A stretch of DNA of 64,000 nucleotides, from positions 1 through 64,000 of the forward strand of contig NZ_FRCS01000017.1 of the NCBI RefSeq assembly GCF_900143005.1, written 5' to 3'. The position numbers and the translations under genes were made by a program. The notes beneath the pieces were generated by a model, which saw only the letters and a program-made list of their open reading frames with translations, ran no database searches and was not told where the DNA came from. Positions 1-64,000 of the stretch are shown one piece after another. The DNA comes from Cryptosporangium aurantiacum (lineage in GTDB: Bacteria; Actinomycetota; Actinomycetes; Mycobacteriales; Cryptosporangiaceae). How positions within the stretch are numbered: the first letter of the stretch is position 1; every line of letters starts with the position of its first letter.

Positions 1-198
1 ACCCGCCCACCCCACTGGACCCAAGCCCACCACATCATCCCCTGGACCCACGGCGGACCAACCGACATGAACAACCTCATCCTCCTGTGCGGTTTTCATC
101 ACCACCGCGTCCACGACGAAGGCTGGACCCTCCAACTCGACGGACGAGAACTCACCATCCGCCGACCCGACGGCACCATCCTCGACCCACCCGACTAG
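1..198 (+). CDS. HNH endonuclease, C-terminal part (partial)
   Basis: The open frame enters from the left edge and stops at TAG 196-198, so only the last 65 residues are visible. They contain the core of an HNH nuclease fold: QAHHIIPW, then GGPTDMNNLILLCGFHH and VHDEGW, which are the metal-binding and catalytic histidines with the central asparagine. This is the usual C-terminus of the actinobacterial DUF222/HNH family, which is often present in many copies per genome. The N-terminal part and any DUF222 domain lie outside the window, and the substrate is unknown. Confidence 0.8.
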   Translation, partial: TRPPHWTQAHHIIPWTHGGPTDMNNLILLCGFHHHRVHDEGWTLQLDGRELTIRRPDGTILDPPD

Positions 199-360
199 CG
201 ACCCCAACAGCCGAAACAGCCGGGCGGCACCCCCGCCGCCCGGCACTCAGGCATGCCCATCAGCCCGTTCCCTGACCGGCGACCCCATCCTGTTCCCGGG
301 GACGCGGGAGAGAGTCGGACGTGAGTTCAGTACGTCGGGGAGGACGGTCCTTACGCGACC
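199..360. other. intergenic region, nothing recognised
   Basis: This lies between the HNH gene and the small hypothetical gene. I see no convincing ORF, operator or terminator hairpin. If the next gene starts at 472, the gap grows to about 270 bases. Confidence 0.4.
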
Positions 361-816
361 GTGTTGAGCCCAAGCGGGGAAGCAGCTGCACGGCAGGCCG
401 CTGCCCAAGGATCAGGCCAGACTGGCCGAGCTCATGCGACGATGGCCCCATGGCGGCTACCCGAAAGGGCAATGGCGCGTAGGTCACCGGCGCGAGTACG
501 CGCCGCACACCGCCGCCTTCACGAACCCGTCCCCACCATCCCCGGCCTCAGCCCACCCGGCCGCGCCGCGATCGCGCAACTCGAACGAACCCGGCTCTGG
601 CCCGGCGCGGCACGAGAAGCCCTCGACGCATGGGCTCAGTTCCTTCGTGACCCGTACCACCGGCTATTCGACCCGGCAGACGGCTGCGGCGTCCTCGCCT
701 GCTGCCCCGACCCAATCGAGCTACGCCGCATCCTGCACATCGTCGTCCATGCACTGCCTCGGCACGACGCCCGCGCACTTCGCCGCCGAGTCGCTGAACT
801 CGACGACCAGTGGTGA
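361..816 (+). CDS. conserved hypothetical protein
   Basis: The reading frame codes for up to 151 residues. The second half looks protein-like, with PGLSPPGRAAIAQLERTRLW, then a GCGVLACCPD stretch with three cysteines, and a helical tail ending ELDDQW. The first 37 residues have poor composition, and an internal ATG at 472 is an alternative start. A different frame (368-500) reads like a plausible N-terminal sequence (RRWPHGGYPKGQWRVGHRR), so the true 5' end may be in that frame with a frameshift near 490-500. It has no recognisable domain; the cysteine cluster could be structural. Function unknown. Confidence 0.5.
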   Translation: MLSPSGEAAARQAAAQGSGQTGRAHATMAPWRLPERAMARRSPARVRAAHRRLHEPVPTIPGLSPPGRAAIAQLERTRLWPGAAREALDAWAQFLRDPYHRLFDPADGCGVLACCPDPIELRRILHIVVHALPRHDARALRRRVAELDDQW

Positions 817-1117
817 CCTCGAGCCTTGACGAAATCCAGAGGGATCCCGGCGTGCGCCCAGCGGCTAGCGCGAGGCGATCGTGGCCGCCGCCAGCGAGCA
901 ATTCACCGACCGCGGTCATCACGGCGCTTCGCTACACGCGACCGCTGCCGCCGCCGCTGCTGCCGCTCGCGACCGGGCACGACGACGTCCGCGCGCCCTC
1001 GCCGGAGCCCCACGCTCGACGTCGCCGTGGCGCGCGTCTCTCCTCGCAGGGCCCCCTTCCCTCGTCGCATCTATTGCAAGTAGTTTGCAACAGCAGACTG
1101 CTGGCGAAGGGAAAGTC
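817..1117. other. leader of the first metal-importer operon
   Basis: About 300 bases without a credible gene. The first 250 bases are simple CG-rich sequence with open frames that look like noise. The last 50 hold the Nur-type operator at 1074-1090 and a ribosome binding site AAGGGA at about 1107-1112. Confidence 0.5.
1074..1090. promoter_or_regulatory. Nur-box operator (nickel-responsive)
   Basis: The sequence is TTGCAA-GTAGT-TTGCAA, an inverted repeat with a 5-base spacer. It matches exactly the motif known for the nickel-specific Fur-family repressor Nur of Streptomyces coelicolor (tTGCaa-N5-ttGCAA, from memory). It sits 28 bases before the permease start, a typical position for repression. 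No nur gene is in the window, so the regulator would act in trans. Confidence 0.75.
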
Positions 1118-2209
1118 TTGACGTCCGGACTCGTGGTGGAACGGCAGAAAACGGACGCCCTCGGCGTGGACGCCCGCCGCCGCCGCACAACGCTCTGGCT
1201 CGTCGCGCTGACCGCGGTGCTGATCGGCTCGATCGTGGCCGCGGTCGGGTCCGGCGCGGTCGGCATCGCGCCCACCACGGTCGCCCGGATCATCGGTCAC
1301 CACCTGATCGGATGGCCCGGCGACGTGACCTGGGCCGCGCCGGACGACGCGATCGTCTGGCAGGTCCGGCTCCCCCGCGTGCTGCTCGGTGCGCTGGTCG
1401 GCGCCGGGCTCGCGGTCTGTGGCGTCGCCTTGCAAGCGATGGTGCGCAACGTCCTCGCCGACCCGTACCTGCTCGGAGTCAACTCCGGCGCCTCCAGCGG
1501 CGCCGCCGCAGCGATCCTGTTCGGCTTCGGCGCCGGGTTCGGCGAACACGCGCTGCCGCTCAGCGCGTTCCTGGGTGCGCTCGCCGCGTCGCTGCTGGTG
1601 TTCTTCCTCGCCCGCAGCGGCGGGCGGATCACCTCACTGCGGCTGCTGCTGGCGGGCGTCGCGGTCGGCTACGCGCTCTACGCCGCGACGAGCTTCCTGA
1701 TCTTCGCGTCGGGATCCGCCGAGGGTGCGCGGTCGGTGATGTTCTGGCTGCTGGGCTCGCTCAGCCTGGCGCAGTGGGACGCTCCGCTGGCCGTCGTCGC
1801 GATTGTCATCGTCAGCACGACGATCCTGCTGACGATCTGGGGCCGCCGCCTCGACTCGCTCGCCATCGGCGACGAGACCGCCCACACGCTGGGCGTGTCC
1901 CCGGAGCGCTTCCGGATGGCGCTGCTGGTCGTCGTCGCGCTGTGCGTCGGTGTGCTGGTGTCGGCCTCCGGCAGCATCGGGTTCGTCGGCCTGGTGGTCC
2001 CACACCTCGCCCGCCGCCTCGTCGGCGCGACCCACGTGCGCGTCGTCCCGGTCGCCGCGCTGCTCGGCGCGGCGCTGCTGATCTGGGCCGACGTCGTCTC
2101 CCGGGTGTTGCTCCAGCCCCAGGAGATCCCGATCGGCATCATCACCTCCCTGCTCGGCGCGCCCTTCCTGCTCGTGCTGATCCGCCGCTTCCACGCCGCT
2201 TCCGGCTGA
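1118..2209 (+). CDS. FecCD-type ABC transporter permease (nickel-regulated cassette)
   Basis: A 363-residue polytopic membrane protein of the FecCD/BtuC family, which moves metal chelates or corrinoids across the inner membrane with a periplasmic binding protein and an ATPase. Family signatures are QVRLPRVLLGALVGAGLAVC, NVLADPYLLGVNSGAS and the C-terminal GFVGLVVPHLARR. I chose TTG 1118 because AAGGGA lies 5 bases upstream and the first transmembrane helix follows about 25 residues later; open frame continues upstream to 881 but its composition is poor. It is the first gene of a four-gene cassette behind the Nur box, which argues for a nickel-chelate cargo. The cargo itself is inference. Confidence 0.88.
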   Translation: MTSGLVVERQKTDALGVDARRRRTTLWLVALTAVLIGSIVAAVGSGAVGIAPTTVARIIGHHLIGWPGDVTWAAPDDAIVWQVRLPRVLLGALVGAGLAVCGVALQAMVRNVLADPYLLGVNSGASSGAAAAILFGFGAGFGEHALPLSAFLGALAASLLVFFLARSGGRITSLRLLLAGVAVGYALYAATSFLIFASGSAEGARSVMFWLLGSLSLAQWDAPLAVVAIVIVSTTILLTIWGRRLDSLAIGDETAHTLGVSPERFRMALLVVVALCVGVLVSASGSIGFVGLVVPHLARRLVGATHVRVVPVAALLGAALLIWADVVSRVLLQPQEIPIGIITSLLGAPFLLVLIRRFHAASG

Positions 2210-2280
2210 CCCTCCCGCCGGCTGAAACACCCCGCCCGACGAACCGCCCCCGCCCGATGAACAGACCTCCGAGGACGAAC

Positions 2281-3233
2281 ATGCGCAAAACCTCGCTCGC
2301 GATCGCTGCGTCGCTGCTCCTGTTGACCGCCGCGTGTGGCGAAAAAGCCGAGAGCGGGACGACGTCCGCGGACGGCGCCTACCCGGTCACGGTCAGCAAC
2401 TGCGGCACCGACGTGACGTTCGACGCCGAGCCCGAGCGCGTCGTCCTGCTGAAGAGCGCCGCGGTTCCGTACCTGCACGAGCTCGGCGTGATGGACCGGG
2501 TCACGGCCAGGGCCGGGCAGTACCCGAAGGACTACTACGACGCCGAGACGCTCGCCGAGCTGGCGAAGATCCCGCTGCTGACCGAGAAGACCGACACCAG
2601 CGGCCACCTCCAGATCTCCAAGGAGGTCGTGATCAGCCAGCGCCCGGACCTGGTGCTCGGCGAGGTCGACAACCTCTCCCGCGAGACGCTCTCCGCCGTC
2701 GACATCCCGTTGCTCGAGGAACCGGCGCTCTGCGCGACCACGAAGACCAAACCGACGTTCGACGACATCTACCGCCAGATGGAGTCGTACGGCGCGGTCT
2801 TCAACCGGCCCGACGAGGCGACGGCCGCCGTCGCCGCACTCAAGAAGCGGGTCACCGTCCAGCAGGCGTCCGACCGGACCGCGGCCGTGCTCTACCCGAC
2901 GGTCGGCGGCGGCACGACCTACGCGTACGGCAACCTCAGTATGGCCGACCCCCAGCTGACGGCCGCCGGCTTCACCAACGTCTTCGGCAACGTCGACGAG
3001 CGCGTGTTCGAGGTGACGCTCGAGGAGCTGCTCGGCCGCGACCCCGACGTGCTGATCCTGCTCTACAGCGACGGCGACCCGGCCGCGGTGGAGAAGGCGA
3101 TCACCGGGCTCCCCGGCGCGGAGAAGCTCACCGCGGTGAAGAGCAAGAACGTGATGACGCAGCTGTTCAACTTCACCGAGCCGCCGACTCCGCTGTCGAT
3201 CACCGGCCTGGAGAAGATCGTGCGGCGCTTCGG

Positions 3234-3237
<4 letters not shown>
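2281..3237 (+). CDS. metal-chelate ABC transporter substrate-binding lipoprotein
   Basis: A 318-residue periplasmic binding protein with a lipoprotein signal: hydrophobic stretch then LLTAAC, so Cys19 is the lipidated residue. The mature part begins YPVTVSNCGTDVTFDAEPER, the usual start of class III (FhuD/BtuF-like) binding proteins. A GAGGA ribosome site precedes ATG 2281. It overlaps the downstream ATPase by 4 bases (ATGA), so the two are translationally coupled. It should capture the chelate outside the membrane and dock on the 1118 permease. It is a distant paralogue of the protein at 4951, sharing the NCG start. Confidence 0.87.
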
Positions 3238-4006
<769 letters not shown>

Positions 4007-4010
<4 letters not shown>

Positions 4011-4702
4011 GCGTGCAGGACCGCATCAACCAGTACTGGACCGAACGCGCCCCCGCCTACGACGACTACCAGCAGCAACCCGACCGGCTCGCGGCCGACG
4101 CCGCGGTCTGGGCGCGGATCTGGGCCGACGCTCTGCCGCCCGCGCCCACCGACGTGCTCGACGTCGGCACCGGCAGCGGCCACGTCGCGCTGACGCTGGC
4201 AAGTCTGGGCCACCGCGTCACCGGCATCGATCTGGCCGAGGGCATGCTGGACCGCGCCCGCAGGCACGCCGACGGCCTGCCGAACCCGCCGGTGTTCCGG
4301 CGGGGCGACGCGGTCGCCCCTGACTTCCCCGACGGCAGCTTCGCCGCCGTCGTCAACCGGTACGTTATGTGGACGCTCCGCGAGCCGGCAATCGCGGTAG
4401 CGAACTGGATCCGGCTGCTGCGTCCGGGCGGAACGCTCGCGGTCGTCGACAGCACGTGGTTCCCGAACGGGCTCGATGCCTCCGGGGAGAACTTCGGCCG
4501 CTGGTACGACACGTCGGTCCGCGACGCGTTGCCGCTGGCCGCCGCGTCGTCGATCCAGCAGACCGCGGACGTGCTGGCGGAGGCCGGGCTCCGTGGCGTC
4601 GAGATCGTCCCGCTGACCGCGCTGCTCGAACTGGACCAACGGCTCGGCGTCGCCCCGAACCACGAGGTGCAGCTGCAGTACCTGATCCGCGGCCGGGCCT
4701 GA
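4007..4702 (+). CDS. class I SAM-dependent methyltransferase in the nickel-regulated cassette
   Basis: A 231-residue Rossmann-fold methyltransferase: motif I VLDVGTGSGHV (residues 50-60), an acidic end of strand 2 in GIDLAEGM, and post-I RRGDAVAPDFPDGSFAAVV. It starts at GTG 4007 inside the stop region of the ATPase gene, so it belongs to the importer operon. Its substrate is not evident. Because it is co-expressed with uptake of a metal chelate, it may modify the imported ligand or act in making a metallophore. The second importer also carries a methyltransferase (5943), although the two are only distantly alike. Confidence 0.82.
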
Positions 4703-4714
4703 CCGGCCCGGCTG

Positions 4715-4905
4715 TTATCGTCACGACGCCAGTCAACCCACGAAGTGGGTCAGGGAACCCGGTGCGATTCCGGGGCTGACGCGCAGCGGTGAGGGGGACG
4801 GCCGCGGCACTGGCCACTGGACCGATGGGTCTGGGAAGGCGCCGCGGCCGGACGAACCCGAGTCCGAAGACCTGCTGGCGACCGGCGTCCGCCCCGGACG
4901 CCGGA
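4715..4905 (+). promoter_or_regulatory. cobalamin (B12) riboswitch
   Basis: The leader shows the conserved order of a cobalamin riboswitch: GGTCAGGGAACCCGGTGCGA then ATTCCGGGGCTGAC at 4748-4780, GCGCAGCGGTGAG, GGCCACTGG at about 4812-4820, CTGGGAAGG, and the closing block GAGTCCGAAGACCTGC at 4860-4874 that matches the aptamer's 3' consensus. A 9-bp-arm hairpin (4882-4890 with 4896-4904) follows and may form the expression platform before the GAGGA ribosome site of the gene at 4951. B12 binding should shut off the downstream importer. Outer boundaries are approximate. Confidence 0.9.
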
Positions 4906-4950
4906 TCGGCAACGGGCCTCGCGATCGGGCCCGCGATCTTTGAGGAACCC

Positions 4951-5946
4951 ATGTCGTCACGTCATGGGCTCGCGGCTGCCGCGAGCCTGCTGCTGCTTGC
5001 GTCCTGCGGTCAGGACACCGGATCCGCGTCCGCCGCCGACCCCGGCTACCCGCTCAGCGTCGCGAACTGCGGACGCCAGGTGAGCGTCGACCGGCCGATC
5101 GAGAACGCGGTGTCGATCAGCCAACCGGCCTCGGAGCTGCTGCTCTCGCTCGGCGTTCAGGACCGGATGGCCGGCACGGCGTCCTGGAGCGACCCGGTGC
5201 TGCCGAACCTGGCCGCCGCGAACGAGACCGTGCCGCGGATCGCGAAGGACTTCCCGTCGTTCGAGCGGCTGCTGGAGGAGGAACCGGACTTCGTCTACAC
5301 GACGTTCGCGTACACCTACACGCCCGAGGGCGTTGCCGACCGCGCGAAGTTCGACGCGGTGAAGATCCCCACGTACCTGTCGTCCAGCGAATGCACCGGG
5401 CAGGACGCCGTCCAGAGCCGGGCGCTGACGATCGACGACCTGTACCGGGAGATCGACGACCTCGCGACGCTGTTCGACGTCCGGCAGCGCGGCGACGCGC
5501 TGGTGACGTCGCTGACGCAGCGGATGGCCACCGCCGCGAAGGCCGTCGACGCCAGGAACACCACGCTGGCCTGGTGGTACTCCGGCACGAAGACGCCGTA
5601 CATCGCCGGCTGCTGCGGCACCCCGGGCCTGGTGACCGGCGCGGTCGGCGCGAAGAACGCGTTCGCCGACAGCACCCAGCTGTGGCCGGAGACCAGCTGG
5701 GAGAGCATCCTCGACCGCGACCCGACCGTGCTCGTCCTCGCCGACCTCACCCGCGGCGACGACGGGGACAGCGCGGCGGCGAAGATCGAGTTCCTCGAGT
5801 CCGACCCGGTCGCCCGCAAGCTCACCGCGGTGAAGAACAAGCGCTACGTCATCCTCTCCGGCTCGGACATGGACCCCGGTATCCGCACCGTGCAGGCCGT
5901 GGAGAAGGTCAGCGCCGGCCTCACGAAACTCGGGTACACATCATGA
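4951..5946 (+). CDS. BtuF-like substrate-binding lipoprotein (B12-riboswitch cassette)
   Basis: A 331-residue binding protein with lipoprotein signal; Cys19 in LLLLASC. The mature protein starts YPLSVANCGRQVSVDRPIEN and has the two-lobed class III layout. ATG 4951 has a GAGGA site about 6 bases upstream. Riboswitch control points to a corrinoid or cobalt chelate. Proteins with this NCG start are sometimes named 'F420-0 transporter' binding proteins in databases (a proposal from gene context, recalled from memory); the riboswitch here favours a corrinoid-linked role instead. It overlaps the methyltransferase by 4 bases. Confidence 0.85.
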   Translation: MSSRHGLAAAASLLLLASCGQDTGSASAADPGYPLSVANCGRQVSVDRPIENAVSISQPASELLLSLGVQDRMAGTASWSDPVLPNLAAANETVPRIAKDFPSFERLLEEEPDFVYTTFAYTYTPEGVADRAKFDAVKIPTYLSSSECTGQDAVQSRALTIDDLYREIDDLATLFDVRQRGDALVTSLTQRMATAAKAVDARNTTLAWWYSGTKTPYIAGCCGTPGLVTGAVGAKNAFADSTQLWPETSWESILDRDPTVLVLADLTRGDDGDSAAAKIEFLESDPVARKLTAVKNKRYVILSGSDMDPGIRTVQAVEKVSAGLTKLGYTS

Positions 5947-6689
5947 CTGCAGACCTGCACGACCTGGTCCGGCGCTGGGACGCCCAGCAGGCCGCGTACA
6001 TCGCCGGCCGCGAACAGCGCTTCACCGCGATGCTCGACGTGCTGGAGCTGACCGTCGGCGGCGACGCCACGATCGTCGACCTCGGCTGCGGCCCCGGTTC
6101 GCTGACCCGCCGGGTCCTCGAGCGGTTCCCGCGGGCTCGCGTCGTCGCCCTGGACTACGACCCGGTGCTGCTGGCGCTCGCCAGGAAGACGCTGTCCGAG
6201 TACGGCGAGCGGGTCACCGTCGTCGACGTGGATCTGCTCGACCCGCACTGGACTGACGGCCTGGGCGCCCTGTCGGCCGCGGTCTCCACCACCGCGCTGC
6301 ACTGGCTGGCACCGGACGAGCTGCTGCGGCTCTACGCCCGGGTGCACGCGCTGCTCACGCCGGGTGGCGTGCTGCTCGACGGCGACCACTTCCGGTTCGA
6401 CGACCGCGATCCGGTGCTGCAGAAGGTGGCGCTGGCCCACGACGAGCGGACCCAGCAGGTGGCGTTCGCCGCCGGCGCGGAGGACTGGGCGACGTGGTGG
6501 GACGCCGCGCGCGCCCACCCGGCCCTCAGCCCGCACGTCGCCGAGCGGGACCGCCGGTACGGCGCGCGGACCTCGGCTCCGGCGACCACCGTGGACTTCC
6601 GGCTCGCCGCGCTGCGTCAGGCCGGTTTCGGTGCGACCGGGACCGTGTGGCAGCTGCTGGACGACTACGTGGTCTGGGCGCAGAAGTAG
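5943..6689 (+). CDS. class I SAM-dependent methyltransferase in the B12-regulated cassette
   Basis: A 248-residue methyltransferase with motif I TIVDLGCGPGS (residues 43-53), VVALDYDP at the end of strand 2 and a trans-aconitate-methyltransferase-like middle (STTALHWLAPDEL). It sits between the binding protein (ATGA overlap) and the permease, which begins directly after its stop codon, so it is an integral part of the riboswitch-controlled transcript. The substrate is unknown. Its place inside an importer operon, repeated in the neighbouring cassette, suggests that it modifies the imported molecule or a partner needed for uptake. Confidence 0.82.
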   Translation: MTADLHDLVRRWDAQQAAYIAGREQRFTAMLDVLELTVGGDATIVDLGCGPGSLTRRVLERFPRARVVALDYDPVLLALARKTLSEYGERVTVVDVDLLDPHWTDGLGALSAAVSTTALHWLAPDELLRLYARVHALLTPGGVLLDGDHFRFDDRDPVLQKVALAHDERTQQVAFAAGAEDWATWWDAARAHPALSPHVAERDRRYGARTSAPATTVDFRLAALRQAGFGATGTVWQLLDDYVVWAQK

Positions 6690-7697
6690 TTGTCCCGGTT
6701 CGGTTTCTGGGTGGCCGGGATCGGCGTCCTCGTGACGTCGATCGCGGTCGCGATCACGATCGGTCCGGCCGACCTGTCGGTGCGGGACGTCGTCGCGGTG
6801 GTCACCGATCACCTGGGTGGGCGGCCGTCGGGCCGGTCGCGGATCCGGGACGCGATCGTGTGGGACCTGCGGCTGCCGCGCACCCTGCTCGCCGCGGTGT
6901 GCGGCGCGGGCCTGGCGATGTGCGGTGCGGTGATGCAGGCGCTGCTGCGCAATCCGCTCGCCGACCCGTACGTGCTCGGCATCTCGTCGGGGGCGTCCAC
7001 CGGGGCGGTGCTGGTGCTGGTCCTCGGGCTCGGTGCCGGCACGATCGGCCTCGGCGTCGGCGCGTTCGCCGGTGCGGTGCTCGCGTTCCTGCTGGTCCTG
7101 GTGCTGGCCCGGGTCGCGGGCGGTACCACCGACCGGCTGATCCTCGCCGGGGTGGCAGGCACCCAGCTGTTCTCCGCGATCACGTCGTTCGTCGTGATCT
7201 CGTCGGCCGATGCCCGCCAGACCCGGGGCGTACTGTTCTGGCTGCTGGGGTCGTTGAGCGGCGCGGGCTGGGGTGACGTCGCGGTGGGCGCGGCGGTGCT
7301 GGCGGCCGGGTTGCTGGTGTGCGCGGGGCTGGCGTTGTCGCTGGACGCGTTCGCGTTCGGCTCCGACGCCGCGGCGACGCTCGGCGTTCCGGTGAACGTG
7401 GTCCGCGCGATCCTGCTGACGGTCACTGCGTTGCTAACCGCGGTCCTGGTCAGCGCCGCCGGGGCGATCGGGTTTGTCGGGCTGGTGCTCCCGCACGCCG
7501 CGCGGGCGCTGGTCGGGCCCTCGCACCGCCGGTTGGTGCCGGCGACCGCGCTGGTCGGTGCCGTCTTCCTGGTCTGGGTCGACACGCTCGGCCGGACCGT
7601 GCTCGAGCCGCAGGAGATCCCGGTGGGTGTCGTGACCGCGTTGGTCGGCGTCCCGGCGTTCGCGATCGTGCTGTTCCGGAGCCGGAGGACACGATGA
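6690..7697 (+). CDS. btuC: BtuC/FecCD-type permease (B12-regulated cassette)
   Basis: A 335-residue polytopic permease with the family signatures DLRLPRTLLAAVCGAGLAMC, NPLADPYVLGISSGAS, GFVGLVLPHAAR and the QEIPVGVVTALVGVP end. The start is TTG 6690, immediately after the methyltransferase stop codon; no better start exists before the first helix. It overlaps the ATPase gene by 4 bases. The B12 riboswitch upstream supports a corrinoid (BtuC) role; the symbol reflects that inference rather than a sequence test. Confidence 0.82.
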   Translation: MSRFGFWVAGIGVLVTSIAVAITIGPADLSVRDVVAVVTDHLGGRPSGRSRIRDAIVWDLRLPRTLLAAVCGAGLAMCGAVMQALLRNPLADPYVLGISSGASTGAVLVLVLGLGAGTIGLGVGAFAGAVLAFLLVLVLARVAGGTTDRLILAGVAGTQLFSAITSFVVISSADARQTRGVLFWLLGSLSGAGWGDVAVGAAVLAAGLLVCAGLALSLDAFAFGSDAAATLGVPVNVVRAILLTVTALLTAVLVSAAGAIGFVGLVLPHAARALVGPSHRRLVPATALVGAVFLVWVDTLGRTVLEPQEIPVGVVTALVGVPAFAIVLFRSRRTR

Positions 7698-8464
7698 CGC
7701 TGCGCGCCGACGCGGTGAGCTGGACGGCGGACGGCCGGCTGATCGTCGACGCGGTGAGCCTGCACGCCGAACCGGGCAGCACGATCGGCTTACTGGGTCC
7801 GAACGGGTCCGGGAAGTCGTCGCTGCTGCGGATCCTGGCCGGTCTGCGACGGCCGACGGCCGGTCTGGTGACGCTCGACGGCGCGCCGCTGCCCGCGGTG
7901 CGGCGCCGGGACCTCGCCCGGCGGGTGGCCGTGGTGGCGCAGCACGCGACGACCGAGGTCGCCCTCACGGTCCGCGAGGTCATCGCGCTCGGCCGCACGC
8001 CGCATCGCCGCGGCTGGAGCGCCCCGACCGCCGACGACGACCGGGCGGTCCTGGACGCCGCGGCCCGGACCGGCCTCACCGCCCACCTCGACCAGGCGTG
8101 GCACACGCTCTCCGGCGGTGAACGCCAGCGCGCCCAGATCGCCCGGGCGCTCGCCCAGCAACCGCGCGAACTGCTGCTCGACGAGCCGACGAACCATCTG
8201 GACATCGGTGCGCAGCTCGATCTGCTCGCGCTGGTCGGTGCGCTGCCGGTGACGACCGTCATGGCGCTGCACGACCTCAACCTGGCGGCGATGTTCTGCG
8301 ACCGGCTGGTGCTGCTCCACCGCGGGCGGGCGGTCGCGGCCGGTACGCCCGCCGAGGTGTTGGACGCCGACCGCATCCACGAGGTCTACGGAGTCCGCGC
8401 CACCGTGCAGCGCGACCCGTCCGACGACCACCTCACGGTGCGCTTCACCCGGCCCGGAGCGTGA
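7694..8464 (+). CDS. btuD: BtuD/FecE-type ABC transporter ATPase (B12-regulated cassette)
   Basis: A 256-residue ATPase with Walker A GPNGSGKS (residues 35-42), signature LSGGERQR (139-146), Walker B LLLDEP (160-165) and H-loop ALHDLNLA. It closes the riboswitch-controlled operon. Its last 20 bases overlap the end of the convergent histidine kinase gene, so no terminator separates the two. Confidence 0.85.
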   Translation: MTLRADAVSWTADGRLIVDAVSLHAEPGSTIGLLGPNGSGKSSLLRILAGLRRPTAGLVTLDGAPLPAVRRRDLARRVAVVAQHATTEVALTVREVIALGRTPHRRGWSAPTADDDRAVLDAAARTGLTAHLDQAWHTLSGGERQRAQIARALAQQPRELLLDEPTNHLDIGAQLDLLALVGALPVTTVMALHDLNLAAMFCDRLVLLHRGRAVAAGTPAEVLDADRIHEVYGVRATVQRDPSDDHLTVRFTRPGA

Positions 8465-9677
8465 CCGTTCGATCCGAGCGTTCCTCGGTGCTGCGGGGCA
8501 ACGTCAGGACGAAAATCGAACCACCGCCCGGGGCGGGCTCGTAGCACAGCTCACCGCCGTGCGCCTCCACCCACTGCCGCGCGATCGACAGCCCGAGCCC
8601 CACGCCGGGGACCGCGTAGTCCCGCGCGTGCCGCCCGCGGGAGAACCGGTCGAACAGGTACGGGGCCTCCCCCGCCGGGATACCGGCCCCGTGGTCGAGG
8701 ACGCGCAGCTGCGGCCGCCCGTCGTCGCACCGCTGCACGCGCACGGTCACCGTGGCGCCGGGTGGGCTGAACAGCACCGCGTTGCGGACGAGCTGTCCGG
8801 TCGCGTCGGCGAGCCGGACCGCGTCCGCGTCGGCGGGGACGGCGACCGGCGCGTCGAGAACGATCGGCACGTCGCGGGAGGCGGCCAGATCCGTGCAGCC
8901 GCGGATCGCGGCCTCGGCCACCGCCCGCAGGTCCACCGGTGCGCGGACCGGGGCGGGGAGCGTCGGGACCGGACGGGTCCCGGCCAGCAGGTGGTCGACC
9001 ATCGCGACGAGCCGATCGCCGTTGCGGCGGATCGGCTCGGCGAACCGGTCGGCCAGGGCGGGGTCGTCGGCCACCAGCTCGAGGTACCCCTGGATGGACG
9101 CGACCGGCGTGCGGAGCTCGTGCGAGATCGTCGCGACGAGGTCCTCCTCGCGCTGTTCGGCGCGCGCGAGCTCGTCGCCGAGACCGGCCAGCAGCAGCCG
9201 GCTGCGGATCAGCGCGAAGTGACCGGCCGCCTGCCCGGCCAGCGCGGTCAGCTGGTCGAGCAGCCGGTCGGTGGTGTCCCGCGGCCGGTCGTCGATGACG
9301 CACACCGCACCGAGCGCGTACCCGTCCTCGTCGACGATCGGCGCGCCCGCGTAGAACCGGACGTGGGGGGCGCCGAGCACGGTGGGGAACTCGGCGAACC
9401 GGTCGTCCCGCCGGGCGTCCGGCACCACCACGAGGCTCTGGTCCGGCAGCGTGTGCGCGCAGAACGACACGGCACGGGACATCTGGTCGCCGGCGAGACC
9501 GGTCTTGCCCGCGAACCACTGCCGGTCCCGGTCGATCAGCGACACCGCCGACATCGGGGTGTCGAACAGCGCGGCGGCGAGCCCGGTGAGGTTGTCGAGC
9601 ACCGCGGGGCGCGGCCGGTCGAGCAGCTGGTAGCTGTGCAGCGCGGCCAGGCGTGCGAGTTCGAGGGACTCGTCCAT
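8445..9677 (-). CDS. GAF-domain sensor histidine kinase
   Basis: A 410-residue soluble kinase. Residues ~20-160 form a GAF domain of the type found N-terminally in redox/light sensors (LLDRPRPAVLDNL... DRQWFAGKTG). The dimerisation/phosphoacceptor helix has ISHELRTP (His186), and the C-terminal ATPase has the N box (QLVRNAVLFSPP), DHGAGIP, and GVGLGLSIARQWVEAHGG. It has no membrane segment. It lies 11 bases after the response regulator gene, so the two are an obvious pair, with the larger kinase upstream in the same direction. Confidence 0.9.
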   Translation of the reverse strand: MDESLELARLAALHSYQLLDRPRPAVLDNLTGLAAALFDTPMSAVSLIDRDRQWFAGKTGLAGDQMSRAVSFCAHTLPDQSLVVVPDARRDDRFAEFPTVLGAPHVRFYAGAPIVDEDGYALGAVCVIDDRPRDTTDRLLDQLTALAGQAAGHFALIRSRLLLAGLGDELARAEQREEDLVATISHELRTPVASIQGYLELVADDPALADRFAEPIRRNGDRLVAMVDHLLAGTRPVPTLPAPVRAPVDLRAVAEAAIRGCTDLAASRDVPIVLDAPVAVPADADAVRLADATGQLVRNAVLFSPPGATVTVRVQRCDDGRPQLRVLDHGAGIPAGEAPYLFDRFSRGRHARDYAVPGVGLGLSIARQWVEAHGGELCYEPAPGGGSIFVLTLPRSTEERSDRTVTLRAG

Positions 9678-9688
9678 CGCGGATCCGG

Positions 9689-10153
9689 TCACCGCGAGCG
9701 GGGCGCGTGCCACGGCGGCGGCGTGGCGGGACCCTCGTCGAGCATCCGGTGGACGTGCGCGGTGAGCAGCGCCGGGCTGAGCGGCTTGGCCAGGAACGCG
9801 TTGGCGCCCGCCTCCCGGCCCCAGGCCATGTTCGTCTCGGTGGGTGCGGCGCTGAGCATCAGGATCGGCGTCGTCATCGTCGAGGAAGTACGCCGCAGCT
9901 GGTCGCAGACCAGCAGACCGGACTGGCCGGGCATCATGACGTCCAGCACGATCAGGTCCGGGCGGAGCGCGCTCGCTGCCGCCAGGCCGGTGCGGCCGTC
10001 GACGGCCGTGGCCACGTCCAGGCCGGAGCGGGAGAGCGCCCACTCGAGCATCGCCCGGATGTCGGGGTCGTCGTCGATGACGAGGACCTGCGCTCCGGTC
10101 GTGGGAACTCGCGGTTCGGCCAGCGTGGTGGCCGGAGCAAACGCCTTCATCAT
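9689..10153 (-). CDS. single-domain response regulator
   Basis: A 154-residue protein consisting of a receiver domain and short tails. Acidic pocket IDDDPD (residues 27-31), phospho-acceptor Asp71 in LIVLDVMMPGQSG, and the conserved Lys in LAKPLS (Lys123). It has no DNA-binding output domain, so it acts by phosphotransfer or by protein contact. I chose the ATG at 10153 because an AGAGGA site precedes it; an open frame extends to 10204. Flanked on both sides by histidine kinases, it could be shared between them. Confidence 0.88.
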   Translation of the reverse strand: MMKAFAPATTLAEPRVPTTGAQVLVIDDDPDIRAMLEWALSRSGLDVATAVDGRTGLAAASALRPDLIVLDVMMPGQSGLLVCDQLRRTSSTMTTPILMLSAAPTETNMAWGREAGANAFLAKPLSPALLTAHVHRMLDEGPATPPPWHAPRSR

Positions 10154-10255
10154 CGGAGTCCTCTCGGAGCGGACCGCGGTCGGAGCCCGCGCTGAGAGAA
10201 CCATCGGTGTCGTGCCGCACCGGGACCGGTGCAGATCCGGGGCGGCTCGGGAGCG

Positions 10256-12415
10256 TCAGTCCGGCGTCTCCGCGGGCGCCGTGGTCGGCAGGCGGACGTC
10301 GAACGTCGTGCCGGGCCCGGTCGTGTCGGCGATCCCGATCGTGCCGCCGTGCGCCTCGACGATCGCCCGGACGATCGTCAGCCCCAGCCCGGTGCCGGGG
10401 ATGCCGTGGTTGCGGGCGGTCGAGGTGCGGTAGAAGCGGTGGAACAGCCGCGCGCGTTCGGCCTCCGGGATCCCGATGCCGGTGTCGCTGACCGTCAGGT
10501 CCACCGCGTCCGGCTCCGGCCGGACCCGGATCACGACCTCCCCGCCGTGCGGGCTGTACTTCACCGCGTTGGAGACAAGGTTGTCCAGCACCTGGCGGAG
10601 GCGGACGGCGTCGGCCCAGAGGTCGACGCGGTCCGGCAGCTCGCAGCGGATCTCCACGCCGGCGGTGCGGGCGGCGGTCGCGGCGGCGCCGACCGACTCC
10701 ACGACGACGCCGACCAGGTCGATCTTGTCGCGGCGGACGGTGAACCGGCCGGACTCCAGCGCGGCGAGGTCCAGCAGGTCGTTGACGATCGCCCGCAGGC
10801 TGCGGGTGTTGCGGTCGACGCGTTCCAGCAGCAGCCGGTGCGAGGGCGAGCACTCCTGGTCAGGGTCGGTGAGGATCAGCTCGGTGTAGGTCGAGATCGC
10901 GGTGAGCGGGGTGCGCATCTCGTGGCTGACCAGCGCGAGGAACTGGTCCTTGGTGCGGGCCAGGTCGAGGGCCAGCTCGTCGGCGCGCCGCCGGGCCATG
11001 AACTGCCCGATCTGGTGCGCGATCGTGCCCAGCAGCGTGGTGAGGAGATCCTCGCTGCCCTCGATCGTGTCCGCGAAGCAGGCGAGCACCCCCTGCACCA
11101 CACCCTCGTCGAGCAGCGGCACCGCCAGCACCGTGCGGAGTCCCTGGCGCGCGCACTCCCTGGTCCGCGCCGCCGCCTCGCCGGTGGCCACGTACGGGCT
11201 GGTGAGCAGGTCGGGCACCCAGAGCGGCCGGCCACCCGCCCAGACCGACCCGACGATGCCCTCCGGGCCGGTGACGGCCGGTAGGTCGACCCGGAGGTCG
11301 AGCGCTGGCGCGCTCCACTGCGCCACTGCCTCCAGGTACTCGGACGTCGGGTCGAGCAGCCACAGCTCGGCGTGCGGCCACTGGAGGCTGCGTGCCACCG
11401 CCTCCAGGACCGCGGGCGCCGCGGCGCTGACCGACGGGGCTTCGGCGAGCGCCTTCGCGACCTGCAGCTCGCAGTCGGCGAACCGCTCGGCGCGGCGGCG
11501 GTCGGTGATGTCGTGGCAGGCGACCACCGCACCCAGGCAGCGGCCCTCGGCGGAGTAGATCGGTTTGGCCCGCGCCGAGCCGATCCGCACGCGCCGGCCG
11601 GGGTCGGACAGGATGAGGTCGGCCTGCTCGACGACCTCGCCGCGCAGCGCGCGCAGCAGCGGCGTCCCGGCGGCGGTCACCGGCCGTCCGTCCGCGTCGA
11701 GCAGCGGGTTGGTGGCCAGCGACGCGGCCACCCCGTCCACCGGTGACCAGGCGTCCGGCAAACCCCGGAGCTCCCGCAGCGCCCGGTTGTAGAGGACCAG
11801 GCGGCCCTGCGTGTCGCAGGCGGCCACCCCGACGTCCAGGGTGTCGAACACGGCGGCCAAGAACGGGTGCTGCGCGACGGCTTCCGGCGGCGCCTCCGGC
11901 ACCGCCACCGGCCCCGGCGCGGGCCTCGCGTCCGCCAGCGCGGCCAGCCGCGCTATCGCGTCGACCTCCTCGGTGTTCCAGCGGCGGGGCGCCGTGTCGA
12001 CGACGTAGAGCGCGCCGACGATCCGCCCGCCGTAGTCCCGCAACGGCACCCCGAGCAGCGCCCGCACGCCCCCGGACACGACCACCGAGCAGCATCCCCA
12101 GCGCAGGTCAGCGCCCGTGTCGTCGACCACGACCGAGGCGTCGGAGCGGAGGAGGCAGGTGGCGGGACCGTCCGCGACCGGGCACACGACGGGCCACTCG
12201 TCGGCGACCGCACCGTACCGGCCGTCGAGTCGCTCCTGGTCGTCGTCGATCGTGGTGCACACCGCCGCCGGAGCGTCCACGAGGCGCGCGGCAAGCGCGG
12301 CCACCTCGTCCGGCCTCACCGCACGCTCGGCGACCGCGATGCGCCCCCGCTTCTGTTTACGGTTCCCGCTGACGCTCACGTAGCCCCCCACCCGGAAAGC
12401 CACAGTAACACCCAT
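10256..12415 (-). CDS. multi-sensor (GAF-PAS-GAF) histidine kinase
   Basis: About 719 residues. N-terminal GAF-like domain (VPLRDYGGRIVGALYVVDT), a PAS domain (VFDTLDVGVAACDTQGRLVL), a second GAF (TVLAVPLLDEGVVQGVL), HisKA with VSHEMRTPLTAI (His about 498), and a HATPase with NLVSNAVKYSPHGG and GTGLGLTIVRAIVEAHGG. It is soluble, so it senses cytoplasmic or diffusible signals. The start is uncertain: ATG 12415 fits the gap to the divergent gene at 12486, but the frame stays open to 12634 and inner GTG codons exist. It is the first gene of the three-gene signalling operon. Confidence 0.88.
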   Translation of the reverse strand: MGVTVAFRVGGYVSVSGNRKQKRGRIAVAERAVRPDEVAALAARLVDAPAAVCTTIDDDQERLDGRYGAVADEWPVVCPVADGPATCLLRSDASVVVDDTGADLRWGCCSVVVSGGVRALLGVPLRDYGGRIVGALYVVDTAPRRWNTEEVDAIARLAALADARPAPGPVAVPEAPPEAVAQHPFLAAVFDTLDVGVAACDTQGRLVLYNRALRELRGLPDAWSPVDGVAASLATNPLLDADGRPVTAAGTPLLRALRGEVVEQADLILSDPGRRVRIGSARAKPIYSAEGRCLGAVVACHDITDRRRAERFADCELQVAKALAEAPSVSAAAPAVLEAVARSLQWPHAELWLLDPTSEYLEAVAQWSAPALDLRVDLPAVTGPEGIVGSVWAGGRPLWVPDLLTSPYVATGEAAARTRECARQGLRTVLAVPLLDEGVVQGVLACFADTIEGSEDLLTTLLGTIAHQIGQFMARRRADELALDLARTKDQFLALVSHEMRTPLTAISTYTELILTDPDQECSPSHRLLLERVDRNTRSLRAIVNDLLDLAALESGRFTVRRDKIDLVGVVVESVGAAATAARTAGVEIRCELPDRVDLWADAVRLRQVLDNLVSNAVKYSPHGGEVVIRVRPEPDAVDLTVSDTGIGIPEAERARLFHRFYRTSTARNHGIPGTGLGLTIVRAIVEAHGGTIGIADTTGPGTTFDVRLPTTAPAETPD

Positions 12416-12485
12416 AAACGGTACGAAGCGGGCTAACTCGGCAAACCTCGGCCCCCGCGCCGCACGCTCCGCCAAGATTGACGAC

Positions 12486-12878
12486 ATGCGGGTCCGATTC
12501 GCTCGTTGGCTGGCCGCATCGTTTCTCGGAACCGGGGCGCTGCTCGGCGTGCTCACCGTTCTGCTCTGGCGCGACCAGCCCGGAGTTCTGTACCCGGTCC
12601 TGGCGGCGACCGGCTTCCTGGTCCTGACCGGCATCCTCTATTCCGGCCCGATGGCGTACGTGACGATCAGCGAGTCGCAGATCCGCGTCGCGACCGTCGG
12701 CCGGTGGGACTCCCTCGCGCTGAAGCCGCGGGACCGGATCGAGACCGGTGGTGGGCGGCTCGTCGTCCGGCGATTCGGCCAGGCGCATCGCGTCCCCGCC
12801 TATCGACGCTACGCGCACCCCCGCGACTGGGACGCGATGGTGAAGGCCCTGGCCGCCAACGGCGGCTTACCCCGCTAA
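12486..12878 (+). CDS. small membrane protein with a PH-like tail
   Basis: 130 residues: two predicted membrane helices near the N-terminus (ASFLGTGALLGVLTVLL and YPVLAATGFLVLTGILY) followed by a hydrophilic domain with beta pattern (YVTISESQIRVATVGRW... RLVVRRFG) that resembles bacterial PH-like domains. It is divergent from the large sensor kinase. No function is assigned. Confidence 0.7.
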   Translation: MRVRFARWLAASFLGTGALLGVLTVLLWRDQPGVLYPVLAATGFLVLTGILYSGPMAYVTISESQIRVATVGRWDSLALKPRDRIETGGGRLVVRRFGQAHRVPAYRRYAHPRDWDAMVKALAANGGLPR

Positions 12879-13043
12879 GAGCGGGCCGTCGCGCAGTTGG
12901 TTGCCGCACCGGAGTAGTTGCGGGCTCACCCGGTTGCACGACGCACCCTTGTCTCACGCCGCCTCACGTCGTGTCGACGGCTCGGACGTGGATCCCGATT
13001 CCACGACCGAAGCCGACACCGACAGACGCGAGGACGACGACCC

Positions 13044-14291
13044 ATGGCGCGAACCACCACGGCCCTCCGGCGTGGCCTGATCCTGCCCACCGCGGTGGCG
13101 GCGGTACTGGTCGGCGCACTCGCCGTCCCCCCGACCGCGGCGGCAGCGGCTACGGCGTCCAGCGCCACGGTGTCGAACGCCGGCCTGACCCTCTACGGCG
13201 CCGGTTTCGGCCACGGCCGCGGGATGAGCCAGTACGGCGCGAAGGGCGCCGCGAAGAAGGGTCTGTCCGCGACGAAGATCGTCAACTTCTACTACCCCGG
13301 CGCGGCGGTCACCTCGAAGGGCAACCCGGCGCTGCGCGTCCGGCTCTCGGCGATCGACGGCGGGCACTTCACGTTCGCCCCGACGTCCGGCACCACCGTG
13401 ACCGGCCTGGTCGCCACCGCGGGCAACGGCAAGAAGGTGGCGCTGCCCGCGCGGTCGGGCTGGCACGTGGCCCGGACCGGGAACAGCTACGTGATCCAGC
13501 AGAAGGTCGGCACCGCCTGGAAGACCAGCTACACGCTCGCCGCGCCGGTGTCGTTCAGCGGCCCGTCGACGCTGAAGGTCAACTACAGCAGGGCCAAGAG
13601 CGACTGCCGTGGCGGCACCAGCGTGACGTTCAACGGCTCGCTCCAGGCCGTCGTCTCCGGCGGTACGGCGCACTACCTGGCGCGGATGCCGATCGACGCC
13701 TACCTGCGTGGCGTCGTCGCGTCCGAGATGCCCTCCAGCTGGGCCGCCGCGGCCCTGCAGGCCCAAACGATCGCGGCCCGCACCTACGCCACCGCGAAGA
13801 TCACCCCGTCCCGCTATTACGACGTCATCGACACCCAGGCCAACCAGTGCTGGGACGGCAAGCTCTCGGAGACCGCCGCGACGAACGCCGCGATCACCGC
13901 CACGGCGGGCAAGGTCCTGACCGTCGGCGGCAAGGTCATCAGCGCCGAGTTCTCCTCCGACAGCGGCGGCTACACCGCCTCCGGTGGCGTCAGCTACCTC
14001 CCGGCCAAGGCCGACCCCCACACGCTGGCCGCCGGCTCGTCGGCGACGAACTGGACGAAGGTCCTCACCCCGGCACAGCTGGCCGCCCTCGACGGTTCGG
14101 CCGGTCTGACGAAGGTCACCGCGGTCAAGGTCACCAAGCGCACCGGCGTCGGACGCTGGAGCGGCCGGGCGGAGACCGTCCAGCTCACCGGCGTCGTCGC
14201 CGGCGGCAAGAAGACGACGATCTCGGTCACCGGCGCGACGTTCCGGACCAAGCTGGGGCTGCGGAGCACGTACTTCGGGTTCACGAAGTAA
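13044..14291 (+). CDS. secreted SpoIID/LytB-domain protein
   Basis: 415 residues with an export signal (RRGLILPTAVAAVLVGALAV, cleavage near TAAAAA). The mature part has the SpoIID hallmarks: GHGRGMSQYGAKG, PIDAYLRGVVASEMPSSWAA followed by ALQAQTIAARTYA, and FSSDSGGYT. SpoIID is a lytic transglycosylase that trims peptidoglycan; actinomycete versions are secreted and linked to wall remodelling. ATG 13044 follows a GAGGA site; longer upstream frame looks non-coding. Confidence 0.88.
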   Translation: MARTTTALRRGLILPTAVAAVLVGALAVPPTAAAAATASSATVSNAGLTLYGAGFGHGRGMSQYGAKGAAKKGLSATKIVNFYYPGAAVTSKGNPALRVRLSAIDGGHFTFAPTSGTTVTGLVATAGNGKKVALPARSGWHVARTGNSYVIQQKVGTAWKTSYTLAAPVSFSGPSTLKVNYSRAKSDCRGGTSVTFNGSLQAVVSGGTAHYLARMPIDAYLRGVVASEMPSSWAAAALQAQTIAARTYATAKITPSRYYDVIDTQANQCWDGKLSETAATNAAITATAGKVLTVGGKVISAEFSSDSGGYTASGGVSYLPAKADPHTLAAGSSATNWTKVLTPAQLAALDGSAGLTKVTAVKVTKRTGVGRWSGRAETVQLTGVVAGGKKTTISVTGATFRTKLGLRSTYFGFTK

Positions 14292-14321
14292 GGGGTTGAT
14301 CGGCCGTGTCGATAATGGCTG

Positions 14322-15272
14322 ATGCAACTGAGGCCGGTGCTGCTCTGCGCGCTCGTGTGTCTGGCGCTCGTGAACGGGTGCTCGTCGGAGTCGCCCGAGT
14401 CGTCCGGGCCGGATAGCGGCACCGCCCTCGAGCGGGCCCTCGGCCGGGTCGCGGCCACCGACACGACCCGGCAGCAGATCACGTTCGACGACACGGCGGC
14501 GCTGGCTTCGCTCGGTGAGACGTTCGGCGCGCTGTCGCTGTCCGGGGTCGCGGCGCTGACGACGTACGCGGACCAGGCCAAGGGGCTGCGGCCCAAGTCG
14601 GCGTCGTTCACGGTGACCGCGGGCCGGGCCCCGGAGACGGTCTCGCTGCTCGCCGGTGGCCAGGACGCCGACGAGGTCGAGAAGCAGCTGACCGGCGCCG
14701 GCTGGAAACGCGACGGCGACGAGCTGGTGGCGCCGGCGTTGGGCGCGGGTGGGGACGGCTCGACGCTGCCGATCATCCTGGCCCGGGTGCGGACCGACGG
14801 GGAAGACGTCGTCTACGGGGGAACGGACGGGGGCTTGTCCGACGTCGGCTCCCCGGACGGTGGTTCGCTCGCGGACGACCGGCGCGTGGCTGCACTCGCC
14901 TCCTGTCTGGGAGATGTGGTCGCGGCGTCGTTCGTGATTTCGCAGGATCCGAAGGCACCGGACGGTCCGACGATGACGGCGGTCGGCGTCCGCAGGCCGA
15001 AGAGCGGCGGTGACACGCCGCAGGCGCTGGCGTGCACGGCCTGGTCGACGTCCGCGGCGGCCGACACGTACGCCACCGAGGTCCGCGACGCGCTCGATCG
15101 TGGCGCGTCGGCGAGAACCCAGCGGCCGTACGCGGAACTGCTGAAATCGGCCACCGTCCGAGACGTCGGCGGCGACGAGCACGTCGTCAGCTGGCAGGCC
15201 GGCACACCGGACAACGCCTACCTGGTGTTCCAGATGCTCGCCCAGAGCGACCTGCCGGCGCTGGTGGTCTGA
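14322..15272 (+). CDS. hypothetical lipoprotein
   Basis: 316 residues with a signal peptide ending in LALVNGC, so Cys20 is the likely lipid anchor. The rest is soluble and repeats short hydrophilic segments; cysteines occur at SCLGDV and LACTAW. I recognise no domain. It starts 30 bases after the SpoIID-like gene in the same direction and may be co-transcribed. Function unknown. Confidence 0.75.
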   Translation: MQLRPVLLCALVCLALVNGCSSESPESSGPDSGTALERALGRVAATDTTRQQITFDDTAALASLGETFGALSLSGVAALTTYADQAKGLRPKSASFTVTAGRAPETVSLLAGGQDADEVEKQLTGAGWKRDGDELVAPALGAGGDGSTLPIILARVRTDGEDVVYGGTDGGLSDVGSPDGGSLADDRRVAALASCLGDVVAASFVISQDPKAPDGPTMTAVGVRRPKSGGDTPQALACTAWSTSAAADTYATEVRDALDRGASARTQRPYAELLKSATVRDVGGDEHVVSWQAGTPDNAYLVFQMLAQSDLPALVV

Positions 15273-15277
15273 GACCC

Positions 15278-15490
15278 GTGGAGCTGACCGACGCGGTACA
15301 CACGTGGGAGACCGACGGGTTCGTCGTCCGGGCCGGAGTGCGCGAGCTGCTGGCGCTCGGCTTCCCGCCACCGGGGCATCCTTTCTGGACACCGGACACG
15401 CTGGCCGGTATGGCGCTGCGCTATCCGGCGCTCGACCTGACCCCCTGGAGCGACGCCGCCGACGCGATCGCCGAGCCGTCGACGCGTTAG
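15278..15490 (+). CDS. small hypothetical protein
   Basis: A 70-residue frame from GTG 15278, six bases after the lipoprotein stop. The sequence (WETDGFVVRAGVRELLALG, then YPALDLTPW) has normal amino-acid composition and reads like a real protein. DGFVV resembles the N-terminal edge of phytanoyl-CoA dioxygenase-like proteins, but the length is far too short to say so. It may be a remnant. Confidence 0.4.
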   Translation: MELTDAVHTWETDGFVVRAGVRELLALGFPPPGHPFWTPDTLAGMALRYPALDLTPWSDAADAIAEPSTR

Positions 15491-15606
15491 CAGCGCACCC
15501 GCCGTTCAGTCCCTCTTCGTCCGGCATTGTCTTGTCGGTCGGCTCGCCGTGGGCTCGTCTGACCACTGTGGTTGGCGCCCCGTCGACCGCCGGAAGGTGC
15601 TCCGCT

Positions 15607-16644
15607 GTGCGCCGGTTACTCGTCACCCTCGTCGTCGCCGTGACCGTTCTGACGTTCGGCGCACCGGCGCACGCACGCCCGCGGACGTTCGACCTGCAGG
15701 CCCACCGCGGAGGGCTCGGGCTGACCGTGGAGAGCACGATCGCCGCGTTCAGCAAGGCACTCGAGCTGGGCGTCAGCACGCTGGAGCTCGACGTCCAGAT
15801 CACCCAGGACGGCGCCGCCGTGGTCACGCACGACCGGCAGGTCAGCGGGTCGAAGTGCGCCGACACCGGGCCGGTCGCGCCCGGCGACGCGGAGTACCCG
15901 TACGTCGGTAAGTACGTGAACACGCTGACGCTGGCGCAGGTCCGCACGCTGGACTGCGGATCGAAGACGCTTCCCGCCTTCCCGGGGCAGGTCGCGTCCC
16001 CCGGCGCCCGGATGCCGCTGCTCACCGACGTGTTCGCGCTCGTCCGTCGGTACCGCGCGTGGGGCGTCCGGCTGAACATCGAGACCAAGGTGGAGGCAGG
16101 CGCACCGACCCAGACCGCGCCGCGCGAGCAGTTCGTCCAGGTCGTCGCCCGGCAGGTTCGCGCCTCGGGGCTGCTGCGGCAGGTGACGATCCAGAGCTTC
16201 GACTGGGGTGCACTGATGCGGATGCGCCAGGTCGAGCCGCGGCTTCCGATCATCGCGCTGACCAACGGGGACTTCCTCCAGGTCGGGCAGCCGGGGGCGT
16301 CGCCGTGGCTGGGCGGCCTGGACATCGACGACTTCGGCGGCAGCCTCGTCGCGGCCGCGAAGTCGTTCGGTGCGGACGCGATCTCGCCGGTGCACGGCAC
16401 CCCGCAGAACGGCTCGGTGACCGACCCCGGGTACCGGCCCTACACGACCCGAGCCCTGGTCACCGAGGCCCACGCTGCCGGGCTGAAGGTCGTCCCGTGG
16501 ACCGTCGACGACACCGCGACGATGAACGCGCTGATCGACGCCGGGGTCGACGGGCTGATCACCGACTACCCGGATCGCCTTCGCACCGTGCTGGCCGAGC
16601 GCGGCTACCGCCTGCCCCGGCCGTACCGCGCCGGCCCCCGGTAA
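15607..16644 (+). CDS. secreted glycerophosphodiester phosphodiesterase
   Basis: 345 residues with a signal peptide ending AHA. TIM-barrel GDPD signatures: QAHRGG, ESTIAAFSKALELG, TLELDVQITQDGAAVVTHD, containing the His-Glu-Asp-His catalytic set, and a C-terminal VVPWTVDD with DGLITDYPD. These enzymes cut glycerophosphodiesters to glycerol-3-phosphate and an alcohol outside the cell. GTG 15607 is preceded by GGAAGG; the upstream open frame back to 15304 has no protein-like sequence. Confidence 0.9.
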   Translation: MRRLLVTLVVAVTVLTFGAPAHARPRTFDLQAHRGGLGLTVESTIAAFSKALELGVSTLELDVQITQDGAAVVTHDRQVSGSKCADTGPVAPGDAEYPYVGKYVNTLTLAQVRTLDCGSKTLPAFPGQVASPGARMPLLTDVFALVRRYRAWGVRLNIETKVEAGAPTQTAPREQFVQVVARQVRASGLLRQVTIQSFDWGALMRMRQVEPRLPIIALTNGDFLQVGQPGASPWLGGLDIDDFGGSLVAAAKSFGADAISPVHGTPQNGSVTDPGYRPYTTRALVTEAHAAGLKVVPWTVDDTATMNALIDAGVDGLITDYPDRLRTVLAERGYRLPRPYRAGPR

Positions 16645-16690
16645 CGGGCCGCTCCCACCCCGCGCGACCGCGCATGCGACGCTCTCCGGC

Positions 16691-17488
16691 ATGGCCGACC
16701 TGGTACGGCGGAGTCGCGTCGTCGCACTCGTCCTCGGTGTCTGCGGAATCCTGGTCGGCGTCGGAATCCGCGCCGCACCACCGCACTGGGGGTCCGGCCT
16801 CGGCCTGGAAGTTCAGCTCGCGTTCTTCCTCGTCGTGATCGGGGCAGCGATCGCCGGGCTGGTACTCATCCACGTCGCGGTGTTCTGGCGGTCGTGCCGA
16901 TCCCCGGCACCAGGGTTCCTGCTCGGCCGTTACGCCGGGAAGCCCGCGTACGCCGCGCCGGTGACACCGCTTTTCGCCGGCCCGTTTTTCATCTCTCAGT
17001 TCATGGTCATCGGGCTCCTCCTGCCCACCTGGTCGGGCCTCTGGACGATCGGACCGGTGCTGGTTCCGATCGCCGCGATCGTGATCGCGATCGTCCTCGC
17101 GGTGGCGCACGTCCTGGTGCTGTTCCGTCCCGCGCGTCTCCGGCTCACCACCGATGGGCTGGTGATCACCACGTTGCGCAGCAGGCTGGTGCCCTGGGAT
17201 GCGCTCGGGCCCGGCGGCCCGACCCGGCACGAGGTCCATCGCCGCGTGCTCTGGCTCCAGGCACACCCCAACCCAGTCCTGGGCGGTGCCTACTTCGTCG
17301 ACCTGTACGGGCGGCCGCCGCTGCCCGGTCACTACTGGTATCGGCTGGCGCTGGGCGACATCCTGGTCGATCCCGAGTTCCTCGCCCATGCGCTGCAGAC
17401 CTACCGCGACGATCCCGGTCGTCGCGCCGAGGTCGGCACCGCGGAGGGCCTCGACCGCCTCGTCGGATCACCACCGCGCTCGGCCTGA
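16691..17488 (+). CDS. membrane protein with PH-like domain
   Basis: 265 residues: four predicted membrane helices (starting ALVLGVCGILVGVGIRA, LAFFLVVIGAAIAGLVLIHV, FISQFMVIGLLLP and VLVPIAAIVIAIVLAVAHVL), then a cytoplasmic domain (ARLRLTTDGLVITTLRS RLVPWDAL) typical of bacterial PH-type membrane proteins. Its last 25 bases overlap, in another frame, the start of the decayed gene that follows. Function unknown. Confidence 0.7.
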   Translation: MADLVRRSRVVALVLGVCGILVGVGIRAAPPHWGSGLGLEVQLAFFLVVIGAAIAGLVLIHVAVFWRSCRSPAPGFLLGRYAGKPAYAAPVTPLFAGPFFISQFMVIGLLLPTWSGLWTIGPVLVPIAAIVIAIVLAVAHVLVLFRPARLRLTTDGLVITTLRSRLVPWDALGPGGPTRHEVHRRVLWLQAHPNPVLGGAYFVDLYGRPPLPGHYWYRLALGDILVDPEFLAHALQTYRDDPGRRAEVGTAEGLDRLVGSPPRSA

Positions 17489-17631
17489 TCGACGAGTACC
17501 CCGTGGCGGTGCACCCGGTTGTGCTCGGCGGTGGCCGCCCGCTGTTCGCGGACACCGCGGAACGACTGTCGCTGCAGGTGGTCGGCTCCCGCGTGCTCGA
17601 CGGCCGGGTTGTCGTGACCCAGTACGTGTGA
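17464..17631 (+). pseudogene. RibD C-terminal/dihydrofolate-reductase-family remnant
   Basis: Only the last ~55 residues survive: ITTALGLIDEYPVAVHPVV then LGGGRPLF and a beta-strand tail SRVLDGRVVVTQYV. This is the standard C-terminus of RibD_C/DHFR-like reductases (normally about 190 residues). There is no N-terminal NADPH-binding part and no start; the fragment joins directly to the 3' end of the membrane protein gene, implying a deletion that removed the rest. Confidence 0.75.
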
Positions 17632-17725
17632 CGGCACTGTTTCGCCTCCGCGGTCAGCTTGCGGAAACGTGTGAGGTGGAAAAGAGTTCAGAGCCGAGAA
17701 GTGGTCCGCTGGCGAAGGGATGACG

Positions 17726-18634
17726 GTGAGCGACGACCCGACCGAGTTCGAGTTCCTCGCGGAAGAGGCCGCGGAGGTCGGCGCGCCTGCCGACCTGCCG
17801 TCCGTGTCCCGCGTCGGCGTGACGACGCCGTCCGGTGAGGTCAGCACGCTGCTGTGGGGCGAGTCGCCGGTGCTCACGCTGCTGCACGGCGGAGGCCTGA
17901 ACGCCCACACGTGGGACGCGACGCTGCTGGCGCTCGGCCGTCCGGCGCTAGCGGTGGACCTGCCCGGCCACGGCGACTCGGCGTGGCGCGACGACTTCGA
18001 CTACTCACCGCGGACGAACGCGGCAGCGCTGGCCACGGTCCTCGACGCGCTGGCGCCGGGGACCCGGCAGACCGTGGTCGGCCAGTCGCTCGGCGGCGTG
18101 ACCGCGATCGCGCTCGCCGAGTCGCGCCCGGACCTGGTCGAACGCCTGGTCATCGTCGACGTGAGCCCCGGCCTGCGCGCCGAGGACGCCGCCCAGGTGA
18201 CGAACTTCCTCTCCGGCCCGCTGGTGTTCAGCTCCCGCGAGGAGATCGTCGAGCTGGCGCTCGCCGCCGGGATCGGGTCGTCGCGGCGCGCGCTGACCCG
18301 GGGCGTCGTGCTCAACACCCGGATCCGCGACGACGGCACGGTCGTGTTCAAGCACCACCTCGGGAGTCCTCCGCCCGGCGCGACGCTCGACGTCGACTTC
18401 CACGACCTGTGGCCCACGCTGGAGAACTCCGAGATCCCGGTGCTCCTGGTGCGCGGCACGCAGGGCTTCCTGAGCCCGCCCACCGTCGACGAGTTCCGCA
18501 CCCGCGTGCCCCGGGCGACGATCGTCGAGATCGAAGCGGGCCACAACGTCCAAGAGCAACAGCCCGCCGCCCTGGCCGCTGCCATCGCCACGTTCCTCGC
18601 GGTACCGGGCGGACTGCGTCTGGAAGACGTCTAG
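17726..18634 (+). CDS. alpha/beta-hydrolase
   Basis: About 302 residues. Oxyanion HGGGLNAHTW, nucleophile elbow GQSLGG (Ser), a late Asp in VLLVRGTQGFL region and catalytic His in EAGHNVQEQQP. This is the haloalkane/ester hydrolase fold with unknown substrate. GTG 17726 is favoured because GAAGGG ends 6 bases before it; ATG 17720 would leave no spacing. It ends two bases from the convergent SnoaL-like gene. Confidence 0.82.
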   Translation: MSDDPTEFEFLAEEAAEVGAPADLPSVSRVGVTTPSGEVSTLLWGESPVLTLLHGGGLNAHTWDATLLALGRPALAVDLPGHGDSAWRDDFDYSPRTNAAALATVLDALAPGTRQTVVGQSLGGVTAIALAESRPDLVERLVIVDVSPGLRAEDAAQVTNFLSGPLVFSSREEIVELALAAGIGSSRRALTRGVVLNTRIRDDGTVVFKHHLGSPPPGATLDVDFHDLWPTLENSEIPVLLVRGTQGFLSPPTVDEFRTRVPRATIVEIEAGHNVQEQQPAALAAAIATFLAVPGGLRLEDV

Positions 18635-18636
18635 CC

Positions 18637-19071
18637 TCAGCGGATCGGGGTGTTCTGGGCGGCGGCGAGCCACCACCGGCCCTCGCGCTCGACCAGGACG
18701 TAGAGCGCCATCTCCGAGAACGCGCCCTCGGCCGTGGCCTGCCGCCGGATCTGCGCCACCGCGACGCCGGGCGCGGGCGCCAGTACGGAGACCACCTCGA
18801 ACTTCGAGGGCGGTGCCCCGCGCGACGGTGCGTCCGGGTCAGCGGCGTCGCGGGCGGCGTCCATGAGCGAGTGGTGGATCCGGTTGAGCGACGCGAAGCC
18901 CGCGAGCGTCGCGCCGTACGGACTGCCCCACAGGACGTCGTCCGCAAAAGACCGGTCGTACAGATCGGCGTCGAACGCCTCACCGGCGGCCTGCAGTTCG
19001 TCGGCGAAGCGCTCGACCGCCTCCTCCGCGGCGCGCAGCGCCGCCGGGTCACTCAGCGTGGGTCGAGACAT
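18637..19071 (-). CDS. SnoaL-like/SgcJ-type NTF2-fold protein
   Basis: 144 residues. A small cone-shaped NTF2-like domain: ERFADELQAAGEAFDADLYD, then FADDVLWGSPYGATLAG, and REGRWWLAAAQNTPIR at the end. Members of this group are polyketide cyclases, isomerases or simply uncharacterised. GGAGG lies 4 bases before ATG 19071. It is transcribed away from the broken monooxygenase gene. Confidence 0.72.
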   Translation of the reverse strand: MSRPTLSDPAALRAAEEAVERFADELQAAGEAFDADLYDRSFADDVLWGSPYGATLAGFASLNRIHHSLMDAARDAADPDAPSRGAPPSKFEVVSVLAPAPGVAVAQIRRQATAEGAFSEMALYVLVEREGRWWLAAAQNTPIR

Positions 19072-19175
19072 CGGACCTCCAAAGCGTCGAAGACTGTCAC
19101 TTCGGACGCTAAAAGCTCAACCGCAGTTCAGCGCAAGCCCGGGGCTTGGATCTATATAACCCATAGGATAGGTGG

Positions 19176-19983
19176 GTGTTCCTCTGGTACATCCCGAACG
19201 AGGTCCAGGCCGGTCACCGCGGTGACGACGTCGTCGAGAACCACAACAGCCTGGCGACGCTCACCGCGCAGGCGCGCGCCCTGGAGGCCTATGGCTGGGA
19301 CGGGGCCTCGCTCGGCACCGGCTGGGGGCGCCCCGACACGTTCACGGTGGCGACCGCGCTGGCGGCCCGCACCACGACGTTCCGGCCGCTGATCGCGGTC
19401 CGGCCCGGCTACTGGCGCCCGGCCCAGTTCGCCGCAGCCGCCGCGACACTGGACCACCTGAGCGACGGGCGGGTGCTGGTCAACGTCGTCTCCGGCGCCG
19501 ACGACCTCGCCGCGTACGGCGAGGTCGAGGGCGACCGCGCCCACCGGTACGCGCGCACGAGAGAGTTCCTGCAGATCGTCCGTGCGCTCTGGACCCGGGA
19601 GCGGGTCACGTTCCACGGCGAGCGCGGACGGCATCGCGAAGACATTGATCGACCAGTCGCCGAACCCGGACTGGACGATCGGCGAGCTCGTGCGGTGGTT
19701 CGGGAACCTGCGGGTGGTGGGCACGCCGGAGCAGATCGCCGACCGGATCGAGGCCTGGCAGGACGCCGGTGTGGACGGGCTGAACGTGCAGTACGTGACC
19801 TCACCCGGCACGTTCCAGGACTTCGCCGATCACGTCGCGCCGGTGCTGCGGCAGCGGGGCCTGCTGCAGAAGAGCTACGGGCCGGGGACGCTCCGGGAGA
19901 AGTTCTTCCCCGGACACGGCCCGTTCCTCCCCGACGAACACCCCGCCCGCCGCCTCCGCCGAGCCGCCTTCGACAAGGCCTGA
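19176..19983 (+). pseudogene. LLM-class flavin monooxygenase with a deleted centre
   Basis: From GTG 19176 the first ~148 residues match an SsuD/NtaA-type flavin monooxygenase (MFLWYIPNEV, FRPLIAVRPGYWRPAQFAA, DGRVLVNVVSG). At about 19620 the homology continues two frames later with GIAKTLIDQSPNPDWTIGEL, VVGTPEQIADRIEAW and a normal C-terminus ending 19983. About 100-170 residues of the barrel, including the end of the flavin site, are missing and the frame is broken. So this is an internal deletion rather than a point frameshift. Confidence 0.85.
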
Positions 19984-20015
19984 CCCCCGCGCATGTCGGG
20001 GCCTGGCCCCTTCCC

Positions 20016-20063
20016 TGCAACTAAGAGTGGTGTGGGCGCGCGCCCACACCACTCTTAGTTGCA
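20016..20063. terminator. 48-bp perfect palindrome between convergent genes
   Basis: Two 24-base arms with no loop base left unpaired; the left arm begins TGCAACTAAGAGTGG and the centre is GGGCGCGCGCCC. It lies between the end of the broken monooxygenase (19983) and the end of the cupin gene (20087), the place for a bidirectional terminator. There is no T-tract, and the arms are much longer than those of ordinary terminators. Confidence 0.6.
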
Positions 20064-20086
20064 ACCTGGCCCGCGCAGCAGCCGTT

Positions 20087-20509
20087 CTAGCCCTGCCGCA
20101 GGCTGGGCAGGTTCACCACGATCGCTTCCTGGGTCGTCCGGGCGATCACGACGACGGCCTCCTCGTCGGGGTCGGGGTTCTCCTCCCGGTGCGGCACCCA
20201 CGGCGGCACGTAGACGTAGTCGCCCGGCCCGGTGCGCAGCCGCACCTCGTCGCCGTCCTCACCGAGGAACACGAACTCCGGATGGCCGCTGACCACGTAG
20301 ATCGCGGTCTCGGACGCCCCGTGATGGTGGTTCGCCGAGGCCACACCCGGCTCGACGTGCGTCTGCCCCATCCAGAGCGCCTCGGCGCCGACCGACCGGC
20401 CGCTGATCGCCTCGACCCTGCGCATACCCGGTGTCTGGGCGGTGTCGCGGGACAGCCCCGCACCGGCGATGTGATGGAGGCGGCGGTGGAAGGCGTCCGG
20501 CTCGCTCAT
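20087..20509 (-). CDS. cupin-domain protein
   Basis: 140 residues forming one cupin barrel. Motif 1 is NHHHGASETAIYVVSGHPEF with the histidines and Glu that bind a metal, and motif 2 is GPGDYVYVPPWVPHREENP. This resembles small metal-binding dioxygenase or isomerase-like cupins. Its ATG is 12 bases after the NmrA-type gene's stop, in the same direction, so the two probably form an operon. Confidence 0.8.
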   Translation of the reverse strand: MSEPDAFHRRLHHIAGAGLSRDTAQTPGMRRVEAISGRSVGAEALWMGQTHVEPGVASANHHHGASETAIYVVSGHPEFVFLGEDGDEVRLRTGPGDYVYVPPWVPHREENPDPDEEAVVVIARTTQEAIVVNLPSLRQG

Positions 20510-20521
20510 GGTGGCACCAGC

Positions 20522-21364
20522 CTACTGGGCGAGGAACTCGGCGAACGAGCGTGGCGGACGGCCGGTGAGCTCCTCGACGTGCGTCGTCGTCGCCGCCAGT
20601 GAACCCGCTGCCACCTCGCGGTAGAGCGTCGCCACGTCGTTCGCGAAGTCGTGGGGAAGCCCCTGGGCGACCAGCCGCGCGGTGAACTCGTCCGGGGACA
20701 GGTCCACGTAGCGAATCGGCCGCCGCCAGGCGGCCGCGAGCAACGCGGCGATCTCGGCGTGCGTGAGCGCTTCCGGCCCGGTCAATACAAAAGTCTCCTT
20801 CGGACGCCATGAGCCGGCGAGCAGTGCGGCGCCACACGCGGCAATGTCGGCGGCGTCGATGTAGGACACGCGGGCGTTCCCGTAGGCGCCGATCAGGTCA
20901 CCGTCGTCGGTGAACGCCCCCGCACCGGTGCGGAAGTTCTGCATGAACCCGCTGGGCTGCAGCGTCGCCCACGACAGCCCGGAGGCTTCCAGGTACCGCT
21001 CGATCTCCCAGTGCGCTCCTTCGGCGAGGCGGCCGCCCGGCTTCGCACCCCACACCGACACCTTGACCACCCGGCTCACCCCGGCCACCGCGGCGGCGTC
21101 GATCGCCGCCTTCTGCTGCCGCACCATCGGCTGCTCACCAGCCGCGGGCACCGCACCGCCGGCGTTGAGGAACAGTCGGTCGACGCCGTCGAGCGCAGCC
21201 GCCACCGACGCCGGGTCGTCCAGGTCACCGACGGCGTACGGCACGCCCAGCGCCTCGCCCTCGGCCGGATCGCGGACGAACGCCCGGACCGGCTCCCCCG
21301 CGTCGCGGAGGGCGCGCACCAGCGGCGTCCCGATCGAGCCCGTCGCGCCGAGAACCAGGATCAT
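20522..21364 (-). CDS. NmrA-like NAD(P)-binding oxidoreductase
   Basis: 280 residues. Rossmann signature MILVLGATGSIGTPLVRAL followed by VPYAVGDLDDPASVAAALDG and the NmrA-like end. Related proteins are quinone reductases (QOR2) or redox-sensing regulators. ATG 21364 lies 8 bases after GGAGG; the GTG nine bases earlier would overlap that site. It is transcribed divergently from a TetR gene with a shared palindromic operator, so it is the likely target of that repressor. Confidence 0.82.
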   Translation of the reverse strand: MILVLGATGSIGTPLVRALRDAGEPVRAFVRDPAEGEALGVPYAVGDLDDPASVAAALDGVDRLFLNAGGAVPAAGEQPMVRQQKAAIDAAAVAGVSRVVKVSVWGAKPGGRLAEGAHWEIERYLEASGLSWATLQPSGFMQNFRTGAGAFTDDGDLIGAYGNARVSYIDAADIAACGAALLAGSWRPKETFVLTGPEALTHAEIAALLAAAWRRPIRYVDLSPDEFTARLVAQGLPHDFANDVATLYREVAAGSLAATTTHVEELTGRPPRSFAEFLAQ

Positions 21365-21385
21365 CCGATCCACCTCCCGTTAAAG

Positions 21386-21424
21386 TCGAGGATGCCTCGG
21401 GATATTAACCTGAGGCATCCTCGA
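21386..21424. promoter_or_regulatory. palindromic operator for the 21444 TetR regulator
   Basis: Perfect 13-base arms TCGAGGATGCCTC / GAGGCATCCTCGA with a 13-base AT-rich spacer, located between the divergent NmrA-like and TetR genes. The site covers both promoters. Confidence 0.75.
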
Positions 21425-21443
21425 ATTAACCACGGAGGACGGA

Positions 21444-22010
21444 ATGCCAACCCAGCGCCGCCCACGCGCGGACGCGCAGCGCAACGCGGAGCGGCTGCTG
21501 GCCGCCGCCGAGGACGCGTTCCGCCGAGACGGCACCGACGCGTCGCTGGAGCGCATCGCGCGCGCGGCCGGGGTCGCCGTCGGCACGCTCTATGGGCACT
21601 TTCCCCGCCGCGAAGCGCTGATCGCCGCCGTGCTGCGCACTCGCCACGACGCGCTGTTCGGGCACGGCGAGACGCTGCTCGCCGAGCAGCCGCCCGCCGA
21701 GGCGCTGCGGTCCTGGGTGCGGGCGTGCAGCGTGCACGCCGCGACGTACCGGGGACTCGCCGAGTTGCTCGCCGCCGGGCCGGGAGACGCGGCGTCCGAA
21801 CTGCACGGTGACTGCGCCCGGATGGCCGACCTCACCCACCGGATCGCGGCCGCGGCGCGCCGGGCAGGCGCCCTCGACGCCACGGTCACCGACGACGACC
21901 TCACGACGCTGATGAACGCCGCCGCCTGGACCCACGGCCAGTCCGAGCAACAGTCCGAGCGCCTCATCGACGCCACCCTTCGCGGCATGGTGGGGCGGGT
22001 CACGGCATGA
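21444..22010 (+). CDS. TetR-family repressor
   Basis: 188 residues. The N-terminal helix-turn-helix is ASLERIARAAGVAVGTLYGHFPRREALIA with the standard TetR pattern. The C-terminal ligand domain is of the SbtR type (LLAAGPGDAASELHGDC). It is preceded by the 13-bp-arm operator and overlaps the next gene by 4 bases, so it likely represses itself, the SDR downstream and the divergent NmrA-like gene. Confidence 0.87.
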   Translation: MPTQRRPRADAQRNAERLLAAAEDAFRRDGTDASLERIARAAGVAVGTLYGHFPRREALIAAVLRTRHDALFGHGETLLAEQPPAEALRSWVRACSVHAATYRGLAELLAAGPGDAASELHGDCARMADLTHRIAAAARRAGALDATVTDDDLTTLMNAAAWTHGQSEQQSERLIDATLRGMVGRVTA

Positions 22011-22819
22011 GCACAGCGGTGATCAGCGGCGGCACCGACGGGATCGGCCGGGCGCTGGCCGACGTCTATTTACGCCGCGGGCACGAGGTGGTCGTGATCG
22101 GACGGAGCCGCGCCAAGGGCGACGCGTTCGTCGCGGCGGGCGGCGACCGGGCGCACTTCCTGCCGGTGGATCTCCGCCGCGTCGGCGAGGTGCGGCGGCT
22201 CGTCGACCACCTCGCCGAGCGATTTCCGGCGATCGACGCGCTGGTACTCGGCGCGCGCTTCTGCTCGTCCCGGCGCGTCGTCACCCCGGATGGTTTCGAG
22301 AGCAACTTCGCGCTGTTCTACCTGAGCCGGTTCCTGCTCAGCCATGGCCTGGCTCCGTCGCTCGGGCGGGCAGCGGACCCGGTCGTCCTCAACTTCGGCG
22401 GTGCCGGGGCGCCGAACGCGGTGCGCTGGGACGATCTCCAGCTCGCCCACGGTTACCACGGCGTCCGCGCGATGGGGCACGCCGCGCGGCTCAACGACCT
22501 GCTCGCGGTCAGCTTCAGCGCGTTACACGCCGAGCTGGGCGTCCGCTACGTGCTCAACCACCCCGGCGTCGTCGTGACGAGTTTCGCCGGGGAGTACGAC
22601 GCGGTGACGGCCGCGCAGGTCGAGCAGCTGAAGGTGACCGGCAAGTCCGTTGCGACCAGCGTCGCGCAGATCCTGCCGTACCTCGATGCCGGTGAGGACC
22701 GGGTCACCGCCGTCCACGAAGGCGTCCGGAGGCCGCTCGACCCGGCGCACTTCGACCCCGCCGACGCGATGCGCCTGCACACGATCACCGAGGGGTTGCT
22801 CGCGCGAGCCCCTCGGTGA
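22007..22819 (+). CDS. SDR-fold protein lacking the usual catalytic residues
   Basis: 270 residues. The NAD(P) loop is intact: ISGGTDGIGRALADVYLRRG. But where active SDRs have YxxxK the sequence is RAMGHAARLN, with Met156 and Ala160 in place of Tyr and Lys, and the NNAG element is LGARF. It may be a nucleotide-binding protein or use other residues. Translationally coupled to the TetR gene (ATGA), it is probably controlled by it. Confidence 0.78.
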   Translation: MSTAVISGGTDGIGRALADVYLRRGHEVVVIGRSRAKGDAFVAAGGDRAHFLPVDLRRVGEVRRLVDHLAERFPAIDALVLGARFCSSRRVVTPDGFESNFALFYLSRFLLSHGLAPSLGRAADPVVLNFGGAGAPNAVRWDDLQLAHGYHGVRAMGHAARLNDLLAVSFSALHAELGVRYVLNHPGVVVTSFAGEYDAVTAAQVEQLKVTGKSVATSVAQILPYLDAGEDRVTAVHEGVRRPLDPAHFDPADAMRLHTITEGLLARAPR

Positions 22820-22944
22820 CCAGCGCGAGCAGGCGTTCCCGCCGCTCCTCCGGGTGGGCCGACTGCTCCGCGACCCATCCGACGGCGGTGACCAGCTCGA
22901 ACAGCTCCGCGCCGGTGAGGTCCGGCCGTACCGCGCCGGCACCG
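22785..22944 (-). pseudogene. C-terminal remnant of a TetR-family regulator
   Basis: On the minus strand a frame reads GAVRPDLTGAELFELV, TAVGWVAEQSAHPEERRERL and LALVTEGLARA before a stop at 22785-22787. This is the end of an SbtR-type TetR ligand domain. The helix-turn-helix and most of the protein are missing; at about 22945 the sequence switches to a zinc dehydrogenase fragment on the other strand. Confidence 0.7.
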
Positions 22945-23392
22945 GGAGTTCCTCCTGGGACTGGGCGCCGATCGGTTCCTCGACTACACGACCGAGCCGG
23001 TCGCCGACCTCGTGCGCGACGTCGATCACGTGGTCGACACGGTGGGCGGGCCGCACGGCTACCGGTTCCTGCCGGTCGTCAAACCCGGCGGGACGATCAG
23101 CCCGGTCTTCCTCGGCGAGTACCACCGCGACGAGGCGGCCGCCCGCGGCATCACGTTCCCGAGCGGTCAGGTCCACTCGGACGGTGCGCAGATGGCCGCG
23201 CTCGCCGGGCTGATCGACTCCGGCCTGGTCCGGGTCGGCCTCGACAGCGTCTTCCCGCTCGCCGAGGCGGCCGCCGCTCATCGCCGCGCGGAGCGTGGAC
23301 ATCTACAGGGGAAGATCGTGCTGCGCGTCGTCCCGCCCGGCGAGAGCGCGGCCGCCACCGCGGCGATGTCCGGTTCGTACGGTGATGGTTGA
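22945..23392 (+). pseudogene. C-terminal remnant of a zinc-binding (quinone) oxidoreductase
   Basis: The frame reads EFLLGLGADRFLDYTTEPVA, HVVDTVGGPHGYRFL, VKPGGTISPVFLGEY and ends AEAAAAHRRAERGHLQGKIV. This is the NADPH-binding/C-terminal third of an MDR quinone reductase. The N-terminal GroES-like domain and the nucleotide loop are gone and no start is present. It abuts the TetR remnant directly, as if one deletion fused a divergent regulator/reductase pair. Confidence 0.75.
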
Positions 23393-24497
23393 ATCCCGTC
23401 GTGTGACTGGTGACCGACTCGCCGTTGACCTGTTCCTGCTGGCCGGGCTCGGCTCGGACGAACTGCGCGATGCCCACGGGGCCGCGCTGCGCTCGGCCGT
23501 CGACTACGCGATCGCGGCGGAGGACGCCGGGTTCGACGGCGTCTGGCTCGCCGAACACCATTTCCTGACGTACGGCGCGTGCCCGTCGGCGATCACGCTC
23601 GCCGCCCACGTACTCGGACGGACGCGGCGCATCATGGTCGGCACCGCCGCGGCCGTCCTCTCCGCGCGGCACCCGGTCGCGCTCGCCGAGGAGACCGCGA
23701 TGCTGGCGGCGGTCGCGGGAACGCGCTTCGCGCTCGGCGTCGGGCGGGGCGGGCCGTGGGTCGACCTCGAGGTGTTCGGTACCGGGCTCGCCCGCTACCA
23801 GGACGGGTTCCCGGAGTCGCTGGACCTGCTGCTGCGCTGGCTCTCCGGCGCCGAGACGGTGGGGGCCGACGGGGACCACCACCGGTTCCGGCCGGTGCGG
23901 GTGGTCCCCCGGCCGGTCGCGCGGCCGCCGGTGTGGGTCGCGGCGACGTCGGCCGCGACCGCCACGCTCGCGGCCGAGCGTGGGCTTCCGGTGCTGCTCG
24001 GCATGCAGGCCTCCCCCGAAGAACACCGCGCAATTCTCGACGCCGCCCGAGCCGCCGCCACACCGCGCGCACACGCGCGTCCGGGCGACGGCCCAGGCCC
24101 GGACGCCGGCCCAGGCCGGGACGCGGCCCCGGGCGCAGCCCTGGGCGTTCCGGGGCCCGCGGTGGCGCATCTGGCTTACGTCGCGGACACGGTCGCCGAG
24201 GCTCGGGCGCGCATCACCGCGACGCTGCCGGGGCGGTTGGCGCGCACCGCGGAGTACGTCCGGCTGGACGGTTCGACCGGGCCCGGCCGGGACCCGCACG
24301 AGTACACGCAGCACCTCCTCGACCTGCACCCGGTCGGCGACACCGCGCTGTGCATCGAGCGGCTCCGCCACTCCGCGAAGGTCACCGGAGCCTCCCGCCT
24401 GCTGCTCGCGGTCGAAGCCGCCGGGAGCCGCGAGGACACGCTCACGTGCATCCACCGCCTGGCGACGGAGGTCCTCCCGGCCCTGCGCCGGGGTTAG
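23385..24497 (+). CDS. LLM-class flavin-dependent oxidoreductase
   Basis: 370 residues of the luciferase-like TIM barrel: LAVDLFLLAG, AEDAGFDGVWLAEHHFL TYG, IMVGTAAAVLSARHP, LGVGRGGPW and VGDTALCIERLR. A low-complexity proline/glycine insert (about residues 228-250) interrupts the barrel. It starts inside the end of the dehydrogenase remnant (ATG 23385; GTG 23403 is possible) and ends with a 4-base overlap with the convergent aldehyde dehydrogenase. Substrate unknown; it lacks the CCTAA operator of the neighbouring regulon. Confidence 0.82.
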   Translation: MVESRRVTGDRLAVDLFLLAGLGSDELRDAHGAALRSAVDYAIAAEDAGFDGVWLAEHHFLTYGACPSAITLAAHVLGRTRRIMVGTAAAVLSARHPVALAEETAMLAAVAGTRFALGVGRGGPWVDLEVFGTGLARYQDGFPESLDLLLRWLSGAETVGADGDHHRFRPVRVVPRPVARPPVWVAATSAATATLAAERGLPVLLGMQASPEEHRAILDAARAAATPRAHARPGDGPGPDAGPGRDAAPGAALGVPGPAVAHLAYVADTVAEARARITATLPGRLARTAEYVRLDGSTGPGRDPHEYTQHLLDLHPVGDTALCIERLRHSAKVTGASRLLLAVEAAGSREDTLTCIHRLATEVLPALRRG

Positions 24498-26005
24498 CCC
24501 GCCAGCTCCGGGTGCAGCATCATCCCGTACGCCGCCGCCTGCGCGCCCTTGCCGTGCGACGCCCACGCGCTCTTCGGCAGCGTGTACGCGTACAACCCGT
24601 CCGGGCCCAGCTCGGTTCCGACCCCGCTGTGCTTCCGCCCGGCCAGCGGCGTCCGGGCGACGTCGATCGCGCCCGCGTCGTTGATCCAGACCAAACCGGC
24701 CTGCAGCCGGTCGCCGACCTGCCGCGCGCGCTCCTCGTCCTGACTCCACACCGACGCCGCGAGCCCGTACGGCGAGTCGTTGGCCACCGCGACCGCCTCG
24801 TCCAACGAGGAGTACGCCAGCACGGACAGCACCGGCCCGAAGATCTCGTCCCGCGCGACCGACATCGTGTTCGCGACGTCGCGCAGCACCGTGGGCCGGT
24901 AGTAGTACCCGCCCTCGGCCACCTTGGACGCCCGGCGCCCACCCGCTGCCACCACCGCACCCTCGGCCACGCCCGCCGCCACGATCCGCTCGATCTTCGC
25001 CAGCTGCGCCGCGTTGTTCACCGGCCCGACGTCCGTACCCTCGGCCAGCGCCGGACCGACCGTCAGCAGGTCCGCGTAGTGCGCGGCCGCCGTGACCGCC
25101 TCCTCGTAGAGGTGGTCGGGCACCAGCAGGCGGGTTGTCGCCACGCAGACCTGTCCGGCGTGGATCATCGACGAGAACACCGTGCCGCGGACCGCGAGCG
25201 ACAGATCCGCGTCATCCAGGACGACCGCCGGTGACTTCCCGCCGAGCTCGGCCATCACCGGCGTGAGGTTGGCCGCCGCGGCGGCCATCACCTTCCGGGC
25301 TACGCCCGAACTGCCGGTAAAACTGATGAAATCGACGCCGGGGTGCGCGGCCAGCGCGCTGCCCGCGTCCGCGTCACCATGAACAACGTTGAGGACGCCG
25401 GGCGGAAAGCCGACCGCCTCGGCCGCCTTCGCCAATTCCTGGACGCCGACCGGGGTGGTCGGCGCGGACTTGAGCACGACGGTATTGCCGGCCAGCGCCG
25501 CCGGGGCGAACTTCCAGACCGCCTCGTAGAGCGGGAAGTTGTACGGCACGAACGCGGCGACGACACCGATCGGCTCGCGCGTGACCCGCCACTGGCCGTC
25601 GCCGGCCGGTCCGCTCTGGTCCCAGACGGTCGGCGCCGCGAGCAGGTCCTCCATCGACGCGAAGCCCCGGAGGTTGACCACCGGCCCGAAGACCTGCAGC
25701 GCACCGCAGAGTTTGGCGGCGGTGCCGGTGTCCTGGGCCAGCGCGCCGGTCAGCTCCGGCACGCGGGCTTCGAGGTGGTCGGCGAGGCGGCGGAGCAGCG
25801 CGGCCCGCTCGGCGACCGATAACCGGGGCCACTCGCCGGTGTCGAACGCGGTCCGCGCGGCGCGCACGGCGTCGTCCACGTCGGCCGCGGAGCTGTCCGG
25901 GATGCGGGCGAACACCGTGCCGTACGAGGGGTCCTCGACGTCGATCCAGCGCCCGGTGGCGGACTCGCGCCACTCGCCCCCGACGCGGTTGAGCAGATCC
26001 TGCAT
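24494..26005 (-). CDS. aldehyde dehydrogenase (NAD(P)+)
   Basis: 503 residues, full length for the family. Active-site features: VPYNFPLYEAVWKFAPA, VLKSAPTTPVG, the FTGSSGVAR nucleotide loop, catalytic Glu in MAELGGKSPAVV and catalytic Cys in HAGQVCVATTRL. It is the last gene of the minus-strand operon starting at 30649 and shares its start with the ligase stop (TGATG). It should oxidise an aldehyde, made by upstream hydroxylation and dehydrogenation, to the acid activated by the adjacent ligase. Confidence 0.88.
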   Translation of the reverse strand: MQDLLNRVGGEWRESATGRWIDVEDPSYGTVFARIPDSSAADVDDAVRAARTAFDTGEWPRLSVAERAALLRRLADHLEARVPELTGALAQDTGTAAKLCGALQVFGPVVNLRGFASMEDLLAAPTVWDQSGPAGDGQWRVTREPIGVVAAFVPYNFPLYEAVWKFAPAALAGNTVVLKSAPTTPVGVQELAKAAEAVGFPPGVLNVVHGDADAGSALAAHPGVDFISFTGSSGVARKVMAAAAANLTPVMAELGGKSPAVVLDDADLSLAVRGTVFSSMIHAGQVCVATTRLLVPDHLYEEAVTAAAHYADLLTVGPALAEGTDVGPVNNAAQLAKIERIVAAGVAEGAVVAAGGRRASKVAEGGYYYRPTVLRDVANTMSVARDEIFGPVLSVLAYSSLDEAVAVANDSPYGLAASVWSQDEERARQVGDRLQAGLVWINDAGAIDVARTPLAGRKHSGVGTELGPDGLYAYTLPKSAWASHGKGAQAAAYGMMLHPELAG

Positions 26006-27507
26006 CAGCGCACCTTCTCGAATCGTTCGTTCACGTCGGCGTACTCGTCGCGGATCGCGCGCTTGGACAGCTTTCCGCTGGCCAGCCGGGGCAGCGGTTC
26101 CGGCCGCACGACGACGTACCGGGGCACCTTGTAGTCGGCCATCGCCTTGTCGCACGCGGCGACCACCGTCCCCGCGTCGACCGAGCCGCTGACGATCGCG
26201 GCCGGAGTCTCGCCGAACCGGTCGTCCTTCGCCGCGATCACCGCCACCTCCGCCACGCCCGGGATGCCGCTGATCACCGCCTCGATCTCGACCGGCGAGA
26301 TGTTGATACCGCCGGAGATGATCAGGTCCTTCAGCCGGTCGACGAACGTCAGGCGGCCGGCTTCGTCGCGGACGCCGAGGTCGCCGCTGTGCAGCCAGCC
26401 GTCGCGCAGCGCCCGCGCGGTCGTCTCCGGGTCGTTCCAGTAGCCGGGCGTGACGCCGGGGCCGCGCAGCAGGACCTCACCCTGCTCGCCCGGTGCCGCT
26501 TCGGTACCGTCGGCGCGCACGACCTTCAGCTCGGTGAAGATCGAGCCGCTGCCGCACGAGCCGGGGTGGTCGGCGGCCTCCGAGGTCAGCGTCGCGGTGG
26601 CGATGCCGCCGGCCTCGGTCATGCCGTAGATCTGCCGCAGCGCGACGCCCTTGGCGGCCCAGGCCTGCAGCAGCGGCACCGAGACGGCGGCGCCACCGAC
26701 GACGGCGGTGCGCAGCGACGACAGGTCCGCGTCGGTGAACTCCGGGGCCGCGGCGAGCGCCTCCCAGATCAGCGGGACACCGAACAGCGTGCCGATGCGG
26801 TGCTCGGCGATGATCCGCACGGCCCGCGACGGGTTCAGCTCCGCCTCGACGAACAGCGTCCCGCCGAGCACCGTGGACATGACCAGGCCCCAGACCAGGC
26901 CGGGTGTGAAACAGAGCGGGAGCAGCAGCAGGCTGCTGCCGCCGGGACGCAACCCGTCCTGGGTGAGCGAAGCCTCGAACACGATGTCCAGCAGCGTCCG
27001 GTTCGTACAGACGACGCCCTTCGACAGGCCGGTCGAGCCGCTGGTGAACAGGATCGCGACCGGCTCGTCGGGGGCGCGGTCGATCTGGAAGTCGTCGGTG
27101 CCGCCGGTCCGGAGCGCGGTGATCTCGTCGAGGCCGATCCGCGGGACCGGGAGCCCGACCTCGTCGAGCGTGCCGTTGTGTGCGGCGTCGGTGACGACGA
27201 GCGTCAGGCCGGAGTCGGTGAACAGCTTGTGCAGCTCGGCGGCGACCAACCGCGGGTTGAGCGGCACCAGGACGCCACCGGCCTTGATGACCCCGTACGC
27301 GGTGGCTGCCCACTCGGGGGTGTTGCCGCCCAGCAGACCGACGCGGTCACCGGGGGCGACGCCGCGGTCGACCAGCGTGCGAGCGATGCGGCTCGACCAG
27401 TCGTTGAGCGACCGGTAGGAGACGGAGTCGGCGCCGAACGTCAGCGCGGTGCGCCCGCCATCCGTGCGGGCCCACCAGCGCACTGCGGATGCTATCGAAG
27501 TAGCCAC
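26005..27507 (-). CDS. acyl-CoA synthetase (AMP-forming)
   Basis: About 500 residues of the ANL superfamily. P-loop-like LFTSGSTGLSKGVV, the YGMTEAGG motif, GWLHSGDLG with the ATP-binding Asp, and the C-terminal catalytic lysine in LPRLASGKLSKRAI. GTG 27507 follows a GGGAGA site by a normal distance; GTG 27522 is closer to no site. It should make the CoA thioester that feeds the beta-oxidation-like genes of the same regulon. The acid substrate is unknown. Confidence 0.87.
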   Translation of the reverse strand: MATSIASAVRWWARTDGGRTALTFGADSVSYRSLNDWSSRIARTLVDRGVAPGDRVGLLGGNTPEWAATAYGVIKAGGVLVPLNPRLVAAELHKLFTDSGLTLVVTDAAHNGTLDEVGLPVPRIGLDEITALRTGGTDDFQIDRAPDEPVAILFTSGSTGLSKGVVCTNRTLLDIVFEASLTQDGLRPGGSSLLLLPLCFTPGLVWGLVMSTVLGGTLFVEAELNPSRAVRIIAEHRIGTLFGVPLIWEALAAAPEFTDADLSSLRTAVVGGAAVSVPLLQAWAAKGVALRQIYGMTEAGGIATATLTSEAADHPGSCGSGSIFTELKVVRADGTEAAPGEQGEVLLRGPGVTPGYWNDPETTARALRDGWLHSGDLGVRDEAGRLTFVDRLKDLIISGGINISPVEIEAVISGIPGVAEVAVIAAKDDRFGETPAAIVSGSVDAGTVVAACDKAMADYKVPRYVVVRPEPLPRLASGKLSKRAIRDEYADVNERFEKVR

Positions 27508-27535
27508 GAGTTTCTCTCCCACGCCTCGTTGCGGG

Positions 27536-28417
27536 TCAGGGAATCAGGTACTGAACGTCGGTCTGATCGTGACGAAACCCCAGCGTGCGGGCCTCGTGCA
27601 CGAGTTCACTCTCGGTGGAGGGGATCGTGAGGACGGCGACGCGGAGCCCGGCGTCGTGCAGCGCGGCCATCGCAGCGGTGAGCAGCGGGCGGACCGGCCC
27701 GCCGCGGACCGCGTGGATCCGCCCGGCCGGCCCGTACTCGGTCGCCTCCCGAGCTGCGGCGTCGAACCACACCGCCCCGCGCGGCGCTCCCGCACTCGCG
27801 GCGGAGCCACCGGACGCCGGACCGCCGGGCGCCGGAGTCCCGGGCGCCGCGTCGCGGGCCGCGGAGCCGTCGAGCCCGCGGCCCGCGGGCGCGACGAGGG
27901 CTGTGGCGGTCGTCGGCGGGCTACCCTCGCTCCAGAGGGTGGTGAGGTCGTCCGCGGGGGTGGCCGGACGGAGGCCGGGCGGTGGTTCCGCGCTGTGCAG
28001 CGGTGCCAGCAGTTGCCACTCGCGCCGGGCGGCCCGCACGCCGAACCTCTGCGCGAGCCGCGCCGCCGCGGGATGGTTGTTGCGCGCCCAGATCGTGCAG
28101 CCCGGGACGTCGTCCAACGCGTGTTGTTCGACCAGCAGCGTCGTGAGGCCGCGTGACCGCAGGTCCGGATGCACGACGTAGGCGGCCTCGCGACCGCGGA
28201 CCTGCAGGTAGGCCGCGAGGCGGCGGACGCCGGACCGGTGGCCACCCCAGCGCTCGTCCGGTAGCAGCCGCACGAGCAGGTGCCGCGAACCACCGCACGG
28301 GGGCTCGGGCCGGTTGAAGCCCGCCTCCGCGTCGGCCTTCGCGCAGACGGCCAGCAGCTCCCGCACCTCGGCCGCCTCCGCGTCGGGGATTTCGTCGCGC
28401 CAGGAGTGCTCGATCAC
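27536..28417 (-). CDS. tandem GNAT-fold acetyltransferase (MshD-like layout)
   Basis: 293 residues. The N-terminal GNAT domain has the acetyl-CoA signature VVHPDLRSRGLTTLLVEQHA and ARNNHPAAARLAQRFGVRA; the second half is a degenerate GNAT repeat (VRPLLTAAMAALHDAGLRVA). A 30-residue Ala/Pro/Gly-rich insert separates them. Two-domain GNATs of this layout include mycothiol synthase, but identity with MshD is not shown. It starts at GTG 28417 overlapping the Rieske gene stop, so it is co-translated within the catabolic operon. Confidence 0.7.
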   Translation of the reverse strand: MIEHSWRDEIPDAEAAEVRELLAVCAKADAEAGFNRPEPPCGGSRHLLVRLLPDERWGGHRSGVRRLAAYLQVRGREAAYVVHPDLRSRGLTTLLVEQHALDDVPGCTIWARNNHPAAARLAQRFGVRAARREWQLLAPLHSAEPPPGLRPATPADDLTTLWSEGSPPTTATALVAPAGRGLDGSAARDAAPGTPAPGGPASGGSAASAGAPRGAVWFDAAAREATEYGPAGRIHAVRGGPVRPLLTAAMAALHDAGLRVAVLTIPSTESELVHEARTLGFRHDQTDVQYLIP

Positions 28418-29592
28418 GTGAGCAGCCGGCGGAGTTCGCGATGGAAGATCTGGTTGACGACCTCGTTGCGGCCCAGCACCATCGACCCGGCGTTGGCGCT
28501 GGCCATCCCCTGTTGCGAGCCGCGCAGCAGCGGAAAGTCCTCCTGGTGCAGCACCGCGATCAGGATGTCCCAGTTCTTCTGCCAGCGCCCGGACCACTCG
28601 TCCTCAGCCATCCCGGAAGCAGAGACGGTCGGCACGAGCAGGCGCATCTCCATCCGGGACCGACCCGGGTCCTTCGGGTGCGGCCGGAACGTGAGCAGCT
28701 GGAAGTGGTCGGGCTGGCGCAGCAACGTGCTGTTCGGCAGCAGGAAGTGCGTCTCGGTGACGTACTTCGCGAGGCTGCGGTCGCCGGGGTCCTCCTCCAG
28801 CCAGCGGTCGATCGACTTACGCGGCGAGATGAACCGCGCGTGCCGTCCGAAGTCCTCCACCGTCAGCACGTTCGTGTGGATGTGCTTTCCGGCGGTGTTC
28901 GGGTGCGCGTACTGGATGTGGTAGCCGTCCAGGAACGCGTCCTGCATGATCTTCCAGTTGACCGGCTCGTCGAACCCCTCCGCGCGGAACGCGACGAGGT
29001 CCTCGAGGTGGTACTCGGCCAGCATCGGGTCCAGGTCAGGACCGAGCCAATCCGCGACGTCGATCCCTGTGCCCTCCTTTTTGGGCACAGCGTCGTCGAC
29101 CACCCAGACGAACCCGTGCCGCTCCTCGCAGGGCAGCTCGACCAGCCCGTACTTCGACCGGTCGATCTCGCCGAACGTGCTGTCCTTGGTCACCGCGCGG
29201 AGGCTGCCGTCGGTGTCGTAGGACCAGCGGTGGTACCCGCAGGAGAACAGCCGGCAGCGGCCCTTCTCCTGCTCCTCCAGCAGCGCGCCGCGGTGACGGC
29301 AGAGGTTCACGAACGCCTTGACGCCGCCGTCGCGCTGCCGCACGACGATGATCCGGTTGCGCGGCATCTGCAGCGTCAGGAAGTCGTTCGGCCTGGGCAG
29401 TTCCGAGCTGTGCGCGACGATCGACGGCACCCGGCCGAACACCAGGTCACGCTCGCGGCCGGCGAGCAGCGGGTCGGTGAACTCGTCCGGGTAGAACGCG
29501 CTCACGGTCTCGTACTCGTCGGTGGTCTCGTTGCGCAGGTGGTCGAGCGTGCGCCGGATCCGGTCCTCACGCGGGACGATCGGCCTCGTCAT
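28414..29592 (-). CDS. Rieske non-heme iron oxygenase, alpha subunit
   Basis: 392 residues. The Rieske cluster ligands are Cys98-x-His100 and Cys118-x2-His121 (NLCRHRGALL and FSCGYHRWSYD). The mononuclear iron site is in NWKIMQDAFLDGYHIQYAHP, with His225 and His230. No beta subunit is present, so it is likely an alpha-only oxygenase (KshA/phthalate type) served by the reductase at 35942. ATG 29592 overlaps the ferredoxin stop and has GGAGG upstream. Confidence 0.9.
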   Translation of the reverse strand: MTRPIVPREDRIRRTLDHLRNETTDEYETVSAFYPDEFTDPLLAGRERDLVFGRVPSIVAHSSELPRPNDFLTLQMPRNRIIVVRQRDGGVKAFVNLCRHRGALLEEQEKGRCRLFSCGYHRWSYDTDGSLRAVTKDSTFGEIDRSKYGLVELPCEERHGFVWVVDDAVPKKEGTGIDVADWLGPDLDPMLAEYHLEDLVAFRAEGFDEPVNWKIMQDAFLDGYHIQYAHPNTAGKHIHTNVLTVEDFGRHARFISPRKSIDRWLEEDPGDRSLAKYVTETHFLLPNSTLLRQPDHFQLLTFRPHPKDPGRSRMEMRLLVPTVSASGMAEDEWSGRWQKNWDILIAVLHQEDFPLLRGSQQGMASANAGSMVLGRNEVVNQIFHRELRRLLT

Positions 29593-29786
29593 GGTGCTGC
29601 CTCCAGCGTCAGTGCTCTTTCTGGGCACCCGTCGACGACGCCTCGGGCGTCGGTGAGCAGGGCTTCCGGCACCGGGTCGACCAGGACGATCGGGTCGCCC
29701 TGGTCGTCGCAGTCGAGCAGGTCGGGCGCGTTGCCGTAACAGAGCCCGTGGCCGGCGCAGGCGCGCCGGTCGACGTCCAGCCTCAT
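29589..29786 (-). CDS. [3Fe-4S]-type ferredoxin
   Basis: 65 residues with ligands CAGHGLC and, later, CPERAL. The CxxHxxC...CP spacing, with His at the second cysteine position, is the pattern of actinobacterial ferredoxins that pass electrons to P450s. It overlaps both neighbours by 4 bases. Its likely partner is the P450 at 31361, which is under the same candidate operator. Confidence 0.88.
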   Translation of the reverse strand: MRLDVDRRACAGHGLCYGNAPDLLDCDDQGDPIVLVDPVPEALLTDARGVVDGCPERALTLEAAP

Positions 29787-30649
29787 CGGGTCGGTCGGGG
29801 TTCGTCCTCCGGGAACTGCATGGCGACGCGGGCCAGCGTGCCGCCGTCGGTAGCAGGCAGCGTCAGCCCGGAGATGTAGGCCGACTCGTCGGAGGCGAGG
29901 AACAACGCGGCGTAGGCGTTGTCCCGCAGCGACGGCGGCCGGTTGAGCTTGAGCGGGATCGGCGACAGCCCCGGATCCCAGGGGCCCGCCGTCTCCTCGT
30001 AGGACTGTCCGACGACCGGCGCACCCTCGGGCAGCAGGAAGTTCGGGGACATGCCGTGGGTGGGGGCGAGCGCGTTCACCCGGATGCCGTACTTGCCCAG
30101 GTCCAGCGAGAGGCCGCGGACCAGGCCGTTGACGCCGGCCTTCGTCGCCGAGTACGGCGCGATGCTGTGGTACGCGACGAACGAGGCCGCGGACGACGTC
30201 ACGAGGATGACCCCGCCGCCGTTCGCCCGTAGCGCGGGCGTGGCGTGCTTCGCGACGAGGAACGGGCCGAGCAGGTTGACGCCGAGCACCGCGTCCCAGT
30301 CCTCGACCGGGAAGTCCTCGAACTCCAGCTGCTCGCCGCCCATCACCGACGGGACGCCACCGCGGGAGACGATCCCGGCGTTGGCCCACGCGATGTCGAG
30401 CTTTCCGAACGTGTCGACCGCGGTCCGGATCGTGCGGGCGACGTCGGCTTCGATCGTCGTGTCGGCCTGTACGGCGACCGCTTCACCACCCTGTTCGGTG
30501 ACGAGCTTGACCGTGCCTTCGGCGCGGTCGCCCAGGACGTCCATCACGACGACCTTGGCGCCCTCGGCCGCGAACAGCTGCGCGGCCTCGCGTCCTAATC
30601 CGGAGCCGGCACCCGTGATGACGGCGACTTTGCCCTCGAGTCGTGCCAT
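29783..30649 (-). CDS. short-chain dehydrogenase/reductase
   Basis: 288 residues, classical SDR: TGAGSGLGREAA, NAG in WANAGIV, Ser in VTSSAA and the YSATK active site. An insert after GMSPNFLLPEGAP is typical of the mycofactocin-linked/carveol-type SDR group. It is the first gene of the six-gene minus-strand operon ending at 24494; AAAGGGA precedes ATG 30649. It probably oxidises an alcohol made by the P450 or Rieske oxygenase. Confidence 0.87.
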   Translation of the reverse strand: MARLEGKVAVITGAGSGLGREAAQLFAAEGAKVVVMDVLGDRAEGTVKLVTEQGGEAVAVQADTTIEADVARTIRTAVDTFGKLDIAWANAGIVSRGGVPSVMGGEQLEFEDFPVEDWDAVLGVNLLGPFLVAKHATPALRANGGGVILVTSSAASFVAYHSIAPYSATKAGVNGLVRGLSLDLGKYGIRVNALAPTHGMSPNFLLPEGAPVVGQSYEETAGPWDPGLSPIPLKLNRPPSLRDNAYAALFLASDESAYISGLTLPATDGGTLARVAMQFPEDEPRPTR

Positions 30650-30683
30650 GGGAAGTCCCTTTCTAGGGTAGCTATTTCGTAAG

Positions 30684-30698
30684 CCTAAATGCTTTAGG
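30684..30698. promoter_or_regulatory. candidate TetR operator, site a
   Basis: CCTAAATGCTTTAGG, a perfect 15-bp palindrome (CCTAAA-N3-TTTAGG). It lies in the divergent promoter region between the SDR-led operon (start 30649) and the TetR gene (30769). It is the clearest of eight related sites in the window. Confidence 0.75.
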
Positions 30699-30768
30699 TA
30701 AATGCCGTCAAGAGATTCGCGGGTGGCGGTGGCGAACGGTCGGATCACCTTCCGGCATAATCGGACGC

Positions 30769-31386
30769 ATGCCAGCCGCACCCCCTCAGCTCACCCGGCG
30801 AACGATCCTGCGAACCGCGATCGACCTACTCGACCGGGACGGTTATGCGGCGTTCAGCCTGCCGCGGCTCGGCGACGAACTCGGCATCCGGACGCCGTCG
30901 CTCTACCACCACTTCCGCGACCGGGCCGAACTGCTGGCCGAGATCGCCCGAGCGGTTGTCCGGGAGACGCCGATCCCGGTGCGGCGTCCCGACGCGGAGT
31001 GGACCGAGTACTTCGTCGAGTTGTCGGTGAACTTCCGGCGCACGATCCTGCGTCACCCGAACACCGCACCGGTGCTCCTGCAGTTCCTGCCCCGCGACGT
31101 CCTGACCTCGCTCTACGAGGAGTCGGCGGTCCTCCTGGCGGAGACCACCGACATCCCGACGTCGGCGCACGTCCTGATCCTCGACGGGCTGGAGCGCTTC
31201 GTGCTCGGCAACGCGCTGATCGAGTCCACCGCACCGCGGGCCGCCGACGGCAACCCGTTCCCCAGCGTCGACCCGGAGCAGCAGCCGCGCCTGGCGGCCG
31301 CGATCGCGGCCAATTCGCTGGACGCCGAGGAGCGGTTCGTCGCGTCGGTGCGGGCGTTTCTCATGGGCGTGGCGGCACTGCCGTGA
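30769..31386 (+). CDS. TetR-family regulator of the catabolic genes (copy 1)
   Basis: 205 residues. Helix-turn-helix: FSLPRLGDELGIRTPSLYHH followed by FRDRAELLAEIARAV. It closely resembles the regulator at 37069 through most of the length (also NFRRTILRHPNTAPVLLQF against NFRTAILRHRHAAPILLQF), so the two are paralogues with a shared fold and probably related ligands. It lies next to site a, consistent with autoregulation. The last 26 bases overlap the convergent P450 gene. Confidence 0.87.
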   Translation: MPAAPPQLTRRTILRTAIDLLDRDGYAAFSLPRLGDELGIRTPSLYHHFRDRAELLAEIARAVVRETPIPVRRPDAEWTEYFVELSVNFRRTILRHPNTAPVLLQFLPRDVLTSLYEESAVLLAETTDIPTSAHVLILDGLERFVLGNALIESTAPRAADGNPFPSVDPEQQPRLAAAIAANSLDAEERFVASVRAFLMGVAALP

Positions 31387-32608
31387 ACCGAATTGGCAGC
31401 TTCGCGACGCTGCGCACCTGGCTGGGCAGCGTCAGCGGCGGGTTGGCCGGGTCGAGCCGGTAGTCCGGGAGGCGCCGATGTAGCTCCTCCAGCGCGATCC
31501 GCAGTTCGATCCGCGCGAGGTGCGAGCCGATGCAGCGGTGCGGGCCGGATCCGAACGCCAGGTGGCGGTTGGGCGTGCGGTCGATGCGCAGCTCGTCCGG
31601 TGCCTCGAACTGGGACTCGTCGCGGTTCGCGCCGCAGAGCAGCAGCAGGAGCTGGTCGCCTGCCTTGACGTGCACGCCGCCGATCTCGACGTCCTGCCGT
31701 GCCCGGCGGCCCATCGAGACGGCCGCCTCGTAGCGGAGGATCTCCTCGACGGCGTCCGGGACCGCGCCGGCGTCGTCGACGAGCCGCTGACGCTGCTCCG
31801 GGTTCGCCGACAGGTGCATGACACCCCAGGCCAGCGCGCCCTGGACGGTGTGCAGTCCGGCGATGAGCAGCAGGAAGAACATCCGGGTGAGCTCTTCGTC
31901 GGTGAGCAGGCGTTCCGCACCGTCCACGGTGACCGGAGCACGCATCAGCTCCGCGGTGACGTCATTCCCGACTACCCCTTCTGGCCCTCGGCGCTCGGCC
32001 ACGACCTTTCCGAAGTACGCGAACATCGACATCGCGGCTTCGGCGCGCGACTGGTCGGCCTGCTCGGGCGTGTCGCCGGGCCGTCCGTTGAGCGCCACCT
32101 CGGTCGCCTCGGTGAACAGCGGTGCGTCGGCCATCGGCCAGCCCATCAGCGCGAGGAACACCCGGGTGGGTAACTCGTGCGCGAACTCCGCGACGAACTC
32201 CGCCTCGCCGCGCGCCGCGAACCCGTCGATCAGCTCGTTGACCAGGTCGCGGATCTGCCCCTCGAGCGCCCGCATCCGCGCCGGGTTGAACAGGGGCTGC
32301 AGCGCGAACCGGTACGCGGTGTGCTCCGGCGGGTCGAGCTCGAGCGGGATGAACTTGCCCTGCCCGGCGTCGACCAGGTTGTTCGGATGGCTGGAGAACA
32401 GGTCGGGGCTGCGCAGGATCTCGTGGACCTCGTCGTAGCGCGTCACGATCCAGTGGCCGCCGTGGGCCGTCGAGTACACCAGCGGCGCTTTCCGGGCCAG
32501 CGCCGCGGCGTGCTCCTGCATGCGGTCGACCGGAATCGTGACCGCCGGATCGTAGATGTCGAAGTCCACCACGCGGTCGGGTGAGACGTCCTCGGTCGTC
32601 GTGGGCAT
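31361..32608 (-). CDS. cytochrome P450
   Basis: 415 residues. Heme-binding loop AFGSGPHRCIGSHLAR (Cys359), ExxR in VEEILRYE (Glu289, Arg292) and a clear I helix. The I helix reads IAGLHTVQ: the usual acidic residue before the conserved Thr254 is His253, which is unusual because that position normally helps proton delivery. It is the only gene leftward of sites b1/b2. Electrons probably come from the ferredoxin at 29589. Substrate unknown. Confidence 0.9.
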   Translation of the reverse strand: MPTTTEDVSPDRVVDFDIYDPAVTIPVDRMQEHAAALARKAPLVYSTAHGGHWIVTRYDEVHEILRSPDLFSSHPNNLVDAGQGKFIPLELDPPEHTAYRFALQPLFNPARMRALEGQIRDLVNELIDGFAARGEAEFVAEFAHELPTRVFLALMGWPMADAPLFTEATEVALNGRPGDTPEQADQSRAEAAMSMFAYFGKVVAERRGPEGVVGNDVTAELMRAPVTVDGAERLLTDEELTRMFFLLLIAGLHTVQGALAWGVMHLSANPEQRQRLVDDAGAVPDAVEEILRYEAAVSMGRRARQDVEIGGVHVKAGDQLLLLLCGANRDESQFEAPDELRIDRTPNRHLAFGSGPHRCIGSHLARIELRIALEELHRRLPDYRLDPANPPLTLPSQVRSVAKLPIRFTAVPPRP

Positions 32609-32695
32609 GGGGAGCCTCCTGTCGGAATTGACGTAGTCGCGCCGGTGCGCGTCGTCCGCGGAGTGCGGGTGGAGCCGGGAAAGGGAAACGATCTC

Positions 32696-32710
32696 CCTAA
32701 AGGTTGTAGG
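32696..32710. promoter_or_regulatory. candidate TetR operator, site b1
   Basis: CCTAAAGGTTGTAGG, one half-site mismatch from the CCTAAA-N3-TTTAGG palindrome. It is in the divergent region between the P450 (start 32608) and the SDR (start 32803). Confidence 0.6.
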
Positions 32711-32753
32711 CTAGTGGTGATGCGGATCACCGGTCAACCGTGATCGCATTTCC

Positions 32754-32768
32754 CCTAAAGTCTTTCGG
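32754..32768. promoter_or_regulatory. candidate TetR operator, site b2
   Basis: CCTAAAGTCTTTCGG, again one mismatch from the palindrome, 44 bases after site b1 and 35 bases before the SDR start. Two sites in one divergent promoter suggest separate control of both genes. Confidence 0.6.
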
Positions 32769-32802
32769 TAAATGCGACAGTTTTCGGACGATCGGAGTGC
32801 CG

Positions 32803-33567
32803 GTGACCACCGTTCTCGACCTCTTCCGCCTCGACGGCCGCGTGGCCGTGGTGACCGGCGCGAGTTCCGGCCTGGGCGCCGGGTTCGCGATCGCGCTCGC
32901 CGAGGCCGGTGCGGACGTCGTCCTCGGCGCGCGGCGGGCCGAGGGACTGGCCGAGACGGCGGTCGCGGTCGAGAAGCTCGGGCGGCAGTGCGTGACGGTG
33001 CCGACCGACGTGACGTCGCCCGAGCAGTGCACGGCGCTGGTCGAGCGGGCCGTGGAGTCGCTGGGGCGGGTCGACGTGCTGGTGAACAACGCCGGGGTCA
33101 GCGCGGTGGTGCCCGCACTGCGGGAGGACCCGGACACGTTCCGGTCGGTCGTGGACGTCAACCTGATGGGCGCCTACTGGATGAGCCAGGCGTGCGCCCG
33201 GGTCATGGCGCCCGGATCCGCGATCGTCAACGTGGCCAGCGTGCTCGGGCTGGTGGCCTCCTCGCTCCCCCAGGCCGCGTACTCGGCGAGCAAGGCCGGC
33301 CTGCTCGGATTGACGCGGGACCTGTCGCAGCAGTGGGCCGGACGGCGCGGCATCCGGGTGAACGCGATCGCGCCGGGGTTCGTCGCCACCGACATGATCG
33401 CCGAGATGTCCGAGGAGAACCTCGGCACGTTCCTGGCGCACTCGCCGCTCGGACGCCTGGGGACGCAGCGGGAACTGGATGCCGCGCTGCTGTTCCTGGC
33501 GTCCCCGGCGTCGGGCTACGTCACCGGCACCACGCTCGCCGTCGATGGTGGGATGTCCGGCCACTGA
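32803..33567 (+). CDS. short-chain dehydrogenase/reductase
   Basis: 254 residues, classical SDR: VTGASSGLGAGFAIALAEAG, NNAGVS, YSASK active site and the C-terminal VTGTTLAVDGGMSGH usual for FabG-like enzymes. GTG 32803 is preceded by GGAG; GTG 32797 and longer upstream starts are less likely because site b2 lies there. Single gene rightward from sites b1/b2. Confidence 0.87.
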   Translation: MTTVLDLFRLDGRVAVVTGASSGLGAGFAIALAEAGADVVLGARRAEGLAETAVAVEKLGRQCVTVPTDVTSPEQCTALVERAVESLGRVDVLVNNAGVSAVVPALREDPDTFRSVVDVNLMGAYWMSQACARVMAPGSAIVNVASVLGLVASSLPQAAYSASKAGLLGLTRDLSQQWAGRRGIRVNAIAPGFVATDMIAEMSEENLGTFLAHSPLGRLGTQRELDAALLFLASPASGYVTGTTLAVDGGMSGH

Positions 33568-33575
33568 GCGGAGCG

Positions 33576-33615
33576 GTGTCACATCTCCGGTGCTATGACG
33601 TCGGGGATGTGACAC
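33576..33615. terminator. bidirectional hairpin terminator
   Basis: Arms GTGTCACATC (33576-33585) and GATGTGACAC (33606-33615) with further pairing inward. It lies at the convergence of the SDR (ends 33567) and the CoA-transferase gene, whose stop codon is inside the stem. Confidence 0.65.
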
Positions 33616-35908
33616 TGCTGTCCTCGTGCAGCACGCCCGCTTCGAGCAACGCGTCGACGTCGGCGAGCGGGGCGCAGATCTCGCGGGTGTGCTGCCCGAG
33701 CCGCGGCGCCGGGCGCAGCGGCGGGTCACCGATCGCGGCGAACCGCGCCGGCCGTGCCGCGGTGGGCAGCGGCTCGGGCAGGTCGTCGTGGTGGAGCGTC
33801 GCGAACGCCTCGCGGGTGGTCAGCTGCGGGTCGGTCAGCTCGTCCGGCAACCGCCGCATGGCACCGGCCGGGACGCCCGCCGCCTGCAGCGTCCGCATCA
33901 CCTCATCCGGCGTCCGCGACGCGGCCCACTCCGCCACCGACGCGTCGCTGTCGACGACCGCGCGGAGACGGGCCCGGTCGGCGTCGTCGCGAACCGCGAT
34001 CACGCACCACTCGTCGTCGCCCGCGCAGGCCACCACCGCGGGCTCCGGCCAGGGCTCCGGAAGCGACAGCCCCAGCGAGGCCGCGGCGAACTGCGTCCCG
34101 AGCTGGAGCAGCGCGACATCGGCCTGGGCGACGCCCACCGTCCGCCCCCGGCCGGTGCGCACCCGTCCGATGACCGACGCGAGCACCGCAACGGCGGTGA
34201 GCTGCGCGGCGATATGGTCGGGGTAGACGGTCGCACCGTCGCAGTAGTCACTTTCGGACGCCGGGCGCCAGCGGGCCGTGACGCCGGTCGCCGCCCGCAC
34301 CAGCGGCCCGTACCCCATCCGGCTGCTCCACGGCCCGGTGTCACCGAACGCACTGCTGTCGGAGATCACCAGCCGCGGGTTCAGCGCGGCCAGCGTCGCC
34401 GGGGAGAACCCGAGCGCGTCCAGCGTGCCCGGCTTGAAGTTCGCGAGGACGACGTCGGCCTCGGCGGCCAGCGCACGGAACAGCGCCGCGCCGTCCGGGT
34501 GGCGCAGGTCCACGCCGATGCTGCGCTTGTTGCGCTGGCCCCACGCGAACGACGCGCTCGTGCCGGAGCCGCGGCGCGACTGCCGTAACCCGTCCGGGAA
34601 CGCCGGGTTCTCGACCTTGACGACGTCCGCGCCGAGGTCGGCGAACACCCGCCCGAGCTCGGCGCCGAACACGATCACGCCGAGGTCGAGCACGCGCAAC
34701 CCCGCCAGCGGCGGATCCCCCGCCCCCACCGGCGGGACCGCCCACGCCACGTCCGCCCCGCCGGCTGCGTCAGCCGCGCCGGCCGAGCCGGCCGCGCGGG
34801 GGGTGACCTCCTCGGCGGGGTGGGCGGGCAGCCAGGTCGCGTGGTCGGCCTGGAGCGCCGGGGTGCGGATTCCGGCGCGTTTTCCGTCGAGCGTCACGTA
34901 CCCGGTCGGCACGCGGGCGGTCACCCCCGGCGCGATCTCGACGTCGTCCAGCGCGCCGGTCACGGCGAAGTGGTCGGCCCCGAGCACCTCGGGCACCGTG
35001 AGCACGGCCGCGACCGGCACCCCGCGGCGCACGCCCTCGGCGACCAGTTCCTCCCGCGACAAATCCCGGAACAGCGCGGCGATCAACGGGTGCAGCCGGT
35101 CGGCCGCGGCGAACCTCGCCGGGATCGTGTCGTAGCGCGGATCGGCGAACTCCGCGGGCTCACCGAGCCAGGAGAACATCGCCCGCCACTGACGCTTGGC
35201 CAGCAGGCAAATCCGCACCTCGCCGTCCCGGCACGCGAACACCGGGTAGAAGTTGCGCGCCTCCGGACGGTCGCGCGGGAACGTCTCGGCACGTCCGGCT
35301 GCCGCGGTGCCCTGCGTCCCGAAGCCGGGGTCGAACCCGTGGACGACACACTCCAGCGCGGACACGTCGACGTACTCACCCGCGCCGGTCCGCAGCCGCC
35401 GCAGGTAGGCGGCGAGCGCCACCCAGGCGGCGTGCGCGCCGACCACCCCGTCGACCAGCCCGGCCGGGGGCAGCAGCGGCGGCCGGCCCGGTAACCCGGA
35501 GCGCGACAGCACCCCACCGAGCGCGGCGAGCACCGGCTCGGGGGCGGACCAGTCCGCGTACGGCCCGGTGTTCCCGAACGGCGTGATCGAGACGACCACC
35601 GCGTCCGGGTAGTCGCCCGGAGCCACCGAGCGCCGCGAGTCGAGCACGATGTCCGCGGTGGCCAGCAGCCCCGCACCCGGCAGCCCCGAGCTCGGGGGCG
35701 CGCCGACCGTCGTGCGCTTGTTCGCGTTGCGCAGCGCGAACGGGAGGCTCTGCCCGGCGTGCAGCGGTGGTTCGAACCGGGACGGCGACCCGCCCGGCGG
35801 TTCGGCCAGCACGACGTCGGCGCCCAGGTCGGCCAGGTACCGACCGCACCACTGCGCCGGGCCGTCGGTGAGGTCGAGAACGCGCACCCCGCTCAGCGGC
35901 AAATCCAC
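33593..35908 (-). CDS. fused double CaiB/BaiF (family III) CoA-transferase
   Basis: 771 residues holding two copies of the ~380-residue CoA-transferase fold. N-half: GVRVLDLTDGPAQWCGRYLA, DLGADVVLAEPPGG. C-half after an Ala/Gly-rich linker: LRVLDLGVIVFGAELGRVFA, DLGADVVKVENPAFP, RNKRSIGVDLRHPDG. Single-chain tandem forms replace the usual homodimer of interlocked rings. It likely transfers CoA between a pathway acid and an acyl-CoA. GTG 35908 sits after GAAGGAG; GTG 35914 would overlap it. Second gene of the reductase operon. Confidence 0.87.
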   Translation of the reverse strand: MDLPLSGVRVLDLTDGPAQWCGRYLADLGADVVLAEPPGGSPSRFEPPLHAGQSLPFALRNANKRTTVGAPPSSGLPGAGLLATADIVLDSRRSVAPGDYPDAVVVSITPFGNTGPYADWSAPEPVLAALGGVLSRSGLPGRPPLLPPAGLVDGVVGAHAAWVALAAYLRRLRTGAGEYVDVSALECVVHGFDPGFGTQGTAAAGRAETFPRDRPEARNFYPVFACRDGEVRICLLAKRQWRAMFSWLGEPAEFADPRYDTIPARFAAADRLHPLIAALFRDLSREELVAEGVRRGVPVAAVLTVPEVLGADHFAVTGALDDVEIAPGVTARVPTGYVTLDGKRAGIRTPALQADHATWLPAHPAEEVTPRAAGSAGAADAAGGADVAWAVPPVGAGDPPLAGLRVLDLGVIVFGAELGRVFADLGADVVKVENPAFPDGLRQSRRGSGTSASFAWGQRNKRSIGVDLRHPDGAALFRALAAEADVVLANFKPGTLDALGFSPATLAALNPRLVISDSSAFGDTGPWSSRMGYGPLVRAATGVTARWRPASESDYCDGATVYPDHIAAQLTAVAVLASVIGRVRTGRGRTVGVAQADVALLQLGTQFAAASLGLSLPEPWPEPAVVACAGDDEWCVIAVRDDADRARLRAVVDSDASVAEWAASRTPDEVMRTLQAAGVPAGAMRRLPDELTDPQLTTREAFATLHHDDLPEPLPTAARPARFAAIGDPPLRPAPRLGQHTREICAPLADVDALLEAGVLHEDSSVTSPTS

Positions 35909-35941
35909 GAGCACTCCTTCGGAATCGGGACGGTCGGGTGG

Positions 35942-36994
35942 TCAGACGTCAAGGATCAGCCGGGCGGACCGCGCCCGGGACACGCACGGGAACATCACGT
36001 CTCCGGCCGCTCGCTCGTCGTCGGTGAGCAGCGAGTCCCGGTGGTCGGGATCGCCGCCGAGGACGGTTGTCTCGCAGGTGCCGCAGGTGCCCTCGCGGCA
36101 CGAGGATTCGATCGCGACCCCGGCGTCCTCCAGGACCTGGAGCAGGCTGACGTCCGCGGCGACCGGCAGCACCCGGCCGGACCGGGCGAGCTCCACCTCG
36201 AACGCCCCGGCCCCGCTGGGAACGGGCTCGGCCCGGGGTGCGAAGCGCTCGGTGTGCAGCGTCAGCGCGGGCCGCGCCGCGCACGCGTCCTCCACCGCGC
36301 GCAGCAGCGGCTCCGGGCCGCAGCAGTACACCGCCGTTCCCGGCGACGCGTCCGCGACGAAGGCCGCCACCGGCAACAGCCCACCCTCATCCGCCGGCCG
36401 CACCTCAACCCGGTCCGCAGTCGAGCCCTCGCCCGCCGCGCCGGCGCGAACGGCGCCCGCCCGACCCCCGACCCGAGCGCCGCGCCCGGCGTCCGGGGCG
36501 GCCGCGCCTAGGGCGACCAGCTCGTCGACGAACGCCATCGACGAGCGGGTGCGGCCGCCGTACAGCAGACGCCAGTCGGCGCCCTCCGCTGCCACCCGGC
36601 GGATCATCGGCAGCAGCGGCGTAATCCCGATGCCACCCGCGACGAACCGGTAGGCCCGCGCCGGTGCGAGCGGGAACCGGTTCCGCGGACCCCCGATCGC
36701 CACCCGGGCGCCGGGCCGCAGCCGCTCGTGGACGAACCGCGACCCGCCCCGGCCGCCCGGCTCGCGTAACACCGCGATCCGCAGGGACGACCGGTCGTCC
36801 GGGCTCCCACAGAGCGAATACTGCCGCACCAGCGACTCGCCGAGCACCAGATCGACGTGCGCGCCCGGCTCCCACGGCGGCACGGCCCCCGACTCCACCG
36901 GCTCCAGCGTCAGCGCGACCACGTCGTCCGCCGCCGCGTCGACGGAAGCGACCACGTAGCTGTTCGTGGCCACCACCCCCAAACCTATTGCCAT
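35942..36994 (-). CDS. oxygenase reductase: FAD/NAD domain with C-terminal [2Fe-2S]
   Basis: About 350 residues. Flavin-binding RQYSLCGSP, NAD loop GGIGITPLLPM, and a C-terminal plant-type ferredoxin domain with CREGTCGTC plus a cysteine 29 residues later (C-x4-C-x2-C-x29-C). This domain order is that of phthalate-dioxygenase-type reductases. It is the natural partner of the Rieske oxygenase at 28414. A disordered Ala/Gly/Arg insert (about residues 177-200) is unusual. The start is unsettled: ATG 36994 lies inside operator site c1, and GTG codons at 36976/36973 are alternatives. Confidence 0.85.
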   Translation of the reverse strand: MAIGLGVVATNSYVVASVDAAADDVVALTLEPVESGAVPPWEPGAHVDLVLGESLVRQYSLCGSPDDRSSLRIAVLREPGGRGGSRFVHERLRPGARVAIGGPRNRFPLAPARAYRFVAGGIGITPLLPMIRRVAAEGADWRLLYGGRTRSSMAFVDELVALGAAAPDAGRGARVGGRAGAVRAGAAGEGSTADRVEVRPADEGGLLPVAAFVADASPGTAVYCCGPEPLLRAVEDACAARPALTLHTERFAPRAEPVPSGAGAFEVELARSGRVLPVAADVSLLQVLEDAGVAIESSCREGTCGTCETTVLGGDPDHRDSLLTDDERAAGDVMFPCVSRARSARLILDV

Positions 36995-36998
36995 TAGG
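36984..36998. promoter_or_regulatory. candidate TetR operator, site c1
   Basis: CCTATTGCCATTAGG, a variant of the 15-bp palindrome. It overlaps the start of the reductase gene and would block transcription of the reductase/CoA-transferase operon. Confidence 0.65.
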
Positions 36999-37024
36999 TT
37001 ACGACCCGGCACGGTAGCACAAAA

Positions 37025-37039
37025 CCTAATGACTGTAGG
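37025..37039. promoter_or_regulatory. candidate TetR operator, site c2
   Basis: CCTAATGACTGTAGG, 30 bases before the TetR gene at 37069, consistent with autoregulation. Together with c1 it makes a double-site divergent promoter. Confidence 0.65.
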
Positions 37040-37068
37040 CTCGAAACCGAGAGAGCGGAGGAACCTCC

Positions 37069-37701
37069 ATGCCCCGGCCCCGCGAGCCGTTGATCAACCG
37101 CACGTCGGCGGTCGACGCCGCCATCCGCATCATCGACACCGAGGGGCTGGACAGCTTCAGCCTTCCCCGGCTGGCGCGCGAGCTCGGCGTCCGCGCGCCG
37201 TCGTTGTACCACCACTTCGCCGACAAGTCGGAGATCCTCGCCGCGGTCTCCCGAACCATCGCGGGTGCCACCGTCATGCCCCGGAAGCCCGCCGACCCGC
37301 AGAAGTGGGTCGACTGGCTCGTCCAGCTGGCGCTCAACTTCCGCACGGCGATCCTGCGGCACCGCCACGCCGCACCGATCCTGCTGCAGTTCCCGCCCCG
37401 GGAGGAGCTCACCCACCTCTACGAGGAGGTCGCCGCCTACCTGGAGCACTGCGGCGTCCCGCGCCACTTGCACGTCCGCATCCTGGACGGAATGGAGAAG
37501 CTGAGCGTCAGCGCGACCGTGAGCGAGGCTCTGCGGCCGCACGCCACCCGGCGGTCGATCTTCCCCGGCGTCGATTCGGCGACCCACCCGACGCTGGCCC
37601 GCGCGGTCGCGGACAATCCGCTGACGCCCAAGCAGCTGTTCGAGGCGACGGTGCGGGCGTTTCTGGCCGGCACGCTTGCGTCGGACTCCGCGCTCGCCTA
37701 A
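37069..37701 (+). CDS. TetR-family regulator of the catabolic genes (copy 2)
   Basis: 210 residues. Helix-turn-helix FSLPRLARELGVRAPSLYHH then FADKSEILAAVSRTI, almost the same recognition helix as copy 1 (30769), which predicts the same operator. It is flanked by sites c1/c2 upstream and d1/d2 at its 3' end. The ligand is probably a pathway CoA ester or the substrate itself, as in other catabolic TetR proteins; that is inference. Confidence 0.87.
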   Translation: MPRPREPLINRTSAVDAAIRIIDTEGLDSFSLPRLARELGVRAPSLYHHFADKSEILAAVSRTIAGATVMPRKPADPQKWVDWLVQLALNFRTAILRHRHAAPILLQFPPREELTHLYEEVAAYLEHCGVPRHLHVRILDGMEKLSVSATVSEALRPHATRRSIFPGVDSATHPTLARAVADNPLTPKQLFEATVRAFLAGTLASDSALA

Positions 37702-37711
37702 ACCTATTAGG
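37697..37711. promoter_or_regulatory. candidate TetR operator, site d1
   Basis: CCTAAACCTATTAGG, overlapping the TetR stop codon and site d2, 29 bases before the acyl-CoA dehydrogenase start. Confidence 0.62.
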
Positions 37712-37717
37712 GATAGG
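37703..37717. promoter_or_regulatory. candidate TetR operator, site d2
   Basis: CCTATTAGGGATAGG, sharing 9 bases with d1. The overlapping arrangement could let two dimers bind opposite faces, as QacR-type repressors do. Confidence 0.55.
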
Positions 37718-37739
37718 TAACCGAGCCGGAGGAGCCACC

Positions 37740-38906
37740 GTGCGGACCGACCTCTTCGACGCCGACCACGAGGCCTACCGCGAGACCGTGCGGAGGTTCG
37801 TGACCACCCGGGTCGTCCCCCGCATGGAGAAGTGGGACGCCGACCGGCTGATCGACCGGGAGACCTGGCTGGCGGCGGGTGCCCAGGGTCTGCTGGGACT
37901 CGCGGTCCCGGCCGAGTACGGCGGTTCCGGTGAGACCGACTACCGGTTCCGGGTGGTCGTCCAGGAGGAGATCGCGCGGGTCGGCGCGTCGGCGCTGCAG
38001 TCGGGCTTCTCCACCAACGACGACATCGTCCTGAACTACCTGCTCCGGCACGCCGACGCCGACCAGCGGGCCCGCTGGCTGCCCGGGTTCGCGACCGGGA
38101 CGACGATCGGCGCGATCGCGATGAGCGAACCGGCGGCGGGCAGCGACCTGCGCGGCATCTCCACCACCGCGACCCGCGACGGCGACGCGTGGGTGCTGCG
38201 GGGCAGCAAGACGTTCATCACCAGCGGCATCCTCGCCGACCTCGTCATCGTGTTCGCGAAGACCGAGGACGAACCTTCGGGCCACGCGCGGCGCGACACG
38301 TTCAGCCTCTTCGTCGTCGAGGACGGCATGCCCGGCTTCAGCCGTGGCCGCAAACTCGACAAGGTCGGCCTGCACGCCCAGGACACCGCCGAGCTGTTCT
38401 TCGACGCCGTGCGGGTCCCCGACCGGAACGTGCTCGGTGAGATCGGCGCCGGGTTCGAGTACCTGATGGGCAGCCTGCCGCTGGAGCGCCTCGGCATCGC
38501 GATCGCCGGGCAAGCGTCCGCCGAGGCCGTGCTGTCGTGGACGCTCGACTACGTCCGGCAGCGCACCGCGTTCGGCAGCCGCATCGGCGACTTCCAGGCG
38601 CTGGCGTTCCGGCTGGCGGAGCTGGCCACCGCGATCGACGTCAGCCGGGCGTTCGTGGACCGCTGCGTGCGCGAGTGGAACGCCGGGACGCTGTCGGCGG
38701 TGGACGCGGCGAAGGCGAAGTACTGGGCCACCGATCTGCAGGGCGAGGTGATCGACGCCGGCGTCCAAATGCACGGTGGGTACGGCTACATGACCGAGTA
38801 CCCGGTCGCGAAGGCCTACCTGGACTCCCGGATCCAGCGCATCTACGGCGGGACGAACGAGATCATGAAGGAGATCATCCGCCGCGACCTCATCGGCCGC
38901 CCCTGA
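37740..38906 (+). CDS. acyl-CoA dehydrogenase
   Basis: 388 residues, full length. FAD/substrate signatures IAMSEPAAGSDLRGISTTA, FITSGILADLVIVFAKT, RQRTAFGSRIGDFQAL, MHGGYGYMTEYPVAK and the catalytic Glu in RIYGGTNEIMKEI. GTG 37740 follows GGAGG. It would introduce the alpha-beta double bond in the pathway's acyl-CoA. Controlled by overlapping sites d1/d2. Confidence 0.9.
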   Translation: MRTDLFDADHEAYRETVRRFVTTRVVPRMEKWDADRLIDRETWLAAGAQGLLGLAVPAEYGGSGETDYRFRVVVQEEIARVGASALQSGFSTNDDIVLNYLLRHADADQRARWLPGFATGTTIGAIAMSEPAAGSDLRGISTTATRDGDAWVLRGSKTFITSGILADLVIVFAKTEDEPSGHARRDTFSLFVVEDGMPGFSRGRKLDKVGLHAQDTAELFFDAVRVPDRNVLGEIGAGFEYLMGSLPLERLGIAIAGQASAEAVLSWTLDYVRQRTAFGSRIGDFQALAFRLAELATAIDVSRAFVDRCVREWNAGTLSAVDAAKAKYWATDLQGEVIDAGVQMHGGYGYMTEYPVAKAYLDSRIQRIYGGTNEIMKEIIRRDLIGRP

Positions 38907-38910
38907 GCAC

Positions 38911-38940
38911 CGGCGCGGCGAGCGCGCACAGCGCGCGCCG
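38911..38940. terminator. GC-rich hairpin between convergent genes
   Basis: Arms CGGCGCG (38911-38917) and CGCGCCG (38934-38940), inner GCGC pairing possible. It separates the acyl-CoA dehydrogenase from the convergent aldehyde dehydrogenase. No T-tract. Confidence 0.45.
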
Positions 38941-38942
38941 CC

Positions 38943-40346
38943 TTAGCCCAAGTAGATCGTTTGCAGGCGGAGGTACGGCTCGAGGCCCTCGGGGCCCAGC
39001 TCCCGACCCAACCCGCTCGCCTTCACCCCACCGAACGGCGCGGCCAGGTCCAGGTCGTAGTGGTTGACCCCCACCGTGCCGGTCTCGATCCGGCGCGCGA
39101 CGGCCAAACCATGCTCCTCGTCCGCCGTCCACACCGTGCCGCCGAGCCCGTACTCCGAGTCGTTCGCCAGCGCCACCGCCTCGTCCTCGGTGCCGTAGGG
39201 GATCACGGCCAGCACCGGGCCGAAGATCTCTTCCTGGGCGATCCGGGAGCGGTTGTCCACGTCCGCGAAGACGGTCGGCTCGACGAACCAGCCCGGACCG
39301 TCGACGGCGCGCCCGCCGGTGGTGAGCCGGGCGGACGCCCCCGCGACGTAACTCAGCACCCGGTCGCGCTGGGCCGCGCTCACCAGCGGCCCGATCTGAG
39401 TGGAGGGCTCCAGCGGATCCCCGACCACCAGCGACCGGACGGCGGAGGTCACCGCGTCCACGATCTCGTCGTAACGGGAACGGGGCGCCAAGATCCGCGT
39501 GCAGGCGTGGCAGGTCTGCCCGTTGTTGGGCAGCGACACGGCGGGAAGCGCCGCGACGAACGCCGAGAGCGGAGCGTCCGCCAGCACGATCGACGCGGAC
39601 TTGCCGCCGAGCTCGAGCGTCGCCGGGCGCAGCAGCCGTCCGGCGGCCGCACCGATCGCCCGGCCGGCGACCGTCGAGCCGGTGAACGCGACCTTCGCGA
39701 CGCCGGGGTGGGTCACCAGGTGTTCCCCCGCGTCGCGGTCCCCCGGCACGACGTTGATGACGCCGGGCGGGAGACCGGCCTCGACTGCGGCCGATGCGAA
39801 CACGAACGCGTCGAGCGCGGTCTCCGGCGGCGGTTTGAGCACGACCGTGCACCCGGCCGCCAGCGCCGGTCCGAGCTTCATCGCGGCGAGCGCCTGCGGG
39901 TAGTTCCACGGGGTGATCGCCGCGACGACACCGACCGGTTCCCGCCGGACGACGTGCCGCCCGCCCGCGAGGCTCGGCCGGGTCTCCTCGAACGCCAGCG
40001 ACTCCGCGAGCCGCGCGTAGTACCGGATGATCGCGGCGGCGCCCCGGCCGTTCACCACGGACGAGAGCGTGATCGGCATGCCGTTCTCGCGGGTCACGAG
40101 CGTGGCGGTCTCCTGACCACGCGCCCGCAGCGCCTTTCCGAACGCGTCGAGCGCCTCGGCCCGCGCAGACGGCGCCCACTGCCCCCACGGCCCCCGCAAC
40201 GCCCGGTTCGCGGCGGCCACCGCCGCGTCGACGTCCGCGCGCCCGCCGAGCGTCACCGTGTCGAACGGCTTCCCGGTCGCCGCCTCGACGACGTCGACGG
40301 TCACCCCGGTCCGGGGCTCCACAAAAGCCCCGTCGATGAAGATCAC
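38943..40346 (-). CDS. aldehyde dehydrogenase (second copy)
   Basis: 467 residues. TPWNYPQALAAMKLGPALAA, FTGSTVAGRAIG, catalytic Glu in TLELGGKSASIV, catalytic Cys in NNGQTCHACTRIL. GTG 40346 sits after GGAGG and overlaps the upstream thiolase-like gene's stop (GTGA), so it is the last gene of the six-gene operon that starts at 44474. A retro-aldol step by the neighbouring proteins would release an aldehyde or ketone that such an enzyme could use. Confidence 0.87.
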   Translation of the reverse strand: MIFIDGAFVEPRTGVTVDVVEAATGKPFDTVTLGGRADVDAAVAAANRALRGPWGQWAPSARAEALDAFGKALRARGQETATLVTRENGMPITLSSVVNGRGAAAIIRYYARLAESLAFEETRPSLAGGRHVVRREPVGVVAAITPWNYPQALAAMKLGPALAAGCTVVLKPPPETALDAFVFASAAVEAGLPPGVINVVPGDRDAGEHLVTHPGVAKVAFTGSTVAGRAIGAAAGRLLRPATLELGGKSASIVLADAPLSAFVAALPAVSLPNNGQTCHACTRILAPRSRYDEIVDAVTSAVRSLVVGDPLEPSTQIGPLVSAAQRDRVLSYVAGASARLTTGGRAVDGPGWFVEPTVFADVDNRSRIAQEEIFGPVLAVIPYGTEDEAVALANDSEYGLGGTVWTADEEHGLAVARRIETGTVGVNHYDLDLAAPFGGVKASGLGRELGPEGLEPYLRLQTIYLG

Positions 40347-41494
40347 AGCGCCTCCTCCGACCCGAACAAAACCGAGCTCACCAGCGGTGCCATCGGGCCT
40401 CCGATGAACAGTGACGTCCGCGCTCCCGGCACCTGGTTGGTCGACGTGCCGCGAATCTGCCGGACCGCCTCGACCGCCAGCCCCATCCCGTTGACGAAGC
40501 TGTCCGCGAGGTTGCCGCCGCTGGTGTTCAGCGGCAGCCGTCCACTCGGCGCGATCAGGTTCTCCAGCGTGAGCACGGAGCCCGCGTCGGCCCCGGGCGG
40601 CACCAGCCCGTGGTCGATCAGCGACGCCACCGCGGGTCCGCTGAAATTTTCGTACACCTGCACGACGTCCACCTCTGACGGTTGAAGGCCTGCCGACGCC
40701 CACAGGCGGCCCGCGACGGTGCGGAACCCCGCACTCGTGTACTCGGCGTCGTTCTCGCCGTGCTCCGAGTACCCGCCCGGCGCGCCCTGGGCTCCGGCGA
40801 TCACGTAGGCGGGGTCCGGACGCAACGCGCGGGCCCGCTCGGCGGACACCAGCAGCAGCGCGACCGCCCCGTCGCTCTCCCGCGAGCAGTCGTAGAGGTG
40901 GAACGGCTCGACGATCAGCCGGGACGCCTCGTAGGCGGCGTCGTCCAGTGGCCGCCCGTAGCCGCTCGCCGACGGGTTCTGCTGCGCGTGGTGGTACGCC
41001 GCGCGGACGAGCGCACGCAGCGCCGACCGCGGTACACCGTCGTGCTCGAGCATTCGCTGCGTACGGAGCGCGCAAACGTGTGCGGGTGCGCCGACGCCCG
41101 CGGCCACGTACCGGTCGTCGAAGTGGTACTTCGCGTAGCCGAGGCGCCCGGTGTCGTCCTGCGCCATCGCCCGGAAGACGACGACACACTCGGCCTGCCC
41201 GGCCGCGATCGCCGCGGCCGCGGTGACCACGGCGGCCGCTGCCCCGCCTCCCCCGCCGCCCCACACCATCGACGACCAGCGCAGTTCGTCGATCATCAGG
41301 TCCGCGCCGAGCACCGGGCCGGACAGGTCACCACCGGCGTAGGAGACGAACCCGTCGACCTCGCGCGGCGAGACACCGGCGTCGCGGCAGGCCGCCAGGA
41401 TCGCCTCCAGCGCCATCCGGTGCTCGTCGCCGGGCGCCCGCCCCCGCCGGTAGTGCTGCTCGGCCACGCCCACGACCGCGGCCGCGCCCCTCAC
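40343..41494 (-). CDS. thiolase-like protein (Ltp2/SCP-x type)
   Basis: 383 residues of the thiolase fold: GVAEQHYRRG, AACRDAGVSPREVDGFVSY, GGGAAAAVVTAAAAIAAGQA, and a C-terminal NTSGGNLADSFVNGMGL. The second active-site elements DVVQVYENFSG and LNTSGGN are those of Ltp2-like proteins, which are aldolases when paired with a DUF35 protein and not true thiolases. The DUF35 gene is directly upstream with a 4-base overlap, strongly supporting a two-protein complex. Confidence 0.83.
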   Translation of the reverse strand: MRGAAAVVGVAEQHYRRGRAPGDEHRMALEAILAACRDAGVSPREVDGFVSYAGGDLSGPVLGADLMIDELRWSSMVWGGGGGGAAAAVVTAAAAIAAGQAECVVVFRAMAQDDTGRLGYAKYHFDDRYVAAGVGAPAHVCALRTQRMLEHDGVPRSALRALVRAAYHHAQQNPSASGYGRPLDDAAYEASRLIVEPFHLYDCSRESDGAVALLLVSAERARALRPDPAYVIAGAQGAPGGYSEHGENDAEYTSAGFRTVAGRLWASAGLQPSEVDVVQVYENFSGPAVASLIDHGLVPPGADAGSVLTLENLIAPSGRLPLNTSGGNLADSFVNGMGLAVEAVRQIRGTSTNQVPGARTSLFIGGPMAPLVSSVLFGSEEAL

Positions 41495-41820
41495 GCGACC
41501 CGCCAGTACACGGTCGACGAGTTCACGTCGCCGACCACCCGGTCACCGATCGCGGGCGCGCGCGATCCGGCGGCCAGCAGCCCGAGCACCCGCACGTTTC
41601 CCGCGCCGGGCAGCTCCGCGAGCACGGTCGTGTACGGCACCTCGAGCTCGGCCACGTACGGATGGTGGCTGCGGCACCAGGTGTAGACCGTGCCCTCGGC
41701 CGCGACCGGTTCCCAGCCCAGGTCGAAGCCGTGGCAGGACGGGCAGATCCGGCGTGGGCCCCAGAGCCACGTGGCGCAGCCCCGGCACCGCTGCACGACC
41801 AGTTGCCCGGCGTCGGTCAC
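41491..41820 (-). CDS. DUF35 OB-fold protein with zinc ribbon
   Basis: 109 residues. Rubredoxin-like zinc ribbon CRGCATW...CPSCHG, then an OB-fold (TVYTWCRSHHPYVAE, PYTTVLAELPG). In steroid side-chain degradation such proteins (ChsH2 C-terminus) bind Ltp2 and make it an aldolase. GTG 41820 is chosen because it overlaps the stop of the preceding gene (GTGA) and has TGGAGA upstream; the frame is open to 41850. Confidence 0.82.
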   Translation of the reverse strand: MTDAGQLVVQRCRGCATWLWGPRRICPSCHGFDLGWEPVAAEGTVYTWCRSHHPYVAELEVPYTTVLAELPGAGNVRVLGLLAAGSRAPAIGDRVVGDVNSSTVYWRVA

Positions 41821-42110
41821 GAAAAGTTCTCCAGCGCGTTCGCCTTCCACGCACCCTCGTGAAGGATCCAGATCGACCGCAGCCCGACCGGCCCGTTCGG
41901 CGTCTCGTACACGGCCTCGCCGATCCAGGTCTCGCCGTCCCGGCGGACGTCGACGATCCGCGCGTCCGTCACCTCGCCGCCGGGCACGGTCACGCCCTCG
42001 AACACCGCCGGGATCCGCTCCGGGACCATGTCGGCCAGCGCGGCCTTGATGTCCCCGGCGACCACGTACCCGACGTGGCGCTCGAACAGCTCGCGAAACT
42101 CGTCAGACAT
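41817..42110 (-). CDS. SnoaL-like NTF2-fold protein
   Basis: 97 residues: FRELFERHVGYVVAGDIKAALADMVPE and a beta-sheet with GPVGLRSIWILHEGAWKANA. NTF2-fold hydratases/isomerases often sit in CoA-ester catabolic clusters. ATG 42110 follows AAGGAG by 10 bases. Between two thiolase-like genes in one operon, it may hydrate an unsaturated CoA ester or be a structural partner. Confidence 0.7.
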   Translation of the reverse strand: MSDEFRELFERHVGYVVAGDIKAALADMVPERIPAVFEGVTVPGGEVTDARIVDVRRDGETWIGEAVYETPNGPVGLRSIWILHEGAWKANALENFS

Positions 42111-42132
42111 GACGGACACACTCCTTCGTGAG

Positions 42133-43575
42133 TCAAAGCAGGGAGCCTGCGGCCACCGTGAACCGCGCCCCGGCGACGTCCTCGGTCAGCAAACGGTCGA
42201 GCAACTCCGGATCGGACGTGCCCGCGAGCGTCCGATCCCCAGCCGCGGTCAGCAACGCCACGAACGCCCGCTCCGGCGCGCCGTCACGGTCGTGCGCGAC
42301 CGTCCACGATTCCACCGTCGCCGGGCCCTCGTAACCCACCAGCGCCCGGCGGATCCGCTCCGCGTCCACCGCGGGCTGCGCGTCGATCCGGGCGAACGGC
42401 TTGGCTGCCGGCCGCGTTCCGTACAGCCCCAGCGCGTGTTTGGTGAGGTAACCGCCGTTGGCGGTCAGCAGGCCGGACCCGCCCTGTTCCCGGAGCGCGG
42501 TGGCCAGCGCGGCGATCGCGTGGGTGCTGTAGTTGTTCCACGGCCCGCCGGCGAACGTGAGCCCGCCGGTGACGGTCAGCGGCCGGTCCGGGTCGAGCCC
42601 GAGCTCGCGGACCGCGACCTGCACCGCGGACGGAAAACACGAGTAGACGTCGACCAGCGCGACGTCGTCCGGCCCGCTCCCGGTGTGCGCGAACAGCTGC
42701 GCGCCCGCGTGCCGGATCGCCGGGGACCGGTGCAGCTCATACCGCTCGGCCACGTCGTACCGGTCGTGGGCCTCGGCGCCCGCGTGCACGAAAATCCACC
42801 GATCGGAGGCGATCCCCAGCCGTGTCGCGCGCTCGACCGAACACAGCAGCACCGCCGCCGCCTGGTCCACCGCGTTGTTCGCGTTGAGCAGCTTCGGGTA
42901 CGGCCAGCTGACCATCCGGCTGGCCAGGATCTCCTCGGGGCTGTGCGACCGCGGTAACCAGGCGTGCGGGTTGGTGGCCGCGACATCGCTGAACCGCGCC
43001 CAGAGCGCGGCGATGCTCGCCTGGTGCTCGGCGACCGGGCGGCCTGCGGCCACCCGGATCGCCTGTTCGAACAGGGGGTACACGTAGGCGGGCCGGTCCA
43101 GGCCGATCCCCACCTGGCCTTCCGTCTTCATGGGGACGTCCGGCAGCGCGACATCGGCGGCCGGTACGGTCTCGTCCTGGACCGTCCAGGCGGGCCGCTC
43201 GCCCCGGGCCCGGAGCTTCGTCCGGGTGCGCCACGCCTCGGCGCCGCCGATCAGCACCGCGTCGGCCCGGCCGGCCGCGATGTCGGCGGCCGCGCGGTTG
43301 ACCAGCGCCTGCGGGCTGTTGCCGCCGGCGCCGGTGTAGCCGGTGCGGCGCACGGTGACGCCGAGCCGCTCGGCGAGCAGCGCGCCGGGGTCCCGGTACC
43401 GCCAGGAGAGCAGGCCGACGACGTCGATCGCGTCGAGGTCGCTCAGGAGTGCGGTGGTGCCGGCTTCGGCGGCGGCACGCTCAGCGGCGTCGACGAGCAG
43501 GTCGACCGGTTCCCGGCCGCCGTCGCGCCAGCTGACCTGTCCCCCGCCGACGAGGACCGGGGTCCGTGGATCCAT
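42133..43575 (-). CDS. thiolase-like acetyl-CoA acetyltransferase family protein
   Basis: 480 residues. Thiolase-fold features: TPVLVGGGQVSWRDGG, RRTGYTGAGGNSPQALVN, DIAAGRADAVLIGGAEAWR, and a C-terminal VDVYSCFPSAVQVAVRELGL followed by TFAGGPWNNYSTHAIAALA. These are the long acetyl-CoA acetyltransferase-like proteins of actinobacteria. Whether it performs thiolysis or another C-C cleavage cannot be read directly. ATG 43575 overlaps the hydratase stop (TGATG). Confidence 0.82.
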   Translation of the reverse strand: MDPRTPVLVGGGQVSWRDGGREPVDLLVDAAERAAAEAGTTALLSDLDAIDVVGLLSWRYRDPGALLAERLGVTVRRTGYTGAGGNSPQALVNRAAADIAAGRADAVLIGGAEAWRTRTKLRARGERPAWTVQDETVPAADVALPDVPMKTEGQVGIGLDRPAYVYPLFEQAIRVAAGRPVAEHQASIAALWARFSDVAATNPHAWLPRSHSPEEILASRMVSWPYPKLLNANNAVDQAAAVLLCSVERATRLGIASDRWIFVHAGAEAHDRYDVAERYELHRSPAIRHAGAQLFAHTGSGPDDVALVDVYSCFPSAVQVAVRELGLDPDRPLTVTGGLTFAGGPWNNYSTHAIAALATALREQGGSGLLTANGGYLTKHALGLYGTRPAAKPFARIDAQPAVDAERIRRALVGYEGPATVESWTVAHDRDGAPERAFVALLTAAGDRTLAGTSDPELLDRLLTEDVAGARFTVAAGSLL

Positions 43576-44474
43576 CAACGGCCCCACTCGTCCGGCCTCG
43601 GCGGCCACTCCGCGACCAGATCGGGCACCGCGTCGCCGGCCGACGCGGTGAACCGCGGCGGGCGTTTCTCCAGGAACGACGCGACTCCCTCGGCCACGTC
43701 CGGCCCGGCGCCGAGCGCGGCGATCACCCGGGAGTCCAGGCGGTGGGCCTCCCACGGGTTCGCGGCGCCGAGCATCGACCACATCATGTGCCGGGCCGCG
43801 GCGACCGCGACCGCCGACGTGTTCTCCGCGATCTCGGTGGCGAGCGCGCGTGCGGTGGTCAGCAGGTCGGCGTCCGGGACCACGCGGGACACCAGGCGGC
43901 CGGTGAGCGCCTCGGCGGCCGGGAAGACCCTGCCGGTCGCCACCCACTCCATCGCCTGCGAGATCCCGACGACCCGGGGCAGGAACCAGCTCGACGCCGC
44001 CTCGGGCACCAGGCCGCGGCGGGCGAAGACGAACCCGAAGCGGGCCGATTCGGCGGCGAGCCGCACGTCCATCGGCAGCGTCATCGTGGCACCGACCCCG
44101 ACGGCCGGTCCGTTGACCGCGGCGATCACCGGCTTCCGCGACGCGGCGATCCGCAGCGCCGCGACGCCACCGAGGTCACGGGGAACGCCGTCGATCGTCT
44201 CGACGGTGCGGGCCTGGGACGGGACGAACGTGGTGGAGCCGCCGCCGAGGTCCGCACCCGCGCAGAACGCCCGGCCGCGGCCGGTGACGATCACCGCCCG
44301 CACCGCGTCGTCGGCGTCGGTCGTGTCGAACGCGGCGACCAGCTCGACGGCCATCCCCGGGGTGAACGCGTTGAGCCGGTCGGGCCGGTCGAGCGTGATC
44401 GTGGCGATGCCGTCGGCCACGTCCAGCGCGATCGTCCCGGCTCCATCCACACTGGTCATCGCCGCCACCGCCAT
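43575..44474 (-). CDS. enoyl-CoA hydratase/isomerase
   Basis: 299 residues, crotonase fold. Oxyanion loops RAFCAGADLGGGS and AAVNGPAVGVGATM, and the catalytic Glu region FARRGLVPEAASSWFLP. First gene of the operon 44474-38943; the promoter carries operator site e1. It should hydrate the enoyl-CoA made by the acyl-CoA dehydrogenase at 37740. Confidence 0.88.
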   Translation of the reverse strand: MAVAAMTSVDGAGTIALDVADGIATITLDRPDRLNAFTPGMAVELVAAFDTTDADDAVRAVIVTGRGRAFCAGADLGGGSTTFVPSQARTVETIDGVPRDLGGVAALRIAASRKPVIAAVNGPAVGVGATMTLPMDVRLAAESARFGFVFARRGLVPEAASSWFLPRVVGISQAMEWVATGRVFPAAEALTGRLVSRVVPDADLLTTARALATEIAENTSAVAVAAARHMMWSMLGAANPWEAHRLDSRVIAALGAGPDVAEGVASFLEKRPPRFTASAGDAVPDLVAEWPPRPDEWGR

Positions 44475-44482
44475 AATCCGAA

Positions 44483-44497
44483 CCTAATGGTTTTAGA
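44483..44497. promoter_or_regulatory. candidate TetR operator, site e1
   Basis: CCTAATGGTTTTAGA, one end base off the palindrome, 9 bases before the enoyl-CoA hydratase start. Confidence 0.6.
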
Positions 44498-44517
44498 CAA
44501 CTCGCACCAGCCTTTCG

Positions 44518-44532
44518 TCTAACTGATTTAGG
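44518..44532. promoter_or_regulatory. candidate TetR operator, site e2
   Basis: TCTAACTGATTTAGG, two bases off consensus, 21 bases beyond e1 in the divergent promoter of the hydratase operon and the APC transporter (44646). Confidence 0.5.
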
Positions 44533-44645
44533 GAATTCGCTCCAGCAGTTGAAACCGGCCCGCCGCACTGCCACTATCTGGGGCCTCGCCGCAGGTCGCG
44601 CCCGGGGTAGTCGGGCGCGTGCGCCCCTTTCTGTCTGGAGTACCC

Positions 44646-46121
44646 ATGCGCACTGATGCGCGTCGCACCCCCGTCGGCACGAATACCGGACCGCGCCGTC
44701 CGGGCACGCTGCACCTCGTTGTGCTGCTCGCCATGGCACACGCTCCGTTCGTCCCGCTGTACGGGTTCCTCCCCACGATCTACCAGTACAGCGGCTCGGT
44801 GGCGGTGCCTTTGGTACTCGCGTTCGGCGGCATCGTCATGGTCGTGTTCTCCGCGGCGCACGCCGGGATGGCCCGGCGGGTCCCGCACGGCGGCGGTTTG
44901 CACGCGCTCGTCACCGCCGGTCTCGGGCCGGTGGCCGGGCTCGGCGCGGCGGCCCTGGCACTGGTTTCCTACCTCGCGTTCCTCGCCGGTGTGCTGGTGT
45001 TCTTCGGCGGAGCGCTCCGCGGCCTGGTGTTCGCGCTGGTCGACGTCGACACCCCGCTGTGGTGCAGCGTCGTCGCCGCGGCCGTGCTCGTCGCCGCCAC
45101 CACCCGGCTGCCGCTGCGCCACGTCGTCGGGCTGCTCGCGGTGCTCGGCGTGGTCCAGGTACTCGCGGTCGTCTGGCTGGACGTCGAGGCGCTGGCCAAC
45201 CCGGCCGGTGGAACGGTGTCGTTCGCCGGGCTGGACCCGGCTTCGCTGCTCACCGGCTCGTTCACGCTCGCGACGTGCCTCGCGCTGACCGCGTTCGTCG
45301 GCACCGAGGTCGGACTGGCCTACCGCGACGAGGCCGACGAGCCGGCGCGCACGGTCCCGCGCGCCACCACGATCGCCTACGCGCTGGTCACCGTCGTCCT
45401 CGTGGTCAGCGCCACCGCGATCAGCGTGGCACTGGGCCCGGAGGACGTGATCGCGATGGCGCAGGGCAGTTACCAGTCGCTGACCGGCACCGGGAGCCAG
45501 CCGCTGATCGTCGAGGTCGTGCTGCGGATCGTGGACCCGTCCTCGGTCGGCGCGGTCACCGACCTGCTCACCGCGTTGCTCGCGGCGGGCGGCCTCGCGG
45601 TCGGAGTGACGTTCGCGCACGCGATCGCCCGCCAGGTCGCCGCGCTGGCCCGCGACGGTGCCCTGCCGGCACCGCTGGCACATCGCGCCACCGACGGGAG
45701 GCCGACCAGGGCCGCGCTGATCGGCCCGGTGCTGTCCGGTGTGGCCGCGCTGGCCGCGGTCACCTCGGACTCGTCCTGGATGGCGCTGTTCCAGGGCATG
45801 ATCGGCGGCCTGGGCGTGACGCTGCTGATCGCGCTCACCGCGCTGGCGATCGTCGTCTGGTTCCTGCGCCGCGACGAGGAGGACACCGGCTTCCTCGGCT
45901 GGGAGACCCCGGTCGTCGCCGGCGCGTTCACGCTCGTCGTGACCGGCTTCGTCTACGTGTACTCGCTGATCCGGCTGCCCGACGTGCTCGGCGACGACGG
46001 CGCGATCGCCCGCTGGCTGTTCCCGCTGACGACGCTCGGCGCGCTGGCGGCCGGTCTGGTGTGGGGCGCGACCTCCCGGGTGCGCCAGGGATTCGACCAG
46101 GGACCGCCACGGGGGCGATGA
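44646..46121 (+). CDS. APC-superfamily amino-acid/amine permease
   Basis: 491 residues with about 12 hydrophobic segments and the APC pattern (PLVLAFGGIVMVVFSAAHAG, GTEVGLAYRDEADEPARTVP, where the acidic ARxxP loop follows helix 5). ATG 44646 follows TGGAG. Its promoter region holds sites e1/e2, so it may be a member of the regulon and bring in the substrate, possibly an organic amine or acid. Confidence 0.82.
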   Translation: MRTDARRTPVGTNTGPRRPGTLHLVVLLAMAHAPFVPLYGFLPTIYQYSGSVAVPLVLAFGGIVMVVFSAAHAGMARRVPHGGGLHALVTAGLGPVAGLGAAALALVSYLAFLAGVLVFFGGALRGLVFALVDVDTPLWCSVVAAAVLVAATTRLPLRHVVGLLAVLGVVQVLAVVWLDVEALANPAGGTVSFAGLDPASLLTGSFTLATCLALTAFVGTEVGLAYRDEADEPARTVPRATTIAYALVTVVLVVSATAISVALGPEDVIAMAQGSYQSLTGTGSQPLIVEVVLRIVDPSSVGAVTDLLTALLAAGGLAVGVTFAHAIARQVAALARDGALPAPLAHRATDGRPTRAALIGPVLSGVAALAAVTSDSSWMALFQGMIGGLGVTLLIALTALAIVVWFLRRDEEDTGFLGWETPVVAGAFTLVVTGFVYVYSLIRLPDVLGDDGAIARWLFPLTTLGALAAGLVWGATSRVRQGFDQGPPRGR

Positions 46122-46148
46122 CCGGCCGCGCACGCGATCGTCGGGTGC

Positions 46149-46754
46149 ATGGTCAATTTCAAGATCGAGGTCATCGTCCTGCCGGTTTCGGACGTGGACC
46201 GCGCGAAGGACTTCTACGGCAAGCTCGGTTTCCGGGAGGACGTGGACTACCACGGTCCGAACGGTTTCCGGCTCGTGCACTTCACCCCGCCCGGCTCGGC
46301 CGCGTCGCTCCTCTTCGGTCACGGGATCACCGCCGCCGAGCCGGGCTCCGCGCAGGGCGTCCACATGGTCGTCGACGACATCGTCGCCGCCAGGGACGAG
46401 CTGGTCTCCCGGGGCGTTCTGGTGAGCGAGGTCTACCACGACGCCGGAGGCGTGTTCCACCACGCCGGACGGAAGGACCGGGTGCCCGGGCTGCAGCCGG
46501 AGCGACGCTCGTACGGCTCGTTCGCGACGTTCACCGACCCGGACGGCAACCTGTTCACGCTGCAGGAGGTCACCGAGCGGCATCCGGGACGGATCACCCA
46601 GGTCGTGTACGGGTCGGTGGCCGAGGTGGAGCAGGCCCTGCGCGCCGCCGCGATCGCGCACGGCAAGCACGAGGAGGAGCTCGGCCACGCCGACGCGGAG
46701 TGGCCTGCCTGGTACGCGGCCTACATGGCCCGGGCGGCGGGGCTCGAGTCCTGA
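46149..46754 (+). CDS. VOC-family (glyoxalase-like) protein
   Basis: 201 residues. A single betaalphabetabetabeta glyoxalase module (VIVLPVSDVDRAKDFYGKLG, RLVHFTPPGSAASLLFG, FATFTDPDGNLFTLQEVTE) with a C-terminal helical extension that ends EWPAWYAAYMARAAG. Substrate unknown. Its 3' end overlaps the read-through tail of the SRPBCC remnant. Confidence 0.8.
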   Translation: MVNFKIEVIVLPVSDVDRAKDFYGKLGFREDVDYHGPNGFRLVHFTPPGSAASLLFGHGITAAEPGSAQGVHMVVDDIVAARDELVSRGVLVSEVYHDAGGVFHHAGRKDRVPGLQPERRSYGSFATFTDPDGNLFTLQEVTERHPGRITQVVYGSVAEVEQALRAAAIAHGKHEEELGHADAEWPAWYAAYMARAAGLES

Positions 46755-46957
46755 CCGGACACCCCGAGGGCGGGGGCCAGTTCGCGGCGTGAGCCCTCGG
46801 TGACGTCGGCGTGGCTGGGGCCGCTGTCGTGCACCTCCAGGTACTCGTCGGCGCTGGCGCTGAACAGCTCGGACCGGCCCGGCCCGAAGTCGGTGAGCGC
46901 GGCGACGAACTGCTCGGGCGTCGCGGTGGTCGTCTGGTGGAGGTGAATCGTGGACAT
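46721..46957 (-). pseudogene. truncated SRPBCC-family protein
   Basis: From ATG 46957 the first ~55 residues are the start of an SRPBCC/polyketide-cyclase-like protein (STIHLHQTTTATPEQFVAAL, EVHDSGPSHADVTEGS). After that the frame runs into the VOC gene's antisense and stops at 46721. Full proteins are about 150 residues, so the C-terminal two thirds were lost by a deletion. Confidence 0.7.
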
Positions 46958-47138
46958 GTCCGGGCTCCTTGCCGAGGGGTGGTGGGGCTGGTTTTCAGCC
47001 TGCCCCCGGAGGGGCACCGATCACCCCGGTGGAACCCCCTGGTCGGCGACACCAGGGTCGGGTACCGGGGTCGCCCGTGCCGAACCCGGGCCACTCTCGG
47101 ATGCGGATGCTTTTCCGTTTCGAAGGGTGGAGAGAACC

Positions 47139-47467
47139 ATGGCAGAGCCGACGGTGTGGCTGGTCACTGGCGCTTCCCGGGGGCTGGGCCGGTCGATTGC
47201 GGCAGCCGCTGCCTCCTCGGGTGCCCGGGTGATGGCGACCGCGCGGCGGGCAGGCGACCTGGACGATCTGGTGGCGGCGCACCCGGGCCGGGTGGAGGCG
47301 TTCGCGCTGGACGTCACCGACCCGCAGGCGGCCGCCGCCGCGGTGGCGCGCCGCGGCGGCTGCCGCTGGGCTCCGACGCGCTGGCGTCCGCGCTCGCGTC
47401 GGGGGCAGCGCGCAACGCCGAAGCCGAGAAGTGGGCCCACGTCAGCCGCTCGACCGACTACGCCTGA
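47139..47467 (+). pseudogene. SDR oxidoreductase with deleted centre
   Basis: From ATG 47139 the first ~68 residues are a normal SDR N-terminus (VWLVTGASRGLGRSIAAAAA, FALDVTDPQAAAAAV). At about 47355 homology resumes in another frame with RLPLGSDALASALASGAARN and EKWAHVSRSTDYA, the usual C-terminus of this SDR group. About 170 residues with the YxxxK site are missing. It is divergent from the SRPBCC remnant, so both halves of the pair have decayed. Confidence 0.8.
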
Positions 47468-47474
47468 CCGCGGC

Positions 47475-47900
47475 TCAGCCGTCCAGCTCGCGCTCCAGCA
47501 CTTCCAGGCCGCGCTCCAGGCCGGCGACGGCGTCGGCGGGCAGGGCGGCCAGCAGGCGCGTCATCGCGGCGTCGAACGTCGGGGTCGCCGCCGCGAGTTT
47601 CTCCCGGCCCGCGGTGGTGAGCACGAGCAGCGACGAGCGACGATCGTCCGGATTGGCCTGTCGTTCGCAGAAGCCCCGCGCCTCGAGCCGGTCGACGGCC
47701 TTGCTGGTGGCGCCGACCGTGAGGTCGAGCGCGCACGAGATGTCCTGCACCCGGCACGGGCCCGGGCCGCTCATCAGGCGGAGGAACTGCAGCGATCCGA
47801 CCGGCAGATCGTGCTCGGCACGCAGGCGAGCGTCGATCACGTTCCAGAGCCGGGTCTCGACCCGCACCAGGGCCGTGAAGAACACGAACGGATCCGCCAT
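47475..47900 (-). CDS. MarR-family regulator
   Basis: 141 residues, winged helix: CRVQDISCALDLTVGATSKAVDRLEARGF then DRRSSLLVLTTAGREKLA, the hallmark wing of MarR proteins. ATG 47900 follows GGAAG. A perfect palindrome between it and the divergent esterase gene is the expected operator. Confidence 0.87.
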   Translation of the reverse strand: MADPFVFFTALVRVETRLWNVIDARLRAEHDLPVGSLQFLRLMSGPGPCRVQDISCALDLTVGATSKAVDRLEARGFCERQANPDDRRSSLLVLTTAGREKLAAATPTFDAAMTRLLAALPADAVAGLERGLEVLERELDG

Positions 47901-47922
47901 CCAAACTTCCAATCGCGGGAAT

Positions 47923-47940
47923 TAGATTCCTAGGAATCTA
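47923..47940. promoter_or_regulatory. MarR operator palindrome
   Basis: TAGATTCCTAGGAATCTA, a perfect 18-bp palindrome 22 bases before the MarR start and 52 before the esterase start. Size and position fit a MarR dimer site. Confidence 0.75.
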
Positions 47941-47992
47941 GTTACTGGTAAACAGTCTCTGCACATCCTGGCAGACCCCGACGGAGGTCGAC

Positions 47993-48850
47993 GTGAACCG
48001 ACAGCAACAGCGGGACGATCTGATCGCGGCGCTGGCCGCCGCTCCGCCCATCGGCGGCACGGTGGCCGCCGAGCGGGAGTCGTTCGCCGCGGCCATGACC
48101 CATCCCCCGGCCCCGGACGTGACGCTGGGGGACGTCGTGCTCGGCGGACGGCCCGCCGTACGGGTGCAGCCCGTCACGACGCTGCTCTACCTGCACGGCG
48201 GCGGTTACGTGGTCGGCTCCGCCCGGACCGGGACCCACCTGGCCGCCGGACTCGCCCGCCGCCTCGGAGCCACCGCCTACTCCCTGGACTACCGGCTGGC
48301 TCCCGAGCACCCGTACCCGGCCGCGCTCGACGACGCGCTGGCCGCCTACCGCGAGCTGCTCGACACGGTTCCCGCCGAGCGGCTCCTCGTGGCCGGCGAC
48401 TCCGCGGGCGGCGGGCTGGCGGTGGCGCTGCTCGCCGCCGCCCGCGAGGCCGGGCTCGCCCAGCCGGCCGCCGCTGCGGTGTTCTCCCCGTGGGCCGACC
48501 TCACGCTGACCGGCGAGAGCATCCGCACCAGGGTCGGGCGCGACCCGCTGTTCGACGAGGCCGCGCTGCGGTGGTACGCGGACAAGTACGTGTCGGAGGA
48601 CGCGCGGGCGGCGAGCCCGATCTTCGCCGACCTCTCCGGGATCGCCCCGCTGCTGATCCAGGTCGGGAGCGTCGAGGTGCTGCTGGACGACGCGGTCCGG
48701 CTGGCGGCTCGCGCGGCCGCGGACGACGTCGAGGTGACGCTGGAGGTCGCCGCCGGGCTACCGCACGTCTATCAGCTCGCGCACGGCGTGCTCGACGACG
48801 CCGACGACGCCCTGGACCGCGCCGCTGCGTTCCTGACCCGTTCGCGCTGA
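47993..48850 (+). CDS. alpha/beta-hydrolase esterase (HSL family)
   Basis: 285 residues. Hormone-sensitive-lipase signatures: LLYLHGGGYVVGS oxyanion, DYRLAPEHPYPAALDD, nucleophile in VAGDSAGGGLA and late His in GLPHVYQL. It hydrolyses short-chain esters or lactones. GTG 47993; likely repressed by the divergent MarR protein. Confidence 0.87.
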   Translation: MNRQQQRDDLIAALAAAPPIGGTVAAERESFAAAMTHPPAPDVTLGDVVLGGRPAVRVQPVTTLLYLHGGGYVVGSARTGTHLAAGLARRLGATAYSLDYRLAPEHPYPAALDDALAAYRELLDTVPAERLLVAGDSAGGGLAVALLAAAREAGLAQPAAAAVFSPWADLTLTGESIRTRVGRDPLFDEAALRWYADKYVSEDARAASPIFADLSGIAPLLIQVGSVEVLLDDAVRLAARAAADDVEVTLEVAAGLPHVYQLAHGVLDDADDALDRAAAFLTRSR

Positions 48851-48866
48851 CCGTTTGACTCGTCCG

Positions 48867-48897
48867 CGCTGACCGGGCCGCCGTCCGGCGGTCAGCG
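48867..48897. terminator. bidirectional hairpin terminator
   Basis: Arms CGCTGACCG (48867-48875) and CGGTCAGCG (48889-48897), loop with extra GC pairing. It lies at the convergence of the esterase and the LacI gene, whose stop codon is in the right arm. Confidence 0.6.
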
Positions 48898-49953
48898 GGC
48901 GCCGCGCCCGGTGCTGCTCCGGGTGCTGCTCCGGCGGACGAGGGACCACCGCGCGGCGCGGGGGCTCGTCTGCTGCCCGAGCGCGACCTGGGCGCAGACC
49001 GCGCCCTGTTCGCGCAGCGACTGCGCGACCGTGGTCAGCCCGAGCCGCGCCGCCACCTCGGCGTCGTCCCACCCGGTGACCGCGAGGTCGTCCGGGACGG
49101 CGCACCCGGCGGCGCGGGCCGCGGCGAGCACGCCCGCCGCCTGCTGGTCACCCATCGCGGCGATCGCATCGGGCGGATCGGCGGATCCGAGCAGCGTCGC
49201 CGCGAGGCGTTCGGCCTCGGCGGCGTCGTTGCGCGCGCAGACCGCGACGACGACGTCGTCCCAGGCGAACCCGGTGCGCTCGGCGGCGTCCCGATAACCC
49301 TGGAGCCGCTCGCGGGTCACCGGGAACGTGGCGTGCGGCAGGTCGGCGGCCCGTCCGATCGTGCTGACCCGTTCGCGGGACAGCGGGAAACTCAGGATCG
49401 CCGGGCGCCGCGCGCCCGCGAACGCGAGCACTCCGACCGCGGCGGCCGCGGCGCGGTTGTCGACGGTCACCAGCTCCAGTCCGCGAACCGCCGGTCCACC
49501 GTGGATCACCGCCGGACGCTTCGTCGCGCGGACGGCGGCGAGCACGGGGTCGTCGTCCGAGGTCGTCCAGACGATGAACCCGTCGACGGCGGCGCCGGTG
49601 ACCCGCGGGACGTCGTCGGGGGCGCCGGTGATCGGCAGGATCGTCATGCCGTAACCGCGGCCGGCGCAGACCTCGGCGATCCCGGCCAGGAACGCGACGG
49701 CTCCGGGGTCGTCGAACGCGTAGGTCAGGTGCTCGCCCAGGACGACGCCGAGCGTCTGGGTGCTGCCGCGGCGCAGCGATCGGGCGCTGGGATCCGGCCC
49801 GGCGTACCCCAGGCGTTCGGCCGCCTCCAGCACCTTCGAGCGCGCCTGGTCGGAGACGCGCCCGGGCTGGTTGTACGTGTAGGACGCGGTCATCACCGAG
49901 ACGCCGGCCAGCTCGGCCACCTGGGCCAGCGTGACCCGCTTCGAGGATGCCAC
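48892..49953 (-). CDS. LacI-family regulator
   Basis: 353 residues. Helix-turn-helix and hinge: VTLAQVAELAGVSVMTASYT, then PSARSLRRGSTQTLGVVLGE, followed by a two-lobed ligand domain. The protein is divergent from a sugar-type MFS gene with an operator in between, so the ligand may be a carbohydrate. The C-terminal tail is Ser/Arg-rich and looks disordered. Confidence 0.87.
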   Translation of the reverse strand: MASSKRVTLAQVAELAGVSVMTASYTYNQPGRVSDQARSKVLEAAERLGYAGPDPSARSLRRGSTQTLGVVLGEHLTYAFDDPGAVAFLAGIAEVCAGRGYGMTILPITGAPDDVPRVTGAAVDGFIVWTTSDDDPVLAAVRATKRPAVIHGGPAVRGLELVTVDNRAAAAAVGVLAFAGARRPAILSFPLSRERVSTIGRAADLPHATFPVTRERLQGYRDAAERTGFAWDDVVVAVCARNDAAEAERLAATLLGSADPPDAIAAMGDQQAAGVLAAARAAGCAVPDDLAVTGWDDAEVAARLGLTTVAQSLREQGAVCAQVALGQQTSPRAARWSLVRRSSTRSSTGRGAR

Positions 49954-49972
49954 GTGCTCAGCCTAGCTCGGC

Positions 49973-49988
49973 TGTGTATCGTTACACA
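49973..49988. promoter_or_regulatory. LacI operator
   Basis: TGTGTATCGTTACACA: 6-base perfect arms with a central TCGT, typical of LacI sites. It ends just before the MFS start codon (49990) and 20 bases before the LacI start. Confidence 0.65.
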
Positions 49989-49989
49989 C

Positions 49990-51174
49990 ATGCCACGCCT
50001 CACGACTTCGGCCTTCGTCGCGTTCGCCGCCTTCGGCGCGTTCTGGGGGGTGTGGGGCGCATCCGTGCCCCGCGTCCAGCAGCAAGCCGGGCTCAGCGAC
50101 GGCGAGCTGGGGTTAGCGCTGCTGTTCGTCGGCGCGGGCGCTCTTCCCGCGATGCTGCTGGTCGGCCGGGCGCTCGACCGCTGGGGGCTCCCGGTCGCGG
50201 CCGCGCTCATCGCGTCGCTCGGCGTCGCCGCCGCGGGGCTGGCGCTGACCGCGGTGGACCTGGTCAGCCTGTGCGCCGGGCTGGCGCTCGTCGGCGCCAC
50301 CAGCGGAGCCGCCGACGTGGCGATGAACGCGGTCGCCGGACGGGCCGAGACGCTCGCCGGGCGACCGGTCATCACGCGGGCGCACGGTGTGTTCTCGAGC
50401 CTGGTGGTCCTCGGCAGCCTCGGGACCGGTCTGGCCTCGGCGGCGTCGCTGCCGCTCGCGGTGCCGTTCGTCGTCGTCGCGGTGCTGTCGGTGGCGGCCG
50501 GTGTCGCGCTGCGCCGGACGTTGCCGGTGGGTGTCGCTTCCCCGGAGCCTCGCCGGGATGCGGTGGCGACCGGCCGGTGGCGGATCGGCCCGTTCGTGCT
50601 CGTCGGGATCCTGGGCGCTCTGGCGTTCGCCAGCGAGAACGCGCACCAGAGCTGGAGCGCGGTCTTCGCCGACGACGAACTGCACGCCACCGGAGGGCTG
50701 AGCGCGGTGGCGCCCGCCGTGTTCGCGGCCACGGTCGCGCTGACCCGGTTCGCGGCCGGCGGCCTGGGCGCCGACCGGGCCGGCACCGTGCTACTGGCCG
50801 GCGCCGTCGGTGCCGCCGCCGGCGCGGGCCTGATCGCGGTGGCGCCCACGCTCGTCGTCGCCGCGCTCGGGCTCGCGCTGGCGGCGGCCGGAACCGCGGT
50901 GCTGTTCCCTACCCTCGTCGGCATCGTGTCGCGGGCGGTCGACGAGACGCACCGGGGCCGCGCGACGTCGATCGTCACGACCGTGTCGTACCTGGGGTTC
51001 CTCGGCGGCCCGGTGTACGTCGGGCTCTGGTCGGACGCGGTGGGGCTGCGCGGGGCGATGGTGGCGGTGGCGGCGCTCGGCGTCGGACTGCTCGTCCTCG
51101 CGCCGCCGCTACTCCGCCTCAGCGGCCTCAGCCGCCTCCGCCCCGAGCAGCTGGACGCCGCCGTCGGGGCATGA
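49990..51174 (+). CDS. MFS transporter
   Basis: 394 residues with about 12 hydrophobic helices, the MFS loop GRALDRWGLP after helix 2 and a matching GADRAG in the second half. ATG 49990 is the first in-frame start after the operator and has no ribosome site, suggesting leaderless translation. Substrate unknown; a sugar is possible given the LacI partner. Confidence 0.82.
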   Translation: MPRLTTSAFVAFAAFGAFWGVWGASVPRVQQQAGLSDGELGLALLFVGAGALPAMLLVGRALDRWGLPVAAALIASLGVAAAGLALTAVDLVSLCAGLALVGATSGAADVAMNAVAGRAETLAGRPVITRAHGVFSSLVVLGSLGTGLASAASLPLAVPFVVVAVLSVAAGVALRRTLPVGVASPEPRRDAVATGRWRIGPFVLVGILGALAFASENAHQSWSAVFADDELHATGGLSAVAPAVFAATVALTRFAAGGLGADRAGTVLLAGAVGAAAGAGLIAVAPTLVVAALGLALAAAGTAVLFPTLVGIVSRAVDETHRGRATSIVTTVSYLGFLGGPVYVGLWSDAVGLRGAMVAVAALGVGLLVLAPPLLRLSGLSRLRPEQLDAAVGA

Positions 51175-51184
51175 CGCCGCCCGG

Positions 51185-51230
51185 GCGGATTGCATTTGGG
51201 AGACCCGGGGCCCTTCCAAATGCAATCCGC
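51185..51230. terminator. strong hairpin terminator
   Basis: Perfect 15-base arms GCGGATTGCATTTGG (51185-51199) and CCAAATGCAATCCGC (51216-51230). It lies between the MFS gene (ends 51174) and the convergent small gene (ends 51256). Confidence 0.7.
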
Positions 51231-51255
51231 TCAACGGCGACTCGGTGCCACGAGG

Positions 51256-51474
51256 CTAGTCGCCGTCCCGCGGACGCGGGACCCGGCCGGCCGCACCCTG
51301 TTTCGCGGCGACGAGCCGGCCGAACAGCCGGGCCTGGTCCTCCGGCAGCGCGGTCGACAACTCCCGGCCGAGCCGCAGCACGGCGTCCAGCTGACCGGCG
51401 GTCTGGATGCGCCCGAGCGTCTCGTGATACGTCGCCGCGAGACGGACGATCGCCAGCCTCTCGGTGTCTTCCAT
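51256..51474 (-). CDS. small hypothetical protein
   Basis: 72 residues from ATG 51474, which has GGGGAG upstream. The sequence is helical (ERLAIVRLAATYHETLGRI, AVLRLGRELSTALPEDQARL). Composition and ribosome site support it as real. No family recognised. The frame stays open upstream to 51555, but that part is unlikely. Confidence 0.55.
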   Translation of the reverse strand: MEDTERLAIVRLAATYHETLGRIQTAGQLDAVLRLGRELSTALPEDQARLFGRLVAAKQGAAGRVPRPRDGD

Positions 51475-51699
51475 CAGTTCTCCCCTGCGTCCGCTGTTCG
51501 CAGACACAGAGGCGCGGGCGCCCGGATTGATACATCCCGCAGGCTGCCGGACCACCGGATGTTTGGGCTTGTTATTGCGGTGCGCGCACCCGTTACACGA
51601 CGTCAGACCCGGGCTGACCCGGAAACGGCACGAGGGCTTGACCGTCGGCCCTAACCTTGCAGTGCTTGGTTCGCTCGGCTTGCATCGGGGGGCGTCTGG

Positions 51700-53025
51700 G
51701 TGTCGGTCGAACTTCCTACGCGGATCGCGACGTTACCGGCCGTCCGGCGGGCGAGAACCACCCCCGGGCTCCTCGTCACGCTCACCGCCGCCCTGGTCGC
51801 CCTGGCCGTGCTGTTCGGCGTCGTCGGCCTGCTGGCCGTGCAGCAGCGCGCGGCGCGCGTCGACCAGATCCGGACGGTCAGCGGGCCGCTGAGCGTCCAC
51901 GCCCTGGACGTCTACCGGTCACTGTCGGACGCCGACGCCACCGCCGCGGCGGCGTTCCTCTCCAAGGGGGTCGAGACCCCGGCGCTGCGCCAGCGGTACC
52001 TCGACGACATCGCCAGGGCCAGTTCGGCGCTCGCGCTCGCGCTGCGCGCCACCGACGACGCCACCGACCCGAACAACCGGAGCGAGACGCTGCTCCGTTC
52101 GCTCGCCGTCCAACTGCCGGTCTACACCGGAGTCGTGGAGACCGCGCGGGCGTACAACCGCCAGCGGCTCCCGCTGGGCGGCGCCTACCTGCAGGAGGCG
52201 TCCGGCCTGATGCGCGGCACGCTGCTCCCCGCCGCGCAGGAGCTGTTCACGCTGGAGACCGACCGGCTGGCCGCGGCTCAGCGGAGCGGCGCCGACTTCC
52301 CGGTGCTCGTTTTCCTGCTCGGCCTGGTCCTGTTCGGCGCGCTGATCGGCGTCCAGGTGTTCGTCACTCGCCGGACCAACCGGCTGGTCAACCCGGGCCT
52401 CGCGGTGGCGACGCTGGCCACAGTGGTCTCGATCGTCTGGGTGACGGTCGCGCTGGGCTCGGCGACCGGCCATGTCGACACCGGACGCCGGACCGGATCG
52501 GCCCTGTTCGCCGACCTCGCCGAGGCCAGGGTGCTCGCCCTGCAGGCCCGCGCCGACGAGTCGCTCGCGCTGATCGCGCGCGGCGACGGGGCGTCCGACG
52601 AGGATCACTACCAGGTGATGATGGATCAGCTCCTCGGCGAGGACCGGCAGTCGGGTGTGCTCCGCGAGATCACCGACCGGGCGCGGGACACCGGCGACCG
52701 GGACCTGGTTGCCGGTCTCACCGAGACCGCGCGCGCCTGGGAGGCGCAGCACGACGGCCTCCGCCTCCTCGACGACCAGGGCCGGCACGCCGAGGCGGTC
52801 ACGCTCGCGTTGAGCGACAACGCCGAGAGCCCGTCGACGGGGTTCGCGAAGCTCGACGCGGACCTCGGCAAGGCCATCGAGATCACCGGCGACCGGTTCG
52901 CCCGGGAGTCCGGCGACGCCGTCGGCGGCCTGACCAGCGCGCGGATCGGGCTCGTGCTGCCGATCCTGATCGTCCTCGTCGCGACGGTGCTCGGCACCCG
53001 CGCCCGGATCGGGGAGTACCGATGA
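51700..53025 (+). CDS. glnX: GlnX-like membrane sensor
   Basis: 441 residues: helix (LLVTLTAALVALAVLFGVVG), a ~150-residue helical extracellular domain, two helices (FPVLVFLLGLVLFGALIGV, VATLATVVSIVWVTVALGS), a second extracellular domain, and a last helix (IGLVLPILIVLVATVLGT). This layout and the order glnX-glnH-...-pknG are those of the mycobacterial amino-acid (Asp/Glu)-sensing system in which GlnX relays the signal from GlnH to the kinase PknG. Overlaps glnH by 4 bases. Confidence 0.8.
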   Translation: MSVELPTRIATLPAVRRARTTPGLLVTLTAALVALAVLFGVVGLLAVQQRAARVDQIRTVSGPLSVHALDVYRSLSDADATAAAAFLSKGVETPALRQRYLDDIARASSALALALRATDDATDPNNRSETLLRSLAVQLPVYTGVVETARAYNRQRLPLGGAYLQEASGLMRGTLLPAAQELFTLETDRLAAAQRSGADFPVLVFLLGLVLFGALIGVQVFVTRRTNRLVNPGLAVATLATVVSIVWVTVALGSATGHVDTGRRTGSALFADLAEARVLALQARADESLALIARGDGASDEDHYQVMMDQLLGEDRQSGVLREITDRARDTGDRDLVAGLTETARAWEAQHDGLRLLDDQGRHAEAVTLALSDNAESPSTGFAKLDADLGKAIEITGDRFARESGDAVGGLTSARIGLVLPILIVLVATVLGTRARIGEYR

Positions 53026-53996
53026 AACGTCTCGGTGCACTGCTGCTGGTGCTGACGCTGGCGGCGTGTGGGTCCCCGGCCGCACTGCCGGAGGTGGATC
53101 ACCCGTCCGCGGCGGCGCCCCGTCCGCCCGGCGTGTCGGATCCGGCGGTCGTGACGAGCCCGCCACCGCAGGCCGACTGTTTCCCCGAGGCCAGCTACCG
53201 GCCCGTCTCGACGCTGCCTGCGCCGGGCCGGATGCCTCCCGGATCGACGATGGCGGCGATCGTCAAGCGGGGCCGGCTGATCATCGGCACCGACCAGAAC
53301 GCGAACCTACTCAGCTACCTCGACCCGACGACCGGCGACCTCGCCGGGTTCGAGATCGACATGGCCCGCTGGATCGCCGCCGCGCTGTTCCCGGACGGGC
53401 GCACGAACCCGAACCGCATCCAGTTCCGGCACATCACGACCGCCGACCGGATCCCGGTGCTGCAACGCGGCGAGGTGGACATGGTCATCCGGACCATGAC
53501 GATGAACTGCGCGCGCTGGAAGCAGATCGACTTCTCGTCCGGGTACCTGTGGGCCAGTCAGAAGCTCCTGGTCAACAGGGGGTCGGACATCACGACGATC
53601 TTCGACATCGGTAAGCGCGGCGGCAAGATCTGCGCGACCAGCGGCAGCACGAGCATCGTCAAGATCGCGGCGGTGCCGGGCGTGGTCCCGGTCAGCGCGA
53701 ACCTGACCGTCGACTGCATGCTGATGCTCCAGCAGGGCCAGATCGACGCGGTGTCCACGAACGACACGATCCTGCTCGGGCTGGCCGCCCAGGACCCGGG
53801 CACGGAGATCGTCGGAGAGCCGCTGAGCAGCGAGCTGTCCGGCATCGGGATCCAGAAGGGCCACGTCGATCTGGTCCGGTTCGTCAACAAGGTCCTGGAG
53901 GGCCTGCGCGCCGACGGCTCGCTGGTGAACGCTTACCGGAACTGGCTGGGTGCGCTCGGTGAGCCGCCCGCGCTGCCCTCGGACTACCGGGATTGA
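53022..53996 (+). CDS. glnH: GlnH-like amino-acid-binding lipoprotein
   Basis: 324 residues. Signal with lipobox LAAC (Cys16), a Pro-rich linker, then a family 3 periplasmic binding protein: MAAIVKRGRLIIGTDQNANL, GFEIDMARWIAAALF, FRHITTADRIPVLQRGEVDM, GGKICATSGSTS. No permease or ATPase is nearby, which fits a sensory rather than transport role with GlnX and PknG. Confidence 0.85.
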   Translation: MKRLGALLLVLTLAACGSPAALPEVDHPSAAAPRPPGVSDPAVVTSPPPQADCFPEASYRPVSTLPAPGRMPPGSTMAAIVKRGRLIIGTDQNANLLSYLDPTTGDLAGFEIDMARWIAAALFPDGRTNPNRIQFRHITTADRIPVLQRGEVDMVIRTMTMNCARWKQIDFSSGYLWASQKLLVNRGSDITTIFDIGKRGGKICATSGSTSIVKIAAVPGVVPVSANLTVDCMLMLQQGQIDAVSTNDTILLGLAAQDPGTEIVGEPLSSELSGIGIQKGHVDLVRFVNKVLEGLRADGSLVNAYRNWLGALGEPPALPSDYRD

Positions 53997-53997
53997 C

Positions 53998-55170
53998 GTG
54001 GCCGCGCCGAGGAGCCGGGGCGGCGTCGACCGCGGACTGGCCGCGCTGAACGAGCGTCGCCAACAGCTCGCGGCGGCGCTGGTCGCGATGGACACCGAGC
54101 ACGGCGGCCTGGCCCACTTGCGGTCCCCCGGTCTCCGGGGAGCGACGGCTGAGGTCGCGGAGCGCGTCCGGGTTCAGGTGGACGCTCTGTGGGCGGGCTT
54201 CGCGGCGCTGGGAACCGTGCTCGACGCCGCGGCCCGGCTGCGGACGTCGGCCCGGTGGCCGTCGCGCACCCAGGTCACCGAGGTGTCGGCGCTGCTGGAG
54301 GCGCCGATCGCGGACGAGTCGCTGCCCGGCGCCTACCGCGTGCTGGGCGCCGCGGCGCTGTGTTACCGGCTGGACGAGGACTGCCGCCAGATCCGCGGGA
54401 CCCTGACGGTCGTCGACGAGCGGGTGGCCGCGCTGACCGCACTCCTCGGCCGCCTGGAGAGCGCGCTCACCGACGCGGACGCCGGGCTGGGTGTGGGCGC
54501 CGGGCCTGCGCCGGCGGCGGACGCCGAGGTGGACGCGCATCGGACGGCGCTGCGGGAGCTGCGGGCCCGCGCGACCGCCGATCCGCTCGGCACCGACCCG
54601 GCCGGAGCGGACGTGCAGCGTCTCGTCGCCGCCGTCGAGAAGACCGCCGCGCGGCTGGCGCGGCAGGCCGCGCTGCGCGCGGGTTACCCGGCCCGGCGCG
54701 CGGCCGTGCAAGAGGCGCTCGACCGGTTGGCCGCCGCCGAGAGCGCGGCGCGGGACGTGTACGCGCTGGCGACCGAGAAGATCCACGACCCGCGACTCCC
54801 GGCGGCCACCGACTCCGAACCGGCGCTGCGGCGGCGGCTGGCCACGCTCGAGCGGCTCGACGTCGTCGCGCTGGACACCGCGCTGCCCGCGCTGGAGCGG
54901 TCGGTCCGCGAGGCGCTGGACCACGCCGGGGAACGGCACCGGTTCGCCGACGGCCTGCTCGCCCGGCGCGAGGAACTACGCGGCCGGTTGGAGGCCTACC
55001 GGGCGAAGGCCGCCCGGCTCGGCCTGATCGAGCGTTCGGACGTTCTGGCCGGCTACAGCGCGGCCAGGGCGCTGCTCTGGACCGCGCCCTGTGATCTGCC
55101 CGCCGCGACCCGCGCGGTCGTGGCGTACCAGCGATCTCTGCTGGAGAGCCCTGGAGGTGGCGCGGCGTGA
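53998..55170 (+). CDS. coiled-coil protein of the pknG operon
   Basis: 390 residues, almost entirely helical and rich in Ala, Arg, Leu and Glu, with coiled-coil stretches. The end is distinctive: EAYRAKAARLGLIERSDVL then YSAARALLWTAPCDLPAATR. It starts one base after the glnH stop and overlaps pknG by 4 bases. It has no signal peptide or membrane helix, so it should be cytosolic and may bridge GlnX and PknG. I do not recognise a named family. Confidence 0.75.
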   Translation: MAAPRSRGGVDRGLAALNERRQQLAAALVAMDTEHGGLAHLRSPGLRGATAEVAERVRVQVDALWAGFAALGTVLDAAARLRTSARWPSRTQVTEVSALLEAPIADESLPGAYRVLGAAALCYRLDEDCRQIRGTLTVVDERVAALTALLGRLESALTDADAGLGVGAGPAPAADAEVDAHRTALRELRARATADPLGTDPAGADVQRLVAAVEKTAARLARQAALRAGYPARRAAVQEALDRLAAAESAARDVYALATEKIHDPRLPAATDSEPALRRRLATLERLDVVALDTALPALERSVREALDHAGERHRFADGLLARREELRGRLEAYRAKAARLGLIERSDVLAGYSAARALLWTAPCDLPAATRAVVAYQRSLLESPGGGAA

Positions 55171-57449
55171 GTGGAACCTGCGTACGGCCCGGCTGCGCCG
55201 GAACCTACGCCCCCGACGGGTACTGCGACGAGTGTGGACGCAAGGCGCCCGCGGCTCGTCCGTCCACCGGCCCCTCGTCCGCGGGCCCCTCGTCCACCGG
55301 CTCGTCGTCGACCGGGCCGTCCTCGGCGACCGGGCCGTCCTCGGCGACCGGGCCGTCCTCGGCGTCGGGGACTTCCTCGACCACCGGATCGTCGCGCCCG
55401 AGCCGCCGCGGCCGCACCACCGGGCGGGGCCGCATCGGCGGCGGCCTTCTCGACCTGCCGCGGATCCCGCTGCCGGATCCCGCCACGGCCGTCCTGGCCG
55501 ACCCGAAGGTGGCCCAGGACCGGCGGTTCTGCGGCAACCCCGGCTGCGAGCGCCCGGTGGGCCGCGACCGCGACGGCAAGCCGGGACGCGACGAGGGGTT
55601 CTGCCCGTCGTGCCGGACGCCGTTCTCGTTCGTCCCGAAGCTGGCGCCCGGCACGCTGGTCGCGGGCCGGTACGAGGTGCTCGGCGCCCTCGCCTACGGC
55701 GGCCTCGGCTGGATCTACCTGGCCAGGGACAAGAACGTCGGCGACGACGTGAGCGACCGCTGGGTCGTGCTCAAGGGCCTGATCGACGCCGGTGACCCGG
55801 ACGCGATGGCGGCGGCGGTCTCCGAGCGGCGGTTCCTGGTGAGCGTCGACCACCCGGGGATCGTCAAGATCCACGACTTCGCCCTGCACCCGGACCCGCG
55901 CACCGGGGACGACGTCGGGTACATCGTGATGGCCTACGTCGGCGGCCGGTCGCTCCGCGACATCCGCACCGACCGGTCCGGGCCGGACGGGGTGGCCCGG
56001 CCGCTACCGCTGGAGCAGGTGCTGGCCTACGGCCTGGAGATCCTGCCCGCGTTCGGCTACCTGCACGAACGCGGGTTGCTGTACTGCGACTTCAAGCCCG
56101 ACAACGCGATTCACGCCGACGACCGGCTCACGCTGGTGGACCTGGGCGCAGTTCGCCGGATCGACGACACGACGAGCGCCGTCTGGGGGACGGTCGGCTA
56201 CCAGGCCCCGGAGGTGGCCCGGTCCGGGCCGTCGGTCAGCTCCGACCTCTACACGGTCGCCCGCACGCTGGCCGTCCTCAGCCTGGACTTCCGCGGTTTC
56301 TCGTCCACCTACGTCGACCGGCTCCCCTCCCCCGACGACCAGCCCTTGCTCGCCGAGCAGGAGCCGTACCACCGGCTCCTGCTGCGGGCCACCGACCACG
56401 ACCCGGATCGGCGCTTCGAGACCGCCGCGGACATGTCCGAGCAGCTGCTCGGCGTCCTGCGCCAGGTTCTGGCCACCGGCGACGGGAAGCCCCGCCCCGC
56501 GCCGTCCGCGCAGTTCAGCGGTGAGGGCACGGCGTTCGCGACCGACCTCGGCGGTGCCTTCGACGGGCCCGCGATCGCCGCCGCGCTGCCGGTGCCGCAG
56601 ATCGACCCCACCGACCCCGGTGCCTCGTTCCTGCTGGCCACCCGCGGTCTCGACCCCGACGCCCTCGCGGCGGCCGCGGCCGGCGCGCCGGGCGACAGCA
56701 TCGAGGTGCCGATCGCGCTGGCCCGCGCCCGGATCGCGGTGGGTGACACCGCGGGCGCGAGGCAGACGCTCGACGGCCTCGCGGCGGTGGCGCCGCCGGA
56801 CTGGCGGATCGACTGGTTCCGGGGCCTGGCCGCGCTGGCCGACGGGGATCCCCGCGCTGCCGCGGCCGCGTTCGACGTCGTGTTCTGGGCGCTGCCCGGC
56901 GAGCCGATCACGCAGCTGGCGCTCGCGACCGCGAACGAGTGGGCCGGCGACCCGGACGCGGCTTACCCGCGCTACCGCCGGGTGTGGACGACCGACCACG
57001 GGTACGTCAGCGCGGCGTTCGGCCTGGCCCGGATCCTGCTCTCCCGCGGTGAGCAGGACGCCGCGATCGAGGTGCTGGAGGCGGTTCCGGTCAGCTCCAG
57101 CCACCACGTGGCGGCCGGGGTCGCCGCGGCCCGCGCCCGGCTGGCGGCACCCCCCTCGGCGGCGGTGTTCGCCGACGTGTCCGCGCGGATCGAACGCCTT
57201 CCGCTCGACGTCGAGCCGAAGGCCGCGCTCTCGGTCGACCTGCTGACCGCCGCGCTGAGCTGGGTGCGGAACGGGGCACCGGCCGACGGCGGCGGCGCCC
57301 GTGTCCTCGGCTCCCCGCTGACCGAACGCGGCCTGCGGTTCGGCCTGGAGCGGGTCTACCGGACGCTGGCCCGGGTGGCGCCGGACTCCGCGCAACGGAT
57401 CACGCTGGTGGACCTGGCCAACGGGATCCGCCCGCGGACGCTGGTGTGA
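55167..57449 (+). CDS. pknG: serine/threonine protein kinase PknG
   Basis: 760 residues with the PknG domain order: N-terminal zinc ribbon (Cys5, Cys10, Cys20, Cys23), Ser/Thr/Gly-rich linker with repeats, rubredoxin domain (Cys122, Cys127, Cys146, Cys149), kinase (Lys203; CDFKPDN with Asp308, Lys310, Asn313; DLG at 325-327) and a C-terminal TPR domain. PknG has no membrane helix; it phosphorylates FHA proteins to control 2-oxoglutarate/glutamate metabolism. The N-terminal zinc ribbon is an addition relative to the mycobacterial protein as I know it. Overlaps its neighbours by 4 bases. Confidence 0.92.
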   Translation: MSGTCVRPGCAGTYAPDGYCDECGRKAPAARPSTGPSSAGPSSTGSSSTGPSSATGPSSATGPSSASGTSSTTGSSRPSRRGRTTGRGRIGGGLLDLPRIPLPDPATAVLADPKVAQDRRFCGNPGCERPVGRDRDGKPGRDEGFCPSCRTPFSFVPKLAPGTLVAGRYEVLGALAYGGLGWIYLARDKNVGDDVSDRWVVLKGLIDAGDPDAMAAAVSERRFLVSVDHPGIVKIHDFALHPDPRTGDDVGYIVMAYVGGRSLRDIRTDRSGPDGVARPLPLEQVLAYGLEILPAFGYLHERGLLYCDFKPDNAIHADDRLTLVDLGAVRRIDDTTSAVWGTVGYQAPEVARSGPSVSSDLYTVARTLAVLSLDFRGFSSTYVDRLPSPDDQPLLAEQEPYHRLLLRATDHDPDRRFETAADMSEQLLGVLRQVLATGDGKPRPAPSAQFSGEGTAFATDLGGAFDGPAIAAALPVPQIDPTDPGASFLLATRGLDPDALAAAAAGAPGDSIEVPIALARARIAVGDTAGARQTLDGLAAVAPPDWRIDWFRGLAALADGDPRAAAAAFDVVFWALPGEPITQLALATANEWAGDPDAAYPRYRRVWTTDHGYVSAAFGLARILLSRGEQDAAIEVLEAVPVSSSHHVAAGVAAARARLAAPPSAAVFADVSARIERLPLDVEPKAALSVDLLTAALSWVRNGAPADGGGARVLGSPLTERGLRFGLERVYRTLARVAPDSAQRITLVDLANGIRPRTLV

Positions 57450-58378
57450 CGATGGTGCTCACCTGCCCGAACTGCGCGGTGACCGGCGCGGACGCCGACC
57501 TGTACTGCGAGGAGTGCGGTGGTGACCTGCGGGCGCCGTCGTCGCAGTGGCTCTCCTCGGCGGCGCCCGGCGGCCGGTGCGGTCACTGTGGGGCGGTGGG
57601 GGTGCGCGCCGGGGCCTACTGCGCCGAGTGCGGACGGCGGCGAGGCGCGGGGCTGGACCGCGCCGAGCTGGAGCTCCCCGGCCTGGCCGCCGTGACCGAC
57701 CGTGGCCACCGCAAGCACCACAACGAGGACGCGGTCGCGATCGGCGCCGTCGCGGACGGGGTCGCGGCGGTCGTCTGCGACGGGGTGTCCACCACCCCGC
57801 GCGCGGACGCGGCCGCGACCGCCGCGGCCGACACCGGCCTCCGCGAGCTGCTGAGCGCGCTGGCGCTCGGGTCCGAGGCGCGCGCCGCCGCCGCGGAGGC
57901 GTTCCGGCGTGCGTTCGCGGCGGTGGCCCGGCTGGCCGAGGTGGATCCGCGTAACGCGCCCAGCTGCACCTACGTGTCCGGGACCGTCACCGACAGCGGG
58001 ATCACGATCGGCTGGGTCGGTGACAGCCGGGCGTACTGGGTTCCCGCCGCGGGTGAGCCGCGCTGTCTGACCGTCGACGACGCTCTCCCGGCCGCGGTCG
58101 GTGCCCCGCTGGTCCGCTGGGTCGGCGCCGACGCCGGCAGCATCGAGGTCCAGGTCGCGGTGGTGGAGCCACCCGCCGACGGCTGCCTGGTGCTGTGCTC
58201 GGACGGCCTGTCCCGCTACCTGCCGTCGGCGGCGGCGCTCGCCGGGTTCACCGGTGTTCCTCCGCGCGAGGCGGCGCGCCGTCTGACCCGGCTGGCGCTC
58301 GACGCCGGGGGCGCCGACAACATCGCCGTCGCGGTTCTCTCGTCCCCAGTCACTCACCCGCGAGGAGCCTCGTTATGA
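57446..58378 (+). CDS. PP2C-type protein phosphatase with two zinc ribbons
   Basis: 310 residues. Two N-terminal zinc ribbons (Cys7/10/21/24 and Cys45/48/59/62), then a PP2C domain: DRGHRKHHNEDA, AAVVCDGVSTT, GWVGDSRAYW, LVLCSDGLSRYL and GGADNIAV, carrying the metal-binding aspartates. It overlaps pknG by 4 bases and is the natural opposing enzyme to it. The start may be GTG 57446 or ATG 57452. Confidence 0.87.
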   Translation: MTMVLTCPNCAVTGADADLYCEECGGDLRAPSSQWLSSAAPGGRCGHCGAVGVRAGAYCAECGRRRGAGLDRAELELPGLAAVTDRGHRKHHNEDAVAIGAVADGVAAVVCDGVSTTPRADAAATAAADTGLRELLSALALGSEARAAAAEAFRRAFAAVARLAEVDPRNAPSCTYVSGTVTDSGITIGWVGDSRAYWVPAAGEPRCLTVDDALPAAVGAPLVRWVGADAGSIEVQVAVVEPPADGCLVLCSDGLSRYLPSAAALAGFTGVPPREAARRLTRLALDAGGADNIAVAVLSSPVTHPRGASL

Positions 58379-59667
58379 GCATGCCTGCGACCATCACGAT
58401 CGAGACTCACCAGAACGAGTTCCTGCCGGCGGAAGGGCGGACCGTGGACGCGGTGCTCACGGTGACCGGGTCCGGCGTGGCCGGTGGTGGTGCTGCCCCG
58501 ACGTCCCGAACCGACACCGCGGAGATCATCCTCATCGACGCCTCCGGGTCGATGTCCGGCAGCAAACTCGTGGCCGCGAAGGAGGCCGCCGCCGCCGCGA
58601 TCGAGGCGCTGCCGGACGGCGTCGCGTTCGGGATCGTCTCCGGTGACACCGGCGCCCGGCTCGACTACCCGTCCGGAAACGAGCTCGCGGTGTCGTCCCC
58701 GCGGACGCGCCGGGCCGCGCAGAACGCGCTGCGTTCGGTCCGGGCCGGTGGCGGGACCGCGATCGGCGTCTGGTTGACGCTGGCGCGGACGCTGTTCGCC
58801 CGCCGGGGCGCCGCGATCAACCACGCGATCCTGCTGACCGACGGGGCCAACGGCGAGGCCGAGAAGACGTTCAACGACGCGCTGGCGCCGTGCGTCGGCC
58901 AGTTCGTCTGCGACAGCCGGGGTGTCGGCACCGGCTGGGTCGCCCGTGACCTGATCAAGATCGCCGAGCAACTGCACGGAACGGCGTCCGGCATCCCGGA
59001 CCCGCGGGACCTCACCGCCGACTTCGTCGCGATGACGTCGGCGGCCATGAGCAAGAACCTGGCCGGTGTGGCGCTGCGGGTGTGGACGCCCACCGGCGCC
59101 CGCGTCCAGTTCGTCAAGCAGGTCCACCCGGAGATCACCGATCTCACCGACCGGCGGACCGACGTGTCGGCGCGGATCGGCGAGTACCCGATCGGTACCT
59201 GGGGCGCCGAGACCAGGGAGTACCACCTGCGGGTCGACGTCGAGCCCAACCCGGTCGGCGAGGAGATGCTCGCCGCCAGGGTCAGCGTGGTGCACGGTGA
59301 GGACGTGCTCGCGCAGAGCCTGGTCCGCGCGGTCTGGACCGACGACATGGCGTCCTCGACCCGGCTCAACCGGCAGGTCGCGCACTACAGCAACGAGACC
59401 GAGCTGGCCGAGGCGATCCAGGCCGGGCTCTCCGCGCGCGCCGCCGGGGACGTCGAGCAGGCCACCGCCCGGCTCGGCACCGCCGTGCGGCTGGCGTCCG
59501 AGGCCGGGCGGGAAGATACCGCCAAAATGCTGGCGAAGGTCGTCGATGTCATCGACGAGCGCACCGGGACCGTGCGGCTGCGAAGCGTGGCGGCCAGTAT
59601 CGACGTCGAGATGGCCGCGGTGGGGTCCCGGAAGACGCGCCAGGTCCGGCGGGAATCCTCGGACTGA
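58375..59667 (+). CDS. VWA-domain protein of the pknG operon
   Basis: 430 residues. The VWA domain has an intact MIDAS: DASGSMSG (residues 55-62), later GGGTAIG and ILLTDGANGE. A C-terminal beta-rich and helical part follows. Such cytosolic VWA proteins usually bind partners in a metal-dependent way. Coupled to the phosphatase (4-base overlap), 33 bases before the FHA gene. Confidence 0.85.
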   Translation: MSMPATITIETHQNEFLPAEGRTVDAVLTVTGSGVAGGGAAPTSRTDTAEIILIDASGSMSGSKLVAAKEAAAAAIEALPDGVAFGIVSGDTGARLDYPSGNELAVSSPRTRRAAQNALRSVRAGGGTAIGVWLTLARTLFARRGAAINHAILLTDGANGEAEKTFNDALAPCVGQFVCDSRGVGTGWVARDLIKIAEQLHGTASGIPDPRDLTADFVAMTSAAMSKNLAGVALRVWTPTGARVQFVKQVHPEITDLTDRRTDVSARIGEYPIGTWGAETREYHLRVDVEPNPVGEEMLAARVSVVHGEDVLAQSLVRAVWTDDMASSTRLNRQVAHYSNETELAEAIQAGLSARAAGDVEQATARLGTAVRLASEAGREDTAKMLAKVVDVIDERTGTVRLRSVAASIDVEMAAVGSRKTRQVRRESSD

Positions 59668-59700
59668 TACCCCTAGCACGTTCTTCAGGAGGTCGCCGTC

Positions 59701-60486
59701 ATGGTCGTCTGCCCGCGAGGCCACGAGTCCGCCTCGACGGACTACTGCGACGAGTGCGGCACGCGCCTGTCCGGGATGCCGTCGGGGCCGGTTCCCGGAG
59801 CGTCCGGGTCGGGGTCGTCCGGGCTCGGGCCGCCCGGGGTGGCGGGGTCGTCGGCGGGGGCGGCCGAGGCCGCTGCGTGTCCGGTCTGCCACGCGCCGCT
59901 GACCGGGCGGTTCTGCGAGGAGTGCGGCCACGATTCGCTGGCCGCGGCCCCGCCGTCGTCCCCGGCCCCGCCGTCGCCCCCGGCCCCGCCGTCGCCCCCG
60001 GCCCCGCCGTCGCCCCCGGCCGCACCGTCGCCCCCGGCCGCACTGGGCGAGTCGCTCCCGGAGGCTGCTCCCGGCGGCTGGTGGGTGGTGGTCACCGCCG
60101 ACCGCGAGTACTACGAACGCGTCCGGGCCATGGACGGGCCAGACGTCGACGAGGTCACCTTCCCGCTGTTCTGCCCCGAGCGCCGGTTCCCGCTCACCGG
60201 CCAGCAGCTGCTGATCGGCCGCCGCAGCAGGTCGCGCGGCGTCTATCCGGACATCGACCTGGTCGGGCCCCCGGAAGACCCGGCCGTCTCGCACACCCAC
60301 GCGCTCCTGCTGCCGCAGCCGGACGGACAGTGGTCGGTCATCGACCTGCGGTCGACCAACCGCACGTACGTCAACGGCAGTCCCGATCCGATCGACGCGG
60401 AGCAGCCGGTGCCGCTCTCCGACGGCGCCACCGTCAACGTCGGCGCCTGGACCCGCCTCACGATCCGCGCCGGCGGACCCTCCTGA
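59701..60486 (+). CDS. FHA-domain protein with zinc ribbons
   Basis: 261 residues. Two N-terminal zinc ribbons (Cys4...Cys16/19 and Cys60/63/72/75), a Pro/Ser/Ala repeat linker (~82-112), then an FHA domain: LLIGRRSRSRGVYPDIDLVG, DPAVSHTHALL, DLRSTNRTYVNG. FHA domains bind phosphothreonine, so this is the expected reader or substrate of PknG, as GarA/OdhI are elsewhere. The GarA-type ETTS phosphorylation motif is not seen. GGAGG precedes ATG 59701. Confidence 0.87.
   Translation: MVVCPRGHESASTDYCDECGTRLSGMPSGPVPGASGSGSSGLGPPGVAGSSAGAAEAAACPVCHAPLTGRFCEECGHDSLAAAPPSSPAPPSPPAPPSPPAPPSPPAAPSPPAALGESLPEAAPGGWWVVVTADREYYERVRAMDGPDVDEVTFPLFCPERRFPLTGQQLLIGRRSRSRGVYPDIDLVGPPEDPAVSHTHALLLPQPDGQWSVIDLRSTNRTYVNGSPDPIDAEQPVPLSDGATVNVGAWTRLTIRAGGPS
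59947..60036 (+). repeat. 18-bp tandem repeat coding for APPSPP
   Basis: Five copies of GCCCCGCCGTCGCCCCCG with few changes, inside the FHA gene. They code for a flexible Pro/Ser linker between the zinc ribbons and the FHA domain and may vary in number between strains. Confidence 0.8.
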
Positions 60487-60553
60487 CGCCTAAGACGGTT
60501 ACCGGTCCGACACGGAGCGCGCAGCGCCTACCCCGGGTCGACGCCGCACGCCC

Positions 60554-60603
60554 GAACGATGCGGCGGAAAGCTCGCTCTAGCGAGCCCTCACTCGCATCG
60601 TTC
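60554..60603. terminator. nested hairpin terminator
   Basis: Outer arms GAACGATGCG (60554-60563) and CGCATCGTTC (60594-60603), inner stem GCTCGCT / AGCGAGC (60571-60586). It lies between the convergent FHA and large repeat-protein genes. Confidence 0.65.
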
Positions 60604-60609
60604 CCGCCC

Positions 60610-63600
60610 TCACGTCTGCACCCCGCGCCGGCGATCGGCCGCGAAGGGCGGGCCGTCGCACACCAGCGTCGAGAGCGTCGCGATCGCGGCCGGAGCGACG
60701 TCCGGCAGGACGCCGAGCGCCGGACCGGCCCAGTGACCGGTGCTCATCACCTCCGCCAGCAGCGCCACCGCCCGGTCCGGGTAGCCCGCGTGGTGGTAGG
60801 CCTCGGCCAGGCTCGCCAGAGCGCGTCCACGATCGTCGTCGTTGTCGATCTCCCGCGCGACCCGGTCCGCCAGCGCGTATGCGCCCGATCCGGCGGCAGT
60901 GACGCTGAGCTGGAGGAGCCCCACCGTCCGGTACCGGCCGGGCAACTCGTCGGCGAGCGCACGTGCCCGGTCGTACTGTCCGGTCTCCGCAGTAGCCCGG
61001 ATCAGTTGGAGGAACCCACCGATCCCGGCGTGCGGATCGGCCATCGCCCGGATGACCTTCTCCGCGTGGTCGAGATCGGACGTCGTCGCGAGCAGAACCC
61101 GCACGCGCTCACGGCTCAGGTACGACCCGTCGGCCGGTGGATCGTCGCCCACGACACGGCGAGCCCCGACGGCGTCGCCGGTCTCCAGGAGCGCAGCGGC
61201 CACCGCATCCGAACCGGACAAGAACGCGCCCGTCGCGTGTCCGGCAAGCGCGGCCTCCGCCTCCTGGAGCACGGCCGCCACGGTCTCCCCAGCAACACCG
61301 CCGCCGCAGCCGTCAGCACCCGAGGCCGCAGCCGCGGTTTCTCCGGGCGCGGCGCCCGAGGTTGCGGGCGCGGAAGCGCCGCGGCCGGCGCCCGGCGCAG
61401 CGGTGGTGACGAGGGCGATGGCGACGCTTGCTAGTGCTTTCGCGCGATCCCGCACGAAGCGTGCGCTGCGTGCGAGGTTGAGGGCCGCCGCGACGTTTCC
61501 GGCGCCGGCCAACTCCGCGGCCAGCGCGGCGCGTGCGCGAAACGATCCGTGCAGCCGGTCGTCGATCTCGGTGGCCACGCGCCGCGCGCCGTCCACGTCA
61601 CCGGCGCGGGCCGTCACGAGGCAGGCGGCGATCCGCGCGGACAGCCGCTGGTCCGGGTCCTCGATGCGCGCCGCCGCCACCCGAAGGTCGGTCGCGAGAC
61701 GCCGGACGCGGGCGTCGTCTCCGGCCACGGCCGCGGCGCGGGCGACATCGCTCAGCGCGTGCACGCGGGCGGGCAGGTCCTGGATGCGTCGCGCCGCGCG
61801 CTCGGCGTCGTCCAGGAGACCTGCTCTGGCGGCGCTCCGGCTCAGCTCCGCGTGGGCCCGATCGGACTCGACCTGGTCGACCGCGGCCCGGGCCACCTGC
61901 TCGGCCTCCCGCGCCCAGGCGATCGCCGCCGCGTGGTCACCGGCGTCCAGCGCGGCGACGCTCAGCGCCACCAGCCCGTCCGCTCGCGCGTCGGGCAGCG
62001 GGATCGCGCGCACGATCCGCTCCGCCCGGCCCAGATCAGCCCCGCCCCAGCCAGCCGCCTCCCGGCCAGCCCCGCCCCAGCCGGCCCCGCCCCAGCCAGC
62101 CGCACCCCGGCCCGAGCGGCTCCGCGCGGGCTCATCCCGGGCGGCGCCGTCCCGACCGGGAACGCCAAGCCCGGCCCCGCCAGCCGCGGCCCGGCCGGCC
62201 CCGTCCCGGCCAGCCCCGTCCCGGCCAGCCCCGTCCCGGCCAGCCCCGTCCCGGCCAGCGCGGCCCCGCTCGGATCCGTCCCGGTCGGCTGCGTCTTGAG
62301 GGCGGGCGGCTGCGTCTCGATTGTGGGCGGAGGTGAGCGCGGCGGCGAGGGCGAGCAGGGCTCGGCCGCGCTCGGCGGGGTGGGCGACGCGGTGTGCGAT
62401 CCGCTCGGCCGCGACGAGGTCCCCCGCCTCGGCCAGCGCCGCGCTGAGCACCACCCGGACCGCGTCCTGGTCCGCGGGCTCGGTGATCTGACGCGCGATC
62501 GCGACGACGCGGTCGGGATCTCCGCCCCGGGCCGCCAGAGCGCCCAGGCGCACGCGTGTGCTCAGCCACGCGGCCGGCGTGGGCTCGTCGCTGTACCGCT
62601 CGGCGATCCGCGCTGCCTCGTCCGGCCGGCCCGCGCGGGCCAGGATGTCGGCCATCGGCTCCCAGAGGTCGTCCAGGTAGTCCAGCAGCAGGTACACGGT
62701 CCGTTTGTCGACCCGGCGGACCAGCCGGAGCGCACGCCCGGTCTCCCCCGCGCGAACGGCGTGCTGCGCCACGGCCAGCCACGCCCGGGCCTGGAACTCC
62801 TGGTGCGGGATCTCCCGCGCGGCGACCCGCGAAGCGTCGTCGAGCGCTCCGAGCCGCGCCAGCGCGATCGCCGCGGTTCCGGCGACGCGGGAGCGGTCCT
62901 GGTCGTCCTGGATCCGCGACGCTCCCTTCCGGACCTCGCCGATCAACGCGCGGGCGCGTCCGGGCTCGGCGTCCGCGAGGTGCTGGGCCAGGTGGCCGAG
63001 CCCGAACAGGCGATACACCGGATCGTCCAGGCCGCGGAACAGCGCTTCGGCCTGGTCCGGGCGCCTGAGCTCGAGCGCGTCCTGCCCCAGCCTGACCAGC
63101 GCTCCGGCCACCTCGGCCGGGTCGTCGGCGCCGCGTGCCACTCGCTCGGCTGCGGTCAGGTCGCCGCCCCGCAGCAGGACGCGGCAGAGTTCCCGCAGCA
63201 CGTGGCGGCGATCCGCGACCGAGGTGATCACCGCCCGCCCGATCTGCTCAGCGAGCCGCACCAACTCGTCAGCCCGCTCGGCCCGCCCCGCGTCGGAGGC
63301 TCCCTCGCGGGACGCACCGTCACCGGACCTGTCCGAGCCGGACGCACTCCCGCCGGACAACGCGACCGCGAGTTCGGCCAGTGCGCGAACGCGGCGATCC
63401 GGGCGGGTCGCCAGTGCTCGCGCCAGCTCCTCGGCGCGGGTGCCGTGTCCGAGCCGCGCCCAGACCGCCGGGAGCAGCGCCGGAATGTTGGCGTTCCGCT
63501 CGGTGATCCGGGTGCGATGCACGGCGAGCCGCGCCATCACCGCGAGGTCGACCCCGGCGCCCCGCACCGCGTCAACTCCGGCGCCCGGCGCAACCGCGGC

Positions 63601-64000
63601 GCCCCGCACGGCGTGCTGGGCGTCGGCGATCTCGGCCAAGGCCGCGGTGTCGCCCCCGACGACGTCGAGCATGCGGTCGTGGCGGGCCCGATCGGTGGCG
63701 CAGGCGACCAGACGTGGCAGGTCACCGGCGTCCTGGAGCAGCCGGAAGTAGCCGCGGAGCAGGTACTCGGGAGTGTCCGGCGGCCAGCCACGAGCACGAT
63801 ACTGGTCCGCCCAGGCGTGCAACCGGCCGCGCAACTCGCCCAGCCGACCGGGGCCGAGACGTCGTACGGCTTCCCGGTGCAGCTCTTCGTGCCCGAGCAC
63901 GTGGACGGTCGCGCCGGTCCAGTGTCCGCGGCGCGTGGCGAACGTCCGGCTCCCGACCGCGCGCTCCACCGCGTACTCCGACGCGTCCCCGTCGGCCAGC
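60610..64000 (-). CDS. very large TPR-like repeat protein (N-terminus outside window)
   Basis: At least 1129 residues; the frame is open to the right edge, so the start lies beyond. The first visible part (GHEELHREAVRRLGPGRLGE, HAWADQYRARGWPPDTPEYL) matches the region that follows the AAA/NACHT ATPase domain in large streptomycete proteins. The rest is a long series of helical TPR-like repeats (VAGTAAIALARLGALDDASR, ARLGHGTRAEELARALATRP), broken by a low-complexity GRDGA-rich segment near 62060-62290. A signalling or defence role is possible, but the effector and ATPase parts are not visible. Confidence 0.75.
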   Translation of the reverse strand, partial: LADGDASEYAVERAVGSRTFATRRGHWTGATVHVLGHEELHREAVRRLGPGRLGELRGRLHAWADQYRARGWPPDTPEYLLRGYFRLLQDAGDLPRLVACATDRARHDRMLDVVGGDTAALAEIADAQHAVRGAAVAPGAGVDAVRGAGVDLAVMARLAVHRTRITERNANIPALLPAVWARLGHGTRAEELARALATRPDRRVRALAELAVALSGGSASGSDRSGDGASREGASDAGRAERADELVRLAEQIGRAVITSVADRRHVLRELCRVLLRGGDLTAAERVARGADDPAEVAGALVRLGQDALELRRPDQAEALFRGLDDPVYRLFGLGHLAQHLADAEPGRARALIGEVRKGASRIQDDQDRSRVAGTAAIALARLGALDDASRVAAREIPHQEFQARAWLAVAQHAVRAGETGRALRLVRRVDKRTVYLLLDYLDDLWEPMADILARAGRPDEAARIAERYSDEPTPAAWLSTRVRLGALAARGGDPDRVVAIARQITEPADQDAVRVVLSAALAEAGDLVAAERIAHRVAHPAERGRALLALAAALTSAHNRDAAARPQDAADRDGSERGRAGRDGAGRDGAGRDGAGRDGAGRAAAGGAGLGVPGRDGAARDEPARSRSGRGAAGWGGAGWGGAGREAAGWGGADLGRAERIVRAIPLPDARADGLVALSVAALDAGDHAAAIAWAREAEQVARAAVDQVESDRAHAELSRSAARAGLLDDAERAARRIQDLPARVHALSDVARAAAVAGDDARVRRLATDLRVAAARIEDPDQRLSARIAACLVTARAGDVDGARRVATEIDDRLHGSFRARAALAAELAGAGNVAAALNLARSARFVRDRAKALASVAIALVTTAAPGAGRGASAPATSGAAPGETAAAASGADGCGGGVAGETVAAVLQEAEAALAGHATGAFLSGSDAVAAALLETGDAVGARRVVGDDPPADGSYLSRERVRVLLATTSDLDHAEKVIRAMADPHAGIGGFLQLIRATAETGQYDRARALADELPGRYRTVGLLQLSVTAAGSGAYALADRVAREIDNDDDRGRALASLAEAYHHAGYPDRAVALLAEVMSTGHWAGPALGVLPDVAPAAIATLSTLVCDGPPFAADRRRGVQT
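62199..62258 (-). repeat. 15-bp tandem repeat (4 copies)
   Basis: Four exact copies of CCCCGTCCCGGCCAG; on the coding strand they give repeated GRDGA. A degenerate GWGGA-type array continues to about 62040. The segment lies in a loop between helical repeats of the large protein and is prone to length change. Confidence 0.85.

Follow-up and report, generated by a model that had tools for sequence, protein, structure and literature searches.

A palindromic operator predicted to define a local TetR repressor regulon of about 18 catabolic genes in Cryptosporangium aurantiacum

A catabolic gene cluster of Cryptosporangium aurantiacum carries a repeated 15-bp palindrome, and from its sequence we conclude that some 18 genes probably form a local regulon under TetR repressors and serve the CoA-dependent breakdown of a compound. 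The palindromes are the putative operators of two TetR-type proteins encoded in the cluster, TetR1 and TetR2, which would repress the pathway genes. We give this reading a probability of about 0.87. The window analysed here is a stretch of 64,000 nucleotides (contig NZ_FRCS01000017.1, positions 1 to 64,000). The idea that some 18 genes form one regulon came from the original prediction, and it is supported by the rarity of the motif in the genome and by its recurrence at related clusters in other genera.

Operator Sites and Genes of the Cluster

The window was scanned with the consensus CCTAAW-N3-WTTAGG, with up to two mismatches allowed. It contains eight matches, whereas 100 shuffles averaged 0.14 and never gave more than 2, and all eight are confined to 30684-44532. 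The original prediction had listed nine coordinates as sharing this consensus. All nine hold the sequence given for them, but the consensus is exact at 30684 and 37697 only, with one mismatch at 32696, 32754, 36984, 37025 and 44483, two at 44518 and three at 37703. The last overlaps 37697 with a shift of 6 bp and is thus a second register, not an independent site. The original prediction further placed sites in every divergent promoter of the stretch and noticed none elsewhere in the window. Each of the four divergent promoters (4/4, frames read from the sequence) does hold one or two sites. The operators below are given without strand.

The first promoter separates SDR1 (29783..30649, minus strand) from TetR1 (30769..31386, plus strand). 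Its operator CCTAAATGCTTTAGG (30684..30698, exact) overlaps a promoter-like site of SDR1, TTGACG-18-TAGGCT, and the same 15-mer is found identical in Kineosporia babensis (L111). SDR1 is the first gene of the left operon, which continues on the minus strand with a Rieske oxygenase alpha subunit (28414..29592), an adjoining GNAT-like protein (27536..28417), an acyl-CoA ligase (26005..27522) and the aldehyde dehydrogenase ALDH1 (24494..26005). The GNAT-like protein matched no Pfam family in frame; its counterpart at L055:13288-14286 is Acetyltransf_1. The second promoter lies between a cytochrome P450 gene (31361..32608, minus strand; nearest solved relatives the CYP125MRCA entries, then CYP101D1) and SDR2 (32803..33567, plus strand). 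On the P450 side, CCTAAAGGTTGTAGG (32696..32710, one mismatch) overlaps the promoter-like site TTGACC-18-TAGCCT of the P450 gene, and CCTAAAGTCTTTCGG (32754..32768, one mismatch) lies 35 bp before SDR2.

The third promoter serves a ferredoxin-type reductase (35942..36973, minus strand; an NAD-binding domain and a C-terminal 2Fe-2S domain) and TetR2 (37069..37701, plus strand). The operator CCTATTGCCATTAGG (36984..36998, one mismatch; extended form AACCTATTGCCATTAGGTT) is 11 bp before the reductase start, and CCTAATGACTGTAGG (37025..37039, one mismatch) is 30 bp before TetR2. A class III CoA-transferase (33593..35908, minus strand), apparently two-domain with two CoA_transf_3 stretches, lies beyond the reductase. 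At the fourth promoter, CCTAATGGTTTTAGA (44483..44497, one mismatch) is 9 bp before the start of an enoyl-CoA hydratase gene (43575..44474, minus strand), the first of the right operon, and is accompanied by the weaker TCTAACTGATTTAGG (44518..44532, two mismatches). This operon runs on the minus strand through a thiolase-like protein type 1 (42133..43575), a small protein that is NTF2-like by look only and is without a Pfam match (41817..42119), a zinc-ribbon/OB-fold partner of the ChsH2 type (41491..41850), an Ltp2-like thiolase-fold protein (40343..41494) and the aldehyde dehydrogenase ALDH2 (38943..40346). The Ltp2-like protein matches 6ok1 'Lipid-transfer protein' (5.9e-51), which we take to be Ltp2. 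On the opposite side of the promoter are an APC-type permease (44646..46121, plus strand) and a glyoxalase-fold protein (46149..46754, plus strand). Both are doubtful and the weakest members, because the operators are 114-149 bp upstream and neither protein has a counterpart at 40% identity or more in any of 82 related loci. The regulon would count 18 genes without these two and 20 with them.

A further site pair lies between TetR2 and an acyl-CoA dehydrogenase gene (37740..38906, plus strand). This double-register operator (37697..37717) covers the TetR2 stop codon. With a matrix built from the sites of relatives, 37703 scores 24.6 and 37697 scores 10.9, and the letters at 37702-37718 form a perfect inverted repeat, ACCTAT/ATAGGT; judged by its letters, the register at 37703 is not noise. 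Operators of the QacR kind take up two dimers, whose registers overlap with an offset of about 6 bp. Among the flanks of relatives' sites, 12/476 score at least 8 at offset 6 and 13/476 at offset 7, compared with 0 to 4 at other offsets up to 14.

Rarity in the Genome

Equally good matches elsewhere in the 9.58-Mb genome are nearly absent. At up to one mismatch there are eight places, seven of them inside the cluster (reversed-pattern control, 5 places). At two mismatches there are 30 places in all against 79 in the control, and those in the rest of the genome are background. The eighth place, C21:91589, sits between a divergent TetR-like frame (L034:4798-5526) and a hydrolase-like frame (5614-6618), both read from the sequence, and so may be the operator of another regulator. 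It falls below threshold with both matrices, and the sole matrix match in L034 is at 5568, adjoining. A genome scan with the extended 19-mer (up to three mismatches) gave 24 places against 26 in its control and therefore has little power beyond the cluster. Three genomes of the same genus hold 0, 1 and 0 places at up to one mismatch, and their best TetR2 matches are 28-36% identical. The 60 relatives hold at most 4 such places each, compared with 8 here.

Recurrence at Related Loci

A matrix was built from the window sites alone, with its threshold set at 8 matches expected in shuffles over the 82 related loci. It found 297 matches in 76 of the 82, leaving six without any, and none of the 297 fell in matched gene bodies, which account for 47% of bases and were counted without the opening 30 bp of each gene. 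A crude ORF caller used as a mask removed 52, and the remaining 245, in intergenic-like stretches, compare with a mean of 4.1 in 10 dinucleotide shuffles and with 23 in the reversed sequence at this lax cut. At a strict cut the figures are 127, 0.1 and 0. The motif thus recurs, as the original prediction proposed to check, at related clusters of other genera. These loci are not independent of each other and were searched mainly with TetR2-like proteins; [AT]PSLYHHF was one of two patterns used in the search, which in part accounts for the conservation of the recognition helix among them.

Loci picked by the Rieske oxygenase instead of the regulator (65-75% identity) carry sites in 10 of 10 cases, with 38 matches against 0-1 per shuffle; a Rieske orthologue of at least 50% identity is present in 49 of the 82 loci. 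Among 394 genomes of the class, 11 have the TetR and 9 the Rieske orthologue, and every genome with the Rieske gene also has the TetR (Fisher p 3e-15, window's genome left out). Two Rieske-less genomes, G341 and G110, encode TetR homologues 55% and 50% identical, and no window-matrix site was found in the stretches fetched from them. Not every close TetR is therefore accompanied by the motif. A refined matrix gives one weak match there (11.6, just above threshold).

The genes that carry sites in relatives are not always the same as in the window. A site lies within 300 bp upstream of SDR2 in 21/24 cases, the Rieske gene in 33/48, the reductase in 22/33, the NTF2-like gene in 19/23 and TetR in 35/82, compared with 0/40 for Ltp and 1/37 for the OB partner. 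Upstream sites were also counted at P450 (1/36), hydratase (2/25) and acyl-CoA dehydrogenase (7/26) genes. The NTF2-like gene, whose product has a counterpart at 50% or more in 20/82 loci, is thus often preceded by a site in relatives, whereas there is none at the window's own. Operons are arranged differently in the related loci. Paired sites were examined for helical phasing; they show many spacings, and the peak at 74 bp (10 pairs in the related loci) probably reflects shared ancestry. The motif stands before the genes of one pathway, is near-absent from other parts of this genome and recurs with pathways of this kind in numerous actinobacteria, and therefore very likely binds the repressors of TetR type that the cluster encodes.

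The Two TetR Proteins and Other Readings of the Sites

TetR1 (205 aa) and TetR2 (210 aa) both consist of TetR_N (42.9 and 46.2 bits, cut-off 24) and TetR_C_1 (25.4 and 26.6 bits, cut-off 21). They are 45% identical, and their recognition helices, IRTPSLYHHF and VRAPSLYHHF, are near-identical as had been noticed at the outset. The promoters of both genes hold palindromes of their own, 30684 before TetR1 and 36984/37025 before TetR2.

It may be asked whether only TetR2 controls the catabolic operators, while TetR1, though present in the cluster, has come to serve a different operator or ligand. The TetR1 branch is long in the tree, and by best match at 50% or more TetR2-type proteins are the common partner, in 76/82 loci compared with 2/82 for the TetR1 type, in a set searched mainly with TetR2-like proteins. 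The tree assigns more loci to the TetR1 group than this count did. That group (16 rows including TetR1, SH-aLRT 91) argues the other way, since 13 of its 14 loci carry 1-8 window-matrix sites (L103 has none). Genome G294 has a single homologue at 1e-15 or better, of the TetR1 type (60% identical to TetR1, 43% to TetR2), yet its cluster L128 has 3 sites, and in G093:C68 a TetR1-type gene is preceded by CCTAAATGATTTAGG at a distance of about 110 bp. The two proteins also agree at the listed contact positions, save for Ala or Thr at Gln38. We regard a role of TetR2 alone as rather unlikely.

Quite improbable is a reading in which the TetR-type protein at the sites acts as an activator, or in which the gene for their regulator lies elsewhere than in the cluster. 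In two loci (L131, L132) the 20 kb fetched contain sites but lack a close TetR gene, and the window holds other regulators (TetR 21444, MarR 47475, LacI 48892), but these fall outside the site-bearing stretch, a TetR1/TetR2 homologue is present in 9/9 Rieske-bearing genomes among the 394, and the overlap of operators with promoter-like -10 elements at SDR1 and P450 suits repression. A palindrome that arose by chance or from base composition, or a promoter element of general use, might be suggested by the exact consensus in just 2/9 listed sites and by the gathering of A+T-rich words between genes (the 23 reversed-sequence matches), but this reading is contradicted by the genome-wide rarity (7/8 places in the cluster), the shuffled intergenic control and the sites in all ten Rieske-selected loci.

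A Model of the Regulon

In the preferred reading, that of operators for the cluster's own TetR repressors, a TetR dimer would place one recognition helix on each half-site, (C)CTA(A/T), and the operators of SDR1 and P450 cover the promoter-like -10 region. The repressor, once bound, would close the promoters of the SDR1-Rieske-GNAT-ligase-ALDH1 operon, P450, SDR2, the reductase-CoA-transferase genes, the acyl-CoA dehydrogenase gene and the genes from hydratase to ALDH2, and likewise those of the TetR1 and TetR2 genes themselves. Release would be by a pathway intermediate, probably an acyl-CoA or an acid. We infer binding, repression as opposed to activation, the inducer, and the action of both TetR proteins on the same sites. 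More tentatively, two ancient paralogues sharing one operator across the cluster might form a dual-input repressor gate, though we doubt it. If so, two different intermediates, both or either, would be sensed before the same promoters open, and other actinobacterial clusters would hold only one or the other regulator type.

Regulation of this kind is solid but conventional. The matrix would mark genes that belong to a CoA-dependent pathway widespread in actinobacteria, among them Nocardia, Rhodococcus, Gordonia, Mycobacterium, Nocardioides, Pseudonocardia and Frankia, and the operator suggests which genes belong together and offers an inducer screen for finding the substrate. A search of a plasmid collection with the Rieske protein gave a best row of 34% identity, and among the papers that literature searches listed for described clusters with this gene set, none was recognised as matching.

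Comparison With Known Systems

A palindromic 'motif X' of Mycobacterium sp. VKM Ac-1817D, near P450, SDR and aldehyde dehydrogenase genes, was assigned by prediction to a TetR protein, the Rv0767c orthologue, according to an excerpt of the report (PMC6593523). Its regulator differs by name from TetR1 and TetR2, and the motif, given in the excerpt as a figure, is compared here by description only (PMC6593523). Searches of the literature for the operator strings returned nothing relevant by title, and motifs shown as figures would escape such literal-string searches.

KstR and KstR2, which control steroid catabolism in Mycobacterium and Rhodococcus, are also TetR-type repressors over CoA-dependent catabolic genes, and the present cluster has Ltp2-, ChsH2- and CYP125-like proteins as well. 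In contrast, the predicted regulon here is local, with two paralogues inside it. The KstR operator TnnAACnnGTTnnA, in the pattern written by the original prediction, has 0 matches in the window (0.02 expected), in keeping with its remark that the two motifs differ.

A likeness in protein and operator together is to the tetracycline repressor TetR (class D) and tetO. TetR1 and TetR2 share its TetR_N and TetR_C_1 domains and keep Pro39, Tyr42 and His44. The palindrome, like tetO, is 15 bp long, and the letters of tetO beyond +4 form the same outer CTA/TAG half-sites. Unlike TetR, the two proteins would control catabolic genes, and their scores against the TetR equivalog (NCBIfam) are 77.9 and 80.8 bits, below the cut-off of 265. 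No tetO match was found in the window at up to three mismatches. In TetR, an excerpt of one report states, Arg28 and Gln38 form bonds with the bases at +2 (G) and +3 (A), and Tyr42 is in contact with T+4 (PMC7102968). In the alignment to class D, Arg28 is replaced here by Pro and Gln38 by Ala or Thr, in TetR2 as Pro33 and Ala43, and the operator is mostly changed at +2 and +3: the window half-sites have TAG at +4 to +6 in 15/16, G+2 in 1/16 and A+3 in 1/16. The contrast with tetO is weaker outside the window, since G+2 (31%) and A+3 (21%) are not rare in the family matrix. Within the window, the pair of proteins and their putative operator would represent a naturally occurring shift in TetR specificity, located at the two residues responsible for reading +2 and +3 of tetO.

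The Palindrome and Its Placement

The palindrome CCTAAW-N3-WTTAGG occurs eight times in the window at two or fewer mismatches (two exact copies, five with one mismatch and one with two), against 0.14 in shuffled sequence. All eight lie within 30684-44532, which bears out the original prediction that they are confined to one stretch. Eight of the sites listed there fit the consensus at this level, while 37703, listed as a separate site, has three mismatches, overlaps 37697 and is a second register of it. The registers at 37697-37717 are 6 bp apart, as if two dimers could bind. Comparable overlaps are found in the related loci L035, L037, L040, L041 and L094, and in four of these they adjoin the Rieske gene.

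In the whole genome (9,579,923 bases, 44 contigs) eight places match with at most one mismatch, whereas the reversed pattern gives five. Many equal matches elsewhere would speak against a local regulon; seven of the eight places are sites of the cluster, and strong outside matches are thus rare. Outside the cluster, matches with two mismatches do not rise above background. The sole outside place at one mismatch or fewer, C21:91589, lies between TetR-like and hydrolase-like reading frames. In this locus (L034, 4798-6618) the two genes face each other, and their gap also holds a match at 5568 to the refined matrix, which was rebuilt on matches in relatives. This may perhaps be a related operator owned by a different regulator.

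As predicted, every divergent promoter of the stretch (4/4) bears sites; the acyl-CoA dehydrogenase gene, too, has sites in the gap ahead of it. By our reading of the start codons, the site-to-start gap is 35 bp for SDR1, 71 bp for TetR1, 88 and 146 bp for P450, 35 and 93 bp for SDR2, 11 and 52 bp for the reductase, 30 and 71 bp for TetR2, 29 and 23 bp for the acyl-CoA dehydrogenase and 9 and 44 bp for the hydratase, but 149 and 114 bp for the permease. A promoter-like match of TTGAC type precedes SDR1 and P450, and the operator overlaps its -10; by the criteria applied, the other seven starts have no such match.

Conservation of the Proposed Operator in Related Loci

Searching the four-sequence alignment A1 against 84,980 species genomes matched 219 stretches, 147 of them encoding a relative. 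The best 80 of the 147 were kept and, together with L031 and L032 from an order-level search, form a set of 82 loci. The strict pattern has 3, 24 and 75 matches at 0, 1 and 2 mismatches in the 80 loci, and the reversed control has 0, 1 and 22. The check proposed with the prediction was to scan relatives with a matrix built from the sites. Our window matrix (23 columns, symmetric, from the eight window sites only, with the threshold set where shuffles yield 8) gives 297 matches in 76/82 loci. The refined matrix gives 347, again in 76/82, and its consensus, about TAAAYCTAAYGNCRTTAGRTTTA, indicates that the flanks outside the 15-bp core are also conserved.

Of the window-matrix matches, 245 are in intergenic-like stretches, where 10 shuffles average 4.1 and reversed sequence has 23; under a strict cut the counts are 127, 0.1 and 0. 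The other 52 lie in very short gaps or in sequence that a crude ORF caller had masked. None of the 297 falls inside a gene body that a window protein matches (such bodies make up 47% of bases, each gene's first 30 bp excepted). In the related loci a window-matrix site lies 300 bp or less upstream of SDR2 in 21/24 genes, Rieske in 33/48, NTF2-like in 19/23, reductase in 22/33, SDR1 in 14/30, TetR in 35/82, thiolase-like type 1 in 5/12, acyl-CoA dehydrogenase in 7/26, ligase in 11/44, CoA-transferase in 6/25, ALDH2 in 11/61, hydratase in 2/25, OB in 1/37, P450 in 1/36 and Ltp in 0/40; the common ancestry of the loci means that these counts overstate independence. The predicted regulated gene set of the window and its relatives agrees in kind. 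P450 and hydratase have sites in the window and seldom in relatives, the NTF2-like gene shows the opposite, and operon arrangement differs. Ten operator pairs in L035-L114 are spaced 74 bp apart, about seven helical turns, and we read most of them as lying in the SDR2/reductase promoter of Nocardia loci.

When a matrix is built from sites in the relatives, whose discovery began with the window matrix, the top seven of all window positions are 30684, 36984, 37703, 37025, 44483, 32754 and 44518, in that order. Sites 32696 and 37697 rank tenth and eleventh, after 1070 and 30677.

Loci Selected by the Rieske Protein

The Rieske protein allows loci to be picked independently of the regulator. Among 394 class genomes searched (orthologue cut 1e-150), eight beyond the window's own carry an orthologue, in 10 loci. 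The window-only matrix finds sites within about 20 kb around all 10 (38 matches, none within matched genes), and five shuffles give 1, 0, 0, 0 and 1. One of these loci, L129, probably shares a genome with the Frankia locus L104. A TetR2 homologue (1e-40) is present in 11/394 genomes, including 9/9 Rieske genomes (Fisher p 3e-15, the window's genome left out). The TetR gene lies within the fetched stretch in six of the 10 loci and just beyond it in two (L126, L127); L131 and L132 have no TetR gene close by.

In two genomes with the TetR and no Rieske gene, G341 and G110, nothing near the TetR reaches the threshold of the window matrix, and the refined matrix finds a single weak match (11.6), at L136 in one of them. 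The other genome's close TetR homologue is preceded by CCTATCCGTATAGG (L137, about 2375-2388), which has the same half-site with its arms one base closer. Operator and TetR thus occur together within this pathway's setting, not everywhere.

The Two Regulators

TetR1 (30769..31386, +) and TetR2 (37069..37701, +) are 45% identical and both contain TetR_N and TetR_C_1 domains, in line with the two paralogues predicted beside the sites. Their closest solved structures include class D tetracycline repressors, and TetR2 aligns to class D with no gap across the DNA-binding domain. Pro39, Tyr42 and His44 are retained. Arg28 is changed to Pro, Gln38 to Ala (Thr in TetR1), Thr40 to Ser and Trp43 to His. 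In 89 rows of TetR relatives (87 different sequences, both window proteins included), the Arg28 position is Pro in 85 and the Gln38 position is Ala in 83, Thr in 3 and Ser in 3. The search for these relatives used two patterns, one of them [AT]PSLYHHF, and the Arg28 change alone escapes the bias that this introduces.

The tetracycline operator tetO has outer CTA/TAG half-sites. Arg28 and Gln38 of TetR are described as the only side chains that hydrogen-bond bases, +2 (G) and +3 (A), and Tyr42 as contacting T+4 (PMC7102968). The 16 window half-sites have TAG at +4 to +6 in 15, G+2 in one and A+3 in one. The family matrix also retains the outer letters (T 0.76, A 0.86, G 0.96); with G+2 at 0.31 and A+3 at 0.21, the contrast with the inner letters of tetO is blunter in relatives than in the window. 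This protein-operator fit, independent of how the motif was built, points to TetR1 and TetR2 as the regulators of the sites.

A quick tree shows a 16-row group, which includes TetR1 on a long branch, and a 68-row group with TetR2 (SH-aLRT 91 and 87, no bootstrap); the duplication therefore looks old and its placing is not firm. Window-matrix sites occur in 13/14 TetR1-group loci and in most TetR2-group loci. Genome G294 carries three operators at its cluster, and its only homologue (1e-15 or better) is of TetR1 type. From both observations we infer that TetR1 and TetR2 read one shared operator. If so, a two-sensor arrangement is possible.

Pathway and Extent of the Cluster

Besides a P450, closest among solved structures to CYP125MRCA entries and CYP101D1, the cluster encodes a Rieske oxygenase and reductase, two aldehyde dehydrogenases, two SDRs, acyl-CoA ligase, acyl-CoA dehydrogenase, enoyl-CoA hydratase, CoA-transferase and a thiolase-like protein type 1. 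The class III CoA-transferase (33593-35908) has two family stretches and is apparently a fused pair. An Ltp2-like protein matches 6ok1 (5.9e-51) and is accompanied by an OB-fold partner; Ltp2 with ChsH2 is a retro-aldolase in steroid side-chain breakdown. We infer a pathway that breaks down, via CoA esters, a branched or alicyclic candidate compound, terpenoid- or steroid-like. A GNAT-like gene (27536-28417) directly follows the Rieske gene. In several related loci a counterpart, 27-43% identical in the loci listed, also adjoins the Rieske gene; this adjacency suggests that its part in the pathway involves acetyl transfer or is related to mycothiol.

At least six window genes (45% identity or more) are common to 58/82 loci. 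No counterpart of the permease, the glyoxalase or the two queried genes left of 24494 reaches 40% identity in the 82 loci, and ALDH1 has such a counterpart in only 3/82, so the borders likely lie at 24494 (or 26005) and 44474. In three same-genus genomes the best-scoring TetR2 matches are 28-36% identical. The 24494-44474 cluster seems to be missing from these genomes but occurs in distant actinobacteria, a pattern that suggests horizontal transfer or repeated loss.

Comparison with Known Systems

Local catabolic regulons under a TetR repressor are well known. A text search, with most subscription journals outside its reach, found neither this operator nor this cluster in print. Motif X of PMC6593523 is a prediction given as a figure only.
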